The position numbers were made by a program, and so were the translations under genes. A stretch of DNA of 64,000 nucleotides, from positions 2,852,001 to 2,916,000 of the forward strand of contig NZ_FO082820.1 of assembly GCF_000967425.1 (NCBI RefSeq), written 5' to 3'. The notes under the pieces are model-generated. The model was not told the DNA's origin, ran no database searches, and worked only from the letters and a program-made list of their open reading frames with translations. The stretch comes from Pseudorhizobium banfieldiae (GTDB taxonomy: Bacteria; Pseudomonadota; Alphaproteobacteria; Rhizobiales; Rhizobiaceae). Shown here in pieces: positions 1 through 64,000 of the stretch (position 1 is the stretch's first letter; every line of letters starts with the position of its first letter).

Positions 1-1328
1 CGCCGCTCGCCGGTCGATTGACGGCGGCGGGAATGTCCGTTGCGATCATCGAACGCAAGCATGTGGGTGGCACCTGCGTGAACACCGGCTGCATGCCGAC
101 CAAGGCGCTCGTTGCCAGCGCCTATGCTGCCCACCTGACGCGCCGCGCGTCCGACTACGGCATTGAACTGGAAGGTGTGCCGACGGTGGACATGCCGAAG
201 GTCATGGCGCGCTCTCACCAGGTGACGCTGAACGCGCGAAGGAACAATCGCGATTGGCTGCAGTCGATGGAGAAATGCAGCCTGATCGAAGGCCATGCAC
301 GCTTCGAGTCCCGCCATGTCATACGGGTGGGCGAGGAGCTTCTGCGGGCTCCGCGGATATTTCTGAACGTCGGCGGCCGGGCCGCCATTCCCGATTTCCC
401 CGGTGTCGATCAGGTGCCCTATCTGACCAACAGCAGCATTGTCCTGCTGGAGCGGGTGCCCCGCCACCTCGTCATTGTCGGCGGCAGCTATATTGGCCTG
501 GAGTTTGCGCAGATGTACCGCCGGTTCGGCGCTGAGGTTACTGTGATCGAGAAAGGCGAGCGTCTCATCGGCCGGGAGGATCACGAAGTCTCCGACGCCA
601 TACGCGAGATCCTGGAGGCGGAGGGCATCCAAGTACGGATCGGGGCCGAATGCATTCGCCTGGAGCCTCATCCGGATGGCGTTGCCGTCGGCGTGGATTG
701 CAGTGAAGGCGCACCGACCATCATCGGATCGGACGTGCTTATGGCGACGGGCCGGCGACCCAACACCGATGACCTCGGCCTCGACACGGCAGGGGTGGAA
801 GTCGACGACCACGGCTATATCAAGGTTGGCGACGACCTCGCAACGACGGCCGAAGGCATCTGGGCTCTGGGCGACTGCAACGGCAAAGGCGCCTTCACCC
901 ACACCGCCTACAACGACTTCGAAATCGTCGCCGCCAATCTCCTCGATGGGGAGGACCGACGCGTCTCCGACCGTATTCTGGGTTATGCACTTTATATCGA
1001 CCCGCCCCTGGGGCGCGTGGGGATGACCGAAGCTCAAGCATTGAAGGCGGGAAAGAAGGTCCTGGTTGGCAGGCGTCCTATGAGCCGCGTGGGGCGAGCG
1101 ATCGAGAAGGGAGAGACGCAGGGCTTCATGAAGATCGTCGCTGACGCCGACACCAGACAAATCCTTGGAGCCGCCATCCTCGGAACCGGCGGGGACGAGG
1201 CAATCCACGGCGTCCTGGACGTCATGAACGCAGGAGCGACCGTCGATTCGCTTCGCTGGGCCGTACCAATCCATCCGACGGTATCCGAGCTCTGGCCGAC
1301 GGTGATTTCGCAGATGTCACCGCCTTAA
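1..1328 (+). CDS. FAD-dependent dithiol-disulfide oxidoreductase, mercuric reductase/lipoamide dehydrogenase-like, 5' end outside window
   Basis: This is a flavoprotein disulfide reductase of the class I family. The frame is open from base 3, reading P-L-A-G-R before the first visible TTG at 18, so the N-terminal FAD-binding glycine motif lies upstream of the window and the TTG is not the start. Visible are the redox-active pair in GGTCVNTGCMPTK, the NAD(P)-binding GGSYIGLEFA, the second FAD motif ALGDCNGKGAF, and the C-terminal HPTVSE that supplies the catalytic His-Glu pair. It lacks the extra cysteine pairs of true MerA, so a role in mercury reduction is not supported; the substrate is unknown. 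It precedes the polysaccharide locus by 93 bases and may be unrelated to it. Confidence 0.85.
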   Translation, partial: PLAGRLTAAGMSVAIIERKHVGGTCVNTGCMPTKALVASAYAAHLTRRASDYGIELEGVPTVDMPKVMARSHQVTLNARRNNRDWLQSMEKCSLIEGHARFESRHVIRVGEELLRAPRIFLNVGGRAAIPDFPGVDQVPYLTNSSIVLLERVPRHLVIVGGSYIGLEFAQMYRRFGAEVTVIEKGERLIGREDHEVSDAIREILEAEGIQVRIGAECIRLEPHPDGVAVGVDCSEGAPTIIGSDVLMATGRRPNTDDLGLDTAGVEVDDHGYIKVGDDLATTAEGIWALGDCNGKGAFTHTAYNDFEIVAANLLDGEDRRVSDRILGYALYIDPPLGRVGMTEAQALKAGKKVLVGRRPMSRVGRAIEKGETQGFMKIVADADTRQILGAAILGTGGDEAIHGVLDVMNAGATVDSLRWAVPIHPTVSELWPTVISQMSPP

Positions 1329-1421
1329 GATTCCGTTCACCGTTTCTGCCTTTTGCCGATCATTCTTAACTCGGATTGCAGGCGTGTCCGCTAGGTTCTC
1401 GGCGCGAGAAGGTGGCCGGAT

Positions 1422-3389
1422 ATGTGCGGATTTGCAGGATTTCTGGGTGAAACAACTCATCCCGGCGGAAAAGAACGCCTCCTGAACGGAATGGCGGAGG
1501 CGATTGCCCATCGCGGGCCTGACGGACGCGGGACCTTCACCGCAGACGGCGTGGGTCTTGCCCATGTGCGCCTTTCGATCGTCGGCCTTTCCGACGGAAG
1601 GCAGCCGATGAGCAACTGCACCGGGGACATCGCCATTGCCTTCAACGGCGAGATCTTCAACTATGTCGAACTGCGGGACGAGTTGGTAGCGAAGGGTCAC
1701 CGTTTCCACACCCAAACCGATACCGAAGTTCTGCTGCAGCTCTACGAATCCATCGGCGAGCAATGCCTCCAGCACCTGAACGGCGATTTCGCTTTCGCCA
1801 TCTGGGACGGGCGACGTCGGCGTCTCCTTCTGGCCCGTGACAGGATGGGAGTCCGTCCCCTTTTCTACACTCGGTCCGGTGACACCCTCTACTTTGCCTC
1901 GGAGATCAAGGCGCTGCTGGAGGTCCCGGGCGTGGAGGCGGAACTCGATCCTTTCGCGCTGGACCAGATCTTCACGATGTGGGCGCCGATTGCGCCGCGC
2001 ACCACCTTCAAGGGGATCCTTGAGCTAGAACCCGGCCACGTCCTGATGGCGCAAGGCGGCCAGGTCACGGACAGGGCCTACTGGACGATGCAATTTCCGG
2101 ACGCGCGGGATATCGATCCCGGTCGGATAGCTGATCGGCAGGAGGAACTGCAGGCACTCCTGACAGACTCGGTGCGACTGCGCATGCGCGCCGACGTGCC
2201 GGTGGGAGCCTATCTTTCCGGAGGCCTGGATTCCTCCCTCATAACTGCGCTCGCGGCTCCGATGGCTCCGAGCGGCCTCAACACATTCTCCGTAACCTTC
2301 GACAGCACCGAGCATGACGAGAGCAGCTTCCAGCGGCTTGTTGCCGAAAGCCTGAACACGCACCATCGGTCCGTCCGTTGCGCTGGCTCAGAAATCGCCT
2401 CGTGGTTTCCAGATGTGGTGCACCATGCGGAACGCCCGGTCCTAAGGACTGCCCCCGCGCCTCTCTACCGCCTCTCCGGCCTGGTACGCGATGAGGGGAT
2501 GAAGGTGGTGCTGACCGGCGAGGGTGCCGACGAAGTGTTTGCCGGCTACGATATCTTTCGCGAGGCACGCGTCCGGCGCTTCTGCGGCCGCCAACCGCAC
2601 TCCCGCATCCGGCCGCATCTGTTCCGCAAGCTCTACCCCTATCTGCCGGGGTTGAAGCAGCAATCACCCCAGTATCTGGCGGCCTACTTCGGCGCTGGCA
2701 CCGACCGGCCCGACGACTTGCTTTTCTCACACCGGCCGCGCTTCCGCAGCACCACCGCCGCAAAGATCTTCTATTCGGATGAATTCAAGGCGACCCTTGG
2801 CAGTTACGATGCTGCCGAAGACTTGACGTCGCGCCTCCCGCGAGACTTTGGCCGCTGGCATCCGCTCCACCAGGCCCAATTCCTCGAAGCGCGTTTTCTC
2901 CTGCCGGGCTACATCCTCTCCAGCCAGGGCGACCGGATGGCGATGGCGCACGGGGTGGAGGGCCGCTTCCCGTTCCTCGATCATCGCGTGGTGGAATTCG
3001 CTGGCCGGCTTTCGCCTGAGGCAAAGCTGAAGGGGCTAGAGGAAAAGCACATCCTGCGCTGCGTGGCGAAAGGCCTTGTCCCTGATACGGTTATCCACCG
3101 GCCAAAGCAGCCCTACCGGGCGCCGGACAGCAGCTCCTTCGTCGACGGGCAGGCTCAGGCCTATGTCGGAGAGTGCCTGAGCGAGCAGGCGATCGCGGGC
3201 ACCGGACTTTTCAATCCCCGCGCCGTCTCGCGCCTTCACGACAAATCCCGTTCTCGCCCGCTGACCGGCTTCCGCGACAACGCCGCCTTCGTCGGCATCC
3301 TCTCCACACAATTGTGGCATCGGCAGTACGTGCAAAACAACCGTCATGGCGTCGCCTCCGCCCGCGTCGCGGCGCCTGTTGCAGGGTGA
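1422..3389 (+). CDS. asnB: Asparagine synthase (glutamine-hydrolysing)-like amidotransferase
   Basis: It transfers glutamine-derived ammonia to an acyl-adenylated carboxylate, classically aspartate. The protein is 655 aa and starts MCGFAGF, so Cys2 is the glutaminase nucleophile of the N-terminal class II amidotransferase domain (about residues 2-200). The C-terminal synthetase domain carries the pyrophosphate-binding SGGLDSS near residue 266 and the LTGEGADEVFAGY segment. Length and layout fit AsnB. It is the first gene of the polysaccharide locus, where AsnB-like enzymes are common and may amidate a uronic acid in the polymer rather than make free asparagine; that role is inference. The following flippase gene begins five bases after its stop. 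Confidence 0.9.
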   Translation: MCGFAGFLGETTHPGGKERLLNGMAEAIAHRGPDGRGTFTADGVGLAHVRLSIVGLSDGRQPMSNCTGDIAIAFNGEIFNYVELRDELVAKGHRFHTQTDTEVLLQLYESIGEQCLQHLNGDFAFAIWDGRRRRLLLARDRMGVRPLFYTRSGDTLYFASEIKALLEVPGVEAELDPFALDQIFTMWAPIAPRTTFKGILELEPGHVLMAQGGQVTDRAYWTMQFPDARDIDPGRIADRQEELQALLTDSVRLRMRADVPVGAYLSGGLDSSLITALAAPMAPSGLNTFSVTFDSTEHDESSFQRLVAESLNTHHRSVRCAGSEIASWFPDVVHHAERPVLRTAPAPLYRLSGLVRDEGMKVVLTGEGADEVFAGYDIFREARVRRFCGRQPHSRIRPHLFRKLYPYLPGLKQQSPQYLAAYFGAGTDRPDDLLFSHRPRFRSTTAAKIFYSDEFKATLGSYDAAEDLTSRLPRDFGRWHPLHQAQFLEARFLLPGYILSSQGDRMAMAHGVEGRFPFLDHRVVEFAGRLSPEAKLKGLEEKHILRCVAKGLVPDTVIHRPKQPYRAPDSSSFVDGQAQAYVGECLSEQAIAGTGLFNPRAVSRLHDKSRSRPLTGFRDNAAFVGILSTQLWHRQYVQNNRHGVASARVAAPVAG

Positions 3390-3394
3390 GCGCA

Positions 3395-4705
3395 ATGGGT
3401 GAGCACGCGTCGCGGATCCGCAACCTTCGCGCCCTCCTGCCGCACGCGGCAGCCTATGCCGCATCCGGCGGCAGCCTGATCGTCAGCTCGGCCGCGCAGC
3501 TCCTCACCTTCGCCATCCTTGCCCGCTTCCTCGGCGTCGATGAGTTCAGCCTCTTCGTTGCCATAACGGCTCTTTCCAACGTCGCCGTGCATCTCTGCGG
3601 ACTAGGGGCGACGGAATGCCTCGTGCGCAGGGTCGCGCGGGACCAGGCAATCTACCCGATGCTCCTGGGTCACAATCTCATCCTGATCGCGGCAACCGGG
3701 CTTCTTCTGCTTGCGATCGGCGCCGCCGCCCTGCCATTCTTCTTCCAGGTCGCCGAGAGCCGGCTGGCAAACGTCCTGCTGATTACGACGATGCTGGCGA
3801 CGAATATCGTCCTTGTCCGGGCCATCCTTTTCACCGAACAGGTCTTCATCGCCTTCTCCAACTTCGGGGCTGCAAACAAGGCTGTCATGGGCTTTGCGTT
3901 GATACGCACTGCCGCAGCGGCGCTCGCGTGTATCGTCTTCGGGGTGTCCACCCTGCAGGGCTGGATCATCTGGCAGTTTGCGGCACACGCTCTGTTTCTG
4001 GCTGCATGTGTCGCCGCTCTGCGCCCTCTCGGCCCACCTCGGTTCCGCATAGTCCGGGAAGAGCTCAGGCTCGGGCTCTATTTCAGCATCCCGTTCATTC
4101 TGAAGGCAGCCAGGCAGAACGCCGATCTCGTCGTGCTGAGCCTCGTGACCAGCGCCGAGATCATGTCCAGCTACAGCGTTGCCCGACGGATCATCGAGAG
4201 CAGCTACCTCTCGGTGGATGCCCTCAACCGCATCCTCTATCCGGGAACTGCCCGGGCAAGCGCCGCCGGCTTGCACCATGCCTCGGCGCGGGTGGGACGG
4301 ATCTTCCTCGTGGCGCTTGCGATCAGTGTCGCAGCGGCAGTGGCGGTGTTCCTGCTGGCGCCGGTGCTGCCCTACCTGTTCGGCCACGAGTACACCTCGC
4401 TCGTGCAGTTCGTCCGCTACCTCTGCTGGGTGCTGATCCCGGTCTCCTGCTGGGCGATCGCGCTCGAGGCGCTGGGCGCGGCCGGACACCAGGGGTCCCG
4501 TGGCGCGGTTCTTGGCGGCGGCAGCCTGCTCGGGGCCGCACTCGCCGCCTGGGCGACCTGGTATGCCCCGCCGGCTGGTACGATCGTCTCCTACTATGTG
4601 ATCGAGATCGCCATGACGATCGCGGCCTGGCTGGTCTATTTCCGCGTCCTCGCCAGATCCCGTAATGGTGACGTCTCCATTCGGTCCGGTGTGCCGGCCG
4701 AATGA
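3395..4705 (+). CDS. Polysaccharide flippase (Wzx/MOP superfamily)
   Basis: This is a 436-aa polytopic membrane protein with hydrophobic segments along its whole length, resembling lipid-linked oligosaccharide flippases of the MOP superfamily. It would move undecaprenyl-linked repeat units across the inner membrane. The frame is open upstream to 3173, but that part overlaps asnB and reads as shadow. The ATG at 3395 (MGEHASRIRNL) immediately precedes the first membrane segments. It sits between asnB and a GNAT-like gene and overlaps the latter by ATGA. Family assignment rests on membrane topology and context rather than on a diagnostic motif. Confidence 0.78.
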   Translation: MGEHASRIRNLRALLPHAAAYAASGGSLIVSSAAQLLTFAILARFLGVDEFSLFVAITALSNVAVHLCGLGATECLVRRVARDQAIYPMLLGHNLILIAATGLLLLAIGAAALPFFFQVAESRLANVLLITTMLATNIVLVRAILFTEQVFIAFSNFGAANKAVMGFALIRTAAAALACIVFGVSTLQGWIIWQFAAHALFLAACVAALRPLGPPRFRIVREELRLGLYFSIPFILKAARQNADLVVLSLVTSAEIMSSYSVARRIIESSYLSVDALNRILYPGTARASAAGLHHASARVGRIFLVALAISVAAAVAVFLLAPVLPYLFGHEYTSLVQFVRYLCWVLIPVSCWAIALEALGAAGHQGSRGAVLGGGSLLGAALAAWATWYAPPAGTIVSYYVIEIAMTIAAWLVYFRVLARSRNGDVSIRSGVPAE

Positions 4706-5856
4706 ACCACTTCGCCCCCGCCCTCCACGCTCCTTCACCTGTAGGGTCTTCGACGCCAGCCCCATCTCGCGGGGTGCAGCCAATGTCCCGGGGCGACCTC
4801 GAGGATGTTGGCCGCCTTTTCAACCAGGCCTTCCGGCAGGTGGCCAAGGCACCTTCCCGAGATTTGGTCGCCTACCTGGATCACCTCTTCCTTTCTTCGC
4901 CCAACTACACGGAAGAAGCTGGATCTCTCGTGCATCGAAACGCCGCCGGGCGGATTGACAGCGCCCTCCTGGCGCTACCCATGACCTTCGAAATCGAGAA
5001 CAGGAGGATCACCGCACGCCTCCTCTGCGCCTTCATGGCCGACGGCAGGGCAGGACTGGCGGGGGCGGCACGCATAGCCCGCGCCATCCGGGTCTCGGAT
5101 CCGGAGTTCTGCTTCTCCGACAACGCTTCTCCCGTCAGCGCCGACCACTGGATGGCCGGAGGCGGCAGCTTGCTTCCGGTCCAGAGCCTGGAATGGCGCC
5201 GGACATTCCGCCCGACAGGCGCGATGATGGAGCGGATACGGACCAAATTGCCGTGGTTGAACGAGCCGTTCCTCTCCATCCTGGCGTACCCCGTCGACCA
5301 GATGGCACGCCGCATGATGCCTTCGCTCGCCGCACGGCAGGAACTGCGGGGCCGTTGGGTCACTGCGGACGCCGACAGCCTGCTGCACTGCTTCCAAACC
5401 ATGACACGCCACTTTCCCCTGCGCCCTTCCTGGTCGAAGGATGAGTTTGTCTGGCTGCTCGAAAACGCTGCCTCGAACCGGATGCAGGGCACGCTGACAT
5501 CCAAGGTCCTGCTGGACCGAGAGGACAAGGAGATCGGAGCCTGCATCTACTTCCACAGCCCCCGCCGGACGGCTCATGTGCTGAACGTGCTGAGCGAACC
5601 GGGGCACGAGGTGGAAGTGGTCGAAGCGATGTTTGCCGAGCTCGAGGCATCGGAGCATGTGGCGGCGCGCGGGATGGCGCAGCCCTTCCTGATGAACGCG
5701 CTGCTGCGAACCGGCAGGACGAGCTTTGCGAACCGCGGCTACTTCTGCATGACGACGGATCGCAAGGATGTGCGCAGTGCCGTCGTGCATGATGATCTCT
5801 ACGTCGGCGGCCTCGCCTCCGAAAGCTGGAGCCGGCTACTGACGGACTTCCGCTGA
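4702..5856 (+). CDS. GNAT-like acyltransferase family protein of the polysaccharide locus
   Basis: The 384-aa soluble protein is translationally coupled to the flippase gene through an ATGA overlap. The first 150 residues resemble GNAT acetyltransferase folds found in exopolysaccharide clusters: a strand and helix with SLVHRNAAGRID, then an FMADGRAGLAGAARIARAI segment where acetyl-CoA would bind. The middle part carries the FSDNASPVSADHW and GGGSLLPVQSLEWRRTFRP stretches typical of this little-studied group. No active-site residue can be assigned. It may acylate a sugar of the polymer. A start downstream at MSRGDLEDVG (about 4783) is possible, since the first 27 residues look unstructured. 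Confidence 0.6.
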   Translation: MNHFAPALHAPSPVGSSTPAPSRGVQPMSRGDLEDVGRLFNQAFRQVAKAPSRDLVAYLDHLFLSSPNYTEEAGSLVHRNAAGRIDSALLALPMTFEIENRRITARLLCAFMADGRAGLAGAARIARAIRVSDPEFCFSDNASPVSADHWMAGGGSLLPVQSLEWRRTFRPTGAMMERIRTKLPWLNEPFLSILAYPVDQMARRMMPSLAARQELRGRWVTADADSLLHCFQTMTRHFPLRPSWSKDEFVWLLENAASNRMQGTLTSKVLLDREDKEIGACIYFHSPRRTAHVLNVLSEPGHEVEVVEAMFAELEASEHVAARGMAQPFLMNALLRTGRTSFANRGYFCMTTDRKDVRSAVVHDDLYVGGLASESWSRLLTDFR

Positions 5857-5961
5857 ACCGGATTAACCCAATATTCATCGCGCGAGACTAGGTTCAACAG
5901 GATATTCGCTGTCGCAGAACCGCGCTCTCCCCGCGCGACCCGGCCCGGTTGGAGGTAGGAG

Positions 5962-7581
5962 ATGTATCGGCCGAAGGAGCCTGAAACCCGACGACCGGAC
6001 GCAGGTCAGGCGTCGCCCGGCCGCTCTCCCGCATCGCTCCTTGACCTCATCGGCCACCCACAGACAGAAGAAGGTGCCGAAACATATCGCCGGCTCGCAG
6101 TTCCGGAGAACCGAGGCAATGCCCCGGAGATTGACAACGCGACGGAAGAACAGGCTCCGGACAGCCATCGCACATGGATTCAGAACCGGCTCAATGCGCA
6201 GTTAGGCAGCCTGCGCGAACTCGGCCCGGCGGACATTATCCTGTGGCTGCAGCAACGACTGCTTCTGGTCATCGTCGCTACGATATTGGGAATATGTGCA
6301 GCCGTGGCCTACGGACTGACTGCCACGCCCCGCTACACCGTCTACACCGACCTGATCATCGACCCGCAGAACCTGAACGTCGTCTCGGATGATGTCTTCG
6401 CGTCGAACCCGCAGCGCGAGGCGCAGTTGCTGGAGGTGGAGAGCCGCCTCAGGGTGCTGACGTCGCGAAACGTCCTTCGACAGGTCATCTTCGACCTCAA
6501 TCTGACGGAGGATCCGGAATTTGTGAAGCCGGGCCTTCTCGAGCCTCTTTTCCGGTTCTTCTCTCCGGCCACTTCCCTGCAGGACAGGGAACTGGGTGTC
6601 CTGCGCCAACTGAGTGAACGGGTAGACGCGCGCCGCGAAGAGCGGTCCTTCGTGGTCGTCCTTTCCGTCTGGAGCGAAGAGCCTGACAAGGCCGTCCGGC
6701 TGTCGGAATCCATCGTGCGCGCCTTCGAGTCGGAGCTGTTCGAATCGGCAGCCACGAGTGCCGGACGCATTGCGGCGGGCCTGAATGAGCGACTGGACGA
6801 ACTCCGGGCGGCTGTCACGGCTGCCGAGGAGAAAGTGGAAGCATTCCGGCGGGAAAACGACCTGCAGGCGACCGCCGGTGAGTTGGCGAACAGCCGTATC
6901 TCCTCATTGGTCGATACGCAGGTCGTTGAAGCCCAGCAGAGACTGATCCAGGCCGACGCCCGTTACGCGCAGATGCAGGCCGCGGTTGCCAACGGCCAGG
7001 CGGCCACGGCGGCGGTCTTCGAGTCCCCGGCAATGACGACGCTTCGCGGTAGCTACAACGTGCTGCGCCAGCAGATTGGCTCCATGGAGCGGACCTACGG
7101 CAGCCGGCATCCACGCCTGATCGCCCTGCGCTCCGAAGAGGCGGCACTCGAAAACGCCATCACCGACGAAGCCCGACGCATTCTGCAGTCCGCAAGGACC
7201 GACACGGAACAGGCAAAGGCGGCCCTGGAGGAACTGCGAACCACTGCCGAGGATGGGCGGACGACCGTCTATGGCAACAATGATGCGCAGGTGCGGCTTC
7301 GCGAGCTGGAGCGGGAGGCGCGGGCCAAGGCAACGGTCTACGAGACATTTCTCGCTCGCACCACCCAGATCACCGAGCGCCAACAGATCGACACCACCAA
7401 TGTCAGGGTGATCTCCCCCGCCGTACCGCCGCAATCAAAGAGCTGGCCGCCCCGGACAATCATAATGGCTGCGGGAGGAGCAGCGGCTGGTGCCGCTTTT
7501 GGAATCATCCTTGCACTCGGACTTGGCCTGTGGGGACATCTGTGGAGAGCACGCTCCGGCCTAGGCCGGCGCTTTGCCTGA
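5962..7581 (+). CDS. Polysaccharide chain-length determinant protein (Wzz/GumC type, no kinase domain)
   Basis: This 539-aa inner-membrane co-polymerase would regulate polymer length and export. About 110 charged residues at the N-terminus precede a first membrane helix near residues 97-117 (RLLLVIVATILGICAAVAYG), which leads into the Wzz periplasmic start TPRYTVYTDLIID. A long helical, coiled-coil-rich periplasmic region (about 210-470) follows, and a second membrane helix near 500-525 ends in a short basic tail. There is no Walker-type BY-kinase domain. The start is well supported by GGAGGTAGGAG just upstream of the ATG. A 105-base gap before it may hold the promoter for the downstream half of the locus. 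Confidence 0.85.
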   Translation: MYRPKEPETRRPDAGQASPGRSPASLLDLIGHPQTEEGAETYRRLAVPENRGNAPEIDNATEEQAPDSHRTWIQNRLNAQLGSLRELGPADIILWLQQRLLLVIVATILGICAAVAYGLTATPRYTVYTDLIIDPQNLNVVSDDVFASNPQREAQLLEVESRLRVLTSRNVLRQVIFDLNLTEDPEFVKPGLLEPLFRFFSPATSLQDRELGVLRQLSERVDARREERSFVVVLSVWSEEPDKAVRLSESIVRAFESELFESAATSAGRIAAGLNERLDELRAAVTAAEEKVEAFRRENDLQATAGELANSRISSLVDTQVVEAQQRLIQADARYAQMQAAVANGQAATAAVFESPAMTTLRGSYNVLRQQIGSMERTYGSRHPRLIALRSEEAALENAITDEARRILQSARTDTEQAKAALEELRTTAEDGRTTVYGNNDAQVRLRELEREARAKATVYETFLARTTQITERQQIDTTNVRVISPAVPPQSKSWPPRTIIMAAGGAAAGAAFGIILALGLGLWGHLWRARSGLGRRFA

Positions 7582-7586
7582 GGAGG
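7581..7586 (+). promoter_or_regulatory. Shine-Dalgarno AGGAGG fixing a TTG start
   Basis: AGGAGG lies just after the TGA of the chain-length gene, with five bases between it and the TTG at 7592. No ATG sits at a comparable distance, so this site argues for a TTG start of the polymerase gene. Confidence 0.6.
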
Positions 7587-7591
7587 TTCAG

Positions 7592-8920
7592 TTGAGGAGC
7601 GCTGCCGCAGAGGCAATTTCTCCCTTCGCCATGGACAGGAAGGTCTTGGGCGGACTGCTTTTTCTTGGGATCTTCCTGTTCTTTTGGATCTCGCTCAATC
7701 CCTTTGTCGACCTGACGTTGCAGGCCAGCGCCAGCATCGCGACCGACAACTCCAATAAACTGAACCAGATTCTGTTCCTTTGCCTGCCACTTGCATCCGT
7801 GGCCATGGCAATGGCGACCCCCATGCGCGGCAAGCTGCTACAGCCACTGGCACTGACGGTACCGATCTTCTTGTGGTTCCTGCTGGCCTCGCTGGTCTCC
7901 AATCACACGCTGAACAGCCTGAAGGCCCTGATCCTTTCCTACCTTGTCGTCCTGGGCGCCAACTGCTGCCTTCTTCTCCCGCGATCGCAGGTGCACTTTG
8001 CGAAGCTTATCGCAATCGGCACCGGCGCTGTTCTTCTGCTCTGCTACTACGGGCTCTACTTTCTCCCGCATCTCTCGATCCATTCGGCAGCAGAGGTCAT
8101 GGAACCGATGCATGCCGGGCTGTGGCGCGGGTACTTCCCGCATAAGAACAATGCTGCAAGCGCCATGGTGCTGTTGGCGTTCTGCGGAATCTTCGTCATG
8201 CGCGCCTGGTCGAAGTGGACAGGTCTTGTTCTGCTGGCAGGATCGGTATGGTTTCTGCTTCACACAGGCGGCAAGACTGCCTCGGCCATGCTTCCCGCCA
8301 TCCTGCTGCTGGCGTTCATCTTCGAGCGTTTCGCATGGCTTCGCACTGCCATCGCCTTCGGCGGTGTGCTGCTAGTAAACGTCGTCGCCGTAGGAGCGGC
8401 CGTATCGCCCGGACTGACGAGCTTCATTACGTCACTTGGTGTCGACGCGACATTCACGAACCGGGCCGACATATGGAGGCTCGCAATGAATGCCGTCTCC
8501 GAGTTTCCATTGGCTGGATATGGCCTCAAGTCGTTCTGGCGCACCGAGGAACTCGTCTATGGGGGCACAGGCATCGAAACCTGGGCGGTACAAGCTGCTC
8601 ATAGCCATAACGGTTATGTGGAAATTTTACTTAGCGTCGGATTTCCGGGCCTGATCCTCTCGCTCTTGTGGTTCCTCGCTGTTCCCTTGCGCGCCTTCAA
8701 TAGTCTGGAAAAGGCCGGCCCGCCGAGCCATGCTGCCCGGCTTTTCTTGAGAATCTGGCTTTACCTTCTCTTTGCGTCCACGCTGGAAAGTCTCTTTTTC
8801 GAAAGCGCGAGCGGCTACAACCTCGCCTGGTTCATGTTCGCGTTGGCTCTTTTCGGTCTTCGGTACGAGGCCGACGCCCAGCAGGTCAGGGAACGCCCTA
8901 GGGGGGCCTGCACGTCATGA
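7592..8920 (+). CDS. O-antigen ligase/polymerase family membrane protein (Wzy/ExoQ-like)
   Basis: The 442-aa polytopic membrane protein (roughly 10-12 hydrophobic segments) has the large hydrophilic loop of the Wzy_C/O-antigen ligase family, with GYGLKSFW, TWAVQAAHSHNGYVEILLSVGFPG and the conserved HN pair. In this locus it would polymerise lipid-linked repeat units in the periplasm. The start is the TTG at 7592 (LRSAAAEAISPF), chosen because AGGAGG sits five bases before it. Alternatives are the TTG at 7574, inside the previous gene, and the ATG at 7631. The deacetylase gene follows with an ATGA overlap, so the two are probably co-translated. Confidence 0.85.
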   Translation: MRSAAAEAISPFAMDRKVLGGLLFLGIFLFFWISLNPFVDLTLQASASIATDNSNKLNQILFLCLPLASVAMAMATPMRGKLLQPLALTVPIFLWFLLASLVSNHTLNSLKALILSYLVVLGANCCLLLPRSQVHFAKLIAIGTGAVLLLCYYGLYFLPHLSIHSAAEVMEPMHAGLWRGYFPHKNNAASAMVLLAFCGIFVMRAWSKWTGLVLLAGSVWFLLHTGGKTASAMLPAILLLAFIFERFAWLRTAIAFGGVLLVNVVAVGAAVSPGLTSFITSLGVDATFTNRADIWRLAMNAVSEFPLAGYGLKSFWRTEELVYGGTGIETWAVQAAHSHNGYVEILLSVGFPGLILSLLWFLAVPLRAFNSLEKAGPPSHAARLFLRIWLYLLFASTLESLFFESASGYNLAWFMFALALFGLRYEADAQQVRERPRGACTS

Positions 8921-9687
8921 AGCAAACCTCCCCGTCGCTGGGACAGTTCATCGACCGCCTGGGCAACCGGCTGATCTGGCGCCTGGCCTCCAGAAGCCGC
9001 ACTGTCGAGACCAAGGTTCCCCTTGTCTCCTTCACCTTCGACGACGTGCCTGACACCGCCCTCACGAATGGAGCGGCGATCCTCGAGAAGCATGGAGTGC
9101 GGGGTACCTTCTACATTGCCGGCGGCCTCGCCGGACAAGTCGAGCCAGACCGGACGCTGATCTCGCCCAGCGGCTGCCAGGAGCTGGAAATGCGTGGCCA
9201 TGAGATCGGCTGCCATACCTTCGCCCATCGCAGCGTCCGCAGCTATGGCGGCACGCTATCCCGGGATCTCGAAAGAAACAGGCAGTTCCTCGAGAAAGCG
9301 GGCGTGAGCCGTGCTCCCAAAAACTTCGCCTTCCCATACAATGCCGCCTGGCCGCTGGCACGGAAGACACTGAAGGCTCGCTATGCGACCTGTCGCGGCG
9401 CTGGCGAGGCGATCAATCGGGGACACGTGGACCCGTGGATGCTGAAGTCCGTCGAAATTCGCCAGCCGGAAAAGCACGCGCGAGAACTGAGCCGTTGGAT
9501 CGACGACGTCGTTGCCGACAGCGGCTGGCTCATCTTCTTCACCCATGACATCGCCGACCGCCCCACTCCTTACGGCTGTACGCCGGATACCTTCGACCAC
9601 TTGGTCGGGCACGCAGTTCGGACGGGTTGTCAGGTGGTGACCGTTGCCGAAGCGGTTGGTCGGCTTGGATGGGGGGACGTCCGATGA
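8917..9687 (+). CDS. Polysaccharide deacetylase family protein (NodB homology domain)
   Basis: This is a carbohydrate esterase family 4 enzyme of 256 aa that would remove N- or O-acetyl groups from the polymer or an intermediate. The motifs visible are FTFDDVPDT, where the Asp pair gives the catalytic base and a metal ligand, and GHEIGCHTFAHRSV, with the two metal-binding His spaced H-x3-H. FAFPYN and IFFTHDI correspond to the later NodB motifs. No signal peptide is seen, so it may act in the cytoplasm or at the membrane face. It overlaps the polymerase gene upstream (ATGA) and the glycosyltransferase gene downstream (ATGA). Confidence 0.88.
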   Translation: MKQTSPSLGQFIDRLGNRLIWRLASRSRTVETKVPLVSFTFDDVPDTALTNGAAILEKHGVRGTFYIAGGLAGQVEPDRTLISPSGCQELEMRGHEIGCHTFAHRSVRSYGGTLSRDLERNRQFLEKAGVSRAPKNFAFPYNAAWPLARKTLKARYATCRGAGEAINRGHVDPWMLKSVEIRQPEKHARELSRWIDDVVADSGWLIFFTHDIADRPTPYGCTPDTFDHLVGHAVRTGCQVVTVAEAVGRLGWGDVR

Positions 9688-10964
9688 ATTTCGTTGCTCG
9701 CAATGCCTCACCGCCTCGCCTGCTCAATATCAACAACTACTTCTACCGGCGCGGCGGAGCGGAGGCAGTCTTCCTAGACCACTCGACGCTCTTCGAGGAA
9801 GCGGGCTGGGATGTCGTTCCCTTTTCGATGCAGCACGAGAAGAACCTCCCATCGCCCTGGTCGGACCACTTTGTCTCCGAAATCGAATATGGCCGGGAAG
9901 CTGGTGGACTTGGAAAGGTCCTGCAGGCGTCCAAGGTCATCTACTCGTTCGAGGCGCAGTCCCGGCTGAAGAAACTGATAGCAGAGGCGCCGCCGGACAT
10001 CGCCCACGCCCACAACGTCTATCACCACCTCTCCCCGGCGATCTTCTCGACACTGAAAGCGGCGCGCATTCCGGTGGTCATGACTGCCCACGACCTGAAG
10101 ATTGCCTGTCCGGCCTACAAGATGCTGCGCGATGGGCGGATCTGTGAAGACTGCCGCGGCGGTCGCATTCACAACGTCGTGCGGCACAGGTGCATCAAGG
10201 ACTCACTCCCGCTCAGCACGGTCGTTCTTGCCGAGACGGTCCTGCACAGGATGCTTGGCCTCTACCGCAACAAGGTGGACCGCATTGTCGTACCGAGCCG
10301 CTTCTATCGTGCCAAGCTTATGGAATGGGGATGGCCGGCCAAGCAGTTGAGCTATGTCCCCAATTTTGTCGATCTGGACGGGTTCGGTACTGGCTGGAAT
10401 GAAGGCGACTACTTCGTCTTCGCCGGGCGCCTCGCACCCGAAAAGGGCCTGACTACCCTGATCCGAGCTGCTGCGAGGGCAAAGCAGCGGCTGATTATCG
10501 CCGGGACTGGACCGGAAGAGGCAGCGCTGCGTAAGCTCGTCGAGGAGACCGGCGCAGACGTCATCTTTGCAGGCTTCGTCGCGGGCGAGGCTCTTCACCG
10601 GCTGATCGGTCAGTCCCAGGCGCTGGTGCTGCCCTCGGAATGGTACGAGAACGCCCCGATCAGCATCCTCGAAGCCTATGCACTTGGCCGTCCCGTCATC
10701 GGCGCAGCGATCGGCGGCATACCGGAGATGGTGAGGGTCGGGGATACGGGACTCACGCCCGAAGCGGGCTCGGTGGAGGACCTTGCCGACGCCCTGTCGC
10801 AAATGGCAGCACTTGGCGCCGCCCGAAGATCAGCGATGGGCGCGGCCGGCCGCGAATGGGTCTCCCGCGATTTTTCGCGTACCGCCTACCGCGAACGAAT
10901 GCTGGCGCTGTACGGGGAGCTTTCTCCCGGCATCTCCGCCCAGGCGCAAGCAGTCCCGCAATAG
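9684..10964 (+). CDS. Glycosyltransferase family 4
   Basis: A 426-aa GT-B glycosyltransferase that would add one sugar of the repeat unit from a nucleotide-sugar donor at the cytoplasmic face. The N-terminal acceptor domain has NINNYFYRRGGAEAVFLDH and AHNVYHHLSPAIF. The C-terminal donor domain has the GT4 signature FAGRLAPEKGLTTLIRAA and the E-x7-E region in PISILEAYALGRPVIG. The ATG at 9684 overlaps the stop of the deacetylase gene; a longer frame from 9627 reads inside that gene and is rejected. The gene ends 22 bases before a strong inverted repeat. Confidence 0.88.
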   Translation: MNFVARNASPPRLLNINNYFYRRGGAEAVFLDHSTLFEEAGWDVVPFSMQHEKNLPSPWSDHFVSEIEYGREAGGLGKVLQASKVIYSFEAQSRLKKLIAEAPPDIAHAHNVYHHLSPAIFSTLKAARIPVVMTAHDLKIACPAYKMLRDGRICEDCRGGRIHNVVRHRCIKDSLPLSTVVLAETVLHRMLGLYRNKVDRIVVPSRFYRAKLMEWGWPAKQLSYVPNFVDLDGFGTGWNEGDYFVFAGRLAPEKGLTTLIRAAARAKQRLIIAGTGPEEAALRKLVEETGADVIFAGFVAGEALHRLIGQSQALVLPSEWYENAPISILEAYALGRPVIGAAIGGIPEMVRVGDTGLTPEAGSVEDLADALSQMAALGAARRSAMGAAGREWVSRDFSRTAYRERMLALYGELSPGISAQAQAVPQ

Positions 10965-10986
10965 CACGAGAGCAAGGCTTTTTTCC

Positions 10987-11017
10987 TCGATCCTGTGCCA
11001 AACAGGCACAGGATCGA
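10987..11017. repeat. 13-bp perfect inverted repeat between two glycosyltransferase genes
   Basis: The arms TCGATCCTGTGCC (10987-10999) and GGCACAGGATCGA (11005-11017) are perfectly complementary around the loop AAACA. No T-tract follows on either strand, so it is not a standard intrinsic terminator. It lies in the 135-base gap between the two GT4 genes and could be an RNA-processing or mRNA-stability element, or an attenuator. Confidence 0.75.
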
Positions 11018-11099
11018 TCAAATTCTACTGATCACGTTCTCGGAAATCGAATGTTCCATCTGTAGAACCTTCGCAGAAATGATTTCCGGACCGGACACC

Positions 11100-12458
11100 A
11101 TGAAAACGAAGCATCGGGAGCCAGCGGCGGGAGCAGAGCCGGCACAGCGGCAGTCGATCGCGCCACCCGCGCTCGACGGAGCTGATGCCTACTCGGCTGA
11201 ACAATTCGAACAAGTCGAGGCGAATGGGACGGCTGCGGTTTCCGTCGCCGGTAGTTTTCAGCCACACCCTGCATTCAAGGATTTGGCCGCCGCGAGATCC
11301 AACGCTGATCGCGGCGGGAGCGCCCGACCCCTTGTCATGATGCTCGGCCTGCGCGGCGTTCCCGACGTTCAGGGAGGTATCGAACGGCATGTGGAGATGC
11401 TTGGCCAGGAACTGGCCCGCGAGGGCTGGTCGGTCGAAGTTCTCGGGCGTCGCCCCTATCTGAAGGAAAACAAGCCTTTCACCTGGAAAGGGATGAGGGT
11501 GACGCCGCTTCTCGCACCGCGTTCGATGATGCTGGAGGCATTTGTCCATACCTTCTCCGGCATCCTTTATGCGGCCCTGAAGCGTCCTCACATTCTTCAT
11601 ATTCATGCAATCGGCCCTGGCCTGCTCGTGCCCCTTGCAAGGCTGTTCGGTCTGCGGGTTGTCACCACTCACCATGGCTACGACTACGACCGCGAGAAAT
11701 GGGGCGCCAATGCAAAAAAGATCCTGCGGCTTGGAGAGCGGCTTGCGGTAAGGATGTCGCATGCGGCGATTGCCGTCTCCCGCGATGTGACCGAGACGAT
11801 GCAGGAACGTTACGATCGCCGCCTCAGCCACGTGCCGAACGGCGTCCTGGTTCGGCCAGCCGCTCCCCATCCCGAAATTCTGGAGAGGTTTGGCCTGACA
11901 CGACGCCGCTACGTCGTCATGGTCGCAAGGATCGTGCCAGAGAAGCGCCAGACGGACCTCATCAAGGCCTTCGCTCAGTTGCGCAGCGCGGACTGGAAAC
12001 TCGCCATTATCGGCGGAGCCGATCACAAGAGCCGTTACCACGAGGAAGTAGAGGCCCTTGCGAGAGAAGTTCCGGGCGTCGTGATGACCGGTTTCCAAAG
12101 TGGCGATAACCTCGCGGGACTTTTGTCGCAGGCGGGTTTGTTCGTTCTGCCCTCCCTCCACGAAGGCATGCCGATCTCCCTTCTCGAGGCCATGAGCTAT
12201 GGCCTCCCCGTGCTTGCCAGCGATATTCCCGCCAATCATGAGGTTGAGCTTCCCGATCAGGACTATTTCCCTCCGGGGGACGTTGACGCCCTCACTGCCG
12301 CACTTCGCCGCAAACTGGCCGAGCCTTTCAATGAACAAGCGGCCCTGGCGCGTATCCGCTATGCGGAGAAGAACTACACCTGGTCCTCGATCGCTGGGGC
12401 CACGACTGCGGTCTATCAATCCGTCCTTGATGGCGGGAAGGTCGGGAAGCGCCATTGA
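11100..12458 (+). CDS. Glycosyltransferase family 4 with long N-terminal extension
   Basis: A GT-B family 4 glycosyltransferase. The catalytic part starts about 80 residues in, at MMLGLRGVPDVQGGIERHVE, the typical N-terminal loop of this subgroup. The donor domain shows VARIVPEKRQTDLIKAFAQL and GMPISLLEAMSYGLPVLASD with the E-x7-E signature. The ATG at 11100 (MKTKHREPAAG) is taken as start (452 aa), but neither it nor the ATG at 11079 has a good ribosome-binding site. A GTG at 10995 lies inside the inverted repeat and is unlikely. The extension is hydrophilic and of unknown role. The gene overlaps the following GT2 gene (ATTGA). Confidence 0.85.
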   Translation: MKTKHREPAAGAEPAQRQSIAPPALDGADAYSAEQFEQVEANGTAAVSVAGSFQPHPAFKDLAAARSNADRGGSARPLVMMLGLRGVPDVQGGIERHVEMLGQELAREGWSVEVLGRRPYLKENKPFTWKGMRVTPLLAPRSMMLEAFVHTFSGILYAALKRPHILHIHAIGPGLLVPLARLFGLRVVTTHHGYDYDREKWGANAKKILRLGERLAVRMSHAAIAVSRDVTETMQERYDRRLSHVPNGVLVRPAAPHPEILERFGLTRRRYVVMVARIVPEKRQTDLIKAFAQLRSADWKLAIIGGADHKSRYHEEVEALAREVPGVVMTGFQSGDNLAGLLSQAGLFVLPSLHEGMPISLLEAMSYGLPVLASDIPANHEVELPDQDYFPPGDVDALTAALRRKLAEPFNEQAALARIRYAEKNYTWSSIAGATTAVYQSVLDGGKVGKRH

Positions 12459-13522
12459 TCGTCTCCGTCATCATAAAGACACTGAACGAGGAAAGGCGGA
12501 TCAGGCGGACCATAGAGACCGCCCTGGCGGCAATCGCGTCCGTCGACGGCGAGATCATCGTCGCCGACAGCGGCTCCTCCGATCGCACGATCGAAATTGC
12601 CTCTGCCTATCCGGTGCGTATCGTGCAGATCATGCCTCCGGCCGAACCGAGCTGCGGCATTGGTCCCCAGCTTGGCTACCAGTATGCCAAAGGCAGCTAT
12701 ATCTGCTTGATCGACGGCGACATGGAACTGGACGAGACCTTCCTGGGCGAGGGACTGGACTTCCTCGCAAAGAACCCGAACGTCGCAGGAGTCACGGGTC
12801 ACGTCGAGGAGAAGATGCTCGATAGCTTGGAATACACCAGACGCGTGACGCGAAACGCTCCGGAAGCAAGGACAGGCAGTATCGACCGAATGAATGGCGG
12901 TGGTCTCTATCGTCGCGCGGCGATAGGGAGCGTTGGCTACTTCACCGACCGAAATCTCCATTGCCATGAGGAATTCGACCTGGGCGTCCGTTTGCGGAGC
13001 AAGGGATGGCTCCTCCACCGGCTCGACTGGCGCTTCGTCTCCCACTACGGCCACAGCATCAATTCATATCGGCTGCTGGTTCGACGTTGGCGCACGAAGT
13101 ATCTCTTCGGGATTGGAGAGTTGCTGCGTGCCTCGGTAGGGCAACCATATTGGAAGAACGTTCTGGCTGATCTGCCGGAATTGAGGCTGTGGGCACTGGT
13201 TGCATGCTGGATGCTGGCATCGCTCGCAATGCTGGTTTTCGTTCCGGCGAAGGCTTTGGCCGTGTCGGCCGTACTTGTCTTGGCGGCGGCTGTAGTCGCC
13301 GCCATGTCGATACGCAAACGCAGCTTCACGATGGGGCTCTACACGGTCGTTGCCTGGCTTTTCCATACCACCGCCGTGCCGTTCGGTTATCTTCGACCGC
13401 GACGAGATCCGCGGCAATGGATCGAGAGCCGCGAACTGGGAGGACAGGATGCGGAAAATGCTCCGGCTGGTCTGGATGGCGATGGCAATCGCTGGACCGG
13501 AGTCTGCCAGCGCGTCGGATGA
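12455..13522 (+). CDS. Glycosyltransferase family 2, membrane-anchored
   Basis: A 355-aa GT-A glycosyltransferase. The N-terminal catalytic domain opens with IVSVIIKTLNEERRIRRTIE, contains ADSGSSD, and carries the metal-binding acidic motif in LIDGDMELDETFL. A hydrophobic pair near residues 245-285 and another at about 290-315 anchor it to the membrane. The start is a TTG overlapping the previous stop, with a GGAAG-rich stretch upstream; no in-frame ATG fits better. Its 3' end overlaps the next gene by 74 bases. It probably extends the lipid-linked repeat unit. Confidence 0.85.
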   Translation: MIVSVIIKTLNEERRIRRTIETALAAIASVDGEIIVADSGSSDRTIEIASAYPVRIVQIMPPAEPSCGIGPQLGYQYAKGSYICLIDGDMELDETFLGEGLDFLAKNPNVAGVTGHVEEKMLDSLEYTRRVTRNAPEARTGSIDRMNGGGLYRRAAIGSVGYFTDRNLHCHEEFDLGVRLRSKGWLLHRLDWRFVSHYGHSINSYRLLVRRWRTKYLFGIGELLRASVGQPYWKNVLADLPELRLWALVACWMLASLAMLVFVPAKALAVSAVLVLAAAVVAAMSIRKRSFTMGLYTVVAWLFHTTAVPFGYLRPRRDPRQWIESRELGGQDAENAPAGLDGDGNRWTGVCQRVG

Positions 13523-15623
13523 CTGGCTTCCGGTGCGGGAGACAAACCTTGCCATCGCAGCAGGCAGTCCGCTCGATTTTTCGCCCTTTCTGCCCAACCT
13601 CCCGATAAATGGGTCCGGCGCTCGCCTGATAGCCGGCGAAGGCGGACGCATGGCGCGCGCCGAGGCGCCGGCGGAACCGTTGCGACTGCACTGTGCGTCA
13701 CTGGCCTGGAGCCCGGCTTCCGGCGGTTTCCCCGATCACGCCACTGCCGACATCTACGCCCGCCAGTTGGCGATGCGCGGCTATAACCTCGCCCGTCTCC
13801 ACTTCGTCGACGCCAGCCTGATGATGGGGCGCGACCGGGATTTCGACTTCGACCCTGAGACGCTGGATCGGATCCACTACCTGATGGCCGCGCTGAAGAA
13901 AGAGGGCATCTACTGGATGATCGATGGCCTCACATCTTGGAGTGGAGGCTATGGCGATATCGAGCATCGCTGGGACCCCACTCCGGGATTGAAGCTCGAG
14001 ATGCACTACGATGAACAAGCTTTTTCTCACTGGCGACGACTGGTCACCAGCCTTCTGGCCGGGGTGAACCCGTATACCGGTGTCGCTCCGATCCGTGACG
14101 AGGCTCTCGCACTGCTGATCCTTGCCAACGAAGGCGGAATGGAATTCGAGACCGTCGTCCATGGAAGGAATGGAAAGCCGCACTATCCGGAGGGGTTGCG
14201 TAAGCCCTTAAATGAATGGCTGCAGCGGCGTTATTCGAGCGATGCGGAGCTCCAGCAGGCATGGGGTGACCTGCAGCCAAGCGAAAGCCTGCAGTCGAGT
14301 ACGATCCGATTGCCCGCCGACCGATACAATGACACGGCTCGAATGCGGGATCTGCAGGCCTACTTCGTCAGCGCCGAACAAGCACTCCTGGAGAAGATGA
14401 CGGAGGTGGTTCACCGCCTCGGATATGACGGCCTCGTCAGCTCCTATAACAACTGGACGACCAACCAGACCGCACTCACACGCTCACGACTACAGGCGGT
14501 CACCATGAATACCTACCACGACTGGGTGAGCGGGTATCAGTCCGGCGCGAAGATCACGGGTGAAAGTTCGATCGGCGATGGGGCAGCCTATCTGCGCATG
14601 GCGGCAGCAGCGCGCTGGCTGGGAAAGCCGTTCGTCATGAGCGAATACGACCACCTCTTCTGGAACCCCTACCGCTACGAGGCCGGACTTGCTGTTCCGT
14701 CCTACGCAGCCCTGCAGGGCTGGGATGCGCTTTGCCGCCATGGGCACGGCCCCATTGCCTTGCGCTATGGGGAGCCGTTCGCGCACAAGCGGGCAATGCT
14801 TCCCTATGCCATTGCACTCGATCCGGTGGCACGGGCCGGGGAAACCCTTGCGGCCCTGCTGTTCAGGCGACAGGATGTTTCCCGGGCAAGGAACACCATT
14901 CCCTTCCTCGTCGAAGGCGTTTCGGATCTGACGGGAGACATGCAGGCGGCGGAGCCGGATGGGCTGACGTTTCTGGCCCTGGTTTCTAGCATCGGCCTGC
15001 AGAAAAGCGAGGGCCTCAGAACGCCCTACACCATCGGGCAGCCGCGATCGGATGGTCAGGCCGAAAACCTCCTGCGCTCCATGAAAGATGCTGGCCTTCT
15101 GGCCTCTACCAACCGTACCGATCCTTCCATCGGGGTTTTCGAAAGCGACACGCGCGAGCTCCTGTTCGATGTCGCGAAAAAGACCCTCCAAGTGGTTACG
15201 CCGCGAACGGAAGCTGCGGCGTTTTCATCCGTCACAGCGCCCATTTCTCTTGGCTCCCTGCGTATCATTGGCGCCGAGGGAGGAGGGTTGTTGGCGGCCT
15301 CGGTCACCGATGGCGCCCCTTCCCTCGCGCAAAGCCGGCGTATTCTCATTATCTACGCGACCGATGCCCGCAACACCGGCATGCGGTTTCGGGATGCCGG
15401 AAACAGGGTGATCGACGACTTCGGAAAGCTTCCCGTACTTATCCGAAAGGGAAGTGTTTCACTGTCCTTGCCTCAGAGATCCGGCTCTTGGCGTTTGTTG
15501 CCGGTCGGACTGGACGGCACGGTCCATCAGCCGGTGCTTCAACGCGCTGGCCCGGTGGATTTCACTCTCAGCAACGATACCCCCTTCGGCCCGACAACCT
15601 TCTTCCTGCTGGAACTCGACTGA
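13449..15623 (+). CDS. Secreted glycoside hydrolase-like protein (clan GH-A TIM-barrel)
   Basis: A 724-aa protein. The ATG at 13449 has GGGAGGA upstream and gives a signal peptide (MRKMLRLVWMAMAIAG, then a cleavage region SASA). A TIM-barrel follows, with YNLARLHFVDASLM and KKEGIYWMIDGLTSW. It carries two clan GH-A catalytic candidates: the Glu of LILANEGGMEFE (acid/base) and the Glu of PFVMSEYDHLFWNP (nucleophile). The last 150 residues look like beta-sandwich. Exported hydrolases in polysaccharide loci typically trim or release the polymer. The substrate is unknown. It overlaps the GT2 gene by 74 bases and ends the cluster. Confidence 0.75.
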   Translation: MRKMLRLVWMAMAIAGPESASASDDWLPVRETNLAIAAGSPLDFSPFLPNLPINGSGARLIAGEGGRMARAEAPAEPLRLHCASLAWSPASGGFPDHATADIYARQLAMRGYNLARLHFVDASLMMGRDRDFDFDPETLDRIHYLMAALKKEGIYWMIDGLTSWSGGYGDIEHRWDPTPGLKLEMHYDEQAFSHWRRLVTSLLAGVNPYTGVAPIRDEALALLILANEGGMEFETVVHGRNGKPHYPEGLRKPLNEWLQRRYSSDAELQQAWGDLQPSESLQSSTIRLPADRYNDTARMRDLQAYFVSAEQALLEKMTEVVHRLGYDGLVSSYNNWTTNQTALTRSRLQAVTMNTYHDWVSGYQSGAKITGESSIGDGAAYLRMAAAARWLGKPFVMSEYDHLFWNPYRYEAGLAVPSYAALQGWDALCRHGHGPIALRYGEPFAHKRAMLPYAIALDPVARAGETLAALLFRRQDVSRARNTIPFLVEGVSDLTGDMQAAEPDGLTFLALVSSIGLQKSEGLRTPYTIGQPRSDGQAENLLRSMKDAGLLASTNRTDPSIGVFESDTRELLFDVAKKTLQVVTPRTEAAAFSSVTAPISLGSLRIIGAEGGGLLAASVTDGAPSLAQSRRILIIYATDARNTGMRFRDAGNRVIDDFGKLPVLIRKGSVSLSLPQRSGSWRLLPVGLDGTVHQPVLQRAGPVDFTLSNDTPFGPTTFFLLELD

Positions 15624-15643
15624 TCCCTTATCCGCCGGCAACG

Positions 15644-15668
15644 GGATCAAATCGCTATCGATGTGGTT
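15644..15668 (+). promoter_or_regulatory. Weak EcfG-like promoter (GGATC-N18-TT)
   Basis: GGATC followed after 18 bases by TT differs from the general-stress promoter GGAAC-N18/19-TT at one position. It lies 64 bases before the small gene at 15733. It is listed only because the surrounding genes have perfect matches. Confidence 0.2.
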
Positions 15669-15732
15669 GGGTGACGGTGGCATGGGGCGCGCTCATTCGC
15701 GCCGCCTGCCCAAACAGGAAGGAGAAATCGCA

Positions 15733-15948
15733 ATGGCGAACGCGAGTTCAAAGCACATCGGATCCGGCGCGCACGGGAAGTCCTCCGGAACCGGAGCACT
15801 CACCGACGTGGACAAGGATGTTCTGCCGGACAACATGGTCCTGTCGAACCGTGACAAGGCGCAGCATTCGCGAGAGCGCGGTCTGGACAGCAAGACTGTA
15901 CAGACCGACCAGTTTCATGACCACCAGGACAATCACCTGGAGAGGTAA
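15733..15948 (+). CDS. Small hydrophilic protein, function unknown
   Basis: A 71-aa protein rich in Ser, Lys, Asp, Gln and His, without hydrophobic segments, starting MANASSKHIGSGAHG. AGGAAGGAG lies about ten bases before the ATG, which sets the start; a longer in-frame opening from 15454 belongs to a shadow of the preceding gene. No conserved domain is recognised. The composition resembles small stress-linked hydrophilic proteins common in rhizobia, and it opens the stress block. A near-consensus EcfG element (GGATC instead of GGAAC) is 64 bases upstream. Confidence 0.65.
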   Translation: MANASSKHIGSGAHGKSSGTGALTDVDKDVLPDNMVLSNRDKAQHSRERGLDSKTVQTDQFHDHQDNHLER

Positions 15949-16111
15949 CCTGTAAAGTCTGCGTGAGAATTCAGACATCGGCCGTTCGTAAACGATTCTA
16001 ACCTCCCACGGCGCTTGCATGTTGCCGTGGGAGGAGTAGGCTTTGCGTCATACCTTGGAAGCGCCGGGACCACATGCGCCAGGACGTTGCTCCGGACCAC
16101 GAGGGCCACCA

Positions 16112-16309
16112 ATGACTCAGCATATTCAGGGAAGTGCATTCGAGCCGCAGGATCTGGCCTGCATGCAGAGGCTGTTCAGCGCAGCCTGCGCCGCACGAGG
16201 CGTCGACGGCAAGGGGGAAGCGGCCAACCAGCTCGCCGCTCGCATCTTCGAACTCTATCAGCAGGGCCTGCGAGAAGAGAAGGATCTAGGTTCTCACCTG
16301 CTGGCATAA
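16112..16309 (+). CDS. Small conserved-looking helical protein, function unknown
   Basis: A 65-aa protein starting MTQHIQGSAFEPQDL, with a helical pattern in the second half (GEAANQLAARIFELYQQGLR). The preferred start is the ATG at 16112. An in-frame ATG at 16043 adds 23 residues of Pro/Gly-rich sequence that looks non-coding. The ribosome-binding site is weak. The 3' end meets the DUF892 gene on the other strand, 11 bases away. Domain unknown; small helical proteins of this kind occur widely in Rhizobiales. Confidence 0.55.
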   Translation: MTQHIQGSAFEPQDLACMQRLFSAACAARGVDGKGEAANQLAARIFELYQQGLREEKDLGSHLLA

Positions 16310-16320
16310 GTTGCCACAAC

Positions 16321-16827
16321 TCATCGCTTGGCCTGGAGGTCTCGCTCGTCCCGGAGAAGGTAGAGACGTGTGGTGTCGTCCAGATTACCTTCAAGCCAAT
16401 CGGCCATGGCAATCTCTTCCTGGAGGATTCGTTCGAAGACCGCTTTTGCTTCGACCTCGCCGAGTTCGTCAGCCGCAGCGATGAGAACACGATAGGCAGC
16501 GATTTCCATGTGCTCGAAAGCGTAACCCGCCATCGCTCCCCTCACAACCTCGTCGGATGTCAGGACACCCCCGAGCCCCTGAGCCGTTGCCGCCAGTCTC
16601 CCCGTCAGATCCCTGACCAGCGAAATCCCTCCGGATGGTAGGGTATCCAGCAATTCCTGGAGAAGACGCAGATGCTCCTGTGTCTCCAGAACATGCCTCT
16701 CTATCCGCGCCTTCAGTTCCGGATAACTCTGTATCCGCTTGGCCTGCGCGGTCAGCATGGTCAGCGCCTGCTCCTCCATCGCATGCGCGTCGCGTAGCCA
16801 GGCAATAAAGCGATCCTTCATGTGCAT
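16321..16827 (-). CDS. Ferritin-like DUF892 (YciE/YciF) family protein, copy 1
   Basis: A 168-aa four-helix-bundle protein of the YciF family, associated in many bacteria with osmotic and oxidative stress. Visible are HAMEEQALTML (first helix, with potential metal-ligand Glu), the paired HVLETQEHLRLL, and AGYAFEHMEIAAYRVL and EEIAMADWLEGNL in the later helices, matching the ferritin-like Glu/His pattern. GAGGAGA precedes the ATG at 16827; the codons beyond it are rejected. A second family member lies at 35440. An EcfG-type promoter faces it at 16862-16887. Confidence 0.85.
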   Translation of the reverse strand: MHMKDRFIAWLRDAHAMEEQALTMLTAQAKRIQSYPELKARIERHVLETQEHLRLLQELLDTLPSGGISLVRDLTGRLAATAQGLGGVLTSDEVVRGAMAGYAFEHMEIAAYRVLIAAADELGEVEAKAVFERILQEEIAMADWLEGNLDDTTRLYLLRDERDLQAKR

Positions 16828-16861
16828 CTTGATCTCCTCAGGGACTCGAGCGCTTGCCCTC

Positions 16862-16887
16862 AACTCGACCTTTATCAGACCGGTTCC
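16862..16887 (-). promoter_or_regulatory. EcfG/RpoE2-type general stress promoter for the DUF892 gene
   Basis: On the minus strand GGAAC (16887-16883) is followed after 19 bases by TT (16863-16862), matching GGAAC-N18/19-TT. The element ends 34 bases before the ATG of the ferritin-like gene. A divergent match starts 10 bases away. Confidence 0.55.
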
Positions 16888-16897
16888 GACAAAAATG

Positions 16898-16922
16898 GGA
16901 ACTTAGGGCGGCATCTGCAGTT
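16898..16922 (+). promoter_or_regulatory. EcfG/RpoE2-type general stress promoter, rightward
   Basis: GGAAC (16898-16902), 18 bases, TT (16921-16922). It reads toward the proline-rich ORF at 17036 and the phospholipase D gene at 17272, and is back to back with the promoter of the DUF892 gene. Confidence 0.55.
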
Positions 16923-17023
16923 CATCGATCATAGCCATGAAGAACAAGGTCGCCTGATGCGGAACTTGAACCACGCATGCGCGATGATAGGCGCGGCGGC
17001 GATCAAGAACTAGATCAGGTACG

Positions 17024-17029
17024 AAGGAG
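17024..17029 (+). promoter_or_regulatory. Shine-Dalgarno AAGGAG in front of an ATC codon
   Basis: AAGGAG is followed by six bases and then ATC at 17036. There is no ATG, GTG, TTG or CTG in frame between the upstream TAG (16988) and this point, so the site is the main evidence for a non-canonical start. Confidence 0.5.
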
Positions 17030-17035
17030 ACGGAC

Positions 17036-17197
17036 ATCAACTCGCCAGATCCAAGAGAGCCCCACGAAACCCCGCCGGTTCCGGCACCGGATCTCAACCC
17101 TGTGCCACCGATCGACGAGCCTGAACCAGATCGGCTGCCGGACGAAGATCCAGTGCCCAATCCTGACGAGACAAGCGAACCGCCTGTCTACGCCTAG
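17036..17197 (+). CDS. Small proline-rich acidic protein with apparent ATC start
   Basis: The frame encodes 53 residues dominated by Pro, Asp and Glu (SPDPREPHE, PVPAPDLNPVPP, DEPEPDRLPDEDPVPNPDE) and ends YA-stop. This biased composition is unlike random shadow frames and resembles short proline-rich proteins of Rhizobiales. The only start at a proper distance from AAGGAG is ATC. An ACG abuts the Shine-Dalgarno sequence too closely. It is either a gene with a rare AUC start or a gene whose ATG was lost by mutation or by a base-call error. It lies downstream of an EcfG-type promoter and upstream of the phospholipase D gene. Confidence 0.5.
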   Translation: MNSPDPREPHETPPVPAPDLNPVPPIDEPEPDRLPDEDPVPNPDETSEPPVYA

Positions 17198-17271
17198 TAC
17201 ACTCGCTGACTCTCATGGAACTAGAGTAATCTGCGCGCGTTCATCTATGATCGCTATCAAGGGGTGCGTAG

Positions 17272-18774
17272 GTGGACGTGACAACAACCGCTTTTCCGGC
17301 AGACCAGGAATCCCGTAAAAATCCAATCATCAAGCCCGGACACAATGCATGGCGCAGTTCGCGCGCTGAGAAAGCTGCATTTCTGGTCGACGGAGCCGAT
17401 TACTTCCGTCGCCTGGACCAGGTTCTGGAGCATGCCCGGCGCTCTATCTTCATCATCGGCTGGGACTTTAATCCGGATATTCGACTGAGACCGGAAGATC
17501 CGGACTGCCCGACGCTCGGCGAGCGGCTTCGGAGTCAGGTCGAGAGCCGGCCGGACCTGGAGGTGCGGCTCATCGTCTGGGGCATGGGGCCAGTCTACTC
17601 CGGCAAGAGCCTGAAGATGTTCGGCAAGATGGATTGGAGCGACCACGAGCGGATCATCCTGAAATTCGACTTCGACCATCCGCTGCGCGCCAGCCATCAC
17701 CAGAAGATCGTCGCCATCGACGATAAAACCGCGTTTCTCGGCGGCATCGACCTCACCGCCCGCAGATGGGATGATCGCGAGCACCGATCTGATAACCCGC
17801 TCCGAAAATCTCCCGACGGCACGGCCTATGGCCCGGTTCATGATGTCCAGAGCATTGTCACGGGGCCTGCAGCCGTTCTGATAGGCGATGTTGCGCGGCG
17901 CCGGTGGCGCAAGTTGACGGGCGAGACGCTTCAGCCGCTACCCTCCCTGGAGGGCTCCAACCCCTGGCCTGACGATCTCGACGCCACCTTGAGAGATTGC
18001 TCTGCGGCACTGGCCCTGACCGAAGCATGGAAATGGAAGGGTCGGCGCGGCCACAGGGAGGCCATCCGCCTGACGCACGACGCGTTACGCGCTGCGGAGC
18101 GCCACCTGTATATCGAGACGCAATATCTGGCTTCCTTCGGTGTCGCCAGAACGATTGCGCGACGGCTGAAGGAGCCGCGCGGGCCTGAGATCGTGGTCGT
18201 CGTGACGCGCGAATCCCACGGTTTCGTCGAGCAGTTGATGATGGGCAAGAACCGCAACCGCCTGATCCGCAGGCTCATGCGGGCTGATCGGTATAACCGG
18301 CTGCGTGTCTACTATGCGGTAACCCCGGACGCACAGGGTAATGACCGTGAGATCGTGGTTCATTCGAAGGTAATTATCGTCGATGATCGGTTCATCCGCG
18401 TCGGCTCCTCGAACCTCAATAACCGGTCCGAGGGCTTGGACACGGAATGCGATATTGCCCTGGAGACATATAGCGCTGAAGGACGCCAGTCGATCGAGCG
18501 GGTGCGCGACGATCTCATTGCGGAGCACCTGGATGCGTCACCGGAGCAGGTATCCGCACAGGTCCGCAACACCGGCTCCCTCATCGCGGCGATTGAGTCA
18601 CTTAACACATCTCCACGCGGGCTGCGCCAATTTCACGTCGGGCCCAAGGAGGGCGACACGGAATCGGTGGTGGGCACGGGTATCATCGATCCCAAGCAGC
18701 CCTTCTGGCCGATTCGCCCCATGCTGGCATTCGTAAGGCGCAGCTTTTCCCGCCTAACCCGCCGGCTGCTTTGA
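17272..18774 (+). CDS. Phospholipase D family protein / cardiolipin synthase-like
   Basis: A 500-aa phosphatidyltransferase with two HKD motifs: HHQKIVAIDD near residue 143 and HSKVIIVDD near residue 364, each followed by a Gly/Ser-Asn or Gly-Asp segment (GGIDL, GSSNLNNRS). It would make cardiolipin or hydrolyse phospholipids at the inner membrane. N-terminal membrane helices typical of ClsA are absent, as in ClsB/PLD types. The start is GTG 17272, with AAGGGG about ten bases upstream. Its 3' end overlaps that of the convergent YbhN-like gene by 21 bases. E. coli keeps clsB next to ybhN and ybhP, and the three are together here too. Confidence 0.85.
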   Translation: MDVTTTAFPADQESRKNPIIKPGHNAWRSSRAEKAAFLVDGADYFRRLDQVLEHARRSIFIIGWDFNPDIRLRPEDPDCPTLGERLRSQVESRPDLEVRLIVWGMGPVYSGKSLKMFGKMDWSDHERIILKFDFDHPLRASHHQKIVAIDDKTAFLGGIDLTARRWDDREHRSDNPLRKSPDGTAYGPVHDVQSIVTGPAAVLIGDVARRRWRKLTGETLQPLPSLEGSNPWPDDLDATLRDCSAALALTEAWKWKGRRGHREAIRLTHDALRAAERHLYIETQYLASFGVARTIARRLKEPRGPEIVVVVTRESHGFVEQLMMGKNRNRLIRRLMRADRYNRLRVYYAVTPDAQGNDREIVVHSKVIIVDDRFIRVGSSNLNNRSEGLDTECDIALETYSAEGRQSIERVRDDLIAEHLDASPEQVSAQVRNTGSLIAAIESLNTSPRGLRQFHVGPKEGDTESVVGTGIIDPKQPFWPIRPMLAFVRRSFSRLTRRLL

Positions 18775-19698
18775 TATCCTCCCGCGCGGCTGGCGGCGAA
18801 AATAGGTTTCGCTCGCCACCAGCGTCGGCACCCCCACCATCAGCGGAACGAAGAAGTACAGGATCCGGAAGACAACCAGCGCGCCAATCGACGCATCGAT
18901 GGGAAGAACACCGAGAATGGTGGCTTCCAGCACGCCCAGGCCTCCCGGCACGTGGCTGATCAGGGCAGCGATGTTCGCAGTGACGTAGGCCGTGGCCACC
19001 GTCAGGTAGTTGACCGCAGAAATGCCCAGTAGGAGTTGATGAATGCATGCGGCGACGCAGGCAAAGTTGAGCGTGCCGACCGCGATTTGGCCAAGCGCAA
19101 GCCAGACGGAGGGTGGCTGGAAGCTCCACCGGTACAGGATAAGGGGTAGCCGCACGCGCCAGCAGATCAGCAGGTACAGCGTCGGCACCAGCAGACAGAT
19201 GCAGCCCAGAGCAACCGCCGTCATTTCGTTGATGCCGAGCAGGTCTCCGCCCCGCCCCTGTGTTATGATCAGCGCTAAACCGGCAAGGGTGACCAGGCCT
19301 AGACCAACGGTGACGCCGCAGAAGATGATGACCTTGGCAACCTGCTCGCCCGAAAGCCCCCAGCGCGAATAGAAGCGGTAGCGCACCGCACCGCTGCTCA
19401 GGGCAGCCATCCCAACGTTGTGGCCGATGGAAAGGCTGCAAAAGGACGCCAGCGCCACCTGCCGATAGAGCAAGGCGTGACCCGCATAGCGCACGGCGAG
19501 CCAGTCGAAACCAGAGAGACACGTATAGGAGCCGACGACGAATGCGAAGGCGAAGAGCAACCTCTGCTGCGGGATGGAAGCCACCGACAGCCTGATCTCC
19601 TCTAGACTATAGCGTCCGAGACTACGGTAGACGAGGAAGGCCGCGACCACGATCGCCAACGCAGCCAGAATTTTGAAAACGCGTCGCCTCGTAACCAT
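18754..19698 (-). CDS. YbhN/UPF0104 family integral membrane protein (lysylphosphatidylglycerol synthase TM region)
   Basis: A 314-aa membrane protein with about eight hydrophobic helices, of the family that includes E. coli YbhN and the flippase part of MprF. The first helix is KILAALAIVVAAFLVYRSLG. Conserved family features include IGHNVGMAALSSGAVRYRFYSRWGLS and SHVPGGLGVLEATILGVLP. It probably acts on membrane lipids, in line with its phospholipase D neighbour. The ATG at 19698 starts 28 bases from the TT of a minus-strand EcfG-type promoter. The 3' end overlaps the convergent phospholipase D gene. Confidence 0.85.
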   Translation of the reverse strand: MVTRRRVFKILAALAIVVAAFLVYRSLGRYSLEEIRLSVASIPQQRLLFAFAFVVGSYTCLSGFDWLAVRYAGHALLYRQVALASFCSLSIGHNVGMAALSSGAVRYRFYSRWGLSGEQVAKVIIFCGVTVGLGLVTLAGLALIITQGRGGDLLGINEMTAVALGCICLLVPTLYLLICWRVRLPLILYRWSFQPPSVWLALGQIAVGTLNFACVAACIHQLLLGISAVNYLTVATAYVTANIAALISHVPGGLGVLEATILGVLPIDASIGALVVFRILYFFVPLMVGVPTLVASETYFRRQPRGRISKQPAG

Positions 19699-19724
19699 CC
19701 GCTCCTCTCTCAGTTCGTGGACGG

Positions 19725-19749
19725 GGAACGAAAACCGGACAAACGGGTT
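19725..19749 (+). promoter_or_regulatory. EcfG-type promoter, rightward half of a bidirectional palindrome
   Basis: GGAAC (19725-19729), 18 bases, TT (19748-19749). The TT is part of GTTCC (19747-19751), which is the -35 element of the opposite promoter. The ATG of the YbhP-like gene lies nine bases after TT, which predicts an almost leaderless transcript. Confidence 0.6.
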
Positions 19750-19751
19750 CC
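19727..19751 (-). promoter_or_regulatory. EcfG-type promoter, leftward half of the same palindrome
   Basis: On the minus strand GGAAC (19751-19747) is followed after 18 bases by TT (19728-19727). It drives the YbhN-like gene, whose ATG at 19698 is 28 bases further on. The two promoters share all their key bases, so only one direction could be occupied at a time. Confidence 0.6.
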
Positions 19752-19758
19752 CCCGCTC

Positions 19759-20514
19759 ATGTCAGCCACTCCGCAGCAACCACCAGCCAAGCCCGGCACC
19801 ATCCTCAAGGTCCTCAGCTACAACGTCCACAGTTGCATCGGCACCGACCGCAAGCTCGATTGTGCGCGCATTGCCGAGGTGATCGCAACCATTGCTCCCG
19901 ATATCATCGGCCTGCAGGAACTGGATGTCGGCCGCCGACGGACCGGTGGCGCTGATCAGGCACATATCGTCGCGTCGCTCCTGCGCATGGAATTTCACTT
20001 CCATGCTGCACTTCACGTGGCGGAAGAACGCTATGGCGACGCTGTTTTGACCGCGTTGCCGATGCGTTTCGTAAAGGGAGCCATGCTTCCATCCTCCGGA
20101 GAGCAGCGCGGGGCCTTGTGGACGGAAGTGACTGCCGGAGATCGGACCGTGCAGGTCTTCAATACTCACCTGGGCTTGCGCCGCAGGGATCGCGTCAGCC
20201 AGATGACGACACTGCTTGGTCCCGGCTGGCTCGGCAATCCGGACAATGCGGACAAACCGCGCATCCTCATCGGCGACCTGAATTCCATCGGCAGGTCCGC
20301 CTCCTATCGCCTTGTTACGAAGCATCTGAAGGATGTCCAACTGGAAGCGCCGCGCCGGCCGCAGCCCACCTTCCCATCCCGCTATCCGATGATGCGCCTC
20401 GATCACATCTTCGTATCGGAGGGTATCGAAGTGCTCGACGCGGAAGTGATCTCCACCTCGCTGACACGCCGGGCATCGGACCACCTGCCGCTACTGGCGA
20501 CTATTCGCCTTTGA
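19759..20514 (+). CDS. Endonuclease/exonuclease/phosphatase family protein (YbhP-like)
   Basis: A 251-aa metal-dependent phosphodiesterase of the DNase I-like superfamily. The fold markers are present: LKVLSYNVHSCIG, the metal-binding Glu in IIGLQELDVGRR, NTHLGLRR, LIGDLNSIG, and the catalytic Asp-His in ASDHLPLLATI. YbhP in E. coli neighbours clsB and ybhN, which suggests a lipid-related phosphatase role rather than a nuclease; that is inference. The ATG at 19759 is preferred over GTG 19717 because the latter precedes the promoter element. Confidence 0.8.
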   Translation: MSATPQQPPAKPGTILKVLSYNVHSCIGTDRKLDCARIAEVIATIAPDIIGLQELDVGRRRTGGADQAHIVASLLRMEFHFHAALHVAEERYGDAVLTALPMRFVKGAMLPSSGEQRGALWTEVTAGDRTVQVFNTHLGLRRRDRVSQMTTLLGPGWLGNPDNADKPRILIGDLNSIGRSASYRLVTKHLKDVQLEAPRRPQPTFPSRYPMMRLDHIFVSEGIEVLDAEVISTSLTRRASDHLPLLATIRL

Positions 20515-20555
20515 ATGGCATACCTACCTTAATCGCCCCTGTTCTGCAGCAAGCT

Positions 20556-20825
20556 TCAGTGCTTGCCACGAGATACGAACTTGTTGAACCGGCTGGTCTT
20601 CCCGCTGGAGGTCTCTTCCTGATAGAGGAAGCACAGCTCGTTCTTGTCAAATATTTCGAAGAAGTCATCCCACTCGATCGGCTCCAGCGACTCTTCCGGC
20701 TCGCCGAAATCCACCCGTAGGATGCCTCCTTCGCCAGAGTCTTTGACCCGCGCCGGGTGACCGCCGCGTTCCTCGATCCAGTTGCGGATTTGCTTGTGGT
20801 CGGTGGTCTCTACCGATTTGCTCAT
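20556..20825 (-). CDS. Small acidic protein, conserved in rhizobia-type genomes, function unknown
   Basis: An 89-aa protein starting MSKSVETTDHKQIRNWIEERGG. It contains GILRVDFGEPEESLEPIEWDDFFEIFDKNELCFLYQ in outline: a short alpha/beta pattern ending in SRFNKFVSR. Proteins of this shape are frequent next to stress genes and are often left as hypothetical. The ATG at 20825 has AAGGAGG seven bases upstream, so the longer frame to 21080 is rejected. An EcfG-type promoter faces it at 20855-20879. Its end is 41 bases from the convergent YbhP-like gene. Confidence 0.8.
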   Translation of the reverse strand: MSKSVETTDHKQIRNWIEERGGHPARVKDSGEGGILRVDFGEPEESLEPIEWDDFFEIFDKNELCFLYQEETSSGKTSRFNKFVSRGKH

Positions 20826-20854
20826 CTTGACCTCCTTTGAACATCTCGCACCCG

Positions 20855-20879
20855 AACCTGAGCCGGATGCGATTGTTCC
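20855..20879 (-). promoter_or_regulatory. EcfG-type general stress promoter for the small acidic protein
   Basis: Minus-strand GGAAC (20879-20875), 18 bases, TT (20856-20855). The element ends 29 bases before the ATG at 20825. Confidence 0.55.
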
Positions 20880-20903
20880 GGACCGAAACCTGTCTCGACA
20901 GCG

Positions 20904-20929
20904 GGAACCTTTCTGCTGCGTCCGCGGTT
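20904..20929 (+). promoter_or_regulatory. EcfG-type promoter, rightward, upstream of the bd oxidase genes
   Basis: GGAAC (20904-20908), 19 bases, TT (20928-20929). It is divergent from the promoter at 20855-20879. The next gene in this direction is cydA/cioA, 193 bases away, leaving a long leader in which no other gene is seen. Confidence 0.4.
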
Positions 20930-21121
20930 GATCACCCGTCGAAAGCTCTAGAATGCGGACGACAGCGTCATAGTACCCTCCCCAACTCGGCGCCTCCTTC
21001 GGGAGTGCGCCGTCTTTCTTCCGACGGCTCTGCGTCGATCCGCCCGTATTGACCTCCCTGGCATTCAACCCATTTTTCAACCAGCGGACCCGTCGCTGCA
21101 GTTGTTAAGTGAGGATGGACG

Positions 21122-22537
21122 ATGCTCGAAAACCTCGACGCCACACTCCTGGCCAGGGTTCAGTTTGCCTTCACTGTTTCTTTCCACATCATCTTCCCCG
21201 CCTTCTCGATCGGCCTCGCAAGTTATCTGGCGGTGCTTCAGGGCCTGTGGTTGTGGACGAAGCAGGAGGTCTATCTCGAGCTTTTCGACTTCTGGAAGAC
21301 AATCTTCGCATTGGCCTTCGGGATGGGCGTGGTATCGGGCATCGTGATGTCCTACCAGTTCGGCACGAACTGGAGCGTATTCTCCGACAAGGCTGGGCCC
21401 ATCATCGGTCCGCTGATGGGATACGAGGTCCTTTCGGCCTTCTTCCTCGAAGCCGGTTTCCTCGGGGTCATGCTGTTCGGGAGGAATCGCGTCGGCCCCG
21501 GCCTGCATTTCTTCGCCACGCTCATGGTTGCCTTCGGCACGCTGATGTCGGCGACATGGATCCTCGCTGTGAATTCCTGGATGCAGACGCCGGTCGGCTT
21601 CGCCATGAACGACGCAGGACAGTTTGTGCCGGTGGACTGGTGGGCCATCATCTTCAACCCTTCATTCCCATACCGGCTGGTGCACATGGTGCTGGCCGCC
21701 TATCTGACCACTGCACTGGTTGTGGGTGCCGTGGGGGCCTACCACCTGTTGCGCCGCACATCGCCGCTTCGCGCGGGAACGATGTTCTCGATGGCCATGT
21801 GGATGCTGACGATCGTCGCACCCCTCCAGATCCTCGCAGGCGACATGCACGGCCTCAACACGCTCGAGCATCAGCCGGTCAAGGTCATGGCCATGGAGGG
21901 CCACTACGAAAGCCATCCCGATGGAGCCCCGCTGATCCTCTTTGGCCTCCCCAATCCTGAGGAGAAACGGGTCGATTACGCAGTGGAGATTCCCAAACTC
22001 TCCAGTCTCATCCTGAAGCACGATCTCAACGCGCCTCTGGATGGCCTCGACACAGTTCCCGAAGAACTGCATCCACCGGTTCCGATCGTCTTCTGGTCCT
22101 TCCGCATCATGATCGCCATTGGCTTTGCGATGTTCGGCCTCGGCTTGTGGAGCCTCTACTGTCGTTGGCGCGGCTCCCTCTATGGCAGCGAATGGCTGCA
22201 CCGGTCTGCGATCGTGATGGGACCTGCAGGATTTGTTGCAGTCCTGGCAGGATGGATCACCACCGAAGTCGGGCGACAGCCGTTCACCGTCTACGGGCAC
22301 CTGCTGACGGCCGATTCCGTTTCGCCGATTGCGGCACCGGCGGTTGCCACCTCGCTAATCGCTTTCATCATTGTCTATTTCCTGATCTTCGGCGCGGGCA
22401 CCTTCTATATTCTCCGGCTGATGTCCCGCCTGCCGCGCGACCCGATGGGCGACCTCGATGAGGGGCCGATCCGTACGGCGGGCATCACGCCTGCCCCTCA
22501 GGCAGCCAAACACGAGGAAGTGCGTCATGGAGCTTGA
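21122..22537 (+). CDS. cydA: Cytochrome bd-type ubiquinol oxidase subunit I (CioA-like)
   Basis: The quinol-oxidising, haem-binding subunit of a bd-type terminal oxidase in the inner membrane. The protein is 471 aa with nine or so membrane helices. A haem-ligand His is seen in FHIIFPAFSIG near residue 21, another in YRLVHMVLAAY near 187, and the Met ligand region in FWSFRIMIAIG. GRQPFTVYG is conserved. The Q loop is short, as in cyanide-insensitive CioA types rather than E. coli CydA. The ATG follows AAGTGAGGATGGACG. It overlaps cydB by 11 bases. Gene symbol cioA would be equally fair. Confidence 0.93.
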   Translation: MLENLDATLLARVQFAFTVSFHIIFPAFSIGLASYLAVLQGLWLWTKQEVYLELFDFWKTIFALAFGMGVVSGIVMSYQFGTNWSVFSDKAGPIIGPLMGYEVLSAFFLEAGFLGVMLFGRNRVGPGLHFFATLMVAFGTLMSATWILAVNSWMQTPVGFAMNDAGQFVPVDWWAIIFNPSFPYRLVHMVLAAYLTTALVVGAVGAYHLLRRTSPLRAGTMFSMAMWMLTIVAPLQILAGDMHGLNTLEHQPVKVMAMEGHYESHPDGAPLILFGLPNPEEKRVDYAVEIPKLSSLILKHDLNAPLDGLDTVPEELHPPVPIVFWSFRIMIAIGFAMFGLGLWSLYCRWRGSLYGSEWLHRSAIVMGPAGFVAVLAGWITTEVGRQPFTVYGHLLTADSVSPIAAPAVATSLIAFIIVYFLIFGAGTFYILRLMSRLPRDPMGDLDEGPIRTAGITPAPQAAKHEEVRHGA

Positions 22538-23531
22538 TCTCGCCTTCATTTGGGCCGCCATCATCGCCTTCGCGGTCCTCGCCTACGTCATCCTCGACGG
22601 CTTCGACCTCGGCGTCGGCATCCTCTTCCCGTTCTTTCCGGAGAAGCATGATAAGGACGTGATGATGAACAGCGTTGCACCCGTATGGGACGGCAACGAA
22701 ACATGGCTGGTCCTCGGCGGCGGCGGGCTGCTTGCCGTCTTCCCCCTTGCCTACGCTACCATCCTGCCGGCGCTCTATGCTCCAATCATTGCCATGCTGC
22801 TCGGGCTGATCTTCCGCGGCGTCGCCTTCGAATACCGCTGGCGCACCAAGCGGGCGGAGCCGCTCTGGAACTGGGCCTTCACGGGCGGGTCGGTCGTCGC
22901 AGCCTTTGCCCAAGGCGTGGCGCTGGGGGCACTGGTGCAGGGAATTCCGGTTGAGAACCGGGCGTATACGGGCGGCTGGTGGGACTGGCTCACGCCCTTC
23001 TCAATCGCCACGGGGCTAGCCGTCCTGATCGGTTATGCGCTGCTCGGGGCGACCTGGCTGATCATGAAGACGAGCGGAGAACTGGCGGAAAGGGCACGGC
23101 GCTATGCCTATATGGCCGGGGTCGCCACGCTGGTGGCCATGGGTATCGTCAGCCTCTGGACGCCCTTCCTCGAGCCGCTCTATCTCCAGCGCTGGTTCAG
23201 CTGGCCGACCGCAGCCTTCAGCCTGATCGTCCCCGCTCTGGTCGCCGCCTGCTTCCTGGTGCTGGCCCACGGCCTGCGCACCCGTCACGACAGCCGCCCC
23301 TTCATTGCGTCGCTTGGTCTCTTCGTGCTCGGCTATGCCGGGATCGGGATCAGCTTCTATCCCTATATTGTCCCCACCTCGGTGACGATCTGGGATGCTG
23401 CGGCTCCCGACGAGAGCCTCGCCTTCCTACTGGTCGGTGCGCTGGTCCTCGTGCCGCTGATCCTCGCCTACACCGCCTATGCCTACTGGGTGTTCCGGGG
23501 CAAGGTGAATCCCGAGGAAGGCTACCACTGA
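22527..23531 (+). CDS. cydB: Cytochrome bd-type ubiquinol oxidase subunit II (CioB-like)
   Basis: The second core subunit of the bd oxidase, 334 aa, with about eight membrane helices. Family hallmarks are IWAAIIAFAVLAYVILDGFD, LGVGILFPF, NSVAPVWDGNETWLVLGGGG and LIFRGVAFEYR. The start ATG at 22527 lies inside the end of cydA, with GAGGAAGTG about six bases upstream. A longer frame from 22458 reads within cydA and is rejected. The next small gene shares its TGATG stop/start, so all three subunits are likely made together. Confidence 0.93.
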   Translation: MELDLAFIWAAIIAFAVLAYVILDGFDLGVGILFPFFPEKHDKDVMMNSVAPVWDGNETWLVLGGGGLLAVFPLAYATILPALYAPIIAMLLGLIFRGVAFEYRWRTKRAEPLWNWAFTGGSVVAAFAQGVALGALVQGIPVENRAYTGGWWDWLTPFSIATGLAVLIGYALLGATWLIMKTSGELAERARRYAYMAGVATLVAMGIVSLWTPFLEPLYLQRWFSWPTAAFSLIVPALVAACFLVLAHGLRTRHDSRPFIASLGLFVLGYAGIGISFYPYIVPTSVTIWDAAAPDESLAFLLVGALVLVPLILAYTAYAYWVFRGKVNPEEGYH

Positions 23532-23644
23532 TGGCAGCGTCTGGGACCCTCAGGCGGCTTGCGTGGTTCGTCGGCCTGTGGCTGGCGGGCGTCCTTGCAG
23601 TGACTGTCGTCGGGCTAGTCATCAAGCTCTGGCTCGGTACCTAA
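23531..23644 (+). CDS. DUF2474 family small membrane subunit of the bd oxidase (CydX-like)
   Basis: A 37-aa protein: a short basic head (MAASGTLRRLAWF), one hydrophobic helix from VGLWLAGV through VVGLVIKLWLG, then the stop. This matches DUF2474 proteins encoded right after cioAB, thought to play the CydX part of stabilising the oxidase. The ATG shares the terminal A of the cydB TGA. It is too short for ordinary ORF calling and would be easily missed. Confidence 0.8.
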   Translation: MAASGTLRRLAWFVGLWLAGVLAVTVVGLVIKLWLGT

Positions 23645-23774
23645 GTCCATCTCTCGACGCGGTGCGCGCCGACACCACCTGCCACCAAGCGGGATGCAGC
23701 GGCTGGACGCCACCGTCAAACAGGTTACAGTCGCCTGAGCTTGAGCGGACGCGGAATGCGGCGCATCGGCATGT

Positions 23775-23781
23775 AAGGAGG
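23775..23781 (+). promoter_or_regulatory. Shine-Dalgarno AAGGAGG fixing a TTG start
   Basis: AAGGAGG is followed nine bases later by TTG at 23791, which begins LAAEPLVQRDSEARQRW. No ATG or GTG fits the site, so TTG is the likely start of the MFS gene. Confidence 0.55.
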
Positions 23782-23790
23782 CGACGGGAC

Positions 23791-25032
23791 TTGGCCGCAG
23801 AACCACTGGTGCAACGGGATAGCGAAGCGCGCCAACGCTGGACGACCCTTGCCCTTCTCTGCTGTGCGGTCGTCCTGTCCTTCTCGACCTGGTTTTCAGC
23901 GACCGCCATCGCTCCAGAGCTGACCCGCGCCTGGAACCTCTCGACCGCTGAAGCGACCTGGCTGACCAATGGTGTCCAGATCGGCTTCGTCACCGGCGCC
24001 TTGCTTGCGAGCCTGTTCAATCTGCCGGACCTGATCAGGATGAACCGCCTCATGGCCGGATCGGCGACATTGGCCGTCATCGCCAATGCTGCCCTCTTGC
24101 TGGAGCCGCCTCCCATCGTCGCGATCCTCTGCCGGATCATCACCGGTTTCGCGCTTGCCGGTGTCTATCCGCCGGCGCTCAAGCTCGTCTCCACGTGGTT
24201 CGTGGCCGGCCGAGGCCTTGCCTTCGCCGCCGTAATCGGGGCGATAACGGCCGGGTCAGCTCTTCCGCATCTTTTCCGTGGCACGACCTCCGGAATCGCC
24301 TGGCAACAGGTCGTCGTGCTGTCGACCATCGCCGCCCTCGCAAGCATGGTGCTCTTCCTGCTTTGCGTGAGAGAAGGTCCGTTCCCATACGGCAAGGCTA
24401 TGTTCGACCCACGCCAGATCGGCCGTGTGCTGCGCGACCGCCATGTCGCCCTGGTGAATATCGGCTACCTCGGTCACATGTGGGAACTCTATGCCATGTG
24501 GGCATGGCTCTTGACCTACCTGACCGCGGCCTTCGAGGCCGGCGACTACGGCACGGCGCAGGATGCATCCCTCCTGACCTTTGCAACCGTGGCTCTCGGG
24601 GTAGCCGGTTGTTTCGCTGGCGGCGTGCTTTCGGATCGCATCGGGCGCACCGCGACGACCGCCGGCATGATGATCGCCTCGGGCCTCTGCGCGTTGACCG
24701 TCGGCTTCGTCTATGACGGACCGCTATGGCTCCTTGCCATCGTGGTCGTCGTCTGGGGGATCAGCATCATCGGCGATTCCGCACAGTTCTCGGCGGCGGT
24801 CACCGAACTTGCCGATCGTAATTACATCGGCACCGCTCTCTCCCTGCAGATGGGCATGGGTTTCGCGCTGACGATCGGCATGATTTGGGCGCTGCCCAGA
24901 CTGGCCGAATTGCTGGGCGGATGGCAATGGACTTTCTCCGTGCTTGCGGTCGGACCCTTCGTCGGCGCTGCTGCCATGCTGTACCTGCGTCGGCTGCCTG
25001 CCGCGACCCGGCTCGCGAATGGACGCCGCTGA
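23791..25032 (+). CDS. MFS transporter
   Basis: A 413-aa major facilitator with about twelve membrane helices. The first is TLALLCCAVVLSFSTWFSA. The loop after helix 2 has NLPDLIRMNRL in the position of the MFS A motif, and the centre has GVLSDRIGRTATTAGMM, the repeated motif of the second half. The substrate cannot be told. The start is TTG 23791, set by the AAGGAGG site; a longer frame to 23563 overlaps the DUF2474 gene. A TetR gene follows after 113 bases, which hold likely operators, so the transporter may be under a different control from the genes after it. Confidence 0.85.
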   Translation: MAAEPLVQRDSEARQRWTTLALLCCAVVLSFSTWFSATAIAPELTRAWNLSTAEATWLTNGVQIGFVTGALLASLFNLPDLIRMNRLMAGSATLAVIANAALLLEPPPIVAILCRIITGFALAGVYPPALKLVSTWFVAGRGLAFAAVIGAITAGSALPHLFRGTTSGIAWQQVVVLSTIAALASMVLFLLCVREGPFPYGKAMFDPRQIGRVLRDRHVALVNIGYLGHMWELYAMWAWLLTYLTAAFEAGDYGTAQDASLLTFATVALGVAGCFAGGVLSDRIGRTATTAGMMIASGLCALTVGFVYDGPLWLLAIVVVVWGISIIGDSAQFSAAVTELADRNYIGTALSLQMGMGFALTIGMIWALPRLAELLGGWQWTFSVLAVGPFVGAAAMLYLRRLPAATRLANGRR

Positions 25033-25050
25033 CTTGGCGCTTGCAGGTTA

Positions 25051-25109
25051 TTATCCAAACGTATAACAACAGCGGATAAGGTGGACACGAAAGTGATATC
25101 ACCGTGTCC
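25051..25109. promoter_or_regulatory. Clustered palindromes, candidate TetR/BetI operators
   Basis: Two inverted repeats occupy the gap before the TetR gene: TTATCC (25051-25056) with GGATAA (25074-25079), and GGACACG (25083-25089) with CGTGTCC (25103-25109). The second encloses the perfect 10-bp palindrome GTGATATCAC (25093-25102). The position just upstream of a repressor gene suggests autoregulation. Confidence 0.4.
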
Positions 25110-25145
25110 CTATCGTATGCTCCCTCTCACTGGACCAAGGCTTGC

Positions 25146-25781
25146 ATGAATACGCGCCGCAGTTATCACCGTGCCAGCGAAGGCGAGCGGCGAGAAGAGC
25201 TCATAGCAGCAACGCTCGACTGTATAGCGGAAGCTGGAATAGAGGGCGCAACGGTGCGCCAAATCGCGGCGCGCGCCGGTGTGACGCCCGGATTGATCCG
25301 TCACTACTTCATGACCAAGGACCAGATGCTGCAGGCTGCCTACCGGCAATTGATGAACGGCATCACGCAGACCACAACGGCGGCGGCTCAAGGAGATGAC
25401 CCACGCACTCGGCTGCGCCAGTTCATCGTCGCGAACGTCACGCCACCCGTGACCGACAGCCGGACGCTGTCCCTGTGGGCCGCCTTTATCAGCCATATCC
25501 CGCTCGATCCCGCATTCGCCGCCATCCATCGCGAGAGCTATCTGGCTTTCCTTGGAGAGCTGGAAAGACTCCTCTCGGACTTCTTTGCAGACCGCAAGCG
25601 GACGGTGAGCGCCACCGAGTGCCGCTCCTACGCGATTGCGCTGAACGGATTGATCGACGGCCTCTGGCTCGAAGGGACGCTCGCGCCGGACATGTTCGAC
25701 GACAACGAAATTGCCGGGACAGCCATCGTCTCGGTGGAGGCGCTGCTGAGGCTTCCACCGGGTGATCTGTCTCTGGCTTGA
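25146..25781 (+). CDS. TetR/AcrR family regulator, BetI-like
   Basis: A 211-aa transcription regulator. The N-terminal helix-turn-helix is TVRQIAARAGVTPGLIRHYF followed by TKDQMLQAAY. The C-terminal ligand domain (DSRTLSLWAAFISHIPLDPAF, ALNGLIDGLWLEGTL) matches the BetI-type family. The ATG at 25146 is preferred over a TTG further upstream. The aminotransferase gene starts 20 bases after its stop. The ligand may be a compound handled by that enzyme or by the MFS transporter; no betaine genes are present here. Confidence 0.85.
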   Translation: MNTRRSYHRASEGERREELIAATLDCIAEAGIEGATVRQIAARAGVTPGLIRHYFMTKDQMLQAAYRQLMNGITQTTTAAAQGDDPRTRLRQFIVANVTPPVTDSRTLSLWAAFISHIPLDPAFAAIHRESYLAFLGELERLLSDFFADRKRTVSATECRSYAIALNGLIDGLWLEGTLAPDMFDDNEIAGTAIVSVEALLRLPPGDLSLA

Positions 25782-25801
25782 AGATGAATAGAGGACCCAC
25801 A

Positions 25802-27001
25802 ATGCGTTACGCCTCCATAACAGACCGTCTTGCCGATCTCGGTTCCGGCCGCTGGGCGGTGCACACCACCGCTCGCCAGATGAAGCAGGAGGGCGCCGAT
25901 ATCATCGAGCTCACCATTGGCGAACCGGATGTCGCGCCGGACAAGGCGCTCCTGGACGAGGCGACGAGGTCCATGCATTCCGGACGCATCCGTTACTCGA
26001 ATGGACGCGGCGAACCCTCCGTACTGAAGGCGCTGGTCGAGAGATATGCAAAGCGCCGCACCGGCGTGACGGAGGAGAACTTCCTCTGCTTCCCCGGGAC
26101 CCAGACAGCCCTCTACGCCGTGATGACGGGCCTGGTCGAAACCGGTGACGACGTACTCGTCGGCGACCCGCTCTACGCAACCTATGAAGGCGTGATCGCC
26201 TCCACCGGTGCCCATCCGGTGATGGTTCCGCTTCGTCCTGAGAAGCGATTCCACATGCAGGCCGAGGACCTCGAACGAGCTATCACGCCAAACTCACGCG
26301 TGGTGCTCCTCAATACACCGCACAATCCGACCGGCGCCGTACTGACGGCCAGTGAAATTTACGCGATCGGGGAAGTCTGTCGCAAGCACGACCTCTGGAT
26401 CGTCTGCGACGAGGTCTATGAGCAACTAGTATTTGATGACGTCCCGTTTGCATCGCCATTCGACATGCCGGAACTGGCAGAGCGGACCATCGTGGTGTCG
26501 TCGATCTCCAAGTCTCATGCGGCGCCGGGCTTCCGCAGCGGTTGGGCCGCAGGCCCTGCAGAATTCTGCAAACGCTTGCTTCCCATCTCCGAGACGATGC
26601 TGTTTGGCGTCCAGCCCTTCATTGCCGACATGACGGCGCTCGCGCTTTCGCAGGACTTCCACATGGCGCCGACCATGCGTGCGAACTACCGCCGGCGCGC
26701 GGAGACTGCAGCTCAGGCTTTCGCCGGCAACAATCTTGTGAGACCGATGCTGCCGGAAGGAGGAATGTTTATCCTTCTCGACATCTCCGCGACCGGCCTC
26801 ACGGGGCTTCAATTTGCTTGGGAGCTTCTGCAGCAGGAAGGCGTCGCGGTCATGCCCGGAGGATCGTTCGGTCAGCAGGCCAACGGCTTCCTCCGCATCT
26901 CCCTCACGGTTCCCGACGATACGCTGCTCATCGCCATGAAGCGCATTTCAGATCTTGCCGATCGCCTTGTGGCGCCGGAAGGACGACGCGCGACCGCCTG
27001 A
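25802..27001 (+). CDS. Pyridoxal-phosphate aminotransferase, class I/II
   Basis: A 399-aa fold-type I aminotransferase of the aspartate aminotransferase family. Motifs in order: IIELTIGEPDVAPDKALL, the Asn of LNTPHNPTGAVL, the Asp-x-x-Tyr of VCDEVYEQLVF, the PLP lysine in SSISKSHAAPGFRSGW, and the substrate Arg in FLRISLTVPD. AGAGGA precedes the ATG at 25802; the ATG at 25784 is an alternative. The specific amino acid is unknown. It follows a TetR gene and converges on the LLM oxidoreductase gene, whose end is 15 bases away. Confidence 0.88.
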   Translation: MRYASITDRLADLGSGRWAVHTTARQMKQEGADIIELTIGEPDVAPDKALLDEATRSMHSGRIRYSNGRGEPSVLKALVERYAKRRTGVTEENFLCFPGTQTALYAVMTGLVETGDDVLVGDPLYATYEGVIASTGAHPVMVPLRPEKRFHMQAEDLERAITPNSRVVLLNTPHNPTGAVLTASEIYAIGEVCRKHDLWIVCDEVYEQLVFDDVPFASPFDMPELAERTIVVSSISKSHAAPGFRSGWAAGPAEFCKRLLPISETMLFGVQPFIADMTALALSQDFHMAPTMRANYRRRAETAAQAFAGNNLVRPMLPEGGMFILLDISATGLTGLQFAWELLQQEGVAVMPGGSFGQQANGFLRISLTVPDDTLLIAMKRISDLADRLVAPEGRRATA

Positions 27002-27015
27002 GCGGCGAAGGCAGG

Positions 27016-27984
27016 TCATTTCAGCCGCGGAATGACCTGTGCACCGAAGACATCGATGAACTGCAACTGATTGCGTCCGACATTGTGGACGTAGACCTGC
27101 TCAAAACCCATGCCCATGTCTTCCTCGAACCAGGCAACGTGGCGAGAGGGATCGGCCGAGATGCGGACGAACTCGTCCATATCTTCGGGCCTGACCCGTG
27201 CGCAGGCAGCATCGAACTCCTCCGGCGTCCTGAGCGTCTCGGCGACTGCGGCGGGCAGCGTGTTGCTCCGCCACTGATCGTATGCGTTCTCGCGGGCTTC
27301 TGCGTCGGTCGGGGCATAGGAAACGTGAACCTGAAGATAGGCCGGCTTTCCTTCACCGCCGCCACGACGGAAAGCCTCGACAATCTGGGCCAGCTTGTCT
27401 CGCGGCTGGTTGATCGTGATCAGCCCGTCCGCCCATTTTCCCGCCCATTCGGCCGTGGCGATGGAAAGTGCGCCGGCAATCACCTTCGGAGCTTTACGCG
27501 GAAAGGTGTGGAGCCTTGCCTCATCCACCCGAATGGGGCTCTCGCGACTTACCGTGTTGCCGTCCCACAGCGACCGGATGATCTCGACCCCAGCCAGGAG
27601 CCGCTCATTCCTCTCGGGCTTGGACGGCCAGCGCTCCCCGACCACGTGCTCGCTGAGGGCCTGCCCGCTCCCGACCGCCATCCAGGGGAAGCGGCCAGGG
27701 AAGAGTTCTCCGAGGGTCGCCGCCGCCTGGGCGGTGATCACCGGATGATATCGCCAGCCCATCGGTACGGTAATCAGTCCGAAGGGGATCGTCTTCGTCG
27801 CCTGCATGGCGGCACCGAGGAAGGTCCAGACGAAGCCTGAGTGTCCCTGCCGCTCGCTCCAGGGCGCCAGGTGATCGGAAGACATGACGGCTCCGAAGCC
27901 GGCATTTTCCGCCGCTTGGACGCAAACGACGAGTTGGTTCGGGGAAAACTGCTCGTGGGAAGCGTGGTAACCGATGATCGTCAT
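27016..27984 (-). CDS. LLM class flavin-dependent oxidoreductase (TIGR03885-like)
   Basis: A 322-aa luciferase-like TIM-barrel oxidoreductase using FMN or F420. It starts MTIIGYHASHEQFSPNQL and contains GFGAVMSSDHLAPWSERQGHSG, VPMGWRYHPVITAQAAATL, and MAVGSGQALSEHVVGE. This pattern fits the TIGR03885 group, whose substrates are unknown. The ATG at 27984 lies nine bases beyond the TT of an EcfG-type promoter, which predicts a leaderless or near-leaderless mRNA. A longer frame to 28071 overlaps the DUF763 gene and is rejected. Confidence 0.8.
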   Translation of the reverse strand: MTIIGYHASHEQFSPNQLVVCVQAAENAGFGAVMSSDHLAPWSERQGHSGFVWTFLGAAMQATKTIPFGLITVPMGWRYHPVITAQAAATLGELFPGRFPWMAVGSGQALSEHVVGERWPSKPERNERLLAGVEIIRSLWDGNTVSRESPIRVDEARLHTFPRKAPKVIAGALSIATAEWAGKWADGLITINQPRDKLAQIVEAFRRGGGEGKPAYLQVHVSYAPTDAEARENAYDQWRSNTLPAAVAETLRTPEEFDAACARVRPEDMDEFVRISADPSRHVAWFEEDMGMGFEQVYVHNVGRNQLQFIDVFGAQVIPRLK

Positions 27985-27993
27985 GGCACCTAG

Positions 27994-28018
27994 AAGGCTG
28001 AAACGCTCGCTTGGTTCC
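27994..28018 (-). promoter_or_regulatory. EcfG-type general stress promoter for the LLM oxidoreductase
   Basis: Minus-strand GGAAC (28018-28014), 18 bases, TT (27995-27994). The ATG at 27984 follows after nine bases, the same distance as for the YbhP-like gene. The element partly precedes the end of the DUF763 gene at 28029. Confidence 0.5.
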
Positions 28019-28028
28019 GTCGAAAACG

Positions 28029-29285
28029 TCAGCCTCTCTTCAAGCCGCGGGCTTCGAGTTCCTCTTCCCACCCGAAGATGCTGCGTCCGCCCAGGGCGTG
28101 AGAATCGCGAAATTCGCCAGCCACGATTTCCTTGAGATCCGGGCCAGTCGCATATTGCTCCAGGCGCCGCGCCTGATCGTCCAACCGTTTCAGCGCCTGC
28201 AGTTCCTCTTCTCGACCCATCCTGCCCTTGCTGACCGCGGACTTCATTACCCGTATCGTCTCATCGTAGACCTTGAGCGGAACGGGAAACGGGTGGCGGT
28301 CCTTTCCACCGTGAGCAAGCGAGAAACGCGCAGGGTCGGAAAAGCGACAGGGGGCGCCGTGAACGACTTCCGCGACCATGGCAAGCGCGTTCACCGTGCG
28401 CGCGCCGACACCAGGCGTGAGCAGCAATTGCTGGAAGTCGGTGGGGCCACGGTCCGCCGCCGCTGCCAGGGTGCTGTGAAGACGCTTCATGTTGACATCC
28501 TTCTCGCGGACATCGTGATGGGCGGGCATGAAAAGATGCGGCAGCATCGGTTGCGGCACATCGCGGGGCGTTTCGCGCCGCTCGAGTGAAACGAGCTCGC
28601 TGACGATCCGGTCCGGCCCGAGGCTTGAAAGCATGTCCAGTTGCGACATGCGGGACGCATCCGCCCGCCGGTCGGCCAGGTTGACGATCCGGCCCTGCTC
28701 TCGCCCCTCGATCGCCGCATGGGGCGAGTCCAGAAAGCTCTCCAGCCCCTCCGACAGCCAGTGATAGCGCCGGGCCTGTCGCCGATCGCCGTTCATTCCC
28801 TGCTGCACCACCACCCACTTTCCATCGTCCGTCACGATGAACCCGTGCAGATAGAGATCGAAGCCATCCTGCACGGCCGCACTGTCGACCTTGGCGACGA
28901 GCCGGCTGGTGGTGGCGAGAGACGCTCCGTCGATCCCGATGCGATCGCCGATTGCCGTGAGCTCGTCCGGTGTCTTGCGCGAATGCTGTCCTCGTCCGCC
29001 GCAGACATGGATGCCGAGTTCCGCCGAACGCGGCGTCAGCCCGCGCTTCAGCGCACCGATCACGCTCGTGGTGATGCCGGAGGAATGCCAGTCCATGCCC
29101 ATAACGGCGCCGAAGGACTGGAACCAGAATGGATGCGCCATGCGACGAAGGAATTCGTCGCGGCCGTAGTGGTGGACCACGGCCTCGGTGATCAGCGCGC
29201 CGAGGCGGGTCATGCGCTGCCCGAGCCATTGCGGAACGCGGCCGCCGTGAAGCGGAAGATCAGCGCTGCCTGCTCTCTGTGCCAT
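28029..29285 (-). CDS. DUF763 domain-containing protein
   Basis: A 418-aa protein recognisable as DUF763 from RAGSADLPLHGGRVPQWL, HHYGRDEFLRRMAHPFWFQ, DWHSSGITTSVIGALKRGL, and GIHVCGGRGQHSRKTPDEL. The family is widespread in archaea and some bacteria, with no established function; it often sits near DNA repair genes elsewhere. A helix-hairpin-helix-like GVGARTVNALAMVAEVVHG near residues 275-295 suggests nucleic-acid binding (inference). It starts at an ATG preceded by GAGAAGGACCGGCC. The LLM gene follows on the same strand with its own promoter. Confidence 0.85.
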   Translation of the reverse strand: MAQRAGSADLPLHGGRVPQWLGQRMTRLGALITEAVVHHYGRDEFLRRMAHPFWFQSFGAVMGMDWHSSGITTSVIGALKRGLTPRSAELGIHVCGGRGQHSRKTPDELTAIGDRIGIDGASLATTSRLVAKVDSAAVQDGFDLYLHGFIVTDDGKWVVVQQGMNGDRRQARRYHWLSEGLESFLDSPHAAIEGREQGRIVNLADRRADASRMSQLDMLSSLGPDRIVSELVSLERRETPRDVPQPMLPHLFMPAHHDVREKDVNMKRLHSTLAAAADRGPTDFQQLLLTPGVGARTVNALAMVAEVVHGAPCRFSDPARFSLAHGGKDRHPFPVPLKVYDETIRVMKSAVSKGRMGREEELQALKRLDDQARRLEQYATGPDLKEIVAGEFRDSHALGGRSIFGWEEELEARGLKRG

Positions 29286-29349
29286 GGCCGGTCCTTCTCC
29301 AGATCAAGCTTATATAGCTGGAATCCGAGAACGAAACAGGATCATTCTA

Positions 29350-30522
29350 TTACGCCGGCCGGAAATCCCGCAGCCGTTCTTCCAGCAGGGAGATCGTCGC
29401 GACATCCGCATTAGCAAAGGCAAAGCGGAGGTAGGCCTCCTGGCCATCGCCGAAATAGGCGCCGGGAATGCAGATGATGCCCGCCTCCCTGGCCAGTCGC
29501 TCGGCCACGTCAGCCGATCCGAGCCCCGGGAAGGGATGACGGACGAAGGCAAAATAGGCGCCGAGCGAATCGACCCGCCACTCCGGCAGCTTCGCCATCG
29601 TTACCGTCAGCGCGTCGGCACGGCGGACGATTTCCTGCCGGTTGCGCTCCCGCCAGTCCGCCAGCATTGGCAGGGCCCGCGCAACCGCGGCCTGTGCCGA
29701 CCTCGGCGCGCAGATCTGCAGATTGTCCATGACCTTGGCGATCTGCTCCACCGTCTTTGATCCGGCAGTGATCGCACCCAGGCGGTGGCCCGGAATGCAG
29801 AGAGACTTCGAGAAGCTGTAGAGACTGATCAGGTGCTCCTGCCAGTCATCCTGGGCGAAGAGGCCATGGGGTGCATGGCCTGCCTCGGGCAGGAAATCGC
29901 GGTAGGTCTCGTCGAGAATCAGCCAGATGTCCTTTGTCCGGCACAGCTCGAAGATCGCCAGCAGCAGGTCGGGTGGATAGACGGCTCCTGTCGGATTGTT
30001 CGGCGAAACGAGCGCGAGAGCGCGCACCTCGGGCGTGATGGCAGCGGCGATCGTATCGGGCTTCGGAAGGAACCCGTCGTCCGGTCGGCAGGCAACGGTG
30101 CGCATTTTGACGCCCATCATCGCCAGCGTCGTGTCGTGATTGAAGTAGAAGGGATTGGTCATCAGCACTGTCTGGCCGGGGCCGGCGACGGTCATGGCGG
30201 CACTGGCGAAGGCTTCATTGCATCCCGAAGTGACGTGGATGTTCGACGGCTCCAGCGTCGCACCATAGACCTGGCTCACATGCTCCGCATAGGCTCGCCG
30301 CAGATCGGCATCACCCTCGATTGGGCCATAGCCGCAATAGGCGGTCGAAGAGGCCATTTCGCCGAGCAGGGCCAGCATGTCGGGATGTGGCGGATAGCCC
30401 GGTACGGCTTGCGAGAGGTCGATCAATGGGCCGCGCGACCCGTCATATGCCCTGCCCCAGGCAAAGACCGATGGAACGGGCGGCGGGGCGAGCTTTTCGA
30501 CGAGGGGATTGAAGGCAGGCAT
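29350..30522 (-). CDS. Pyridoxal-phosphate aminotransferase, class I/II
   Basis: A 390-aa fold-type I aminotransferase, distinct from the one at 25802. It shows LIDLSQAVPGYPPHPDML near the N-terminus, HVTSGCNEAFASAAM, the Asn in SPNNPTGAVYPP, ILDETYRDFL with the conserved Asp and Tyr, SFSKSLCIPGHRLG with the PLP lysine, and a C-terminal AYLRFAFANAD with the substrate Arg. It starts at ATG 30522; the 18 further residues before it lie in the divergent promoter gap. The substrate is unknown. The sulfite-oxidase-like gene begins 106 bases away in the opposite direction. Confidence 0.88.
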   Translation of the reverse strand: MPAFNPLVEKLAPPPVPSVFAWGRAYDGSRGPLIDLSQAVPGYPPHPDMLALLGEMASSTAYCGYGPIEGDADLRRAYAEHVSQVYGATLEPSNIHVTSGCNEAFASAAMTVAGPGQTVLMTNPFYFNHDTTLAMMGVKMRTVACRPDDGFLPKPDTIAAAITPEVRALALVSPNNPTGAVYPPDLLLAIFELCRTKDIWLILDETYRDFLPEAGHAPHGLFAQDDWQEHLISLYSFSKSLCIPGHRLGAITAGSKTVEQIAKVMDNLQICAPRSAQAAVARALPMLADWRERNRQEIVRRADALTVTMAKLPEWRVDSLGAYFAFVRHPFPGLGSADVAERLAREAGIICIPGAYFGDGQEAYLRFAFANADVATISLLEERLRDFRPA

Positions 30523-30628
30523 GGTAAATCCGAATAGAGGCGATTGCGGCAACTGGCATTGATTTGGCCTCCACATCTACCAGTTTATTGCCTCTGGCAA
30601 GGACGAGATCTCCACGGAAGGACAGGTC

Positions 30629-31294
30629 ATGGACGACGAGCCTACTCAGCCCGAGGATAGCAAGCTGACGCGCAGCAAACGGGCATGGGCACACGAAGGC
30701 CGCTTCCTGACTGGCAAGACCGCGCGCCCCGAGACCGAACGGCTCCCGCCTGGGCAGCACCTGGTAAAGAACTGGCCGGTCTTGGATCTCGGTGAGCAGC
30801 CGGAGGTATCGACGGCACAATGGCGTCTTGACGTTGCAGGCCTCGTGGAGAACCCCCGCTCACTGGACTGGAATGCCCTGCTCGCCCTGCCTCAGACGGA
30901 GCGCCGCTCCGACATTCACTGCGTCACCACCTGGTCCCGCTATGCCAATGACTGGAAGGGTGTCTCCACTCGTGACCTCATGGACATGGTCGCCCCCAAG
31001 GCCGATGCAGCCGCCGTCATGCTGACGAGCTATGATGGCTATACCACCAACCTCCTGCTTGCCGACTTCGCGGCAGAGGATGCCGTCCTCGCCCACAGTT
31101 GGCAGAATGAACCGTTGGCGACCGAACACGGAGGTCCCGTGCGGCTTGTGGTTCCGCACCTGTATTTCTGGAAAAGCGCGAAGTGGCTGAAGCGGATCGA
31201 GTTCATCGGATCGGATCGCGCCGGTTTCTGGGAGCAGAACGGCTACCACATGCGAGGCGACCCGTGGGCCGAGCAGCGTTACGCCGATGACTGA
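30629..31294 (+). CDS. Sulfite oxidase-like molybdopterin oxidoreductase
   Basis: A 221-aa protein with a molybdopterin-binding domain of the sulfite oxidase/YedY superfamily. Key segments are LTGKTARPETERLPPGQHLV, WRLDVAGLVENP, and DIHCVTTWSRYANDWKGV, whose Cys is the molybdenum ligand. VMLTSYDGYTTNL, HSWQNEPLATEHGGPVRLVV and KWLKRIEFI complete the domain. It has no twin-arginine signal and no dimerisation or haem domain, so it is a small, probably cytoplasmic member with an unknown substrate. ModBC genes for molybdate uptake lie 3 kb away on the other strand. GGAAGGACAG is upstream of the ATG. Confidence 0.87.
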   Translation: MDDEPTQPEDSKLTRSKRAWAHEGRFLTGKTARPETERLPPGQHLVKNWPVLDLGEQPEVSTAQWRLDVAGLVENPRSLDWNALLALPQTERRSDIHCVTTWSRYANDWKGVSTRDLMDMVAPKADAAAVMLTSYDGYTTNLLLADFAAEDAVLAHSWQNEPLATEHGGPVRLVVPHLYFWKSAKWLKRIEFIGSDRAGFWEQNGYHMRGDPWAEQRYADD

Positions 31295-31308
31295 GCGGGC
31301 GGAGCGGC

Positions 31309-32193
31309 TTACTTTCCCTCGCGCAGGAAGTTGATCAGCCCGGAAAAATCATCGCCCCCGTGCCCCAGCGCGGCGAACCGTTCGTAGAGTTCCGCCGCAT
31401 GGGCTCCCATTTCCGTCTTGGCGCCCGCCGCGCCCGCGGCGTCCTGCGAAAGCTTCAGGTCCTTCAGCATCAGCGCCGCGGCAAATCCCGGCTTGTAGCC
31501 GTTGTTCGCCGGCGAGGTGGGCACCGGGCCCGGTACCGGGCAATAGGTGTTGATCGACCAGCATTGGCCTGACGAGGTCGAGGCGACATCGAACAGTGCC
31601 TGGTGGGACAGACCCAGCTTCTCCCCCAGTACGAATGCCTCGCAGACCCCTGCCATCGTGATGCCGAGGATCATGTTGTTGCAGATCTTGGCCGCCTGCC
31701 CCGCACCGGCGTCGCCGCAATGCACGATCCGTTTGCCCATCTTCTGGAGGACCGCCTCCCCCCGCGTAAAGGCTTCGTTCGCTCCACCGACCATGAACGT
31801 CAAAGTGCCGGCAGTCGCGCCACCAGTGCCGCCCGAGACTGGCGCGTCGAGCGAGAGGCAACTTGCGGTCTTCGCCAGGGAATGGGCCTGCCTGGCACTT
31901 TCGACGTCGATGGTTGAGCAGTCGATAAGGAGCGTGCCGGGCGCCACGGCGGCAATCAACTCTTCCCAGACCGACAGCACATGCTTGCCAGCCGGCAGCA
32001 TTGTGACGACGATGCCTGCCTCTTTCACCGCCTCCACAGCACTTGCGGAGACAAAGATCCCATTCCTCGCGGCGGTCTCGTACGATTCCGGCGACAGATC
32101 GAAGCCCGTGACCTGGTACCCTGCCTTCACGAGATTGGCTGCCATCGGCCCGCCCATGTTTCCCAGCCCAATGAACGCAACGCGGTCTTCCAT
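31309..32193 (-). CDS. mmsB: 3-hydroxyisobutyrate dehydrogenase
   Basis: A 294-aa NAD-dependent beta-hydroxyacid dehydrogenase that converts 3-hydroxyisobutyrate to methylmalonate semialdehyde in valine breakdown. It has FIGLGNMGGPMAANLVKAG (dinucleotide binding), DAPVSGGTGGATAGTL (substrate binding), and GAGQAAKICNNMILGITM with the catalytic lysine. It is transcribed after the acyl-CoA dehydrogenase gene, 63 bases downstream of it, which together cover two of the three steps; the hydrolase between them is not in the window. GGAGGAAAG precedes the ATG. It converges on the sulfite-oxidase-like gene. Confidence 0.92.
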   Translation of the reverse strand: MEDRVAFIGLGNMGGPMAANLVKAGYQVTGFDLSPESYETAARNGIFVSASAVEAVKEAGIVVTMLPAGKHVLSVWEELIAAVAPGTLLIDCSTIDVESARQAHSLAKTASCLSLDAPVSGGTGGATAGTLTFMVGGANEAFTRGEAVLQKMGKRIVHCGDAGAGQAAKICNNMILGITMAGVCEAFVLGEKLGLSHQALFDVASTSSGQCWSINTYCPVPGPVPTSPANNGYKPGFAAALMLKDLKLSQDAAGAAGAKTEMGAHAAELYERFAALGHGGDDFSGLINFLREGK

Positions 32194-32256
32194 GTCTTTC
32201 CTCCGTAAGCGGACGGCGCAGCGTGCCGCCGATTCACAACTCTCTTGCCCTGGCCT

Positions 32257-33402
32257 CTAAGATGCACGTCCGATCAGCGAGCGTGCAATGATCACGTTCA
32301 TGATCTCGTTCGTCCCCTCGAGGATCTGGTGCACCCTCAGGTCACGCACGATCTTCTCGATCCCGTATTCGGCGAGGTAGCCATAGCCGCCATGCAGTTG
32401 AAGCGCGTTGTTGGCCACGTCGAAGCACCGGTCCGTGACCAGGCGTTTCGCCATGGCACAGAGGGTTGTCGCATCATGAGCCTTGGCATCCAGGGCAGCG
32501 GCGGCGCGCCAGAGGAAAGTTCGGCACATTTCCAGATTGCCGGCCATGTCCGCCAGGGAAAACTGCAGTGCCTGGAAAGCCGTCAGCGGTTGCCCGAAGG
32601 CACGTCGTTCCCCCATGTAGGCAAGCGCCTTGTCGAAGGCCGACTGCGCGCCCCCGAGCGAGGCCGCGGCAATGTTGAGGCGCCCGCCATCGAGGCCCGA
32701 CATCGCAATCTTGAACCCGTCTCCCTCTTCGCCCAGCCGATTAGCGACGGGAACGCGCGCACCATCGAGAATGACCGCCCGGGTCGGCTGCGCATGCCAG
32801 CCCATCTTGCGCTCATCAGCGCCGAACGAAAGACCAGGCGTATCCGCCGGCACGACCAGGGTCGAGATGTCCTTCGGACCGTCATCTCCGGTCCGCACCA
32901 TGACAACGTAGACATCCGAGGCGCCCGCACCCGAGATGAACTGCTTCTGGCCGGAGACCACATAATGATCGCCTTCCCGAACCGCCCGTGTCTTGAGGGC
33001 CGCAGCGTCGGATCCGGACCCCGGCTCGGTGAGGCAATAGCTTGCCAGCCTCTCCATGGTCACGAGCCCGGGTAGCCATTGCTCCCGCTGCTGCTGGTTG
33101 CCGAACCGATCGATCATCCAGGCGCACATGTTGTGGATGGAGATATAGGATGCGACTGCCGGACAACCGGACGCAAGCGCCTCTATGATGAGGGCCGATT
33201 CGACACGCCCAAGCCCTGTGCCTCCGATATCGTCGCGAACATAAATGGCACCCATCCCAAGCGCACCCGCATTGCGGATCGTTTCTACGGGAAAATGCTT
33301 CTCCCGATCCCATTCCAGGGCAAACGGCGCAATTTCCTCACGGGTGAAGTCCTGAGCCATCTGCCGTATGGCAGCCTGCTCCTCGGTGAGCGTGAAATTC
33401 AT
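32257..33402 (-). CDS. Acyl-CoA dehydrogenase, probable isobutyryl-CoA dehydrogenase
   Basis: A 381-aa FAD enzyme that would oxidise isobutyryl-CoA to methacrylyl-CoA in valine catabolism. Family motifs are CLTEPGSGSDAAALKTRA (FAD-contacting), KQFISGAGASDVYVV, GGYGYLAEYGIEKIVRDLRV, and the C-terminal QILEGTNEIM. The neighbouring mmsB supports the isobutyryl-CoA specificity; sequence alone cannot separate it from other short branched-chain types. The ATG at 33402 has GGGAGGTCAGAC upstream; a longer frame to 33495 is rejected. Confidence 0.88.
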   Translation of the reverse strand: MNFTLTEEQAAIRQMAQDFTREEIAPFALEWDREKHFPVETIRNAGALGMGAIYVRDDIGGTGLGRVESALIIEALASGCPAVASYISIHNMCAWMIDRFGNQQQREQWLPGLVTMERLASYCLTEPGSGSDAAALKTRAVREGDHYVVSGQKQFISGAGASDVYVVMVRTGDDGPKDISTLVVPADTPGLSFGADERKMGWHAQPTRAVILDGARVPVANRLGEEGDGFKIAMSGLDGGRLNIAAASLGGAQSAFDKALAYMGERRAFGQPLTAFQALQFSLADMAGNLEMCRTFLWRAAAALDAKAHDATTLCAMAKRLVTDRCFDVANNALQLHGGYGYLAEYGIEKIVRDLRVHQILEGTNEIMNVIIARSLIGRAS

Positions 33403-33509
33403 GTCTGACCTCCCTTGGCCTCCCGCCAAGCTCAGGGGATGGATTTTGCACAAGCCGGCCGCTTGCGCCAGCACGGTCTTCCGTTCTCCAACCATTTGCC
33501 AACGGAAGG

Positions 33510-34580
33510 TCAGCGCGCGAGTGCGACCGACTTGACCACGGCATAGACCCGTCGACCAGTCGAAAGGCCCAGTCGGTCACGGGAGAAGGCGGTGATCCGC
33601 GCGAAGATCCGCACTTCACCAATGGCGATCGCCACGCGAACCGACCCGTCAGGATCGTCCTCGAATCCGTAGATCGTTCCAGGGAGAATGTTCAGCGCAC
33701 TTATCCCGACCGGCATTTCTGTTGCAATCATCACATCCCGTTCCGGGATATGCAGGCGCACCGATTGGCCTTCATGCAAGGCCGGATCGGAAACCGTGAT
33801 CTCCAAGAACCCGGCAGCTACGACGGCCAGTCCGTGACCGGCCTCTACCGAGCGGACAACCCCGCTCAAGACGGCACCTGCATCGCGACGCTCATGGACG
33901 GATAGAAGGTGCCCCTTGAGAACCTCCGACGGCGAGCCGATCGCGGCAACGCGCCCGTCTCGCATCATGACGACGCGATCGGCTAGTTGCCCCACCTCGG
34001 TGACGGAATGGCTGACATAGACGATTGGAATCCGCGCTTCATCCCTGAGGCGGCCGAGATAGGGGAGGATCTCCGCCTTGCGGTCGTCGTCAAGGGCAGC
34101 AAGCGGCTCGTCCATCAGCAGCAGCCGCGGGGAGGACAGCAAGGCGCGTCCGATCGAAACGCGCTGGCGTTCGCCTCCGGACAGGTGAGTTGGCGGCCGG
34201 TCAAGCAAGGATGCGATACCGAGGAGATCGACAACCCGCTCGAACGCGGTCGCATCCTTCCTCGCGGACGCGAACCACTGGCCGAAGCCCAGATTGCGCC
34301 GCACGCTCAGATGCGGGAAGAGCCTTGCCTCCTGAAACACATATCCGAACCGCCTGCGGTGCGGCGGCACAAAGCAATCCTTCTCCGTGTCCAGCAGGAT
34401 CTCCTCATCAAACAGCACTTTTCCCGACTGGGGTTTCGCGAGGCCCGAAATCGCCCGCACAAGGGAGGTTTTGCCGGAGCCCGATTGGCCGAACAATGCC
34501 GTCACGCCACCCTCGGCAGTGAAGGCCGCGTCCAGATGGAAGTTTCCGAGAGCCTGCGTCACATTAACGGTCAGTTTCAT
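33510..34580 (-). CDS. modC: Molybdate ABC transporter ATP-binding protein
   Basis: A 356-aa ATPase. Walker A is GQSGSGKTSL near residue 33, the Q loop VFQEARLFPHLSV, the signature HLSGGERQRVSIGRALL, Walker B LLLMDEPLAALD, and the switch His in VYVSHSVTEV. The C-terminal 120 residues form a MOP/TOBE-like domain (ALNILPGTIYGFEDD), as in ModC. The ATG overlaps the modB stop (ATGA). The periplasmic binding protein gene modA is not next to it. Tungstate would be an alternative substrate. Confidence 0.9.
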   Translation of the reverse strand: MKLTVNVTQALGNFHLDAAFTAEGGVTALFGQSGSGKTSLVRAISGLAKPQSGKVLFDEEILLDTEKDCFVPPHRRRFGYVFQEARLFPHLSVRRNLGFGQWFASARKDATAFERVVDLLGIASLLDRPPTHLSGGERQRVSIGRALLSSPRLLLMDEPLAALDDDRKAEILPYLGRLRDEARIPIVYVSHSVTEVGQLADRVVMMRDGRVAAIGSPSEVLKGHLLSVHERRDAGAVLSGVVRSVEAGHGLAVVAAGFLEITVSDPALHEGQSVRLHIPERDVMIATEMPVGISALNILPGTIYGFEDDPDGSVRVAIAIGEVRIFARITAFSRDRLGLSTGRRVYAVVKSVALAR

Positions 34581-35278
34581 GACGCGACAGCTTTCTGTCC
34601 CACCAGCCGCGCCACCCATTCGGATGCCATCAGCGCCGCAAAGGAAATGCCGATCGCGACCATCGCCAGCCGCATCGCCCCGGCGTCACCCCCCGGCACC
34701 TGCGTAAGGGTATAGATCGCGGCCGACAGAGTCTGTGTCTCTTCGGGGATATTTGACACGAAAGTAATCGTGGCCCCGAACTCTCCCATCGCCTTCGCAA
34801 AGGAAAGGATCATGCCGGCAATGATGCCCGGGGCGGCGAGCGGCAGCGTGACTGTGAGAAATACCCAGGCAGGACGGGCGCCGAGCGTGCTTGCCGCCTC
34901 CTCCAGCTTCGTGTCAACAGCCTCCATGGACAGGCGGATCGACCGCACCATCAGTGGGAATCCCATGATCGCGCAGGCAAGCGCTGCTCCCGTCCACCGG
35001 AACGAGAAGCTGATGCCGAACCAGTCATAGAGGAAGGAGCCGACCGCACCCTGCCGGCCGAAGGTCACCAGGAGAAGAAATCCCGTGACCACGGGCGGGA
35101 GGACGAGCGGCAGATGAACGATCCCGTTCAGGAAGGACTTGCCCCAGAACCGACCGCGTGCGAGCAGGAACGCTATGGCGATGCCAGCCGGCAGGCTGCA
35201 TGCGACTGCTACCGTCGCAACCTTCACGCTCAGGCGGACGGCCGTCCATTCCTCCTCGCTCAGCGCCAGCCAATCCAC
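34577..35278 (-). CDS. modB: Molybdate ABC transporter permease
   Basis: A 233-aa inner-membrane permease with five membrane helices. The start is taken at GTG 35278 (VDWLALSEEEWTAVRLSV) with GGGGAAGA upstream; an ATG-like extension to 35344 reads into the control region. The EAA loop is EEAASTLGARPAWVFLTVTLP, fitting the CysTW/ModB family. GEFGATITFVSNIPEETQTL is a ModB hallmark. Translation is coupled to modC by the ATGA overlap. No ModE site was recognised upstream, and no modA lies in the expected place; a ferritin-like gene occupies it on the other strand. Confidence 0.9.
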   Translation of the reverse strand: MDWLALSEEEWTAVRLSVKVATVAVACSLPAGIAIAFLLARGRFWGKSFLNGIVHLPLVLPPVVTGFLLLVTFGRQGAVGSFLYDWFGISFSFRWTGAALACAIMGFPLMVRSIRLSMEAVDTKLEEAASTLGARPAWVFLTVTLPLAAPGIIAGMILSFAKAMGEFGATITFVSNIPEETQTLSAAIYTLTQVPGGDAGAMRLAMVAIGISFAALMASEWVARLVGQKAVAS

Positions 35279-35378
35279 TTTCTTCCCCCGCTCATCAGCG
35301 ACTGCTCCCGCGACCCGCCCCCTTAACGGATAAACGGGCGACAACGGAAAATCTACGCCGCAAAGCCCGCACCGGATC

Positions 35379-35403
35379 GGAACTTTTGCTGCGCACCAAG
35401 GTT
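35379..35403 (+). promoter_or_regulatory. EcfG-type general stress promoter for the second DUF892 gene
   Basis: GGAAC (35379-35383), 18 bases, TT (35402-35403). The ATG at 35440 is 36 bases downstream. The same arrangement precedes the other DUF892 gene. Confidence 0.6.
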
Positions 35404-35439
35404 CGTGTCCCGGAACGTCAACCCATCTTGGAGAATGAC

Positions 35440-35955
35440 ATGGCTGACACCAGCGCGACCCGTGAGATCTTCGTGACCGGCCTGAAAAACGCTCACGCTA
35501 TGGAAAACCAGGCTCTGTCGATCATGAAGCCGCAGGTTTCGAGAATTGAGAACTACCCGGAAGTCGCCCGCCGCCTTGAGGAGCATATCCGCGAGACGGA
35601 AGGGCAGATGACGCGTCTCGAAGAACTGCTTCAGCAACTGGATGAAAGCCACTCCTCGATGAAGGACATGGCGCTTTCCTTCACCGGCTCGATGGCGGCA
35701 ATGGGCCACACGATCGCGGGCGACGAGATCGTCAAGAACTCCTTCGCCAACTTCGCCTTCGAGAACTACGAGATTGCTGCCTACAAGTCTCTTTTGACTG
35801 TAGCAGAACTCGGCGGCTTCCCGTCAGCGACCTCCGCCCTCCAGGCGAACCTGCAGGAGGAGCAGAACATGGCGAAATGGATCGACGACAACCTGCGCAC
35901 CGTGACAACGCGCTTCGTGGAACTTCGCGAGGCCGGCGAAAGTGCCAAGGTCTAG
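35440..35955 (+). CDS. Ferritin-like DUF892 (YciE/YciF) family protein, copy 2
   Basis: A 171-aa four-helix-bundle protein related to the one at 16321. Shared features include KNAHAMENQALSIMKPQ against DAHAMEEQALTMLTAQ, HIRETEGQMTRLEELL, FAFENYEIAAYKSLL and EEQNMAKWIDDNL. The family responds to osmotic and oxidative stress in other bacteria. The ATG at 35440 has GGAGAATGAC upstream; the frame upstream to 35158 is open by chance. It carries an EcfG-type promoter and is followed by a strong intrinsic terminator. Confidence 0.87.
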   Translation: MADTSATREIFVTGLKNAHAMENQALSIMKPQVSRIENYPEVARRLEEHIRETEGQMTRLEELLQQLDESHSSMKDMALSFTGSMAAMGHTIAGDEIVKNSFANFAFENYEIAAYKSLLTVAELGGFPSATSALQANLQEEQNMAKWIDDNLRTVTTRFVELREAGESAKV

Positions 35956-35977
35956 GTCTCCAAGATAACACTTTAAC

Positions 35978-36009
35978 AAAGAAGCGGCGCCGTCAGGCGC
36001 CGCTTCTTT
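35978..36009 (+). terminator. Intrinsic terminator after the DUF892 gene
   Basis: The 14-bp perfect stem AAAGAAGCGGCGCC (35978-35991) and GGCGCCGCTTCTTT (35996-36009) has a GTCA loop. The AAAG/CTTT flanks give a T-rich tail on both strands, so it may also stop the gene at 36057 on the minus strand. Confidence 0.8.
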
Positions 36010-36056
36010 CCTGAACGTCACGAAATCACTACTGATCGGTTTCGCGCGATCCCGCC

Positions 36057-37070
36057 TCAGACCTGTTCCCGACGACCCGTCGCGGCCGACCGAAGCATTG
36101 CCTCGATCAGGCGATGGACCTTCAGTGCCTCCCGGCCGCTCACCTTGGGGGAGCGCCCTTTTTCGGCGGCATCCACGAAGTCTTCGATCACAGCCCGATG
36201 ATGCATGTGCGAGAACGCCATGGGATCGGCACCCGCACCGCCGCCGACCTCGCCATCGTCCATCTCGATGTCGGACCCGTCGTGAAATTTCGCAATGAGA
36301 GTCGCGCCTTCTATCCTTGCCATCCCCTTGGTGCCGATCAATTCGATCGCATCAGGCGTACCGGGATAGGCGCAGGTGGTTGCACCCACGGTACCTATTG
36401 CACCGTTCTCATAGCGGATTGCCCCGGCGACCAGGTCCTCCGTCTCCATGCGATGCACCGGCGTTGTCACAGCATAGGCTATGGCTTCCATCGGAAGACC
36501 GGCAACCGAAATCAGAAGGTCAAGCGTGTGAATCCCCTGCGTCAACAACACGCCGCCGCCATCCCTTGCCCTCGTCCCGCGACCGGGCTCGTCGTAGTAG
36601 CTCTGCGGCCTCCAGTTGGACAGCCTGGCTGACGCACCCACGATTTGTCCCAACCGGCCGTCAGTGACGATCTGTGCCAGCGCGATGCTCACCGGACGGA
36701 ACCGGTGCTGCAGCACGACCCCGAGCGTCACGCCGGCCTTCTCACAGGCGTTAACCAGTGCCTCGGCGTTTTCCAGTGACACATCCAGCGGCTTCTCCAG
36801 CAGGACATGCTTGCCCCTGGCAGCGGCCTGCTCCACCAACTGGCGATGGGTATTCGGTGGGGTAAGGATGAGGACGGCTTCGATCCGTGGGTCCTCAAAA
36901 ATGCCGTCGAGGGTATCGGTGACGGGCATCCCCCACCGGCTCGCAAAGGTCTGGCGCCTTGCGGGCGTCGGGCTGTGAGCAGCAATCACCTGTACACGAT
37001 CGCTAAGGTCGAGGAGGCTTTGGGCATGTGGCGCCGATGCCATACCCAGTCCGATCACCCCTATTCGCAT
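36057..37070 (-). CDS. Gfo/Idh/MocA family oxidoreductase
   Basis: A 337-aa NAD(P)-dependent dehydrogenase of the glucose-fructose oxidoreductase family. N-terminal Rossmann fold IGVIGLGMASAPHAQSLL, the catalytic-lysine motif KHVLLEKPLDVSLENAEAL, and a C-terminal beta domain (GGGVLLTQGIHTLDLL) are clear. It is transcribed divergently from the hexuronate operon across a gap carrying GntR-like palindromes, so it probably acts on a sugar or sugar acid of that pathway, perhaps in place of a missing reductase (inference). Ribosome-binding AGGAGGT lies before the ATG at 37070. Confidence 0.85.
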   Translation of the reverse strand: MRIGVIGLGMASAPHAQSLLDLSDRVQVIAAHSPTPARRQTFASRWGMPVTDTLDGIFEDPRIEAVLILTPPNTHRQLVEQAAARGKHVLLEKPLDVSLENAEALVNACEKAGVTLGVVLQHRFRPVSIALAQIVTDGRLGQIVGASARLSNWRPQSYYDEPGRGTRARDGGGVLLTQGIHTLDLLISVAGLPMEAIAYAVTTPVHRMETEDLVAGAIRYENGAIGTVGATTCAYPGTPDAIELIGTKGMARIEGATLIAKFHDGSDIEMDDGEVGGGAGADPMAFSHMHHRAVIEDFVDAAEKGRSPKVSGREALKVHRLIEAMLRSAATGRREQV

Positions 37071-37094
37071 ACTTACCTCCTCTGCAGAAAATGG

Positions 37095-37132
37095 TTGTCA
37101 TACAAAATACCGATTTTTGTATGTTGACATAC
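37095..37132. promoter_or_regulatory. Candidate GntR operators in the divergent hexuronate promoter
   Basis: TTGTCATACAA (37095-37105) is followed by a mirrored TTGTATG (37117-37123). They form a perfect repeat CATACAAAA (37099-37107) / TTTTGTATG (37115-37123). Next to it GTATG-TTGA-CATAC (37119-37132) makes a second palindrome. The placement between divergent catabolic genes, one with a GntR regulator in its operon, fits a repressor site. Confidence 0.55.
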
Positions 37133-37184
37133 CACACGTCGCTGCTCTAGCCATTCTTATGCCGAAGGAGGAGCGGCAGTCTCG

Positions 37185-38594
37185 ATGAATTCACTGGTAC
37201 ACGAGGACGTATTGTTGCCGCCGGAACCCGGCGTCCGCTCGATTGCACGCGCTCTGTATCGGACCGTGTCAAACCTGCCGATCATCAGTCCGCATGGCCA
37301 TACGGACCCCCGGTGGTACGCGCTCGACGAGCCCTTCCCCGATCCCGCCCAGCTTCTGATCGTTCCGGACCACTACATCTTCCGCATGCTCTTCAGTCAA
37401 GGGATCGCACTGGAGGATCTCGGGGTAAGGCGGCTTGACGGAGCAGAGACCGAAACCGACGGCAGGCGGATCTGGCAGCTATTCGCAGAGAACTACCATC
37501 TCTTTCGTGGCACACCGACCCGCCTCTGGATGGACTACGTCCTGTCTTCCCTCTTCCACATCGAGGAGCCTCTGAACGCGGAAACGGCAGACAGCAGCTA
37601 TGACCGCATCGCCGAGAAGCTCCGCCAGCCCGAGTACCGGCCGCGGGCCCTTTTCAAGCGGTTCAACATCGAGGCTATCGCCACGACGGAGGGAGCACTC
37701 GACGACCTGCGCTGGCACAGGATGATCCGCGAGAGCGGCTGGGATGGCCGTGTGGTGACGGCCTACCGTCCCGACGCGGTGGTCGATCCGGACTTCGAAG
37801 GCTTCTCCGCCAATCTCGATCAGCTGGGGGAGATCACCGGCGAGGATACCGGGACGTGGGCAGGCTATCTTGCAGCCCACCGCAAGCGCCGAGACTATTT
37901 CAAGTCCTTTGGCGCCACGTCTTCCGATCACGGTCATGCCACTGCGGACACGGCGAACCTCTCCGCAGCGGAGGCCGCCGCCCTTTTCGACAGGATCAGA
38001 AGCGGCAGGGGAGACGCCGGCGATCACCGCCAGTTCCGGGCGCAGATGCTGACGGAAATGGCGAAAATGAGCCTGGACGATGGGCTGGTCCTGCAGATTC
38101 ACCCCGGCTCCTGGCGCAACCACTCGCCGTCAATGCTATCCCGCCATGGTCGCGACATGGGTTTTGATATCCCAACCCGTACCGACTATGTCGGCGCGCT
38201 GAAGCCGCTACTCGACGCGGTTGGCCTAGAGCGTGACCTCACCGTCGTGGTGTTCACCCTGGACGAGACCTCCTATGCCCGCGAGCTTGCGCCGCTGGCG
38301 GGTGTCTATCCGGCGCTGAGACTTGGACCGGCCTGGTGGTTCCACGATAGCCCGGAGGGCATGCGCCGCTTCCGGGAGATGACGACCGAGACCGCCGGCT
38401 TCTACAACACCGTCGGCTTCAACGACGACACCCGCGCCTTCCCATCCATACCGGCGCGGCACGATATTGCGCGACGCGTGGACTGCGCCTTTCTGGCGCG
38501 CCTCGTCGCCGAACACAGATTGAGGGAGGAGGAAGCCTTCGATCTGGCCAGAGAGCTTGCCTATACGCTCGCGAAAAAAGCGTATCGGCTTTGA
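37185..38594 (+). CDS. uxaC: Glucuronate isomerase (uronate isomerase)
   Basis: A 469-aa TIM-barrel amidohydrolase-type isomerase. It converts glucuronate to fructuronate and galacturonate to tagaturonate. The metal-binding His-x-His is in IISPHGHTDPRWYALDEPF, followed by HYIFRMLFSQG; later HPGSWRNHSP and the C-terminal GFNDDTRAFPSIPARHDIARR fit the family. It is the first gene of the operon that reads on into TRAP genes, gntR, kduI and a cupin. GGAGGAGCGGCAG precedes the ATG. Confidence 0.93.
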   Translation: MNSLVHEDVLLPPEPGVRSIARALYRTVSNLPIISPHGHTDPRWYALDEPFPDPAQLLIVPDHYIFRMLFSQGIALEDLGVRRLDGAETETDGRRIWQLFAENYHLFRGTPTRLWMDYVLSSLFHIEEPLNAETADSSYDRIAEKLRQPEYRPRALFKRFNIEAIATTEGALDDLRWHRMIRESGWDGRVVTAYRPDAVVDPDFEGFSANLDQLGEITGEDTGTWAGYLAAHRKRRDYFKSFGATSSDHGHATADTANLSAAEAAALFDRIRSGRGDAGDHRQFRAQMLTEMAKMSLDDGLVLQIHPGSWRNHSPSMLSRHGRDMGFDIPTRTDYVGALKPLLDAVGLERDLTVVVFTLDETSYARELAPLAGVYPALRLGPAWWFHDSPEGMRRFREMTTETAGFYNTVGFNDDTRAFPSIPARHDIARRVDCAFLARLVAEHRLREEEAFDLARELAYTLAKKAYRL

Positions 38595-38633
38595 GTGGCG
38601 CGTGGGCGCCGAGGAAACAGGGAGGAGAACATC

Positions 38634-39611
38634 ATGTTGCATTTTGGAAAGGTCGCTGCTGCCTTCACGGTCGCAGCAACGCTGTTTGCGAGCACAGCGC
38701 TGGCGCAGACGGTACTGAAGTCGTCGGACACGCACCCGGATGGATATCCGACCGTTGAGGGCGTGAAATATTTCGGCGAACTGATCAAGGAACGAACCGA
38801 GGGCCGCTACGAGGTGGAAGTCTACCACTCCGCCCAACTCGGCGAGGAAAAGGACACGATCGAGCAGGTTCGTTCCGGCGTTCTCGAACTCAACCGCGTG
38901 TCCATGGCCCCGTTCAACGGCACGGTGAAGGAATCGATCGTTCCGGCCTTGCCCTACCTCTTCCGTTCGGAAGAACACATGCACAAGGTCATGGACGGTC
39001 CGATCGGCGATCAGATCAAGACGGCCTTCGAGGGAGCCGGCCTCGTAGTCCTGGCCTTTTACGATGCGGGTTCCCGCTCGTTCTACAACAGGACGAAGCC
39101 CATCAACAGCGTCGACGACATGAAGGGCCTGAAGTTCCGCGTCATCCAGTCGGACATCTTCGTCGACATGGTCGCAGCACTTGGCGCAAATGCGACGCCT
39201 ATGCCGTATGGCGAAGTGTATTCCTCCATCGAAACCGGCGTCATCGACGGTGCGGAGAACAACTTCCCGAGCTACGACACGGCCAAGCACTACGAAGTGG
39301 CCAAGCACTACTCGCTCGACGAGCATACCATCCTTCCGGAAGTCTTCGTGATGAACAAGGCAGCCTTCGATCAGCTGACGCCTGAGGATCAAGAAATCTT
39401 CCGCCAGGCCGGGAAAGACAGCGTCGCCAAGCAGCGCGAACTCTGGGCGGCGAAGGTAAGCGAGTCCCGTAAGATCGTGGAAGAAGCGGGCGCGCAAATC
39501 ACCACACCCGACAAGCAGGGCTTCATCGATGCGATGGAACCGGTTTACGCCAAGCACGTGACCGATCCTGTGCTCCAGAAGATGGTGGATGACGTCAAGG
39601 CTGTCCAGTAA
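38634..39611 (+). CDS. TRAP transporter substrate-binding protein (DctP family), hexuronate-type
   Basis: A 325-aa periplasmic protein with a signal peptide (LHFGKVAAAFTVAATLFAS, cut after ALA). It has the DctP core: RYEVEVYHSAQLGEEKD, and MKGLKFRVIQSDIFVDM with the carboxylate-binding Arg. YSSIETGVIDGAENNFPSY gives the second ligand contact. Given uxaC, kduI and kdgF around it, the ligand is probably a hexuronate or unsaturated uronate. GGGAGGA sets the ATG at 38634. A stem-loop follows its stop. Confidence 0.9.
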   Translation: MLHFGKVAAAFTVAATLFASTALAQTVLKSSDTHPDGYPTVEGVKYFGELIKERTEGRYEVEVYHSAQLGEEKDTIEQVRSGVLELNRVSMAPFNGTVKESIVPALPYLFRSEEHMHKVMDGPIGDQIKTAFEGAGLVVLAFYDAGSRSFYNRTKPINSVDDMKGLKFRVIQSDIFVDMVAALGANATPMPYGEVYSSIETGVIDGAENNFPSYDTAKHYEVAKHYSLDEHTILPEVFVMNKAAFDQLTPEDQEIFRQAGKDSVAKQRELWAAKVSESRKIVEEAGAQITTPDKQGFIDAMEPVYAKHVTDPVLQKMVDDVKAVQ

Positions 39612-39620
39612 CGCAAGTTC

Positions 39621-39647
39621 CGGGGCGGCTGGTCTCCAGCCGCCCCG
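39621..39647 (+). terminator. Stem-loop between dctP and dctQ
   Basis: CGGGGCGGCTGG (39621-39632) and CCAGCCGCCCCG (39636-39647) form a 12-bp perfect stem with a TCT loop and no T-run. It is more likely an mRNA-protecting or partly terminating element that raises binding-protein levels over the membrane subunits. Confidence 0.65.
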
Positions 39648-39711
39648 AGCTTCGGGCGGACGTCAGCCGGAAGCGATCTGCAACTGCCACAAGCACAACC
39701 ACGAGCACATC

Positions 39712-40272
39712 ATGTCGGACCGTCTTAAACTTGCGGCCGGGCTTCTCGGCCGGCTCAATACACTGGCCCTCTGGAGCGCCGGCATCGGCCTCGTCCTGAT
39801 GACGGCTTTTGTAGCCTGGCAGGTCTTCTGCCGTTACGTGCTCAACGACTCTCCTAGTTGGACCGAGCCAGGCGCGGTCATGCTGATGAGCTGGTTCATC
39901 TTTCTGGGGTCAGCGGTTGGCGTGCGCGAGAACTATCATCTCGGCTTCGACGTCATCCTCTACGTGATCCCCCGTAGCGGCAAGAAATGGCTGCGCATGA
40001 TCTCTGACGTCGTAGCGTTCGGCTTCGGAGTCGGCATGATCTGGTACGGCTGGGAGCTCATCCTGCTGACATGGAACACGACACTGCCGTCGCTCGGCAT
40101 TTCAGGTGCCTGGGATTACGTACCGCTGGTGGGCGGTGGGGTACTGATCGTTCTGTTCACCCTGGAGCGGATACTTTTGAGACTTTCTGGCGCTCCTATC
40201 GACGACATTCTGGACGAAACGCCGTCTGCGGAAGTGGCGGCCGAACTCGACACTGCCAATGTGAAGGCTTGA
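39712..40272 (+). CDS. TRAP transporter small permease (DctQ family)
   Basis: A 186-aa membrane protein with four helices, the second starting at GIGLVLMTAFVAWQVFCRYV. The DctQ pattern PSWTEPGAVMLMSWFIFLG (conserved Trp-Thr/Ser-Glu-Glu region) is present. The ATG at 39712 is the first reasonable start after the dctP stem-loop; its ribosome-binding site is weak, as expected for a gene translated at lower level. The large permease follows after four bases. Confidence 0.88.
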   Translation: MSDRLKLAAGLLGRLNTLALWSAGIGLVLMTAFVAWQVFCRYVLNDSPSWTEPGAVMLMSWFIFLGSAVGVRENYHLGFDVILYVIPRSGKKWLRMISDVVAFGFGVGMIWYGWELILLTWNTTLPSLGISGAWDYVPLVGGGVLIVLFTLERILLRLSGAPIDDILDETPSAEVAAELDTANVKA

Positions 40273-40276
40273 TGCT

Positions 40277-41557
40277 ATGGAATATTGGATCCTCTTTGGC
40301 GTCTTCACCCTTCTGATGCTGATCGGCACGCCGATCGCCTTCTGTCTTGGCGTGGCCAGCTTTGCCACCGTAGCCTATATCGGGCTTCCCCCGCTGGTCG
40401 TTTTCCAAAGGTTGAACTCCGGGATGAGCGTCTTTTCGATGCTCGCCATCCCCTTCTTCATCTACGCTGGCGACCTTATGGTTCGTGGCGGCATCGCTCA
40501 GAAGATCGTGGCATTCGCGGCGTCCCTCGTGGGCCACATCCGTGGCGGACTCGGTCAAGTCAACATCGTAACTGCGACCCTTTTTGGTGGTATTTCCGGC
40601 TCTGCAGTTGCCGAGGCAGCAGCCGTTGGCGGCTTGATGATCCCGCAGATGAAGGAACGAGGCTACGGCGCAGACTATGCCGTGAACGTGACCTCGATGG
40701 CGGCGTTGATCGCCCTTCTCCTTCCGCCCTCCCACAACATGATCATCTATTCCATCGCTGCGGGTGGGAAGATCTCCATCGCCGATCTTTTCACTGCCGG
40801 CGTTATCCCCGGTCTCCTGTTCGCGCTCACATTGATGGTCACCGCATATTTTGTGGCCCGCAGCCGCGGCTACCCCGTCGAATCATTCCCGGGCTTCCAG
40901 ATCGCACTACAGCTGGGAGCCGTTGCCATCCCAGGCCTGCTTCTGATCGCCATCATCTTCGGCGGCGTCCGCTCCGGTATCTTCACGGCGACCGAGAGCT
41001 CGTGCATTGCCGTTCTATACGCCCTGCTCATCACGGTCTTCGTCTACCGGCAGATGACCTGGGAGGGCTTCGTTCATGCCACCATGGGTGCGGTGCGCAC
41101 CACCGCAATGGTCCTGCTCATCATCGGCATGGCAGCCGCTTTCTCCTGGCTGATGGCCTTCCTCCGGGTGCCCGCAGCCCTGATCGCCTGGATGAACACC
41201 ATCTCGGACAACCCGCTGATCATCTTGTTGCTCCTCAATATCCTGATGCTCTTCCTGGGCACGTTCATGGACATGGGCCCGACCATCATCATTGCCACGC
41301 CGATCTTCCTGCCGGTGGCGCAGGCCTATGGGGTCGACCCGGTGCACTTCGGGGTGATCATGATCCTGAACTTCGGGATCGGCCTGAACACGCCGCCCGT
41401 GGGTGCGGTGCAGTTCGTCGCCTGTGCGGTTGGTAAGATCAGTGTCTGGCAGGCGATGCGCTCCATTTGGCCCTTCTATCTCGCCGGCGTTGCGGTACTC
41501 GGCCTCGTCACTTACGTCCCCGCCATATCGCTATGGCTCCCGGGCGTTTTCAAATAG
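40277..41557 (+). CDS. TRAP transporter large permease (DctM family)
   Basis: A 426-aa membrane protein with about twelve helices that uses the sodium gradient to import the substrate handed over by DctP. Hallmarks are GTPIAFCLGVASF, IPFFIYAGDLMVRGGIAQKI, TATLFGGISGSAVAEAAAVGG, LLPPSHNMIIYSIAAGGKIS, and FLGTFMDMGPTIIIATPIFLPVA. The start follows dctQ closely, and the GntR gene comes nine bases after its stop. Confidence 0.92.
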   Translation: MEYWILFGVFTLLMLIGTPIAFCLGVASFATVAYIGLPPLVVFQRLNSGMSVFSMLAIPFFIYAGDLMVRGGIAQKIVAFAASLVGHIRGGLGQVNIVTATLFGGISGSAVAEAAAVGGLMIPQMKERGYGADYAVNVTSMAALIALLLPPSHNMIIYSIAAGGKISIADLFTAGVIPGLLFALTLMVTAYFVARSRGYPVESFPGFQIALQLGAVAIPGLLLIAIIFGGVRSGIFTATESSCIAVLYALLITVFVYRQMTWEGFVHATMGAVRTTAMVLLIIGMAAAFSWLMAFLRVPAALIAWMNTISDNPLIILLLLNILMLFLGTFMDMGPTIIIATPIFLPVAQAYGVDPVHFGVIMILNFGIGLNTPPVGAVQFVACAVGKISVWQAMRSIWPFYLAGVAVLGLVTYVPAISLWLPGVFK

Positions 41558-41566
41558 GACGCGGAT

Positions 41567-42337
41567 ATGCCTGCAGATCTGACCGTCGCAACCAAGGTTG
41601 AACGCAAGCCGAAACTCTCGGCCCACGTCGCCGCGTCCCTGCGTTCCCAGATACTGACGGGCGATATCGGCGTGGGACAGAAGCTTCCGACGGAGAGCCA
41701 GCTTACGGAAGCCTTCGGCGTCAGCCGCACCGTCATCCGGGAAGCGGTTGCGAACCTAGCAGCCGATGGGCTGGTCGAGTCTCGCCAGGGCGCAGGTATC
41801 TTTGTCTGCGAAAGGCCTGCCATGGCCTTCGCGTCGATCACGCAGGACATCGGGATGAAGATCTCGCATGCCCTCAATGTCATCGAGGTCCGCATGGGGC
41901 TCGAGATCGAAAGTGCGGGTCTTGCGGCACAACGCCGGAATGCTGCCCAGGAGGCTGCCATTCAGGAGGCCTTCTTCGAGTTCGACCGGCTGCTTGCCAT
42001 GGGCGAGGCCACCGGGCGCAGCGATTTCATGTTTCATCGCGCCATTGCTGCAGCCACCAACAATCCATTCTACGTTGAAGTGCTGGATGCCCTGGGCATG
42101 CGGGCCATTCCCTGCGACATCACATCTCCCTGGGGCACCGACAGCCTCCTGACGAGGGAGTACCAGGTCATGCTCCAGCGGGAGCACCTGGCCATCCTGA
42201 AGGCTATCTCTGCCGGAGATGCCGAGGCGGCGCGTGCTGCAATGCGCGCGCACCTGACAGAAAGCCAGCGACGCTATCGAGATCGGCTGGCGGGTCAGCA
42301 GGCGGACTATCGCTTCGGTTCCGCCGCGACGCCCTGA
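41567..42337 (+). CDS. GntR family regulator (FadR subfamily, FCD domain)
   Basis: A 256-aa repressor. The winged helix is LRSQILTGDIGVGQKLPTESQ then LTEAFGVSRTVIREAVANL. The C-terminal FCD helical domain has VIEVRMGLEIESAGLAAQR and DFMFHRAIAAATNNPFYVEV, with metal-ligand His/Asp positions. It lies inside the hexuronate operon and most likely binds the palindromes at 37095-37132, with a uronate or its keto derivative as inducer (inference). Confidence 0.9.
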   Translation: MPADLTVATKVERKPKLSAHVAASLRSQILTGDIGVGQKLPTESQLTEAFGVSRTVIREAVANLAADGLVESRQGAGIFVCERPAMAFASITQDIGMKISHALNVIEVRMGLEIESAGLAAQRRNAAQEAAIQEAFFEFDRLLAMGEATGRSDFMFHRAIAAATNNPFYVEVLDALGMRAIPCDITSPWGTDSLLTREYQVMLQREHLAILKAISAGDAEAARAAMRAHLTESQRRYRDRLAGQQADYRFGSAATP

Positions 42338-42366
42338 ACCACAATGACCATCACAGCGAGGACGCC

Positions 42367-43215
42367 ATGACTGCGAACCATACAGACTATTCCATCCGCC
42401 AGGCCTTCGACACGGCAACGGGCGCGCAGATGGGCAGCAGCGCACTTCGCGACAACTTCCACATCGGAAATCTCTTTGTCTCCGGTCGGGTGAACCTCAC
42501 CTACACCCACTACGACCGGATGGTGATCGGCGGCGCAGTGCCGACAAACGCCGCGCTCGCGCTGGAAACAATCAAGCCGACGGGAACCCCCGGCTTCCTC
42601 GATCGCCGCGAACTGATCGTCGTCAATATCGGTGGCAAGGGATCGATCGAGGTCGATGGCGAGCGTCACGCCCTCGGAACCCGCGACATGCTCTATGTCG
42701 GGATGGGAAGCAACGTAACCTTTGCATCAGACGACGCCTCCACGCCTGCGAAGTTCTACCTTCTCAGTGCCCCGGCTCACCAGAAGCACCCCACGCAGCT
42801 GATCCAGATCGGCGATGCAAAGCGTATCGACCTCGGCAGCAGAGAGACCTCGAACGAGCGCTCGATCTTCCAGTTCATCCACCCAGAAGGTGCAAGAACC
42901 TGCCAACTCGTCGTCGGGATGACGCAACTTGCTCCCGGCTCCGTGTGGAACACCATGCCCTGCCACGTTCATGACCGGCGCATGGAAGCCTATCTCTATT
43001 TCGACCTGCCGGACACGGCGCGGGTCTTCCACTTCATGGGCGAGCCGACCGAGACACGCCACATCGTCATGGCAAACGAGGAGGCGGTGGTGTCTCCGCC
43101 GTGGTCCATCCACTCGGGCTGCGGAACGTCCAGCTACACATTCATCTGGGCAATGGCCGGGGACAATGTCGACTATACCGACGTCGACGCCGTGCCCATG
43201 GACATGCTCCGATAG
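42367..43215 (+). CDS. kduI: 5-dehydro-4-deoxy-D-glucuronate isomerase (DKI isomerase)
   Basis: A 282-aa bicupin enzyme. It converts 5-keto-4-deoxyuronate (DKI), from unsaturated oligouronides, to 2,5-diketo-3-deoxygluconate. The metal site is in NTMPCHVHDRRMEAYLYFDLP, with His, His and Glu. PPWSIHSGCGTSSYTFIWAM gives the fourth His near the C-terminus. The length is as expected. Together with the KdgF-like cupin it points to pectin or other polyuronide breakdown. The partner reductase KduD is not in the window. Confidence 0.93.
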   Translation: MTANHTDYSIRQAFDTATGAQMGSSALRDNFHIGNLFVSGRVNLTYTHYDRMVIGGAVPTNAALALETIKPTGTPGFLDRRELIVVNIGGKGSIEVDGERHALGTRDMLYVGMGSNVTFASDDASTPAKFYLLSAPAHQKHPTQLIQIGDAKRIDLGSRETSNERSIFQFIHPEGARTCQLVVGMTQLAPGSVWNTMPCHVHDRRMEAYLYFDLPDTARVFHFMGEPTETRHIVMANEEAVVSPPWSIHSGCGTSSYTFIWAMAGDNVDYTDVDAVPMDMLR

Positions 43216-43256
43216 CAGATCCCGGGCATCAGACCGATCAGACAAGGCAGACCGAT

Positions 43257-43586
43257 ATGAAGATCTTCGCGCGCAAGGATGAAGGTGACTGGACAGACCT
43301 GGGCGGCGGCAATCGCCGCCGCATCCTGTTGCACACCGATGAGCTGATGATGGTGGAGTTTGCTTTCGATGAAGGCGGGGTCGGCGCACCCCACTCCCAC
43401 CCGCATGTGCAGGCGAGCTATGTCGCCGAAGGCCGTTTCGAGGTAACCGTCGGGGACAGGACTAATGTCCTGTCGGCAGGCGACAGCTTCATAGTTCCGT
43501 CGAATGTCGTGCACGGAGTGGTTGCGCTTGAGGAGGGGCGCCTCGTCGACTCGTTCACACCGCACCGGGCCGATTTCCTCGCGTGA
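43257..43586 (+). CDS. kdgF: KdgF-like cupin protein
   Basis: A 109-aa single-cupin protein. The metal-binding pattern is visible in GAPHSHPHVQASYVAEGRFEVTVG (two His, then Gln and Glu-rich strand) and VPSNVVHGVVALEEG. KdgF speeds conversion of 4,5-unsaturated monouronates to their linear ketone, just before the KduI step. The gene sits right behind kduI, which makes this the best reading. The ATG at 43257 is taken from MKIFARKDEGD; the longer frame to 43101 lies in kduI. Confidence 0.82.
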   Translation: MKIFARKDEGDWTDLGGGNRRRILLHTDELMMVEFAFDEGGVGAPHSHPHVQASYVAEGRFEVTVGDRTNVLSAGDSFIVPSNVVHGVVALEEGRLVDSFTPHRADFLA

Positions 43587-43607
43587 CACGCCCAGCGATA
43601 GCGCAGA

Positions 43608-44033
43608 TCAGCGGCGTCTTGGCTCTGCCAACTCCGCCGCCTCCACATCGAAATGATCGAGGATAATGCCGATATTGCGCTTGTGGGCCTTGAAGTAGAC
43701 ATCGAATACGTCGCCTAGCAGCGGCACGCTTCCGACAGCCGCATCGACAGCAATATTGGTCAGCATTCGCGCCAGCTTGTCTGATGGGACTCCAAGCTTT
43801 CGGCCTTCGTTGACGATCGCCAGTCCGATGATCGCGCCGCTCGCATCGCCGATCACCGGAAGCAATCCCAGAAGTGAATCAGCCCCGAAGCGGATGCCGG
43901 TTCCGGGTACGCGGACGGCTGTATCGAGAAGCCGGGCGAGATTATTCAGCCGACGCAGTCGCCGAAGCAACTGGATCCGCTCCTCGTGAGACCGGCTGCC
44001 GGTACCCCATCCTTCATCGTTCCCAGACATCAT
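43608..44033 (-). CDS. DUF4112 domain-containing membrane protein
   Basis: A 141-aa protein with the DUF4112 pattern: RLNNLARLLDTAVRVPGTGI, then RFGADSLLGLLPVIGDASGA, IIGLAIVNEGRKLGVPSD, and VGSVPLLGDVFDVYFKAHKR. Two hydrophobic helices are likely. The function is unknown. The start may be either of two adjacent ATGs (44033 or 44030). An EcfG-type promoter faces it, back to back with one for the next small gene. Confidence 0.85.
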   Translation of the reverse strand: MMSGNDEGWGTGSRSHEERIQLLRRLRRLNNLARLLDTAVRVPGTGIRFGADSLLGLLPVIGDASGAIIGLAIVNEGRKLGVPSDKLARMLTNIAVDAAVGSVPLLGDVFDVYFKAHKRNIGIILDHFDVEAAELAEPRRR

Positions 44034-44072
44034 GTGCCAATCTCTTGATGCACCACCTCGTCGTCAGGACAG

Positions 44073-44098
44073 AATGAGGAAACTGGCTGCGGGGTTCC
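44073..44098 (-). promoter_or_regulatory. EcfG-type general stress promoter for DUF4112
   Basis: Minus-strand GGAAC (44098-44094), 19 bases, TT (44074-44073), ending 39 bases before the ATG. It forms a divergent pair with 44108-44132, with nine bases between them. Confidence 0.55.
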
Positions 44099-44107
44099 GT
44101 TCAAACC

Positions 44108-44132
44108 GGAACCACAGCCATGGCGATGAGTT
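44108..44132 (+). promoter_or_regulatory. EcfG-type general stress promoter for a small hydrophilic protein
   Basis: GGAAC (44108-44112), 18 bases, TT (44131-44132). The ATG at 44159 lies 26 bases downstream with GGAGGAG between. Confidence 0.6.
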
Positions 44133-44158
44133 ATTCTCGCATCCTGATGGAGGAGACA

Positions 44159-44347
44159 ATGGGCATCGAACAGGCACCAACCGAAGAGGGCAAGGAATCC
44201 GCCCGTGGTTTGAAAGACAGCAGCAAGGCAGAAGAACGGCACGTTGAAGCCGAGAAAGGCAGCGATCTGGCCAAGGGCGCTGACCGCTTCGAAGAACGTG
44301 CGCGCAGCTCCGACGGCCGAAGCGCGGGTGACAAGCAACACGACTGA
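44159..44347 (+). CDS. Small highly charged protein (hydrophilin-like)
   Basis: A 62-aa protein of almost only Glu, Lys, Asp, Ala, Ser and Gly (KESARGLKDSSKAEERHVEA), without hydrophobic core, predicted to be disordered or a single amphipathic helix. Such LEA- or hydrophilin-like proteins protect cells under water stress; that role is inferred from composition and the EcfG-type promoter. The ATG at 44159 follows GGAGGAG; a start at 44120 would overlap the promoter. A terminator-like stem follows. Confidence 0.7.
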   Translation: MGIEQAPTEEGKESARGLKDSSKAEERHVEAEKGSDLAKGADRFEERARSSDGRSAGDKQHD

Positions 44348-44359
44348 CGAAATCATGAG

Positions 44360-44396
44360 AGCCAGCTCCGCGGGAACAAGGGCTGGCTTTCGTTTT
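44360..44396 (+). terminator. Intrinsic terminator-like stem-loop
   Basis: AGCCAGC (44360-44366) pairs with GCTGGCT (44382-44388) and is followed by TTTCGTTTTC. It separates the stress gene from glpR. Confidence 0.55.
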
Positions 44397-44450
44397 CTAC
44401 CTCGTTCATGATGCCGTCGTTTCAATCGAAAGCGACACGAAAGACGGCGC

Positions 44451-45233
44451 ATGTTTCTGACCCCCCGGCAGGAGGAAATCGTCCAACTGGCCAGACTGCA
44501 TGGGCGAGTCCTGGTCGACGAGTTGTCCAACCGCTTTACCGTCTCTCCTCAGACGATCCGCAAGGATCTGAATGACCTCTGCGACCGCCAACTGCTCAAT
44601 CGCATCCATGGCGGAGCAACCTTTCCCAGCAGTACCGAAAACATGCAGTACGAGGCGCGACGCCAGATTGCAGCCCAGGAAAAGCAGGCGATCGGGCTGG
44701 CGGCCGCCGCACTCATCCCCAACAACGCATCGCTGTTCATCAACATTGGCACTACGACGGAAGCTGTGGGCGAGGCGTTGACCAAGCATCAAGAAATGAT
44801 GGTCATCACCAATAACATCAATGTTGCCAATCGATTGCGCCTGCTTCCCTCGATCGAGGTGATCATCGCGGGAGGCGTGGTCCGTGCTTCCGACGGCGGC
44901 ATCGTCGGGGAAGCGGCGGTGGACTTCATCCGCCAGTTCAAAGTGGACTTTGCGGTGATCGGTGCGTCAGCCATCGACGCAGACGGCGCCCTGCTCGACT
45001 TCGACTTCCGGGAAGTGAAGGTTGCTCAGGCGATCATCGCCAATGCCAGACATGTCATTCTCGTTTCCGACTCGACCAAGTTCGAGCGAACTGCGCCCGT
45101 CCGGATCGCGCAGATCACGCAAGTCCACACCTTCATAACGGATCACTGCCCCGTACCATCGCTTCGAAGGATCTGTACCGAAAGCGGCGTCGCGCTGATC
45201 GAAACGGACACCATTCCGAAAACTTTCGTTTGA
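44451..45233 (+). CDS. glpR: DeoR family glycerol-3-phosphate regulon repressor
   Basis: A 260-aa DeoR-type repressor. The N-terminal HTH is PRQEEIVQLARLHGRVLVDE plus LSNRFTVSPQTIRKDLNDL, then the family GGA segment RIHGGATFPSSTEN. The effector domain has INIGTTTEAVGEAL, ITNNINVANRL, IAGGVVRASDGGIVGEA and DFAVIGASAIDADGALLDFD. The position directly before glpD makes glycerol-3-phosphate the likely inducer. A phased TCGT array spans its last codons and the gap before glpD. Confidence 0.92.
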   Translation: MFLTPRQEEIVQLARLHGRVLVDELSNRFTVSPQTIRKDLNDLCDRQLLNRIHGGATFPSSTENMQYEARRQIAAQEKQAIGLAAAALIPNNASLFINIGTTTEAVGEALTKHQEMMVITNNINVANRLRLLPSIEVIIAGGVVRASDGGIVGEAAVDFIRQFKVDFAVIGASAIDADGALLDFDFREVKVAQAIIANARHVILVSDSTKFERTAPVRIAQITQVHTFITDHCPVPSLRRICTESGVALIETDTIPKTFV

Positions 45234-45275
45234 CATTCGTTTTTAGCTCGTATGAACTGTCTCTGACTTTCGTTA
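45224..45275. promoter_or_regulatory. Candidate GlpR operator: four TCGT half-sites in 11-bp phase
   Basis: TCGT cores occur at 45226, 45237, 45248 and 45270, that is 11, 11 and 22 bases apart, in the contexts TTTCGTT, ATTCGTT, GCTCGTA and TTTCGTT. Direct repeats spaced by one helical turn, with a TTCG core, are typical of DeoR/GlpR sites. The array starts in the last codons of glpR and ends 39 bases before the GTG of glpD. Confidence 0.55.
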
Positions 45276-45313
45276 TTGTCGCCTGATGCGACTTCCGAAA
45301 TCGTGGGGCGAGC

Positions 45314-46828
45314 GTGAACGGGCCGGAATTCGACATATTCGTGATTGGCGGCGGCATCAATGGATGCGGGATTGCGCGCGACGCCATCGGCCGCGGATAT
45401 AAAGTTGCCCTTGCCGAAATGAACGATTTTGGCGCCGGCACGTCCTCCGGCTCCACGAAGCTTATCCACGGCGGTCTGCGCTATCTCGAATACTACGAGT
45501 TCAGACTGGTGCGAGAAGCATTGATGGAGCGCGAGGTCCTGTGGGCGATGGCGCCCCATATCATCTGGCCGCTGCGGTTCGTCCTGCCATTCCAGAAGGG
45601 CGGCGTGCGGCCCGCCTGGCTGATCCGCCTCGGCCTTTTCCTCTATGATCATCTGGGTGGCAGAAAGCTGCTGCCGCCCACCAGAAGCCTGGACATGCGA
45701 CGGGATCCGGCTGGGGGCCCGCTGAAGCCGCTGTTTACGAAGGCGTTCGAGTATTCCGACGGCTGGGTGGATGACGCAAGGCTGGTCGTGCTCAATGCAC
45801 GCGACGCGGCTGACAAGGGTGCCTTGATTCTCGCGCGGACGAAGGTGGTGTCGGCCCGGCGAAGAGACGGCTTCTGGAGCATCGAAATCGAAGACCAGGC
45901 GAGCGGGGCAAGGCGCGTGATTACGGCGCGCATGCTGGTCAATGCCGCCGGTCCGTGGGTGGATCACGTGCTTTCCGGCGCAGTGGAGGCGAATGCGCGT
46001 CGAAACGTGCGGCTGGTACAAGGCAGCCACATCGTCGTGAAGAAGAAATTCGAAGGACCCCGTGCCTACTTTTTCCAGAACCCCGACAACCGCATCATCT
46101 TTGCCATCCCCTACGAACAGGACTTTACGCTGATCGGAACCACCGATCGCGACTTCGAAGGCGACCCGAAGGACGTGAAGATCAGTCAGGGCGAGATCGG
46201 CTACCTCTGCTCGGCCGCAAGCGAGTATTTTTCGGAACCGGTGACGGCCCAGGATATTGTCTGGAGCTATTCCGCAGTACGCTCGCTCTATGACGACGGT
46301 GCCTCCAAGGCACAGGAGGCGACACGAGACTACGTGCTGAAAGTCGACGAGGCGAATGGCGCCCCCCTGTTGAATGTGTTCGGCGGGAAGCTGACCACCT
46401 ATCGACGCCTTGCCGAACATGCGCTTGAGAAGATCGGCGAGAAGATCGGCACCAGGGGATCTCCATGGACCGCGAAAAGTCGCCTGCCGGGCGGAGACTT
46501 CCCTGTACTAGGCTACGAGGAGCAGGTTCGAGCGTTGGCGGCGGCCTATCCGTTCCTGACTGACGCACATACAAGGCGCCTCGTTCGTTCCTACGGCACG
46601 GCGGCAGCCGCGCTGCTGGGAGATGCGCGGAGCCAACGGGACCTCGGTCACCACTTCGGCAGCGACCTCTATGCCCGCGAAGTGGACTGGCTGATGACGC
46701 GGGAATGGGCATTTCGCGCAGAAGACATCTTGTGGCGCAGGACCAAGCAGGGACTGCGCCTGTCGCAGGAAGAAACGAATTTTTTGGAGGAATACATGGC
46801 TGCTGTGCCGGCGAGGTCCGTCGGCTAA
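45314..46828 (+). CDS. glpD: Aerobic glycerol-3-phosphate dehydrogenase
   Basis: A 504-aa membrane-associated FAD enzyme that oxidises glycerol-3-phosphate to dihydroxyacetone phosphate and passes electrons to quinone. It has IFVIGGGINGCGIARDAIGRG (FAD), the family motif GTSSGSTKLIHGGLRYLEYYEF, ARMLVNAAGPWVD, FAIPYEQDFTLIGTTDRDF, and VFGGKLTTYRRLAEHALE. The GTG start at 45314 has GGGGCGA just upstream. It is 42 bases ahead of the transporter genes and under the GlpR array. Confidence 0.95.
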   Translation: MNGPEFDIFVIGGGINGCGIARDAIGRGYKVALAEMNDFGAGTSSGSTKLIHGGLRYLEYYEFRLVREALMEREVLWAMAPHIIWPLRFVLPFQKGGVRPAWLIRLGLFLYDHLGGRKLLPPTRSLDMRRDPAGGPLKPLFTKAFEYSDGWVDDARLVVLNARDAADKGALILARTKVVSARRRDGFWSIEIEDQASGARRVITARMLVNAAGPWVDHVLSGAVEANARRNVRLVQGSHIVVKKKFEGPRAYFFQNPDNRIIFAIPYEQDFTLIGTTDRDFEGDPKDVKISQGEIGYLCSAASEYFSEPVTAQDIVWSYSAVRSLYDDGASKAQEATRDYVLKVDEANGAPLLNVFGGKLTTYRRLAEHALEKIGEKIGTRGSPWTAKSRLPGGDFPVLGYEEQVRALAAAYPFLTDAHTRRLVRSYGTAAAALLGDARSQRDLGHHFGSDLYAREVDWLMTREWAFRAEDILWRRTKQGLRLSQEETNFLEEYMAAVPARSVG

Positions 46829-46870
46829 CGCGCATGTGGTTCCCCGCGGTGGAGGAGGCCCGGGAGCCGA

Positions 46871-47953
46871 ATGCTGGAACTTCGAAATGCCGAGAAAGTG
46901 GTGGCGGATGAGTATCATATTCATCCGACCAGCCTCAGCCTTGAACGGGGCACGCTGAACGTCCTGCTTGGACCGACGCTCTCCGGCAAGACGTCGCTCA
47001 TGCGGCTGATGGCTGGATTGGACGTCCCCACCAGCGGCACGATCCATTTCGACGGTGTCGACGTCACGGGCGTTCGCGTGCAGGACCGCAATGTCGCGAT
47101 GGTCTACCAGCAGTTCATCAACTATCCGGCCATGACCGTCTACGAGAACATCGCCTCGCCCATGCGCATTGCCGGCAAGGACCGCAAGACCATTGATCGC
47201 GAGGTGCACCGCGCGGCCGAACTGCTGAAGCTCACACCCTATCTCAAGAGGACTCCGCTCAACCTGTCCGGCGGGCAACAGCAACGCACTGCTCTGGCGC
47301 GGGCGCTCGTTAAGAATGCCAGCCTCGTGCTGCTTGATGAGCCCCTGGCAAATCTGGACTACAAGCTGCGGGAGGAGTTGCGCGAGGAACTACCTAAGAT
47401 CTTCGCGGAGTCCGGCGCAATCTTCGTCTACGCCACGACAGAGCCTTCCGAAGCGCTTCTGCTCGGCGGTAATACGGCGACACTTGCCGAGGGCCGGGTG
47501 ACGCAATTCGGCGAGACGATCAAGGTGTATCGGGAGCCGGCCGACCTGGTTTCGGCGAAAACCTTCGCAGATCCACCTCTGAACACCATCGACGTCGCCC
47601 GCTACGGTGACGATTTTCTCCTCGGTGAGCAGAAAATCCTCCCGGTCCCGATGCACCTGACCGGCATCCCCGACGGACCGGTAACTGTTGCCTTTCACCC
47701 GCATCACCTTTCACTGAAGCCGCGGCCATCCAGCGTTCCCTTGACGGCACGCACGCAGGTTTCGGAGATCGCAGGCTCCGAGAGCTTCATCCATCTGGAG
47801 TTTTCGGGAGCACGATGGGTGCTGCTGACCCACGGCATTCATGACATCGACCCCGACCAGCCGATCGATTTCTTCCTGGACGCCCGTCACCTGATGGCAT
47901 TCGACCCCAGGAGCGGTCGCTCCTGGGCGGGTGCCGCCCACGAAGAGATGTGA
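46871..47953 (+). CDS. glpS: Glycerol ABC transporter ATP-binding protein GlpS
   Basis: A 360-aa MalK-type ATPase of the rhizobial glycerol importer. Walker A is the unusual GPTLSGKTSLM, the Q loop VYQQFINYPAMTVYEN, the signature NLSGGQQQRTAL, and Walker B LVLLDEPLANLD. The switch His is missing: where relatives have VTHDQTEAL it reads ATTEPSEAL. The C-terminal regulatory TOBE part follows. It therefore offers a normal signature motif but a weakened site of its own. The paired ATPase GlpT has the opposite defect. Its stop is ten bases before the glpT start. Confidence 0.9.
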   Translation: MLELRNAEKVVADEYHIHPTSLSLERGTLNVLLGPTLSGKTSLMRLMAGLDVPTSGTIHFDGVDVTGVRVQDRNVAMVYQQFINYPAMTVYENIASPMRIAGKDRKTIDREVHRAAELLKLTPYLKRTPLNLSGGQQQRTALARALVKNASLVLLDEPLANLDYKLREELREELPKIFAESGAIFVYATTEPSEALLLGGNTATLAEGRVTQFGETIKVYREPADLVSAKTFADPPLNTIDVARYGDDFLLGEQKILPVPMHLTGIPDGPVTVAFHPHHLSLKPRPSSVPLTARTQVSEIAGSESFIHLEFSGARWVLLTHGIHDIDPDQPIDFFLDARHLMAFDPRSGRSWAGAAHEEM

Positions 47954-47963
47954 GGGAGCGGAC

Positions 47964-49034
47964 ATGGCACGCATCAATCTCGACCATATCCGCCACGCCT
48001 ACGGCGCCAAGGCCAAGGCCGCGGGCGACTACGCGCTCAAGGAGGTCCATCACGAGTGGGACGACGGCGGCGCCTACGCGCTGCTCGGGCCGTCGGGATG
48101 CGGCAAGACCACGCTTCTCAACATCATATCAGGCCTGATTCATCCGACCCAAGGGAAGATCCTGTTCGACGGGGCGGATGTAACCCACCTCACCACGCAG
48201 CAGCGCAATATCGCGCAGGTCTTCCAGTTCCCGGTGATCTACGACACGATGACCGTCTACGACAATCTGGCATTCCCGCTGCGAAACCGGCGTGTACCGG
48301 AGGCTGAGGTCAGGAAGCGGGTTGAAAACATCCTGGAGATGACTGACCTTGCCGGCATGGCGACGCGCCCCGCGCGAGGGCTGACAGCGGACCAGAAGCA
48401 GAAGATCTCGCTCGGTCGAGGCCTCGTTCGCTCCGACGTCAATGCGATCCTCTTCGACGAACCCCTCACCGTGATCGACCCTCACATGAAGTGGGTGCTT
48501 CGGTCGCAATTGAAGCGACTGCATCGCCAATCAGGCTTCACCATGGTCTATGTGACCCACGACCAGACCGAGGCGCTGACCTTCGCCGACAAGGTGGTGG
48601 TCATGCATGATGGTCAGATCGTCCAGATCGGGACGCCCGCAGAACTCTTCGAACGTCCGAGCCACACCTTCGTCGGCTATTTCATCGGGTCGCCCGGCAT
48701 GAATGTCATGCCGGTCTCAATCGTAGGTGCCAATGCCGTCGTCGGCGACCAGACGATCCCGCTCTCAGGCACGCCCATGGTGCAGACGCCGCAGAGGCTC
48801 GAGCTGGGCATCCGGCCGGAGTTCATACGTATCTCCCGCGACGGCATGCCGATCACAATCGCCAAGGTCGAGGATATCGGCCGGCAGAAGATCGTGCGGG
48901 CCAGCTTCTGCGGACAGCCGATTGCCGTGGTGGTGCCGGAGGATGAGGAGATCCCGTCCGAGCCAAGGGTTCACTTCGATCAAGCTGCAATCGGCATCTA
49001 TGCCGATTCCTGGCGCGTCGAGCTTGGAGGCTGA
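47964..49034 (+). CDS. glpT: Glycerol ABC transporter ATP-binding protein GlpT
   Basis: A 356-aa MalK-type ATPase, second of the pair. Walker A GPSGCGKTTLL is canonical, as are Walker B AILFDEPLTVIDPH and the switch His in VYVTHDQTEALTFADKV. The signature is degenerate: LTADQKQKISLGRGLV instead of LSGGQ. It should thus bind and hydrolyse ATP only against the GlpS signature. This is not the MFS glycerol-3-phosphate permease GlpT of E. coli; the symbol follows Rhizobium usage. The ATG at 47964 follows GAGGGAGCGG; glpP begins two bases after the stop. Confidence 0.88.
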   Translation: MARINLDHIRHAYGAKAKAAGDYALKEVHHEWDDGGAYALLGPSGCGKTTLLNIISGLIHPTQGKILFDGADVTHLTTQQRNIAQVFQFPVIYDTMTVYDNLAFPLRNRRVPEAEVRKRVENILEMTDLAGMATRPARGLTADQKQKISLGRGLVRSDVNAILFDEPLTVIDPHMKWVLRSQLKRLHRQSGFTMVYVTHDQTEALTFADKVVVMHDGQIVQIGTPAELFERPSHTFVGYFIGSPGMNVMPVSIVGANAVVGDQTIPLSGTPMVQTPQRLELGIRPEFIRISRDGMPITIAKVEDIGRQKIVRASFCGQPIAVVVPEDEEIPSEPRVHFDQAAIGIYADSWRVELGG

Positions 49035-49036
49035 GC

Positions 49037-49903
49037 ATGGAAAAGACATGGAACAACAAGGCCTGGTTCCTGGTCCTCCCGGTCCTGCTGCTCGTGGCAT
49101 TCTCTGCAGTCGTGCCGCTAATGACGGTTGTGAACTACTCCGTCCAGGACACGTTCGGCAACAATGCCTTCTTCTGGGCCGGCACAGACTGGTTCGTTGA
49201 CATCCTGGAATCGGACCGTTTCTGGGATGCGCTGCTACGCAACCTCATCTTCTCGCTGACGATCCTCGCCATCGAGATACCGCTCGGAATATTCATCGCG
49301 CTGAACATGCCGAAGCACGGCATCGGCGTGCCGGTCTGCCTCGTCCTGATGGCTTTGCCACTGCTCATTCCTTGGAACGTTGTCGGCACCATCTGGCAGG
49401 TCTTCGGGCGCGTCGATATCGGCTTCCTTGGCCACTACCTCCGTGTCCTCGGGGTGGACTACAATTATACACAAGATCCGGTAGACGCCTGGGCGACCGT
49501 CATCATCATGGATGTCTGGCACTGGACGAGCCTCGTCGTTCTCCTGTGCTATGCAGGCTTGGTATCAATCCCGGACGCCTATTATCAGGCAGCCCAGATC
49601 GACGGTGCCTCCCGCTGGTCCGTCTTCCGATACATCCAGCTTCCGAAAATGAAGCGGGTGCTGCTGATCGCCGTCCTCCTGCGCTTCATGGACTCGTTCA
49701 TGATCTACACCGAACCCTTCGTGGTGACGGGCGGCGGACCCGGCAACTCCACGACGTTCCTGTCGATCGACCTGGTGAAGATGGCGGTGGGTCAGTTCGA
49801 CCTCGGACCGGCGGCGGCAATGTCGATCATCTACTTCCTGATCATCCTGCTGCTGTCATGGGTCTTCTATACCGTCATGACCAGTCACGACACGCAGCGA
49901 TAG
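49037..49903 (+). CDS. glpP: Glycerol ABC transporter permease GlpP
   Basis: A 288-aa inner-membrane permease of the MalF/UgpA class with six helices, the first WFLVLPVLLLVAFSAVVPLM. The EAA loop that contacts the ATPases is YYQAAQIDGASRWSVFRYIQ followed by LPKMKR. PFVVTGGGPGNSTTFLSID is the typical segment of this group. It forms the channel with GlpQ. Confidence 0.92.
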   Translation: MEKTWNNKAWFLVLPVLLLVAFSAVVPLMTVVNYSVQDTFGNNAFFWAGTDWFVDILESDRFWDALLRNLIFSLTILAIEIPLGIFIALNMPKHGIGVPVCLVLMALPLLIPWNVVGTIWQVFGRVDIGFLGHYLRVLGVDYNYTQDPVDAWATVIIMDVWHWTSLVVLLCYAGLVSIPDAYYQAAQIDGASRWSVFRYIQLPKMKRVLLIAVLLRFMDSFMIYTEPFVVTGGGPGNSTTFLSIDLVKMAVGQFDLGPAAAMSIIYFLIILLLSWVFYTVMTSHDTQR

Positions 49904-49913
49904 GAGGTTTGCG

Positions 49914-50729
49914 ATGAGCTCGAACATCAAGCCGCGCTGGTCCTGGATCGTCCCGACCGTCTATATCATCTTCCTCATCCTGCCGATCTACTGGCTCGTC
50001 AACATGAGCTTCAAGACGAATGCCGAGATCCTCGGCCCCTTCTCCCTTTGGCCACAGTATCCGACACTCCGGAACTATTCGGTGATCTTTACCGACCCCT
50101 CCTGGTACAACGGCTACATCAATTCGATCATCTATGTGGTCCTGAACACGATCATCTCGGTCACCGTCGCCCTTCCCGCGGCCTATGCCTTCTCGCGATA
50201 CCGGTTCCTTGGCGACAAGCACCTGTTCTTCTGGCTCCTGACGAACCGGATGGCCCCGCCGGCGGTCTTCGCGCTGCCGTTCTTTCAGCTCTATTCCGCG
50301 TTCGGCCTGATCGACACCCATATCGCCGTCGCAATCGCCCACTGCCTGTTCAACGTGCCGCTGGCGGTCTGGATCCTCGAAGGCTTCATGTCGGGCGTCC
50401 CCAAGGAGATCGACGAGACCGCCTATATCGACGGTTACTCCTTCCCCCGCTTCTTCGTGAAAATCTTCATGCCGCTCATCGCCAGCGGCATCGGTGTCGC
50501 CGCATTCTTCTGCTTCATGTTCTCGTGGGTCGAACTGCTGATCGCCCGGACGCTGACGACGACGGACGCGAAGCCTATCGCGGCGACGATGACCCGCACT
50601 GTTTCGGCCTCAGGGCTTGATTGGGGCGTTCTCGCCGCTGCCGGCGTGCTCACGATCATTCCCGGTGCCTTGGTCATCTATTTCGTTCGCAACTACATCG
50701 CCAAGGGCTTCGCCCTGGGGAGAGTTTGA
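49914..50729 (+). CDS. glpQ: Glycerol ABC transporter permease GlpQ
   Basis: A 271-aa permease of the MalG class with six helices, starting WIVPTVYIIFLILPIYWLVN. The EAA loop is IDETAYIDGYSFPRFFVKIF. Six bases before the ATG is AGGAGG. It shares its TGATG end with the next small gene. The symbol follows rhizobial glycerol operons and is unrelated to the E. coli phosphodiesterase GlpQ. Confidence 0.92.
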   Translation: MSSNIKPRWSWIVPTVYIIFLILPIYWLVNMSFKTNAEILGPFSLWPQYPTLRNYSVIFTDPSWYNGYINSIIYVVLNTIISVTVALPAAYAFSRYRFLGDKHLFFWLLTNRMAPPAVFALPFFQLYSAFGLIDTHIAVAIAHCLFNVPLAVWILEGFMSGVPKEIDETAYIDGYSFPRFFVKIFMPLIASGIGVAAFFCFMFSWVELLIARTLTTTDAKPIAATMTRTVSASGLDWGVLAAAGVLTIIPGALVIYFVRNYIAKGFALGRV

Positions 50730-51151
50730 TGTCGAAAGCTCACGATCACTCAAGCCGCCGCTGGCCCGTCGCACTCGCTGCCGTTCTGGTCGTCTATGGG
50801 GTTGTCGCCGTGTCGCTGGCCATGTCGCTTCCGGTGAAGGACGGCGCGCGCGACTGGACGGCGCCGCTCATACCGGGCGGCTGGATGGCCTGGTCTTTCC
50901 CGACGGCGATGTTCTTCCTCACGATCTTCGCGTTGCTCGCCTGCATGGCGGTCTGGGAATATGCGCGACCTGGAGGACATCCACGAATTGGCATCCTGCG
51001 TTTCGAGACGACCCGGGGCGACCGGCTGTTCATCTCGCTGCTCGGCTCTGCCTTTATTCACCTCGCGTGGCTGGGTCTGTCCGACCTCAGCCTCTGGTGG
51101 GCTCTTGCCGTCAGCATTCTCTACGCGATGGTCGTGTTCAGAACCGTCTGA
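50729..51151 (+). CDS. glpU: DUF2160 small membrane protein GlpU of the glycerol importer
   Basis: A 140-aa protein with about four membrane helices (VALAAVLVVYGVVAVSLAM, WSFPTAMFFLTIFALLACMA, FISLLGSAFIHLAWLGL, WWALAVSILYAMVVF). DUF2160 proteins accompany this ABC system; their task is not known, perhaps assembling or gating the permease. The start codon shares the TGA of glpQ. The reading frame upstream to 50621 lies within glpQ. Confidence 0.85.
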   Translation: MSKAHDHSSRRWPVALAAVLVVYGVVAVSLAMSLPVKDGARDWTAPLIPGGWMAWSFPTAMFFLTIFALLACMAVWEYARPGGHPRIGILRFETTRGDRLFISLLGSAFIHLAWLGLSDLSLWWALAVSILYAMVVFRTV

Positions 51152-51220
51152 CGCAAGCAATACGGAGGCGGTCGCCTGCCTCCGCATGAGTAAGTGCAAT
51201 CGCAACCTTGGGAGGATGAT

Positions 51221-52939
51221 ATGCGAAGGCATCTGATGACAACAACGGCAGCGGTGCTGCTGGCAATGGCAGGGTCTGCATTTGCAGGCATGGAGGAAGC
51301 CAAACAGTTCCTGGACGCGGAAATCGGCGACATGTCTTCGCTTTCCCGCGAAGATCAGGAAAAGGAGATGCAGTGGTTCATCGACGCGGCCCAGCCGTTC
51401 GCGGGAATGGACATCAAGGTCGTCTCCGAAACCATCACGACCCACGAGTATGAATCGAAGGTCCTGGCTCCTGCGTTCACGGCGATTACCGGCATCAAGA
51501 TCACCCATGACCTGATTGGCGAAGGCGATGTTGTCGAAAAGCTGCAGACACAGATGCAGTCCGGCGAGAACGTCTACGACGCCTATGTCAACGACTCCGA
51601 TCTGATCGGCACCCACTGGCGCTATCAGCAGGCACGCTCCTTGACTGACTGGATGGCAAACGAGGGCAAGGATGTCACCAATCCCATGCTGGATCTGGAG
51701 GACTTCATCGGCCTGAAATTCACCACGGCGCCGGATGGCGACCTCTACCAACTGCCCGACCAGCAGTTCGCCAACCTCTACTGGTTCCGCTACGACTGGT
51801 TCAACGACGAGAAGAACAAGGCGGACTTCAAGGAGAAGTACGGCTACGATCTCGGCGTGCCGGTCAACTGGTCGGCTTATGAGGACATCGCCGAATTCTT
51901 CACCGGACGCGAGATCGACGGGAAGAAGGTCTATGGCCACATGGACTACGGCAAGAAGGACCCGTCGCTTGGCTGGCGCTTCACCGATGCCTGGCTGTCC
52001 ATGGCCGGCAACGGTGACAAGGGTCTGCCGAACGGTCTTCCGGTCGACGAGTGGGGCATCAAGGTCGACGAGAACTCGCGTCCGGTCGGCTCCTGCGTCG
52101 CGCGTGGCGGCGATACCAATGGGCCGGCGGCGGTCTACTCCATCCAGAAGTATCTCGACTGGATGAAGGCCTATGCACCGGCTGCCGCACAGGGCATGAC
52201 CTTCTCCGAATCCGGGCCGGTACCCGCTCAGGGTGAAATCGCCCAGCAGATGTTCATGTACACGGCATTTACCGCCGACATGGTCAAGGACGGGCTGCCG
52301 GTGGTCAACGAGGACGGCACGCCGAAGTGGCGGTTCGCGCCTTCGCCGCATGGCGTCTACTGGAAGGAAGGCATGAAGCTCGGCTATCAGGACGTCGGTT
52401 CCTGGACGCTGCTGAAGTCGACGCCGGACGATCGGGCGAAGGCGGCCTGGCTTTATGCTCAGTTCGTCACGTCCAAGACGGTCGATGTGAAGAAAAGCCA
52501 TGTCGGGCTGACGCTCATTCGCGAAAGCACCATCCAGCATGAGAGCTTCACCGAGCGTGCGCCCAAGCTCGGCGGCCTGATCGAGTTCTACCGTTCGCCG
52601 GCCCGCGTGCAGTGGTCGCCGACCGGGACGAACGTTCCGGATTACCCGAAGCTCGCCCAGCTCTGGTGGCAGGCGATCGGAGATGCCTCGTCCGGCGCAA
52701 AAACTCCTCAGGAAGCCATGGACTCGCTTTGCGCCGAGCAGGAGAAGGTCATGGAGCGTCTTGAGCGTGCAGGCGTTCAGGGCGACATCGGCCCGAAGCT
52801 CGCTGAAGAGCACGATCTCGAATATTGGAACGCCGAAGCGGTGAAGGCCGGCAATCTCGCTCCTCAGTTGAAGATCGAGAACGAGAAGGAAAAGCCGATC
52901 ACCGTCAACTACGATGAGCTGGTCAAGAGCTGGCAGTAA
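51221..52939 (+). CDS. glpV: Glycerol ABC transporter substrate-binding protein GlpV
   Basis: A 572-aa periplasmic binding protein with a signal peptide (HLMTTTAAVLLAMAGSAFAG). It is longer than usual for sugar binders (about 420 aa). The mature part starts MEEAKQFLDAEIGD and contains YEDIAEFFTGREIDGKKVYG and WGIKVDENSRPVGSCVARGG. The position after the permeases supports the glycerol role. GGGAGGATGAT fixes the ATG at 51221. A 13-bp stem-loop follows. No glpK is found next to it. Confidence 0.92.
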   Translation: MRRHLMTTTAAVLLAMAGSAFAGMEEAKQFLDAEIGDMSSLSREDQEKEMQWFIDAAQPFAGMDIKVVSETITTHEYESKVLAPAFTAITGIKITHDLIGEGDVVEKLQTQMQSGENVYDAYVNDSDLIGTHWRYQQARSLTDWMANEGKDVTNPMLDLEDFIGLKFTTAPDGDLYQLPDQQFANLYWFRYDWFNDEKNKADFKEKYGYDLGVPVNWSAYEDIAEFFTGREIDGKKVYGHMDYGKKDPSLGWRFTDAWLSMAGNGDKGLPNGLPVDEWGIKVDENSRPVGSCVARGGDTNGPAAVYSIQKYLDWMKAYAPAAAQGMTFSESGPVPAQGEIAQQMFMYTAFTADMVKDGLPVVNEDGTPKWRFAPSPHGVYWKEGMKLGYQDVGSWTLLKSTPDDRAKAAWLYAQFVTSKTVDVKKSHVGLTLIRESTIQHESFTERAPKLGGLIEFYRSPARVQWSPTGTNVPDYPKLAQLWWQAIGDASSGAKTPQEAMDSLCAEQEKVMERLERAGVQGDIGPKLAEEHDLEYWNAEAVKAGNLAPQLKIENEKEKPITVNYDELVKSWQ

Positions 52940-52946
52940 CGCGTAA

Positions 52947-52978
52947 GCTCGGGGGCCGGGCCAATCCGGCCCCCGAGC
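52947..52978. terminator. Stem-loop ending the glycerol operon
   Basis: GCTCGGGGGCCGG (52947-52959) pairs perfectly with CCGGCCCCCGAGC (52966-52978) around GCCAAT. No T-run follows, so it may stabilise the 3' end or work with Rho. It separates two convergent genes. Confidence 0.65.
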
Positions 52979-52995
52979 AGCCTCGACGACCGTCG

Positions 52996-53817
52996 CTACC
53001 AGAGCGGTACGTGACGGTTTACGTCCTTGTAGAGAAGATAGCGGAAGCGGCCAGGTCCACCCGCATAGCAGGCCTGTGGACAGAAGGCTCGCAGCCACAT
53101 GAAGTCACCAGCCTCGACCTCCACCCAGTCCGCGTTGAGCCGGTACACGGCCTTCCCCTCGAGAACATAGAGCCCATGCTCCATCACATGGGTCTCCATG
53201 AAGGGGATCGTGCCGCCAGGTTCGAACGTGACAATATTAACGTGCATGTCGTAGCGGACGTCGGCAGGATCGATAAATCTGGTTGTCGCCCATTTACCCT
53301 CGGTATCTGGCATGGCGACCATCTGCTGCTCGCCCTCATGCGTGAATATGGCGGGCGGGGGTGCAAGACCGTCCACCGCCTGAAACACCTTACGGATCCA
53401 ATGGAACCGGACTGCCGATCCGGAATGGTTCCGCACGCTCCAGGAACTGCCTGCCGGCAGATAGGCAAATGAGCCGGTCCGAAGCTGGTGGGCCCCGCCA
53501 TCCAGTTCGACAATCATCTCGCCTTCAGTGACAAAGAGTGCCGCCTGAGCCCGGCTGTCCGGCTCCGGACGCAGGCTACCGCCTCCGGCTTCGACCTCCA
53601 TAACATACTGGGCAAAGGTCTCTGCAAAACCGGTCATTGGCCGGGCGATGATCCAGGCGCGGGTGTTATCCCAATGGGGCAGGATGCTGGTGACGATGTC
53701 GGTCATGACCGACCGCGGGATGACGGCGTATGCGGTCGTGAAGATGGCCTTGCTGGAGAGGAGTTCGGTCTGCCCGGGAAGACCGCCGAGCCGTGAATGG
53801 TAGGTGCTGTCGTTCAT
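52996..53817 (-). CDS. allE: (S)-ureidoglycine aminohydrolase
   Basis: A 273-aa bicupin enzyme that releases ammonia from ureidoglycine in allantoin (purine) degradation. The N-terminal motif LLSSKAIFTTAYAVIPRSVM and the first cupin (ALFVTEGEMIVELDG) are followed by the metal site in FMETHVMEHGLYVLEGKAVY, with His, His, Gln/Glu positions, and FMWLRAFCPQACYAGG near the end. No other allantoin gene is in the window. The ATG at 53817 is chosen; a longer frame to 53874 has no support. Symbol after E. coli allE (ylbA). Confidence 0.88.
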   Translation of the reverse strand: MNDSTYHSRLGGLPGQTELLSSKAIFTTAYAVIPRSVMTDIVTSILPHWDNTRAWIIARPMTGFAETFAQYVMEVEAGGGSLRPEPDSRAQAALFVTEGEMIVELDGGAHQLRTGSFAYLPAGSSWSVRNHSGSAVRFHWIRKVFQAVDGLAPPPAIFTHEGEQQMVAMPDTEGKWATTRFIDPADVRYDMHVNIVTFEPGGTIPFMETHVMEHGLYVLEGKAVYRLNADWVEVEAGDFMWLRAFCPQACYAGGPGRFRYLLYKDVNRHVPLW

Positions 53818-53900
53818 TGCCGATCCGTTTCGCGCTGACATCGGCAACCTGCTTAAGCGGCGGACCGAAATCATGCAATCCCACCGCAGGATGCCGTTCG

Positions 53901-55466
53901 CTAACCGGTCGCCAGCACCTGACGTCGGTCGGAAAGATAGGTCACAACATCTTCCGCCGGCATGGGCCTGCCGAGCAGGTAGCCTTGCCCGAGATCACAA
54001 CCCTGACTTACGAAATGAGCCAGTTGGCGGTGGTCCTCAATACCTTCCACGGTCGTCTTGGCATGAAGGCTGCGGCTGAGGCCCAGCATCGCCTGGATAA
54101 CCTTCTCCTGCCGCTCGTCGGTGCCGCAGGCGGCGACGAAGCTCTTGTCGATCTTGATCTTGTCAAATCGGAAGCGCGCCAGTTGCGAGAAATTGGAGTA
54201 GCCGGTGCCGAAATCGTCCAGAGCAATCTGAACGCCCCTGCTGCTCAGGCTGTCCATGATGTGAGCGGCGAGATCCGGGTCAGAGACCAGAGCATTTTCC
54301 GTGATCTCCAGTTCCAGCCGTTCGGGCGGAAAGCCGACTTCGTCCAGGATGCCGATGACACGGGTCGGCAGCATGCGGTCTTCCATCTGCACCGGCGACA
54401 GATTGAAGGAAAGCCCCATATCCTCAGGCCATGACCTTGCCGCCTCGCAGGCCTCGCGCAGCAGCTGCTGGAACAGAGGCGTGATGAGGCCTGACTCTTC
54501 GGCCAAGGGGATGAAGACGTTCGGGGGTACGAATTCTCCATCTTCGTTCTTCCACCGTGCCAGCGCTTCAAAGCCGCATACGTCGCCGCTGCGCAGGTCC
54601 ACGAGCGGCTGATAGAAGGCCCCGATCGACCCCTTGTCGATTGCCCGGCGTAATTCACCTTCAAGCTTGGCACGCCGGCTGACCTTGGCCTGCATCTCTG
54701 GCTCGAAGAGAACGTGATTGTTGGGACCCCGCCCCTTTGCCTCGTACAGCGCGATATCGGCAACATGGGAGACCTCCGCCAGCGTGGCGCCATGTTCCGG
54801 CAGGCGGGCATAGCCGATGCTGGCGCCCACCTCCGCAGTAAGGCTGCCGATCCGAACCGGTCTCGTGATGGACTGGATCAACAGCTCCGCAAAGCGTTTC
54901 TCCTTGGCTTCCGAGAAGTGGCGACCAATGGCGATGAACTCGTCTCCGCCGAAACGAAAGACGCAATCCTGCTCCGCCAATGCGCAGATGCGACGCGCCA
55001 CTTCCTTCAGCAGGACATCCCCGCCCTGATGCCCCATCAGGTCGTTGACCTTCTTGAAGCCATCCAGGTCTATGGCGTAGACGGTCGCGAACGGAGCGTC
55101 GGTGGCGGGCTCCGAAGCGTCATCCAAACGCATGTTCGGTGCCAGTTCGCAACGATCGAAGGCGTAGCGATTGGGCAGCTTGGTGAGATGATCGCGGGTG
55201 GCGATGTAGTCGGCCCGACGTTCTGCATCACGTCTGCGAAGCATCTCGTCCTTCATGTCGAGGATGCGAAGCAGCGAGTAGACGATGCTGACCCCCCCTG
55301 CGACGTTCGCCATGACCAGGGCAATTGCAACGCCCTTCCCATTGGCCGTGCCGAGATAGTCGACGATCTCGCGCATGAAAACCATCGCGAGGCCCCACAG
55401 CACGATGGCGGCAAGGCAAGTATAAAGGAACTGCGTACCCGCGCGGCTGTTGAGAAACTCACTCAT
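53901..55466 (-). CDS. Bifunctional diguanylate cyclase/phosphodiesterase (GGDEF-EAL)
   Basis: A 521-aa c-di-GMP enzyme. Two membrane helices lie near residues 13-33 (YTCLAAIVLWGLAMVFMREI) and 42-62, with no large sensor domain. The GGDEF domain has RFGGDEFIAIG intact. The EAL domain has GFEALARW, SFNLSPVQ, ELEITENAL, ALDDFGTGYSN, KIDKSFV and VEGIED, so all usual catalytic positions are present. Either or both activities may work. Targets are unknown; the polysaccharide locus in this window is a possible one. Confidence 0.92.
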   Translation of the reverse strand: MSEFLNSRAGTQFLYTCLAAIVLWGLAMVFMREIVDYLGTANGKGVAIALVMANVAGGVSIVYSLLRILDMKDEMLRRRDAERRADYIATRDHLTKLPNRYAFDRCELAPNMRLDDASEPATDAPFATVYAIDLDGFKKVNDLMGHQGGDVLLKEVARRICALAEQDCVFRFGGDEFIAIGRHFSEAKEKRFAELLIQSITRPVRIGSLTAEVGASIGYARLPEHGATLAEVSHVADIALYEAKGRGPNNHVLFEPEMQAKVSRRAKLEGELRRAIDKGSIGAFYQPLVDLRSGDVCGFEALARWKNEDGEFVPPNVFIPLAEESGLITPLFQQLLREACEAARSWPEDMGLSFNLSPVQMEDRMLPTRVIGILDEVGFPPERLELEITENALVSDPDLAAHIMDSLSSRGVQIALDDFGTGYSNFSQLARFRFDKIKIDKSFVAACGTDERQEKVIQAMLGLSRSLHAKTTVEGIEDHRQLAHFVSQGCDLGQGYLLGRPMPAEDVVTYLSDRRQVLATG

Positions 55467-55545
55467 ACTAGAACTCCACCCGCGTCAGAGGGTATCAGCA
55501 ATTGCTGAACGAGAAGTTCACGAATGAGGTGTGGCGATCAGGGCC

Positions 55546-55570
55546 GGAACCGATGGCAGGTTTCTGGGTT
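55546..55570 (+). promoter_or_regulatory. EcfG-type general stress promoter for the FMN-binding stress protein
   Basis: GGAAC (55546-55550), 18 bases, TT (55569-55570). The ATG at 55599 is 28 bases downstream with AAGGAG in between. Confidence 0.6.
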
Positions 55571-55598
55571 CTCCGAACTGGCAAAAGGAGACCCAGGA

Positions 55599-56078
55599 AT
55601 GACCAGTCACAACGATACAGCGAAGGTGTGGGACCTCATCGATAAGATCGGCTTCTGCATGCTCGCCACACAGGATGGCCGCGATATCCGCTCTCGGCCG
55701 ATGTCCGCTTACACGAAGAGGCGGGATGGCGCCGTTTACTTTCTCACCGACGTCGCCAGCCACAAGGACGAGGAAATTTCCCGTTGGCCCAACGTGTGCC
55801 TCGCATTTGCTGACACCAAGGGCCAGAGCTACGTGTCGGTTTCCGGTGCTGCAGAGGTCTCCAACGATCGTGAGTTGATCCGGGAGATCTGGTCGACCCC
55901 GGCCAAGGCCTGGTGGGACAGTCCTGATGACCCGTCCATCCGCGTGCTCAAGGTGAATCCCTCGTTCGCTGAGTTCTGGGACAGCCCGGGTACCGTCGTC
56001 AGCTATATCAAGATGGCTGCGGCTGCTGTCTCGAGCACTCGCCCCGAGATGGGCGAAAACGAGAAAGTGAAGCTATAG
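55599..56078 (+). CDS. Pyridoxamine 5'-phosphate oxidase-like general stress protein
   Basis: A 159-aa split-barrel flavin-binding protein of the general stress protein 26 type. It starts MTSHNDTAKVWDLIDKIGF and contains CMLATQDGRDIRSRPMSAY, the strand VYFLTDVASHKDEEI and CLAFADTKGQSYVSVSGAAE. Such proteins bind FMN or FAD and respond to salt and oxidative stress. The ATG at 55599 follows AAAAGGAGACCCAGGA. An EcfG-type promoter supports membership of the stress regulon. A stem-loop follows its stop. Confidence 0.88.
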   Translation: MTSHNDTAKVWDLIDKIGFCMLATQDGRDIRSRPMSAYTKRRDGAVYFLTDVASHKDEEISRWPNVCLAFADTKGQSYVSVSGAAEVSNDRELIREIWSTPAKAWWDSPDDPSIRVLKVNPSFAEFWDSPGTVVSYIKMAAAAVSSTRPEMGENEKVKL

Positions 56079-56088
56079 TATTCGCAAC

Positions 56089-56121
56089 ATCGGCCAGCGG
56101 CGTCCGATGCTGCTGGCCGAT
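56089..56121 (+). terminator. Stem-loop after the general stress protein gene
   Basis: ATCGGCCAGC (56089-56098) pairs with GCTGGCCGAT (56112-56121) around a 13-base loop and is followed by ATTTG. It starts 11 bases after the stop and is a plausible weak terminator. Confidence 0.5.
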
Positions 56122-56201
56122 ATTTGCCGCAGATAATTTTCCTGGTGCCGCAACCTTTCCCCCAGAGTCACGTTCATCAGCCCGCAATCTAGGGTACTGC
56201 A

Positions 56202-56471
56202 ATGAACATGATGATCACGACCAGCGACGTCCGCTGGCTTTCCCCGGTCCGCGTCCGCATCGGCTATGGTTTTCCGGAAACCATCAGAGGCCCGCGAGAG
56301 GCCCTCGCCTACCTCGACTTCCGCTGGCCGGCGATCCATGGCCACTTCTATCGGCAGGCCAAGGAGGCATGCTTGGGCGCACTGAGCGACAGCCGCCAAA
56401 CCCAGATTGCCCGGGACTGCTTCGTCGAGGCGTGCGTCGAGGCCCGGATGCTGGACGAGCACTCGGCCTGA
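56202..56471 (+). CDS. DUF982 domain-containing protein
   Basis: An 89-aa protein with the DUF982 pattern: VRIGYGFPETIRGPREALAY, LDFRWPAIHGHFYRQAKEAC, and a helical end (DCFVEACVEARMLDE). DUF982 is a small family largely limited to Rhizobiales, with no known function. The ATG at 56202 has only a weak ribosome-binding site, and an ATG three codons in is possible. Its end faces the polyamine gene on the other strand. Confidence 0.82.
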   Translation: MNMMITTSDVRWLSPVRVRIGYGFPETIRGPREALAYLDFRWPAIHGHFYRQAKEACLGALSDSRQTQIARDCFVEACVEARMLDEHSA

Positions 56472-56514
56472 ACGGTACCGGCGAGCCGTCCCGAGCGGTT
56501 TCAGGAAACGAAAA

Positions 56515-56539
56515 TGCCGCAACGACGAACGTTGCGGCA
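56515..56539 (-). terminator. Intrinsic terminator of the polyamine operon
   Basis: TGCCGCAACG (56515-56524) pairs with CGTTGCGGCA (56530-56539), loop ACGAA. On the minus strand it is followed by TTTTCGTTT, so it stops the carboxynorspermidine dehydrogenase gene; it also sits behind the convergent DUF982 gene. Confidence 0.75.
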
Positions 56540-56563
56540 CCCCGTAGTCACGGAAGCAATCGA

Positions 56564-57805
56564 TCAGGAAAACGAGAGAGGACGCTCGCCCTCCTCGTCG
56601 CGAATCCAGGTCGGCAAGCCGATGTTGTTGAGGATGTTGAGGAAAGGCTTCGGCGGCAATTCCTCGACGTTGGCCATCTTCTTCACGTCCCATTCTCCGG
56701 TGGCGACCAGCATGGCTGCCGCAACCGGCGGGACGCCGGCGGTATAGGAGATGCCCTGAGAACCGACCTCGTTATAGGCTTCCTTGTGGTCGGCGACATT
56801 GTAGATGAACACCGTCCGTTCCTTGCCGTCCTTGATGCCCTTCACGAAGTCGCCGATGCAGGTCTTGCCCTCGTATTCCGGAGCAAGCGAAGCAGGGTCC
56901 GGAAGGCAGGCCTTGACGACCTTGAGCGGAACGACCTCCGAACCGTCGGCGAGCTTCACTGGCTGCTCCGAGAGCAGGCCGATGTTCTTAAGGACGGTGA
57001 AGACGTTGATGTAGTGGTCGCCAAAGCCCATCCAGAAGCGCACATCGGCGCCATCCATGTTCTTGGCAAGCGAATGCACTTCGTCATGGCCGCAGAGATA
57101 GGCGCGGCGCGTGCCGACGACCGGCAGGTCGTAGTCCTTGCCGATCTCGAACATCTTGTTGGTCTGCCACTGGCCGTTCTGCCACGAGTAGACGACGCCG
57201 GTGAATTCGCGGAAGTTGATTTCCGGGTCAAAGTTCGTGGCGAAATACTTGCCGTGGCTGCCAGCATTGATGTCGACGATATCAACGTCGGTTACCTTGT
57301 CGAGATAGTCGTCCTTGGCAAGGCGGGCATAGGCATTGACGACGCCCGGATCGAAGCCGGCGCCGAGAATGGCGGTGATGCCCTTCTCCTCGCATTCAGC
57401 CGCACGCTTCCACTCGTAGTTTCCATACCATGGCGGCGTTTCGCAGATCTTGTTCGGCTCTTCATGGATTGCCGTGTCGATATAGGCAACACCCGTATCA
57501 ATGCAGGCGCGCAGCACCGACATGTTGAGGAAGGCGGTGCCGACATTGATGACGATCTGGGAGTTGGTCTTCTTGATCAGCGCCTTGGTGGCTTCGATAT
57601 CCAATGCGTCCAATGCATGCCCTTCCAGCACGCCCGGCTGCTTCATCGCCTTCTTTTCATGAACGGAGGCGATGATGGCGTCGCACTTTGACTTCGTGCG
57701 GGAGGCGATATGGATATCGCCCAGCACATCGTTGTTCTGGGCGCATTTGTGCGCCACCACCTGGGCGACGCCGCCGGCGCCGATGATGAGGACGTTCTTT
57801 TTCAT
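56564..57805 (-). CDS. Carboxynorspermidine/carboxyspermidine dehydrogenase (saccharopine dehydrogenase family)
   Basis: A 413-aa NADPH enzyme that condenses a diamine with aspartate semialdehyde to carboxy(nor)spermidine. It starts KKNVLIIGAGGVAQVVAHK (Rossmann motif) and has IHEEPNKICETPPWYGNYEW, GAGFDPGVVNAYARLA and DINAGSHGKYFATNFDPEIN. It follows the decarboxylase gene by 39 bases on the same strand; together they form the alternative spermidine route. ATG 57805 is preferred over 57832. Confidence 0.9.
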   Translation of the reverse strand: MKKNVLIIGAGGVAQVVAHKCAQNNDVLGDIHIASRTKSKCDAIIASVHEKKAMKQPGVLEGHALDALDIEATKALIKKTNSQIVINVGTAFLNMSVLRACIDTGVAYIDTAIHEEPNKICETPPWYGNYEWKRAAECEEKGITAILGAGFDPGVVNAYARLAKDDYLDKVTDVDIVDINAGSHGKYFATNFDPEINFREFTGVVYSWQNGQWQTNKMFEIGKDYDLPVVGTRRAYLCGHDEVHSLAKNMDGADVRFWMGFGDHYINVFTVLKNIGLLSEQPVKLADGSEVVPLKVVKACLPDPASLAPEYEGKTCIGDFVKGIKDGKERTVFIYNVADHKEAYNEVGSQGISYTAGVPPVAAAMLVATGEWDVKKMANVEELPPKPFLNILNNIGLPTWIRDEEGERPLSFS

Positions 57806-57844
57806 AATGGGGACCAACTCCTTCGTGTCCAATCGTCAGAAGCC

Positions 57845-58951
57845 TCAGGAGAGGCTTTGTTCGTAGTCCGCGTAGTCGAACTCGCGGACCGTCCTGATGC
57901 TGCCATCCAGTTCGCGGATGGCGATTGACGGCATTCTCACGCCGTTAAACCAGTTTTTCTTGACCATCGTGTAACCGGCCGCATCCTGGAACGAGATGCG
58001 GTCGCCGACCTTCAACTCCTGCTCGAAGTCGAACTCGCCGAAGATGTCACCGGCAAGACAGGATTTGCCACAGATCATGTAGCGGTGCGGCCCGGTGTTC
58101 GGCGCCACCTTGGCGCTCTCCCGGTAGATGAGCAGATCGAGCATATGGGCCTCGATGGAGGAGTCCACGATCGCGAGGTTCTTTCCGTTGAACAGGGTGT
58201 CGAGAACGGTGACTTCGAGCGTTGTCGACTTGGTGATTGAGGCCTCGCCAGGTTCCAAATAGACCTGCACTCCGTATTCACCGGCAAAGCGCTTCAACCG
58301 CTCCGCAAACTGATCGATCGGATAATCATCACCGGTAAAATGGATGCCGCCCCCCAAGCTCACCCATTCCGCCTTGCGGAGCAACGGCGCAAACCTCTCT
58401 TCGATCTGGCCGAGCATGCGGTCAAACAGCGAAAAGTCGCTGTTTTCGCAGTTGTTATGGATCATGAAGCCGCTGATGCGGTCCATCACCTGCTCGACCT
58501 TCGAAAGATCCCACTCCCCGAGACGCGAAAACGGACGGGCCGGATCGGCGAGATCGAAGCTGGAGGACGAAACCTGCGGGTTCAGCCGCAAGCCGCGAAC
58601 GATGCCTGCGGCGTTGTCCGCGTACCGCTCGAGCTGGCTGATGGAATTGAAGATGATCTTGTCGGCATGGCTGACGACTTCATCGATCTCGTAGTCGGCA
58701 TAGGCCACGGAGTAAGCATGTGTCTCCTTGCCGAACCGCTCATGGCCGAGGCGCACCTCGTTCAACGAGGAGGAGGTCGTGCCGTCCATGTACTCCCGCA
58801 TGAAGTCGAAGGCCGACCAGGTCGCGAAGCATTTGAGGGCGAGAAGCGCCTTGGCCCCCGAAGCCTCACGGACCCGCGCAATCCGCTCCATGTTGCGCAG
58901 CAGGAGGGACTTGTCGATCAGGTAATACGGGGTCTGGATGCCGTCGTTCAC
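57845..58951 (-). CDS. nspC: Carboxynorspermidine decarboxylase
   Basis: A 368-aa PLP enzyme of the alanine racemase fold that removes CO2 from carboxy(nor)spermidine to give (nor)spermidine. It starts TPYYLIDKSLLLRNMERI; the PLP lysine is in KALLALKCFATWSAF. SSSLNEVRLGHERFGKETH, VSLGGGIHFTGDDYPID and AHMLDLLIYRESAKV are family segments. It is the first gene of the pair, with its start 180 bases from the next gene end on the same strand. Confidence 0.9.
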   Translation of the reverse strand: MNDGIQTPYYLIDKSLLLRNMERIARVREASGAKALLALKCFATWSAFDFMREYMDGTTSSSLNEVRLGHERFGKETHAYSVAYADYEIDEVVSHADKIIFNSISQLERYADNAAGIVRGLRLNPQVSSSSFDLADPARPFSRLGEWDLSKVEQVMDRISGFMIHNNCENSDFSLFDRMLGQIEERFAPLLRKAEWVSLGGGIHFTGDDYPIDQFAERLKRFAGEYGVQVYLEPGEASITKSTTLEVTVLDTLFNGKNLAIVDSSIEAHMLDLLIYRESAKVAPNTGPHRYMICGKSCLAGDIFGEFDFEQELKVGDRISFQDAAGYTMVKKNWFNGVRMPSIAIRELDGSIRTVREFDYADYEQSLS

Positions 58952-59075
58952 AACTGCCTCGGAACTTGGTCGCTAGAAAGGGGGGCGAATACCCCGGATC
59001 GTCACGAGACTCAAGCAAAGCTTCCTGAGGCCGATCAACCTAGGGGCCGTGGGCCAGCGCAGGTTCGTGATGCGA

Positions 59076-59112
59076 CATGAAAAAGGCCCTCGACTGGAGG
59101 GCCTTTTTCATG
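59076..59112 (-). terminator. Strong intrinsic terminator after the DUF992 gene
   Basis: CATGAAAAAGGCCCTC (59076-59091) and GAGGGCCTTTTTCATG (59097-59112) form a 16-bp perfect stem with loop GACTG. The A/T part of the stem gives a T-tract in both directions. It ends transcription of the DUF992 gene before the polyamine operon. Confidence 0.85.
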
Positions 59113-59131
59113 TTTCAGACAGGTTCGACGC

Positions 59132-59665
59132 TCAACCCACCGGCGTGAGGGTCATGGAAGTGCCCGTAGCAGCGATATTCAGACCCAGTTGACCGTGGAC
59201 GCTGACTGTCTGCAGGTGGATGGAGCCGGACGTACCGCCGACGAGGATGTTGGCACCGACGCCAGCCCCAACGGTCGCCTCAGCCGTAGCGCCCTGGTAC
59301 AGGCCACCGAGCGAACCGGCATGGTAGCCCGCGGTGGGCGCAAAAACGGCCCAGACCAGCTTGCCGCGGGTCGTGAAGCCAAGATCTATCCCCATCTTGC
59401 GGATGTTGCCGGCATATTCATCCCGGCGGCTGCCGTCGGTGGAGGTGAAAACGCAGCCGACTTCCTTCGCAGAGCCAAGGACATATCCCACTCCCCCTCC
59501 GATATCGCAGGTGAGGTAGCCGATTTTTACCCCGTTGCGGGCATCCTCCTGTTGATAAACCGGCGCCGGCTCAGAATAGCGAACGGCATCAGCAGCAATG
59601 GCTCCCGATACGCCTGAACCTGCGACAGCGGCAGCGAGTACGGACGCAAAAATTCTTCTCATCAT
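59132..59665 (-). CDS. DUF992 domain-containing exported protein
   Basis: A 177-aa protein with a signal peptide (MRRIFASVLAAAVAGSGVSG, cut after AIA). The mature part has KIGYLTCDIGGGVGYVLGSA, CVFTSTDGSRRDEYAGNI and a glycine- and alanine-rich tail (GATAEATVGAGVGANILVGG) of likely beta strands. DUF992 proteins are periplasmic or outer-membrane-associated proteins of Rhizobiales with unknown function. A GGAGACC site precedes the ATG. It is followed by a strong terminator. Confidence 0.88.
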   Translation of the reverse strand: MMRRIFASVLAAAVAGSGVSGAIAADAVRYSEPAPVYQQEDARNGVKIGYLTCDIGGGVGYVLGSAKEVGCVFTSTDGSRRDEYAGNIRKMGIDLGFTTRGKLVWAVFAPTAGYHAGSLGGLYQGATAEATVGAGVGANILVGGTSGSIHLQTVSVHGQLGLNIAATGTSMTLTPVG

Positions 59666-59785
59666 AGGTCTCCTTGGAAACGCCCCCGCAGGTGACCTGA
59701 AGGCCCCTGCACCGTTTTCAGGAGAGAGAACGAAAACGTCGCGAAAATGATCCAGGCCGCGAATGACGGTTTGTTACCCTTTGTT

Positions 59786-60778
59786 TCAGCCGCCATCGCC
59801 ATGATTGGTGCGGGAATGCCAGTGCCAGGCGGAGCGGATGATCTCCTCGAGGCTGAACCGAGGCTGCCATCCAAGCACCTCCATTGCCTTCGCATTGTCT
59901 GCGACGAGCGACGTGGAATCGCCGTCGCGACGGCCCACATATTCGACAGGGAAGGGTCGACCCGAAACAGCGGAAATGGCCGCCAGCAACTCCTTCACCG
60001 TCGTTCCGGTACCGGTTCCCAGGTTCATCTCGACGGTCTCTCCCCCCTCCAGAAGATAGTCGACGGCCCGGACATGTGCGTCCGCCAGGTCAAGGACATG
60101 GATGTAATCGCGTACGCACGTGCCGTCGCGCGTGTCATAGTCGCTGCCGAAGACCTTGAAACCATCTCGGCGGCCAAGTGCTGCTTCGATTGCCAACGGG
60201 ATGGCGTGCGTCTCCGGGCTATGCCACTCGCCGATCCGCCCCTCGGGATCCGCCCCGGCGGCATTGAAATAGCGCAGCATGACGGAGCGCAGCCCCTTAT
60301 AGGTACCGAAGTCCTTAAGGGCCTGCTCTATGATCCATTTGGTCCGGCCATAGGGATTGATGGGGACCTGCCGGTGGGTCTCGTCCATCGGCACCTGATC
60401 GGGGAGTCCGTACGTCGCACAGGTCGAGGAAAACACGAACGCGTCGACACCCGCCGACATGGCCGCCGACAACAGGGTCAGAGCGCCCACGACATTGTTT
60501 TCGTAGAAGGCGACCGGATCTTTGACGGATTCGCCTACTTCGATCAGTGCTGCGAAATGAAGAACCGCGTCAGGGCGATGGGTCGCAAAAACCTCGTCCA
60601 GCCGTTTCCGGTCGCGGATATCCCCCTCCTCGAGCGGCCCCCAGCGAACGAACTCCGAATGGCCGTTGGAGAGGTTATCGAAGACGATGGGCTGGTAACC
60701 CCGCTCAGCCAGAACGAGGCAGGTGTGCGAGCCGATATATCCCGCTCCCCCGACTACCAGGACTTTCTTCTGCGTCAT
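59786..60778 (-). CDS. galE: UDP-glucose 4-epimerase
   Basis: A 330-aa extended short-chain dehydrogenase that interconverts UDP-glucose and UDP-galactose. NAD binding is at VLVVGGAGYIGSHTCLVLAE; the active site has SSTCATYGLP and NPYGRTKW with the Tyr-x3-Lys; LRYFNAAGADPEGRIGEWH and GTCVRDYIHVLDLADAHVRA follow. It may feed the polysaccharide locus, although it is 45 kb away. The ATG at 60778 is preferred to a GTG upstream (60826). Confidence 0.93.
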   Translation of the reverse strand: MTQKKVLVVGGAGYIGSHTCLVLAERGYQPIVFDNLSNGHSEFVRWGPLEEGDIRDRKRLDEVFATHRPDAVLHFAALIEVGESVKDPVAFYENNVVGALTLLSAAMSAGVDAFVFSSTCATYGLPDQVPMDETHRQVPINPYGRTKWIIEQALKDFGTYKGLRSVMLRYFNAAGADPEGRIGEWHSPETHAIPLAIEAALGRRDGFKVFGSDYDTRDGTCVRDYIHVLDLADAHVRAVDYLLEGGETVEMNLGTGTGTTVKELLAAISAVSGRPFPVEYVGRRDGDSTSLVADNAKAMEVLGWQPRFSLEEIIRSAWHWHSRTNHGDGG

Positions 60779-60957
60779 ACGCCCTCGCCACACCAACGAT
60801 TGGAACGGCGGCAATATAGACGGCACAGAATAGATTGAAACAAGCGAGACATAGTAAGGTTACCGGCGTGGCGGGAAGGTGGTGCAGCTCCCTCGGAGCC
60901 CCGGCCGGACAATGTCGAAAAACAGCTCCTTCGACGTGGGAAGCGTACTCCTCGGGT

Positions 60958-60966
60958 TGTCTGACA
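60958..60966. promoter_or_regulatory. Short palindrome TGTC-T-GACA upstream of the second TRAP operon
   Basis: TGTCTGACA is a 9-bp palindrome 78 bases before the dctP gene in a 266-base gap that is otherwise without recognised features. It resembles half-sites of FadR-type GntR regulators, but no such regulator is next to it here. Confidence 0.25.
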
Positions 60967-61044
60967 GCTTGACCCTGCTATGGTTTTCGCGGATGGACGG
61001 ACGGGAACTCTGCACATGCGGGTCTCGTAGTAGGAGGAACACTC

Positions 61045-62037
61045 ATGAACATGTTTATCGGGCGCCTCGCCGCCCTTGGCCTTGCTGCATCCACTCTTTG
61101 GACCGGTGGCGCTTTTGCCCAGACTACCGAAGTCAAGATCGCCTACGCTCTGGCGCGGGAATCCCACTACGGCGCTGCTGCCGATGGTTGGGACAAATAT
61201 GTTACCGAAACCAGCGGCGGCCGATTCACCTTCACGCATTTCCCCTCCTCCGCCCAGGGCGGCGAGCGTGAAGTCATCGAAGGGCTGCAGCTCGGAACCG
61301 GCGTTCAGGCCGTTGTGGTCTCGTCCGGCGCTCTCTCCAACTTCGTGCCAGAGATCGGTGTCACGGACATCCCCTTCCTGTTCCGCGACCTCGGCCATGC
61401 GCGTGCAGTCCTCGACGGGCCGATCGGCCAGGATATCCTCTCGAAGTTCGCGGACCGGCAGCTGATCGCACTCGCCTGGGGCGAACAGGGCTTCCGCCAC
61501 ATCACCAATAATCGCCAGCCGATCGAGAAGCCGGAAGATCTTGCCGGCCTGAAGATCCGCACGATGGAAAACCCGGTTCACATCACCGCCTTCGCGACGG
61601 CCGGTGCCGCTCCGACGCCTATGTCCTGGCCAGAAGTCATTCCCGCCCTGCAGCAAGGCGCCATCGATGGGCAGGAAAACCCTCTGTCGGTGATTGTCTC
61701 CGCCAAGCTATGGGAAGTGCAGAAGTACCTGACCGTTTCCGGCCACGTCTACTCTCCCGCCATGCTGATCGTCTCGCCGACCTTCTGGGACAGTCTCTCG
61801 GACGAGGACAAGAAGATCTTCGCGGATGGCGCTCTCAAGGGCAAGGAAGCCATGCGCGCCTTCGTCGATGATTCGGAGAAGAACGGCGTTGAAACTGCCA
61901 AGCAGGCGGGAATGCAGGTCAACGAACTGAGCGACGAGCAGAAGGCGCAGTTCCAGCAGGCAATCCAGGCGGCCTACGAGCAGTACTACGAGACCTTCAC
62001 CAAGGAACTGATCGACCAGATCATTGCAACGAAGTGA
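61045..62037 (+). CDS. TRAP transporter substrate-binding protein (DctP family)
   Basis: A 330-aa periplasmic protein with a signal peptide (FIGRLAALGLAASTLWTGGA, cut after AFA). DctP features are TEVKIAYALARESHYGAAAD, RFTFTHFPSSAQGGEREVIE, and LAGLKIRTMENPVHITAF with the carboxylate Arg. PTPMSWPEVIPALQQGAIDG and QENPLSV complete it. It is a separate type from that at 38634. The substrate is unknown. AGGAGGA lies before the ATG at 61045. A GC-rich stem-loop follows its stop. Confidence 0.9.
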   Translation: MNMFIGRLAALGLAASTLWTGGAFAQTTEVKIAYALARESHYGAAADGWDKYVTETSGGRFTFTHFPSSAQGGEREVIEGLQLGTGVQAVVVSSGALSNFVPEIGVTDIPFLFRDLGHARAVLDGPIGQDILSKFADRQLIALAWGEQGFRHITNNRQPIEKPEDLAGLKIRTMENPVHITAFATAGAAPTPMSWPEVIPALQQGAIDGQENPLSVIVSAKLWEVQKYLTVSGHVYSPAMLIVSPTFWDSLSDEDKKIFADGALKGKEAMRAFVDDSEKNGVETAKQAGMQVNELSDEQKAQFQQAIQAAYEQYYETFTKELIDQIIATK

Positions 62038-62049
62038 AATGACATTGAA

Positions 62050-62073
62050 GCGTCCCGCCGAACGGCGGGGCGC
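62050..62073 (+). terminator. Stem-loop between dctP and dctQ of the second TRAP operon
   Basis: GCGTCCCGCCG (62050-62060) pairs with CGGCGGGGCGC (62063-62073) with one G-T pair and a tight AA loop. It lacks a T-run. The same kind of element is found after the dctP at 38634. Confidence 0.6.
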
Positions 62074-62095
62074 CACTTCGACGGGGGCCTCTGAA

Positions 62096-62611
62096 ATGCT
62101 GGCACGCAAGGCCGAAACTATCTTCATCGAAGCCAATAGATGGGCGCTGATCGCGATCCTCTCGCTGATGGCCGTTCTGGTCTTCACCAATGTCTGCCTT
62201 CGCTACTTCACCAACCACTCCATCACATGGTCGGACGAGGTCTCCCGCCATCTGATGATCTGGCTCACCTTCATCGGCGCCGGCCTTACACTCCGCCACG
62301 GCGGCCTCGTCGCGATCGACAATCTGCAGGCGGTGCTGGGTGGGCGCCAGGCACGGGCGCTCCGCGCGCTGGTCGCAGCGATCATGATCATTTTCTTCCT
62401 GACGATGATCTGGGCCGGAAAGATCTACGTGGAGCGGACAATGTTTCAGACGACGCCCTCCACGAGGATTCCGTTCGGCTACATCTACCTCGCCATGCCC
62501 ATCGGCTTCGGCCTGCTCATCATCCACTTCCTGCTGGTCCTGAGGACTTATCTTGCGGGCGGAATGGGCGCTCTCCAACAGAGCGACGACGCCCCGCCGG
62601 TTGCAGGATAA
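62096..62611 (+). CDS. TRAP transporter small permease (DctQ family)
   Basis: A 171-aa membrane protein with four helices, beginning WALIAILSLMAVLVFTNVCL, then the DctQ hallmark HSITWSDEVSRHLMIWLTFI. The ATG at 62096 (MLARKAETIFIEANR) is chosen because GGGGG lies eight bases upstream and because the other in-frame ATG (62039) would place the stem-loop within the coding region. That alternative adds 19 polar residues. Confidence 0.85.
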   Translation: MLARKAETIFIEANRWALIAILSLMAVLVFTNVCLRYFTNHSITWSDEVSRHLMIWLTFIGAGLTLRHGGLVAIDNLQAVLGGRQARALRALVAAIMIIFFLTMIWAGKIYVERTMFQTTPSTRIPFGYIYLAMPIGFGLLIIHFLLVLRTYLAGGMGALQQSDDAPPVAG

Positions 62612-62657
62612 TGGTGACCGCCGCCCCTCACGATCCAGCCGAAAACACTGAAACCCG

Positions 62658-63941
62658 ATGATCATCATCCTTTTTGCCTCGTTCTTCATCCTTCTGGCTT
62701 TGGGCGTTCCTGTCGCCTTCACGCTCGCGATCGCCACCTGGCTGGCAGTCGTGCTCGGCAGCAGCTATCCGCAGATCGTGGTGATCAAGGAGATGTTCAC
62801 GGGCGTAGACAGCTTTCCTCTCCTGGCCGTACCGTTCTTCATCCTGGCTGCCGAACTCATGACAGGCGGCGCGCTCACCCACCACCTGCTGCGGCTGGCA
62901 TCCCAGTTCGTCGGCAGGGCACGGGGTGGCCTGGGCTACGCAAGCATCATCTCGACCACGCTTTTCGCCGGGATTTCCGGCTCCGCGCTCGCCGCCGCCG
63001 CCGGCCCCGGAGCAATGTCGATCCGCATGATGGAGAAGAGCGGTTACGACAAGCGGTATGCCTCCGCGCTTGCGGCAGCGGTCGCCGTGGTCGACCCGAT
63101 CATCCCTCCCTCCATCACCATGATCATCTATGCACTTCAGGATCAGCGGGTGTCGGTGGGCGGCCTTTTCCTGGCGGGCGTAGTGCCTGGCCTCGTCATC
63201 TCTGCGGCGATGTGCGTCGTGAACTTCTATGTCTCTCGCAAGCGGAACTATCGCTCGCTGGACATCAGGCCAAGCCTCAAGGAGATGGTGGCAAATACGC
63301 TCTACGCGGTACCCGCGCTCGCACTCATCGTCATCGTCGTCGGCGGCATCCGTTTCGGCTGGTTCACGCCCACCGAGGCTTCCGTGATCGCGGTCTTCTA
63401 CGCACTCTTCTGCGGTTTGTTCATCTACCGTTCGCTGAAGGTGAAGGACCTTCCCGAGATCATCTTCCGCTCTGCCATGGTGACCGTCGGCATACTGCTG
63501 ATCCTGGCCTCCGCGCGTGCCTTCGCCTGGGTGCTGATCATCGAGGGCGTTCCGCAATTCCTTGCCGACACCATCATTGGCTGGGACCTCAGCCCGATCG
63601 TCTTCCTCCTCGCGGTCAACGTGCTGCTGCTGATCTTCGGCATGTTCATGGACCCGCTGCCCGGGGTGATGATCCTTGTCCCGATCCTCGCGCCGATTGC
63701 CTTCCAGCTTGGCGTAGACCCGATACAGTTCGCCATGATCGTGATCCTCAACCTCACGGTCGGCCTCATCACGCCGCCGGTGGGTGCCCTGCTCTTCGTG
63801 GTTTCGTCCGTCGTCAAGATCAGGGTCAGCGAGATCACCCGGGAAATCTCCCCCTTCCTCATCGCTTATGTGGTGGTGCTGCTCCTGGTGACGTTCGTAC
63901 CGGCCCTTTCGACATGGCTGCCGAGGCTGGCTGGATTCTAG
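62658..63941 (+). CDS. TRAP transporter large permease (DctM family)
   Basis: A 427-aa sodium-coupled importer subunit with about twelve helices. Features are LGVPVAFTLAIATWLAVVLG, VPFFILAAELMTGGALTHHL, STTLFAGISGSALAAAAGPG, DPIIPPSITMIIYALQDQ, and FGMFMDPLPGVMILVPILAP. It is 46 bases after dctQ. The last 59 bases of the window after its stop hold no recognisable gene. Confidence 0.92.
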   Translation: MIIILFASFFILLALGVPVAFTLAIATWLAVVLGSSYPQIVVIKEMFTGVDSFPLLAVPFFILAAELMTGGALTHHLLRLASQFVGRARGGLGYASIISTTLFAGISGSALAAAAGPGAMSIRMMEKSGYDKRYASALAAAVAVVDPIIPPSITMIIYALQDQRVSVGGLFLAGVVPGLVISAAMCVVNFYVSRKRNYRSLDIRPSLKEMVANTLYAVPALALIVIVVGGIRFGWFTPTEASVIAVFYALFCGLFIYRSLKVKDLPEIIFRSAMVTVGILLILASARAFAWVLIIEGVPQFLADTIIGWDLSPIVFLLAVNVLLLIFGMFMDPLPGVMILVPILAPIAFQLGVDPIQFAMIVILNLTVGLITPPVGALLFVVSSVVKIRVSEITREISPFLIAYVVVLLLVTFVPALSTWLPRLAGF

Positions 63942-64000
63942 GGCAAGTCCGGGTTCCACTCCCGTGACCGCGAGCCGATCGGCAGGTGCAACTGGTCGAT

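Follow-up and report, generated by a model that had tools for sequence, protein, structure and literature searches.

The 64,000-nucleotide stretch of DNA from the soil bacterium Pseudorhizobium banfieldiae analysed here (the window) contains repeated matches to GGAAC-N18/19-TT, which an earlier note on this DNA took for promoters of an EcfG/RpoE2-type sigma factor marking a general stress regulon. The locus raises the question of whether these sites are EcfG promoters and, if so, what is to be made of two of them, 19725-19749(+) and 19727-19751(-), which overlap on opposite strands. We consider it probable that the window sites are EcfG general-stress promoters and that 19725-19751 is a symmetric, bidirectional one. 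The symmetric promoter is the unexpected part; the EcfG regulon itself is ordinary.

EcfG-type sites in the window and their genes

All 11 matches previously listed were confirmed in position and strand, and each lies outside genes and is oriented towards a same-strand gene. The list was incomplete, as a twelfth such site, 17217-17241(+), had been overlooked. Altogether, the window contains 21 matches; 100 shuffles averaged 10.2 (sd, 3.6) and never exceeded 20. Called genes occupy 92% of the window, and 12 of the matches are outside genes and face a same-strand gene, 8 are in coding sequence, and 1, at 39597(-), overlaps the 3' end of a plus-strand gene. The -10 trinucleotide of the 12 gene-facing sites is GTT in 10, ATT at 44073, and CTT at 27994.

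In order to be counted as promoter-placed in the 356-kb stretch around the window, a match to GGAAC-N17/18-GTT had to be followed by a same-strand start no more than 350 nt away. There were 47 matches, of which 36 were non-coding and 26 were promoter-placed. The promoter-placed count had a median of 1 over 90 composition-matched motifs, one of which was the real motif, and the runner-up, CGGAA-GTT, reached 11. Twenty control stretches of 20 kb yielded 31 matches, 24 of them non-coding and 19 promoter-placed. The sites thus do not set the window apart: many are found in the control stretches too (19 promoter-placed in 400 kb), the regulon is genome-wide, and clustering in the window was rejected.

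A complete EcfG system (HWE kinase, PhyR, NepR, and EcfG) is encoded 73 kb upstream of the window. In the EcfG family, phosphorylated PhyR pulls NepR off EcfG, and the promoters then fire. The window sites would be EcfG (RpoE2)-dependent general-stress promoters in the same manner, with phosphorylated PhyR drawing off NepR and freeing EcfG. In Rhizobium NT-26, the probable strain here, RpoE2 has been shown to fire a promoter of the EcfG type (PMC6011840). As described in reports on the EcfG/RpoE2 regulons of S. meliloti, R. etli, S. melonis, and Rhizobium NT-26, these likewise have a GGAAC-N16/17-cGTT consensus, a PhyR-NepR-EcfG locus, and stress-type targets (PMC6011840, PMC3892343, PMC6599016). 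The window sites resemble them in having a -35 GGAAC and a -10 GTT 17 to 18 nt apart, upstream of genes and above chance. The cognate system, the conservation described below, and the published NT-26 RpoE2 promoter support the EcfG/RpoE2-type reading. Since the regulon is genome-wide and NT-26 RpoE2 promoters have been published, this part of the result is ordinary and already known.

Sites recur upstream of the orthologues of nine genes in other Rhizobiaceae (site no more than 260 nt upstream; chance expectation, 0.05 to 0.25 per gene). The site at 16862-16887(-) precedes a gene for a DUF892 ferritin-like protein (16321-16827, minus strand; PF05974; 21/29 orthologues), and a second DUF892 gene (35440-35955) follows the site at 35379-35403(+) (14/16). 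The overlooked site at 17217-17241(+) lies upstream of a PLD-family gene (28/30), and the two readings of 19725-19751 recurred in 39/39 and 38/38 orthologues. The site at 20855-20879(-) precedes a gene for an 89-amino-acid protein without a Pfam or NCBIfam match (20556-20825, minus strand; 12/12), and that at 20904-20929(+) is 193 nt upstream of cydA (21122-22537, plus strand; 7/11 within 260 nt), which is followed by cydB (22527-23531). The gene for a pyridoxamine-oxidase-like (FMN) protein (55599-56078) lies downstream of 55546-55570(+) (8/8). The DUF4112 gene (43608-44033), downstream of the ATT-type site at 44073-44098(-), had sites in 8/22 orthologues when only GTT was accepted and in 17/24 when ATT and CTT were also allowed.

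Two further sites are each back to back with one of these. The site at 16898-16922(+), paired with 16862(-), is upstream of a conserved Pro-rich small open reading frame (17036-17197) that is also found in relatives. The site at 44108-44132(+), paired with 44073(-), is followed by a gene for a small hydrophilic protein as proposed, but in our reading that gene starts at 44159 (44159-44347) rather than being the open reading frame at 44120; a search for orthologues of the 44159 protein found none. The doubtful target is the luciferase-like gene (27016-27984). Its weak candidate site with a CTT -10 (27994-28018, minus strand) was not conserved among eight homologues: three had a site inside the 260-nt limit, the distances being 110, 218, and 235 nt, and none was closer. 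Site 27994 is probably not an EcfG promoter, and the gene was dropped as a target.

Could the window sites be random matches to a loose consensus? The whole-genome raw count is near its control (258 versus 232 for the reversed motif), the 27994 site is not conserved, and 16898 and 44108 likewise have no support from orthologue conservation. Chance accounts for most of the raw matches, so that the raw count is hardly above the control. The promoter-placed count against the permuted-motif median and the conservation in nine orthologue sets make chance a highly improbable explanation for the window sites.

A conserved palindrome between divergent genes

The overlapping matches had been entered as two sites. 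Both matches exist, but they are two readings of a single palindrome that had been overlooked: 19725-19751 reads GGAAC-N17-GTTCC, an inverted repeat without mismatches, and each arm forms the -35 box for one strand while also holding the -10 GTT for the opposite strand. This symmetric element occupies the 60-nt gap between two divergent genes. The minus reading faces a gene for a YbhN-like membrane protein of the LPG_synthase_TM type (18754-19698, minus strand), which is 32% identical to E. coli YbhN (E, 5e-29) and scores 28.1 bits for PF03706, under the cut-off of 33.4. The plus reading faces a gene for a YbhP-like protein of the endonuclease/exonuclease/phosphatase family (19759-20514, plus strand; PF03372; 28% to E. 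coli YbhP; E, 2e-21).

The palindrome was intact between ybhN-like and ybhP-like genes in all 55 chromosome-type loci from other genomes (two partly overlapping sets of species) and in 14/16 plasmid loci. Over 40 distinct contexts, the own copy included, GGAACGAA and GTTCCC were invariant while the core and flanks varied. Arm spacing was N17 in 23 contexts and N18 in 17, a mix in keeping with the one-base tolerance of EcfG spacers. The outer CC is dispensable for a one-way promoter, and it followed GTT in 39/39 and 38/38 readings here versus 3/100 at seven other orthologue promoters; the 77 readings are not independent, because they are two readings each of about 40 palindromes.

Because GGAAC...GTT followed by CC is its own reverse complement, EcfG-RNA polymerase could dock either way. 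Docking in the plus orientation would transcribe the ybhP-like gene from its ATG or an adjoining base; the ATG is 9 nt past the GTT, and the message is therefore predicted to be leaderless. Docking in the minus orientation would give a ybhN-like message with about 20 nt of leader. Since the two footprints coincide, only one orientation should be occupied at a time, and both genes would depend on a common stress-controlled entry point. Two membrane-lipid genes that point away from each other could thus be switched on from a single site.

It is also conceivable that only one EcfG direction works and that a different constraint maintains the other arm, for instance the need for a leaderless ybhP-like message. 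The close start codon could in part constrain the right side, and Rhizobium CB3090, in which the YbhN-side arm is broken though ybhN aligns full-length, retains one reading only, that towards a decayed ybhP. However, neither the left GG, needed only in the YbhP direction, nor the right CC, needed only in the YbhN direction, varies; furthermore, plasmid loci keep the palindrome where the ATG is not 8 to 9 nt away. Thus, a one-way promoter seems unlikely.

Operators typically take the form of inverted repeats between divergent genes, and the very high conservation over 40 contexts would also suit a binding site for a dimeric transcription factor whose likeness to EcfG boxes is incidental. Against this, N17 and N18 both occur, so that the half-sites of a dimer would be turned against each other, and the arms and their spacing are the same as those of the non-palindromic EcfG boxes flanking neighbouring genes. 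In addition, a scan of 19600-19860 for sigma-70-type promoters found none, which would leave the 60-nt gap with no other promoter-like element of that type. An operator is slightly less likely still than a one-way promoter, and the bidirectional EcfG promoter is the preferred reading.

Comparison with known systems

In E. coli bidirectional promoters, as presented by Warman et al. (PMC12825309), symmetry lets RNA polymerase engage both orientations, one at a time, and sequence symmetry would allow docking in two orientations here too. There the symmetry sits in a shared -10 element, whereas here the arms are 17 to 18 nt apart, each -35 arm houses the -10 used in the opposite direction, and an ECF sigma would be involved. 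Given this exchange of roles between the arms, 19725-19751 would work like the Warman type but is no member of it. The consulted portions of the reports on EcfG/RpoE2 regulons make no mention of a perfect two-way palindrome (PMC6011840, PMC3892343, PMC6599016). Searches of open-access PMC, partly of titles and abstract openings of the matches listed, found no published description of a symmetric EcfG or ECF promoter, nor, for any sigma factor, of arms that swap roles.

The E. coli ybhP-clsB-ybhN locus likewise brings these three gene families together as neighbours, but there the genes are co-directional and form an operon (PMC9241728), whereas here two of them diverge from a common palindrome and the PLD-family gene has its own EcfG site. 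This gene (17272-18774, plus strand; PF13091, PF00614) is convergent with the ybhN-like gene and overlaps its 3' end. Its product is ClsB-like by neighbourhood only; the NF008427 score of 37.2 bits is far under the cut-off of 281, and PLD-family membership is all that was retained.

Paired sites and other palindromes

EcfG sites in divergent gaps tend to be paired: the 756 kb examined has 92 divergent gaps, and both strands carry a site in 10 of them, a single strand in 8, and neither strand in 74 (Fisher P = 1.2e-7). Thus, divergent neighbours of known EcfG targets may also be targets. The same 756 kb contained four GGAAC palindromes, none coding and three in divergent gaps, compared to 86 palindromes for 29 permuted half-sites, of which 77 were coding and none was in a divergent gap. 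Genome-wide over-representation was rejected, since there were 9 palindromes and the reversed pattern gave 15; the palindromes are distinctive solely in where they lie and in being conserved.

Of the six other non-coding palindromes of this genome, three recur at orthologous places in near relatives: that at 811909, which neighbours a PLD-family gene, in two relatives, and those at 2546613 and 4038076 in one relative. The other three had no counterpart among the palindromes of genomes G028 and G030. The phyR/nepR gap was rejected as a general palindrome (0/30 loci); it has EcfG-like sites on both strands in 29/30 loci (any base before TT), and in G028, which is outside the 30-locus set, the phyR promoter is a palindrome. 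We lean, with less confidence than for the promoter at 19725-19751 itself, towards the view that two bases symmetrise the EcfG consensus and that the Rhizobiaceae keep several two-direction switches with arms that exchange the -35 and -10 roles (ybhN/ybhP family-wide, with one product leaderless; 811909; 2546613; 4038076; and G028 phyR). Counting against the symmetric reading, a palindrome in a tandem gap would fire antisense as well.

If firing in both directions is true, 19725-19751 would be a compact two-gene stress switch and a natural, strongly conserved case of a doubly read 5-bp arm, read by sigma region 4 in one direction and holding the region 2 target in the other. The choice of orientation by an ECF holoenzyme would then become directly testable.

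Promoter motif in the window and in the genome

All 11 of the GGAAC-N18/19-TT sites reported in the earlier note were found in the window, in which this loose pattern had 21 matches versus 10.2 expected. The proposed intergenic, gene-directed placement was borne out for 12 of the 21 matches, which were non-genic and aimed at a same-strand gene; 8 were coding and 1 overlapped a gene end. One of these 12, 17217-17241(+), is missing from the earlier list and precedes the PLD-family gene (17272-18774[+]). With the stricter pattern GGAAC-N17/18-GTT, a 356-kb region contained 47 matches, 36 of them non-coding and 26 promoter-placed. The control consisted of all 90 permutations of both boxes, the real motif included, and gave a median of 1 promoter-placed match, with CGGAA-GTT (11 matches) as the runner-up. 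Twenty control stretches of 20 kb contained 31 matches (24 non-coding, 19 promoter-placed). The permutation control and the counts in the control stretches therefore show that the GGAAC/GTT motif is real and that the regulon extends across the genome. This was visible in gene context but not in raw whole-genome counts (258 versus 232 for the reversed motif).

Conservation was scored as the presence of an EcfG site in the 260 nt preceding each orthologue, after removal of the own genome and of identical upstream sequences, with 0.05 to 0.25 chance sites expected per orthologue set. Sites were present at the YbhN-like gene in 39/39 orthologues, the YbhP-like gene in 38/38, the PLD-family gene in 28/30, the small protein at 20556 in 12/12, the pyridoxamine-oxidase-like gene in 8/8, the DUF892 genes at 35440 and 16321 in 14/16 and 21/29, cydA in 7/11, and DUF4112 in 8/22 (17/24 when ATT and CTT were also permitted and duplicates were kept in). 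At 20904-23531, the cytochrome bd oxidase genes cydA and cydB follow the EcfG site, which begins the interval and stands 193 nt upstream of cydA. The site at the luciferase-like gene was not supported: three of eight homologues carried one, at distances of 110, 218, and 235 nt, with none closer. No orthologue was found for site comparison of the ORF at 44159. The candidate site 16898(+) stands ahead of a small Pro-rich ORF that is conserved in relatives. This ORF (17036-17197[+], about 53 amino acids) starts with ATG in 16 of the 17 relatives displayed and apparently with TTG in the remaining locus, L075; the own copy has ATC at the start position, with a good ribosome-binding site ahead.

Palindrome between the ybhN-like and ybhP-like genes

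The sequence at 19725-19751, GGAAC-N17-GTTCC, reads as an EcfG promoter on either strand and separates the YbhN-like gene (18754-19698[-]) from the YbhP-like gene (19759-20514[+]). The palindrome was present between both gene starts in 55/55 loci, of which 29 were retrieved using the YbhP-like protein (L046-L074) and 26 using the YbhN-like protein (L075-L100), the two sets overlapping in part by species. Together with the own copy, these loci represent 40 distinct contexts, in which GGAACGAA and GTTCCC are invariant and the core and flanks vary (N17 in 23, N18 in 17). The key control is the CC after GTT; the outer CC is dispensable for a one-way promoter. It was found in 39/39 and 38/38 readings, which are two readings of approximately 40 palindromes rather than 77 independent cases, and at other promoters in 1/21, 1/30, 0/12, 0/7, 1/14, 0/8, and 0/8.

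In 41 of 52 distinct contexts, the YbhP-like reading frame has its first ATG 8 or 9 nt past GTT, and all 11 exceptions are plasmid loci. Transcription would be expected to start at or next to this ATG because the search pattern built on the RpoE2 promoter of Rhizobium NT-26 is TT-N8-G (PMC6011840). In S. meliloti, 171 leaderless mRNAs have been mapped (PMC3616915).

Matches were present in 322 plasmid records, of which 16 were fetched; 14 of these loci, from Sinorhizobium (including S. meliloti), Rhizobium, and Shinella, have the palindrome. In NGR234 it adjoins ybhP, with ybhN about 1 kb away. Rhizobium CB3090 has a broken YbhN-side arm, and its ybhP and PLD genes give partial alignments only. 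The Martelella locus has MprF but neither the palindrome nor ybhP. In S. meliloti ml28 (L201:2168-2941) the palindrome is intact, yet the alignment of the ybhP-like gene begins only at residue 111 and the PLSDB gene table, which is incomplete, does not list this gene.

Palindromic and paired sites elsewhere

Raw genome counts revealed no excess of palindromes. Of the nine in the own genome, five sit between divergent genes, two between tandem genes, and two within coding sequence; two genomes of relatives, G028 and G030, together have 33. By placement, 32 of these (33 rows, L225 and L257 being the same site) comprised 11 coding, 11 divergent, 8 tandem, and 2 not classed; the 33rd is the divergent ybhN/ybhP site of G028. 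Within a 756-kb portion of the own genome, the GGAAC half-site formed 4 palindromes, 0 coding and 3 divergent, and 29 other half-sites gave 86 palindromes (77 coding, 6 tandem, 3 convergent, 0 divergent), AAGGC alone accounting for 5 of the 9 that were non-coding. When six other own non-coding palindromes, named by contig 1 position, were checked against those of the two relatives, G028 and G030, 811909 recurred in both at the orthologous place, next to a PLD-family gene; in G028, 2546613 and 4038076 recurred beside orthologous genes, and 2519635, 2748686, and 2949145 had no counterpart. Near contig 1 position 2519600 (L103:1283-1473), a palindromic EcfG site adjoins a tandem pair of near-identical 24-residue hydrophobic ORFs.

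Among the 92 divergent gaps that were 40 nt or longer, 10 had sites on both strands, 8 on one strand, and 74 on neither (Fisher P = 1.2e-7); without the three palindromic gaps the counts were 7, 8, and 74 (P = 1.3e-5). Tandem gaps had a gene-direction site in 17/246. In 29/30 loci the phyR/nepR gap (contig 1, 2778405-2778714) carries an EcfG-like site on each strand, and a palindrome was present in 0/30. These sites stand back to back between phyR and nepR-ecfG, the nepR-side site mostly ending in ATT. G028, which is not among the 30 loci, has a palindromic phyR promoter, and a distinct EcfG-like site faces nepR.

Sigma factor system and gene functions

The 4.58-Mb genome comprises three contigs (4239731, 322264, and 15430 bases), and the window spans 2852001-2916000 of contig 1. 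Its relatives belong to the Rhizobiaceae; among named matches, that from Pseudorhizobium endolithicum is the best for the YbhN-like protein (71%), and a 6-kb segment of contig 2 matches a plasmid of the arsenite oxidiser NT-25 at 100% identity. The strain is probably Rhizobium (Pseudorhizobium) NT-26 or a twin. On contig 1, genes for an HWE kinase (2776412-2777437[-]), PhyR (2777704-2778405[-]), NepR (from 2778714[+]), and EcfG (2778842-2779405[+]) form one neighbourhood. A second EcfG-like factor (2815860-2816366[-]) adjoins genes for Ku and a LigD-like protein, the latter named from our own reading of the sequence. EcfG sites on both strands lie between this sigma gene and the Ku/LigD-like genes (2815860-2819939), and the region is possibly a stress-controlled end-joining locus. 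A reporter assay in NT-26 showed that RpoE2 drives a GGAAC-N16/17-cgTT promoter; an in-silico list of 469 genes was judged too generic by its own authors (PMC6011840).

The PLD protein scored below the ClsB equivalog cut-off and was not assigned as ClsB. Against the proteins encoded by the E. coli ybhP-clsB-ybhN locus, termed the clsB operon in PMC9241728, the YbhN-like protein matched at 32% (E = 5e-29), the YbhP-like protein at 28% (E = 2e-21), and the PLD protein at 24% (E = 9e-8). The YbhN-like, YbhP-like, and PLD proteins may have a membrane-lipid role under stress.
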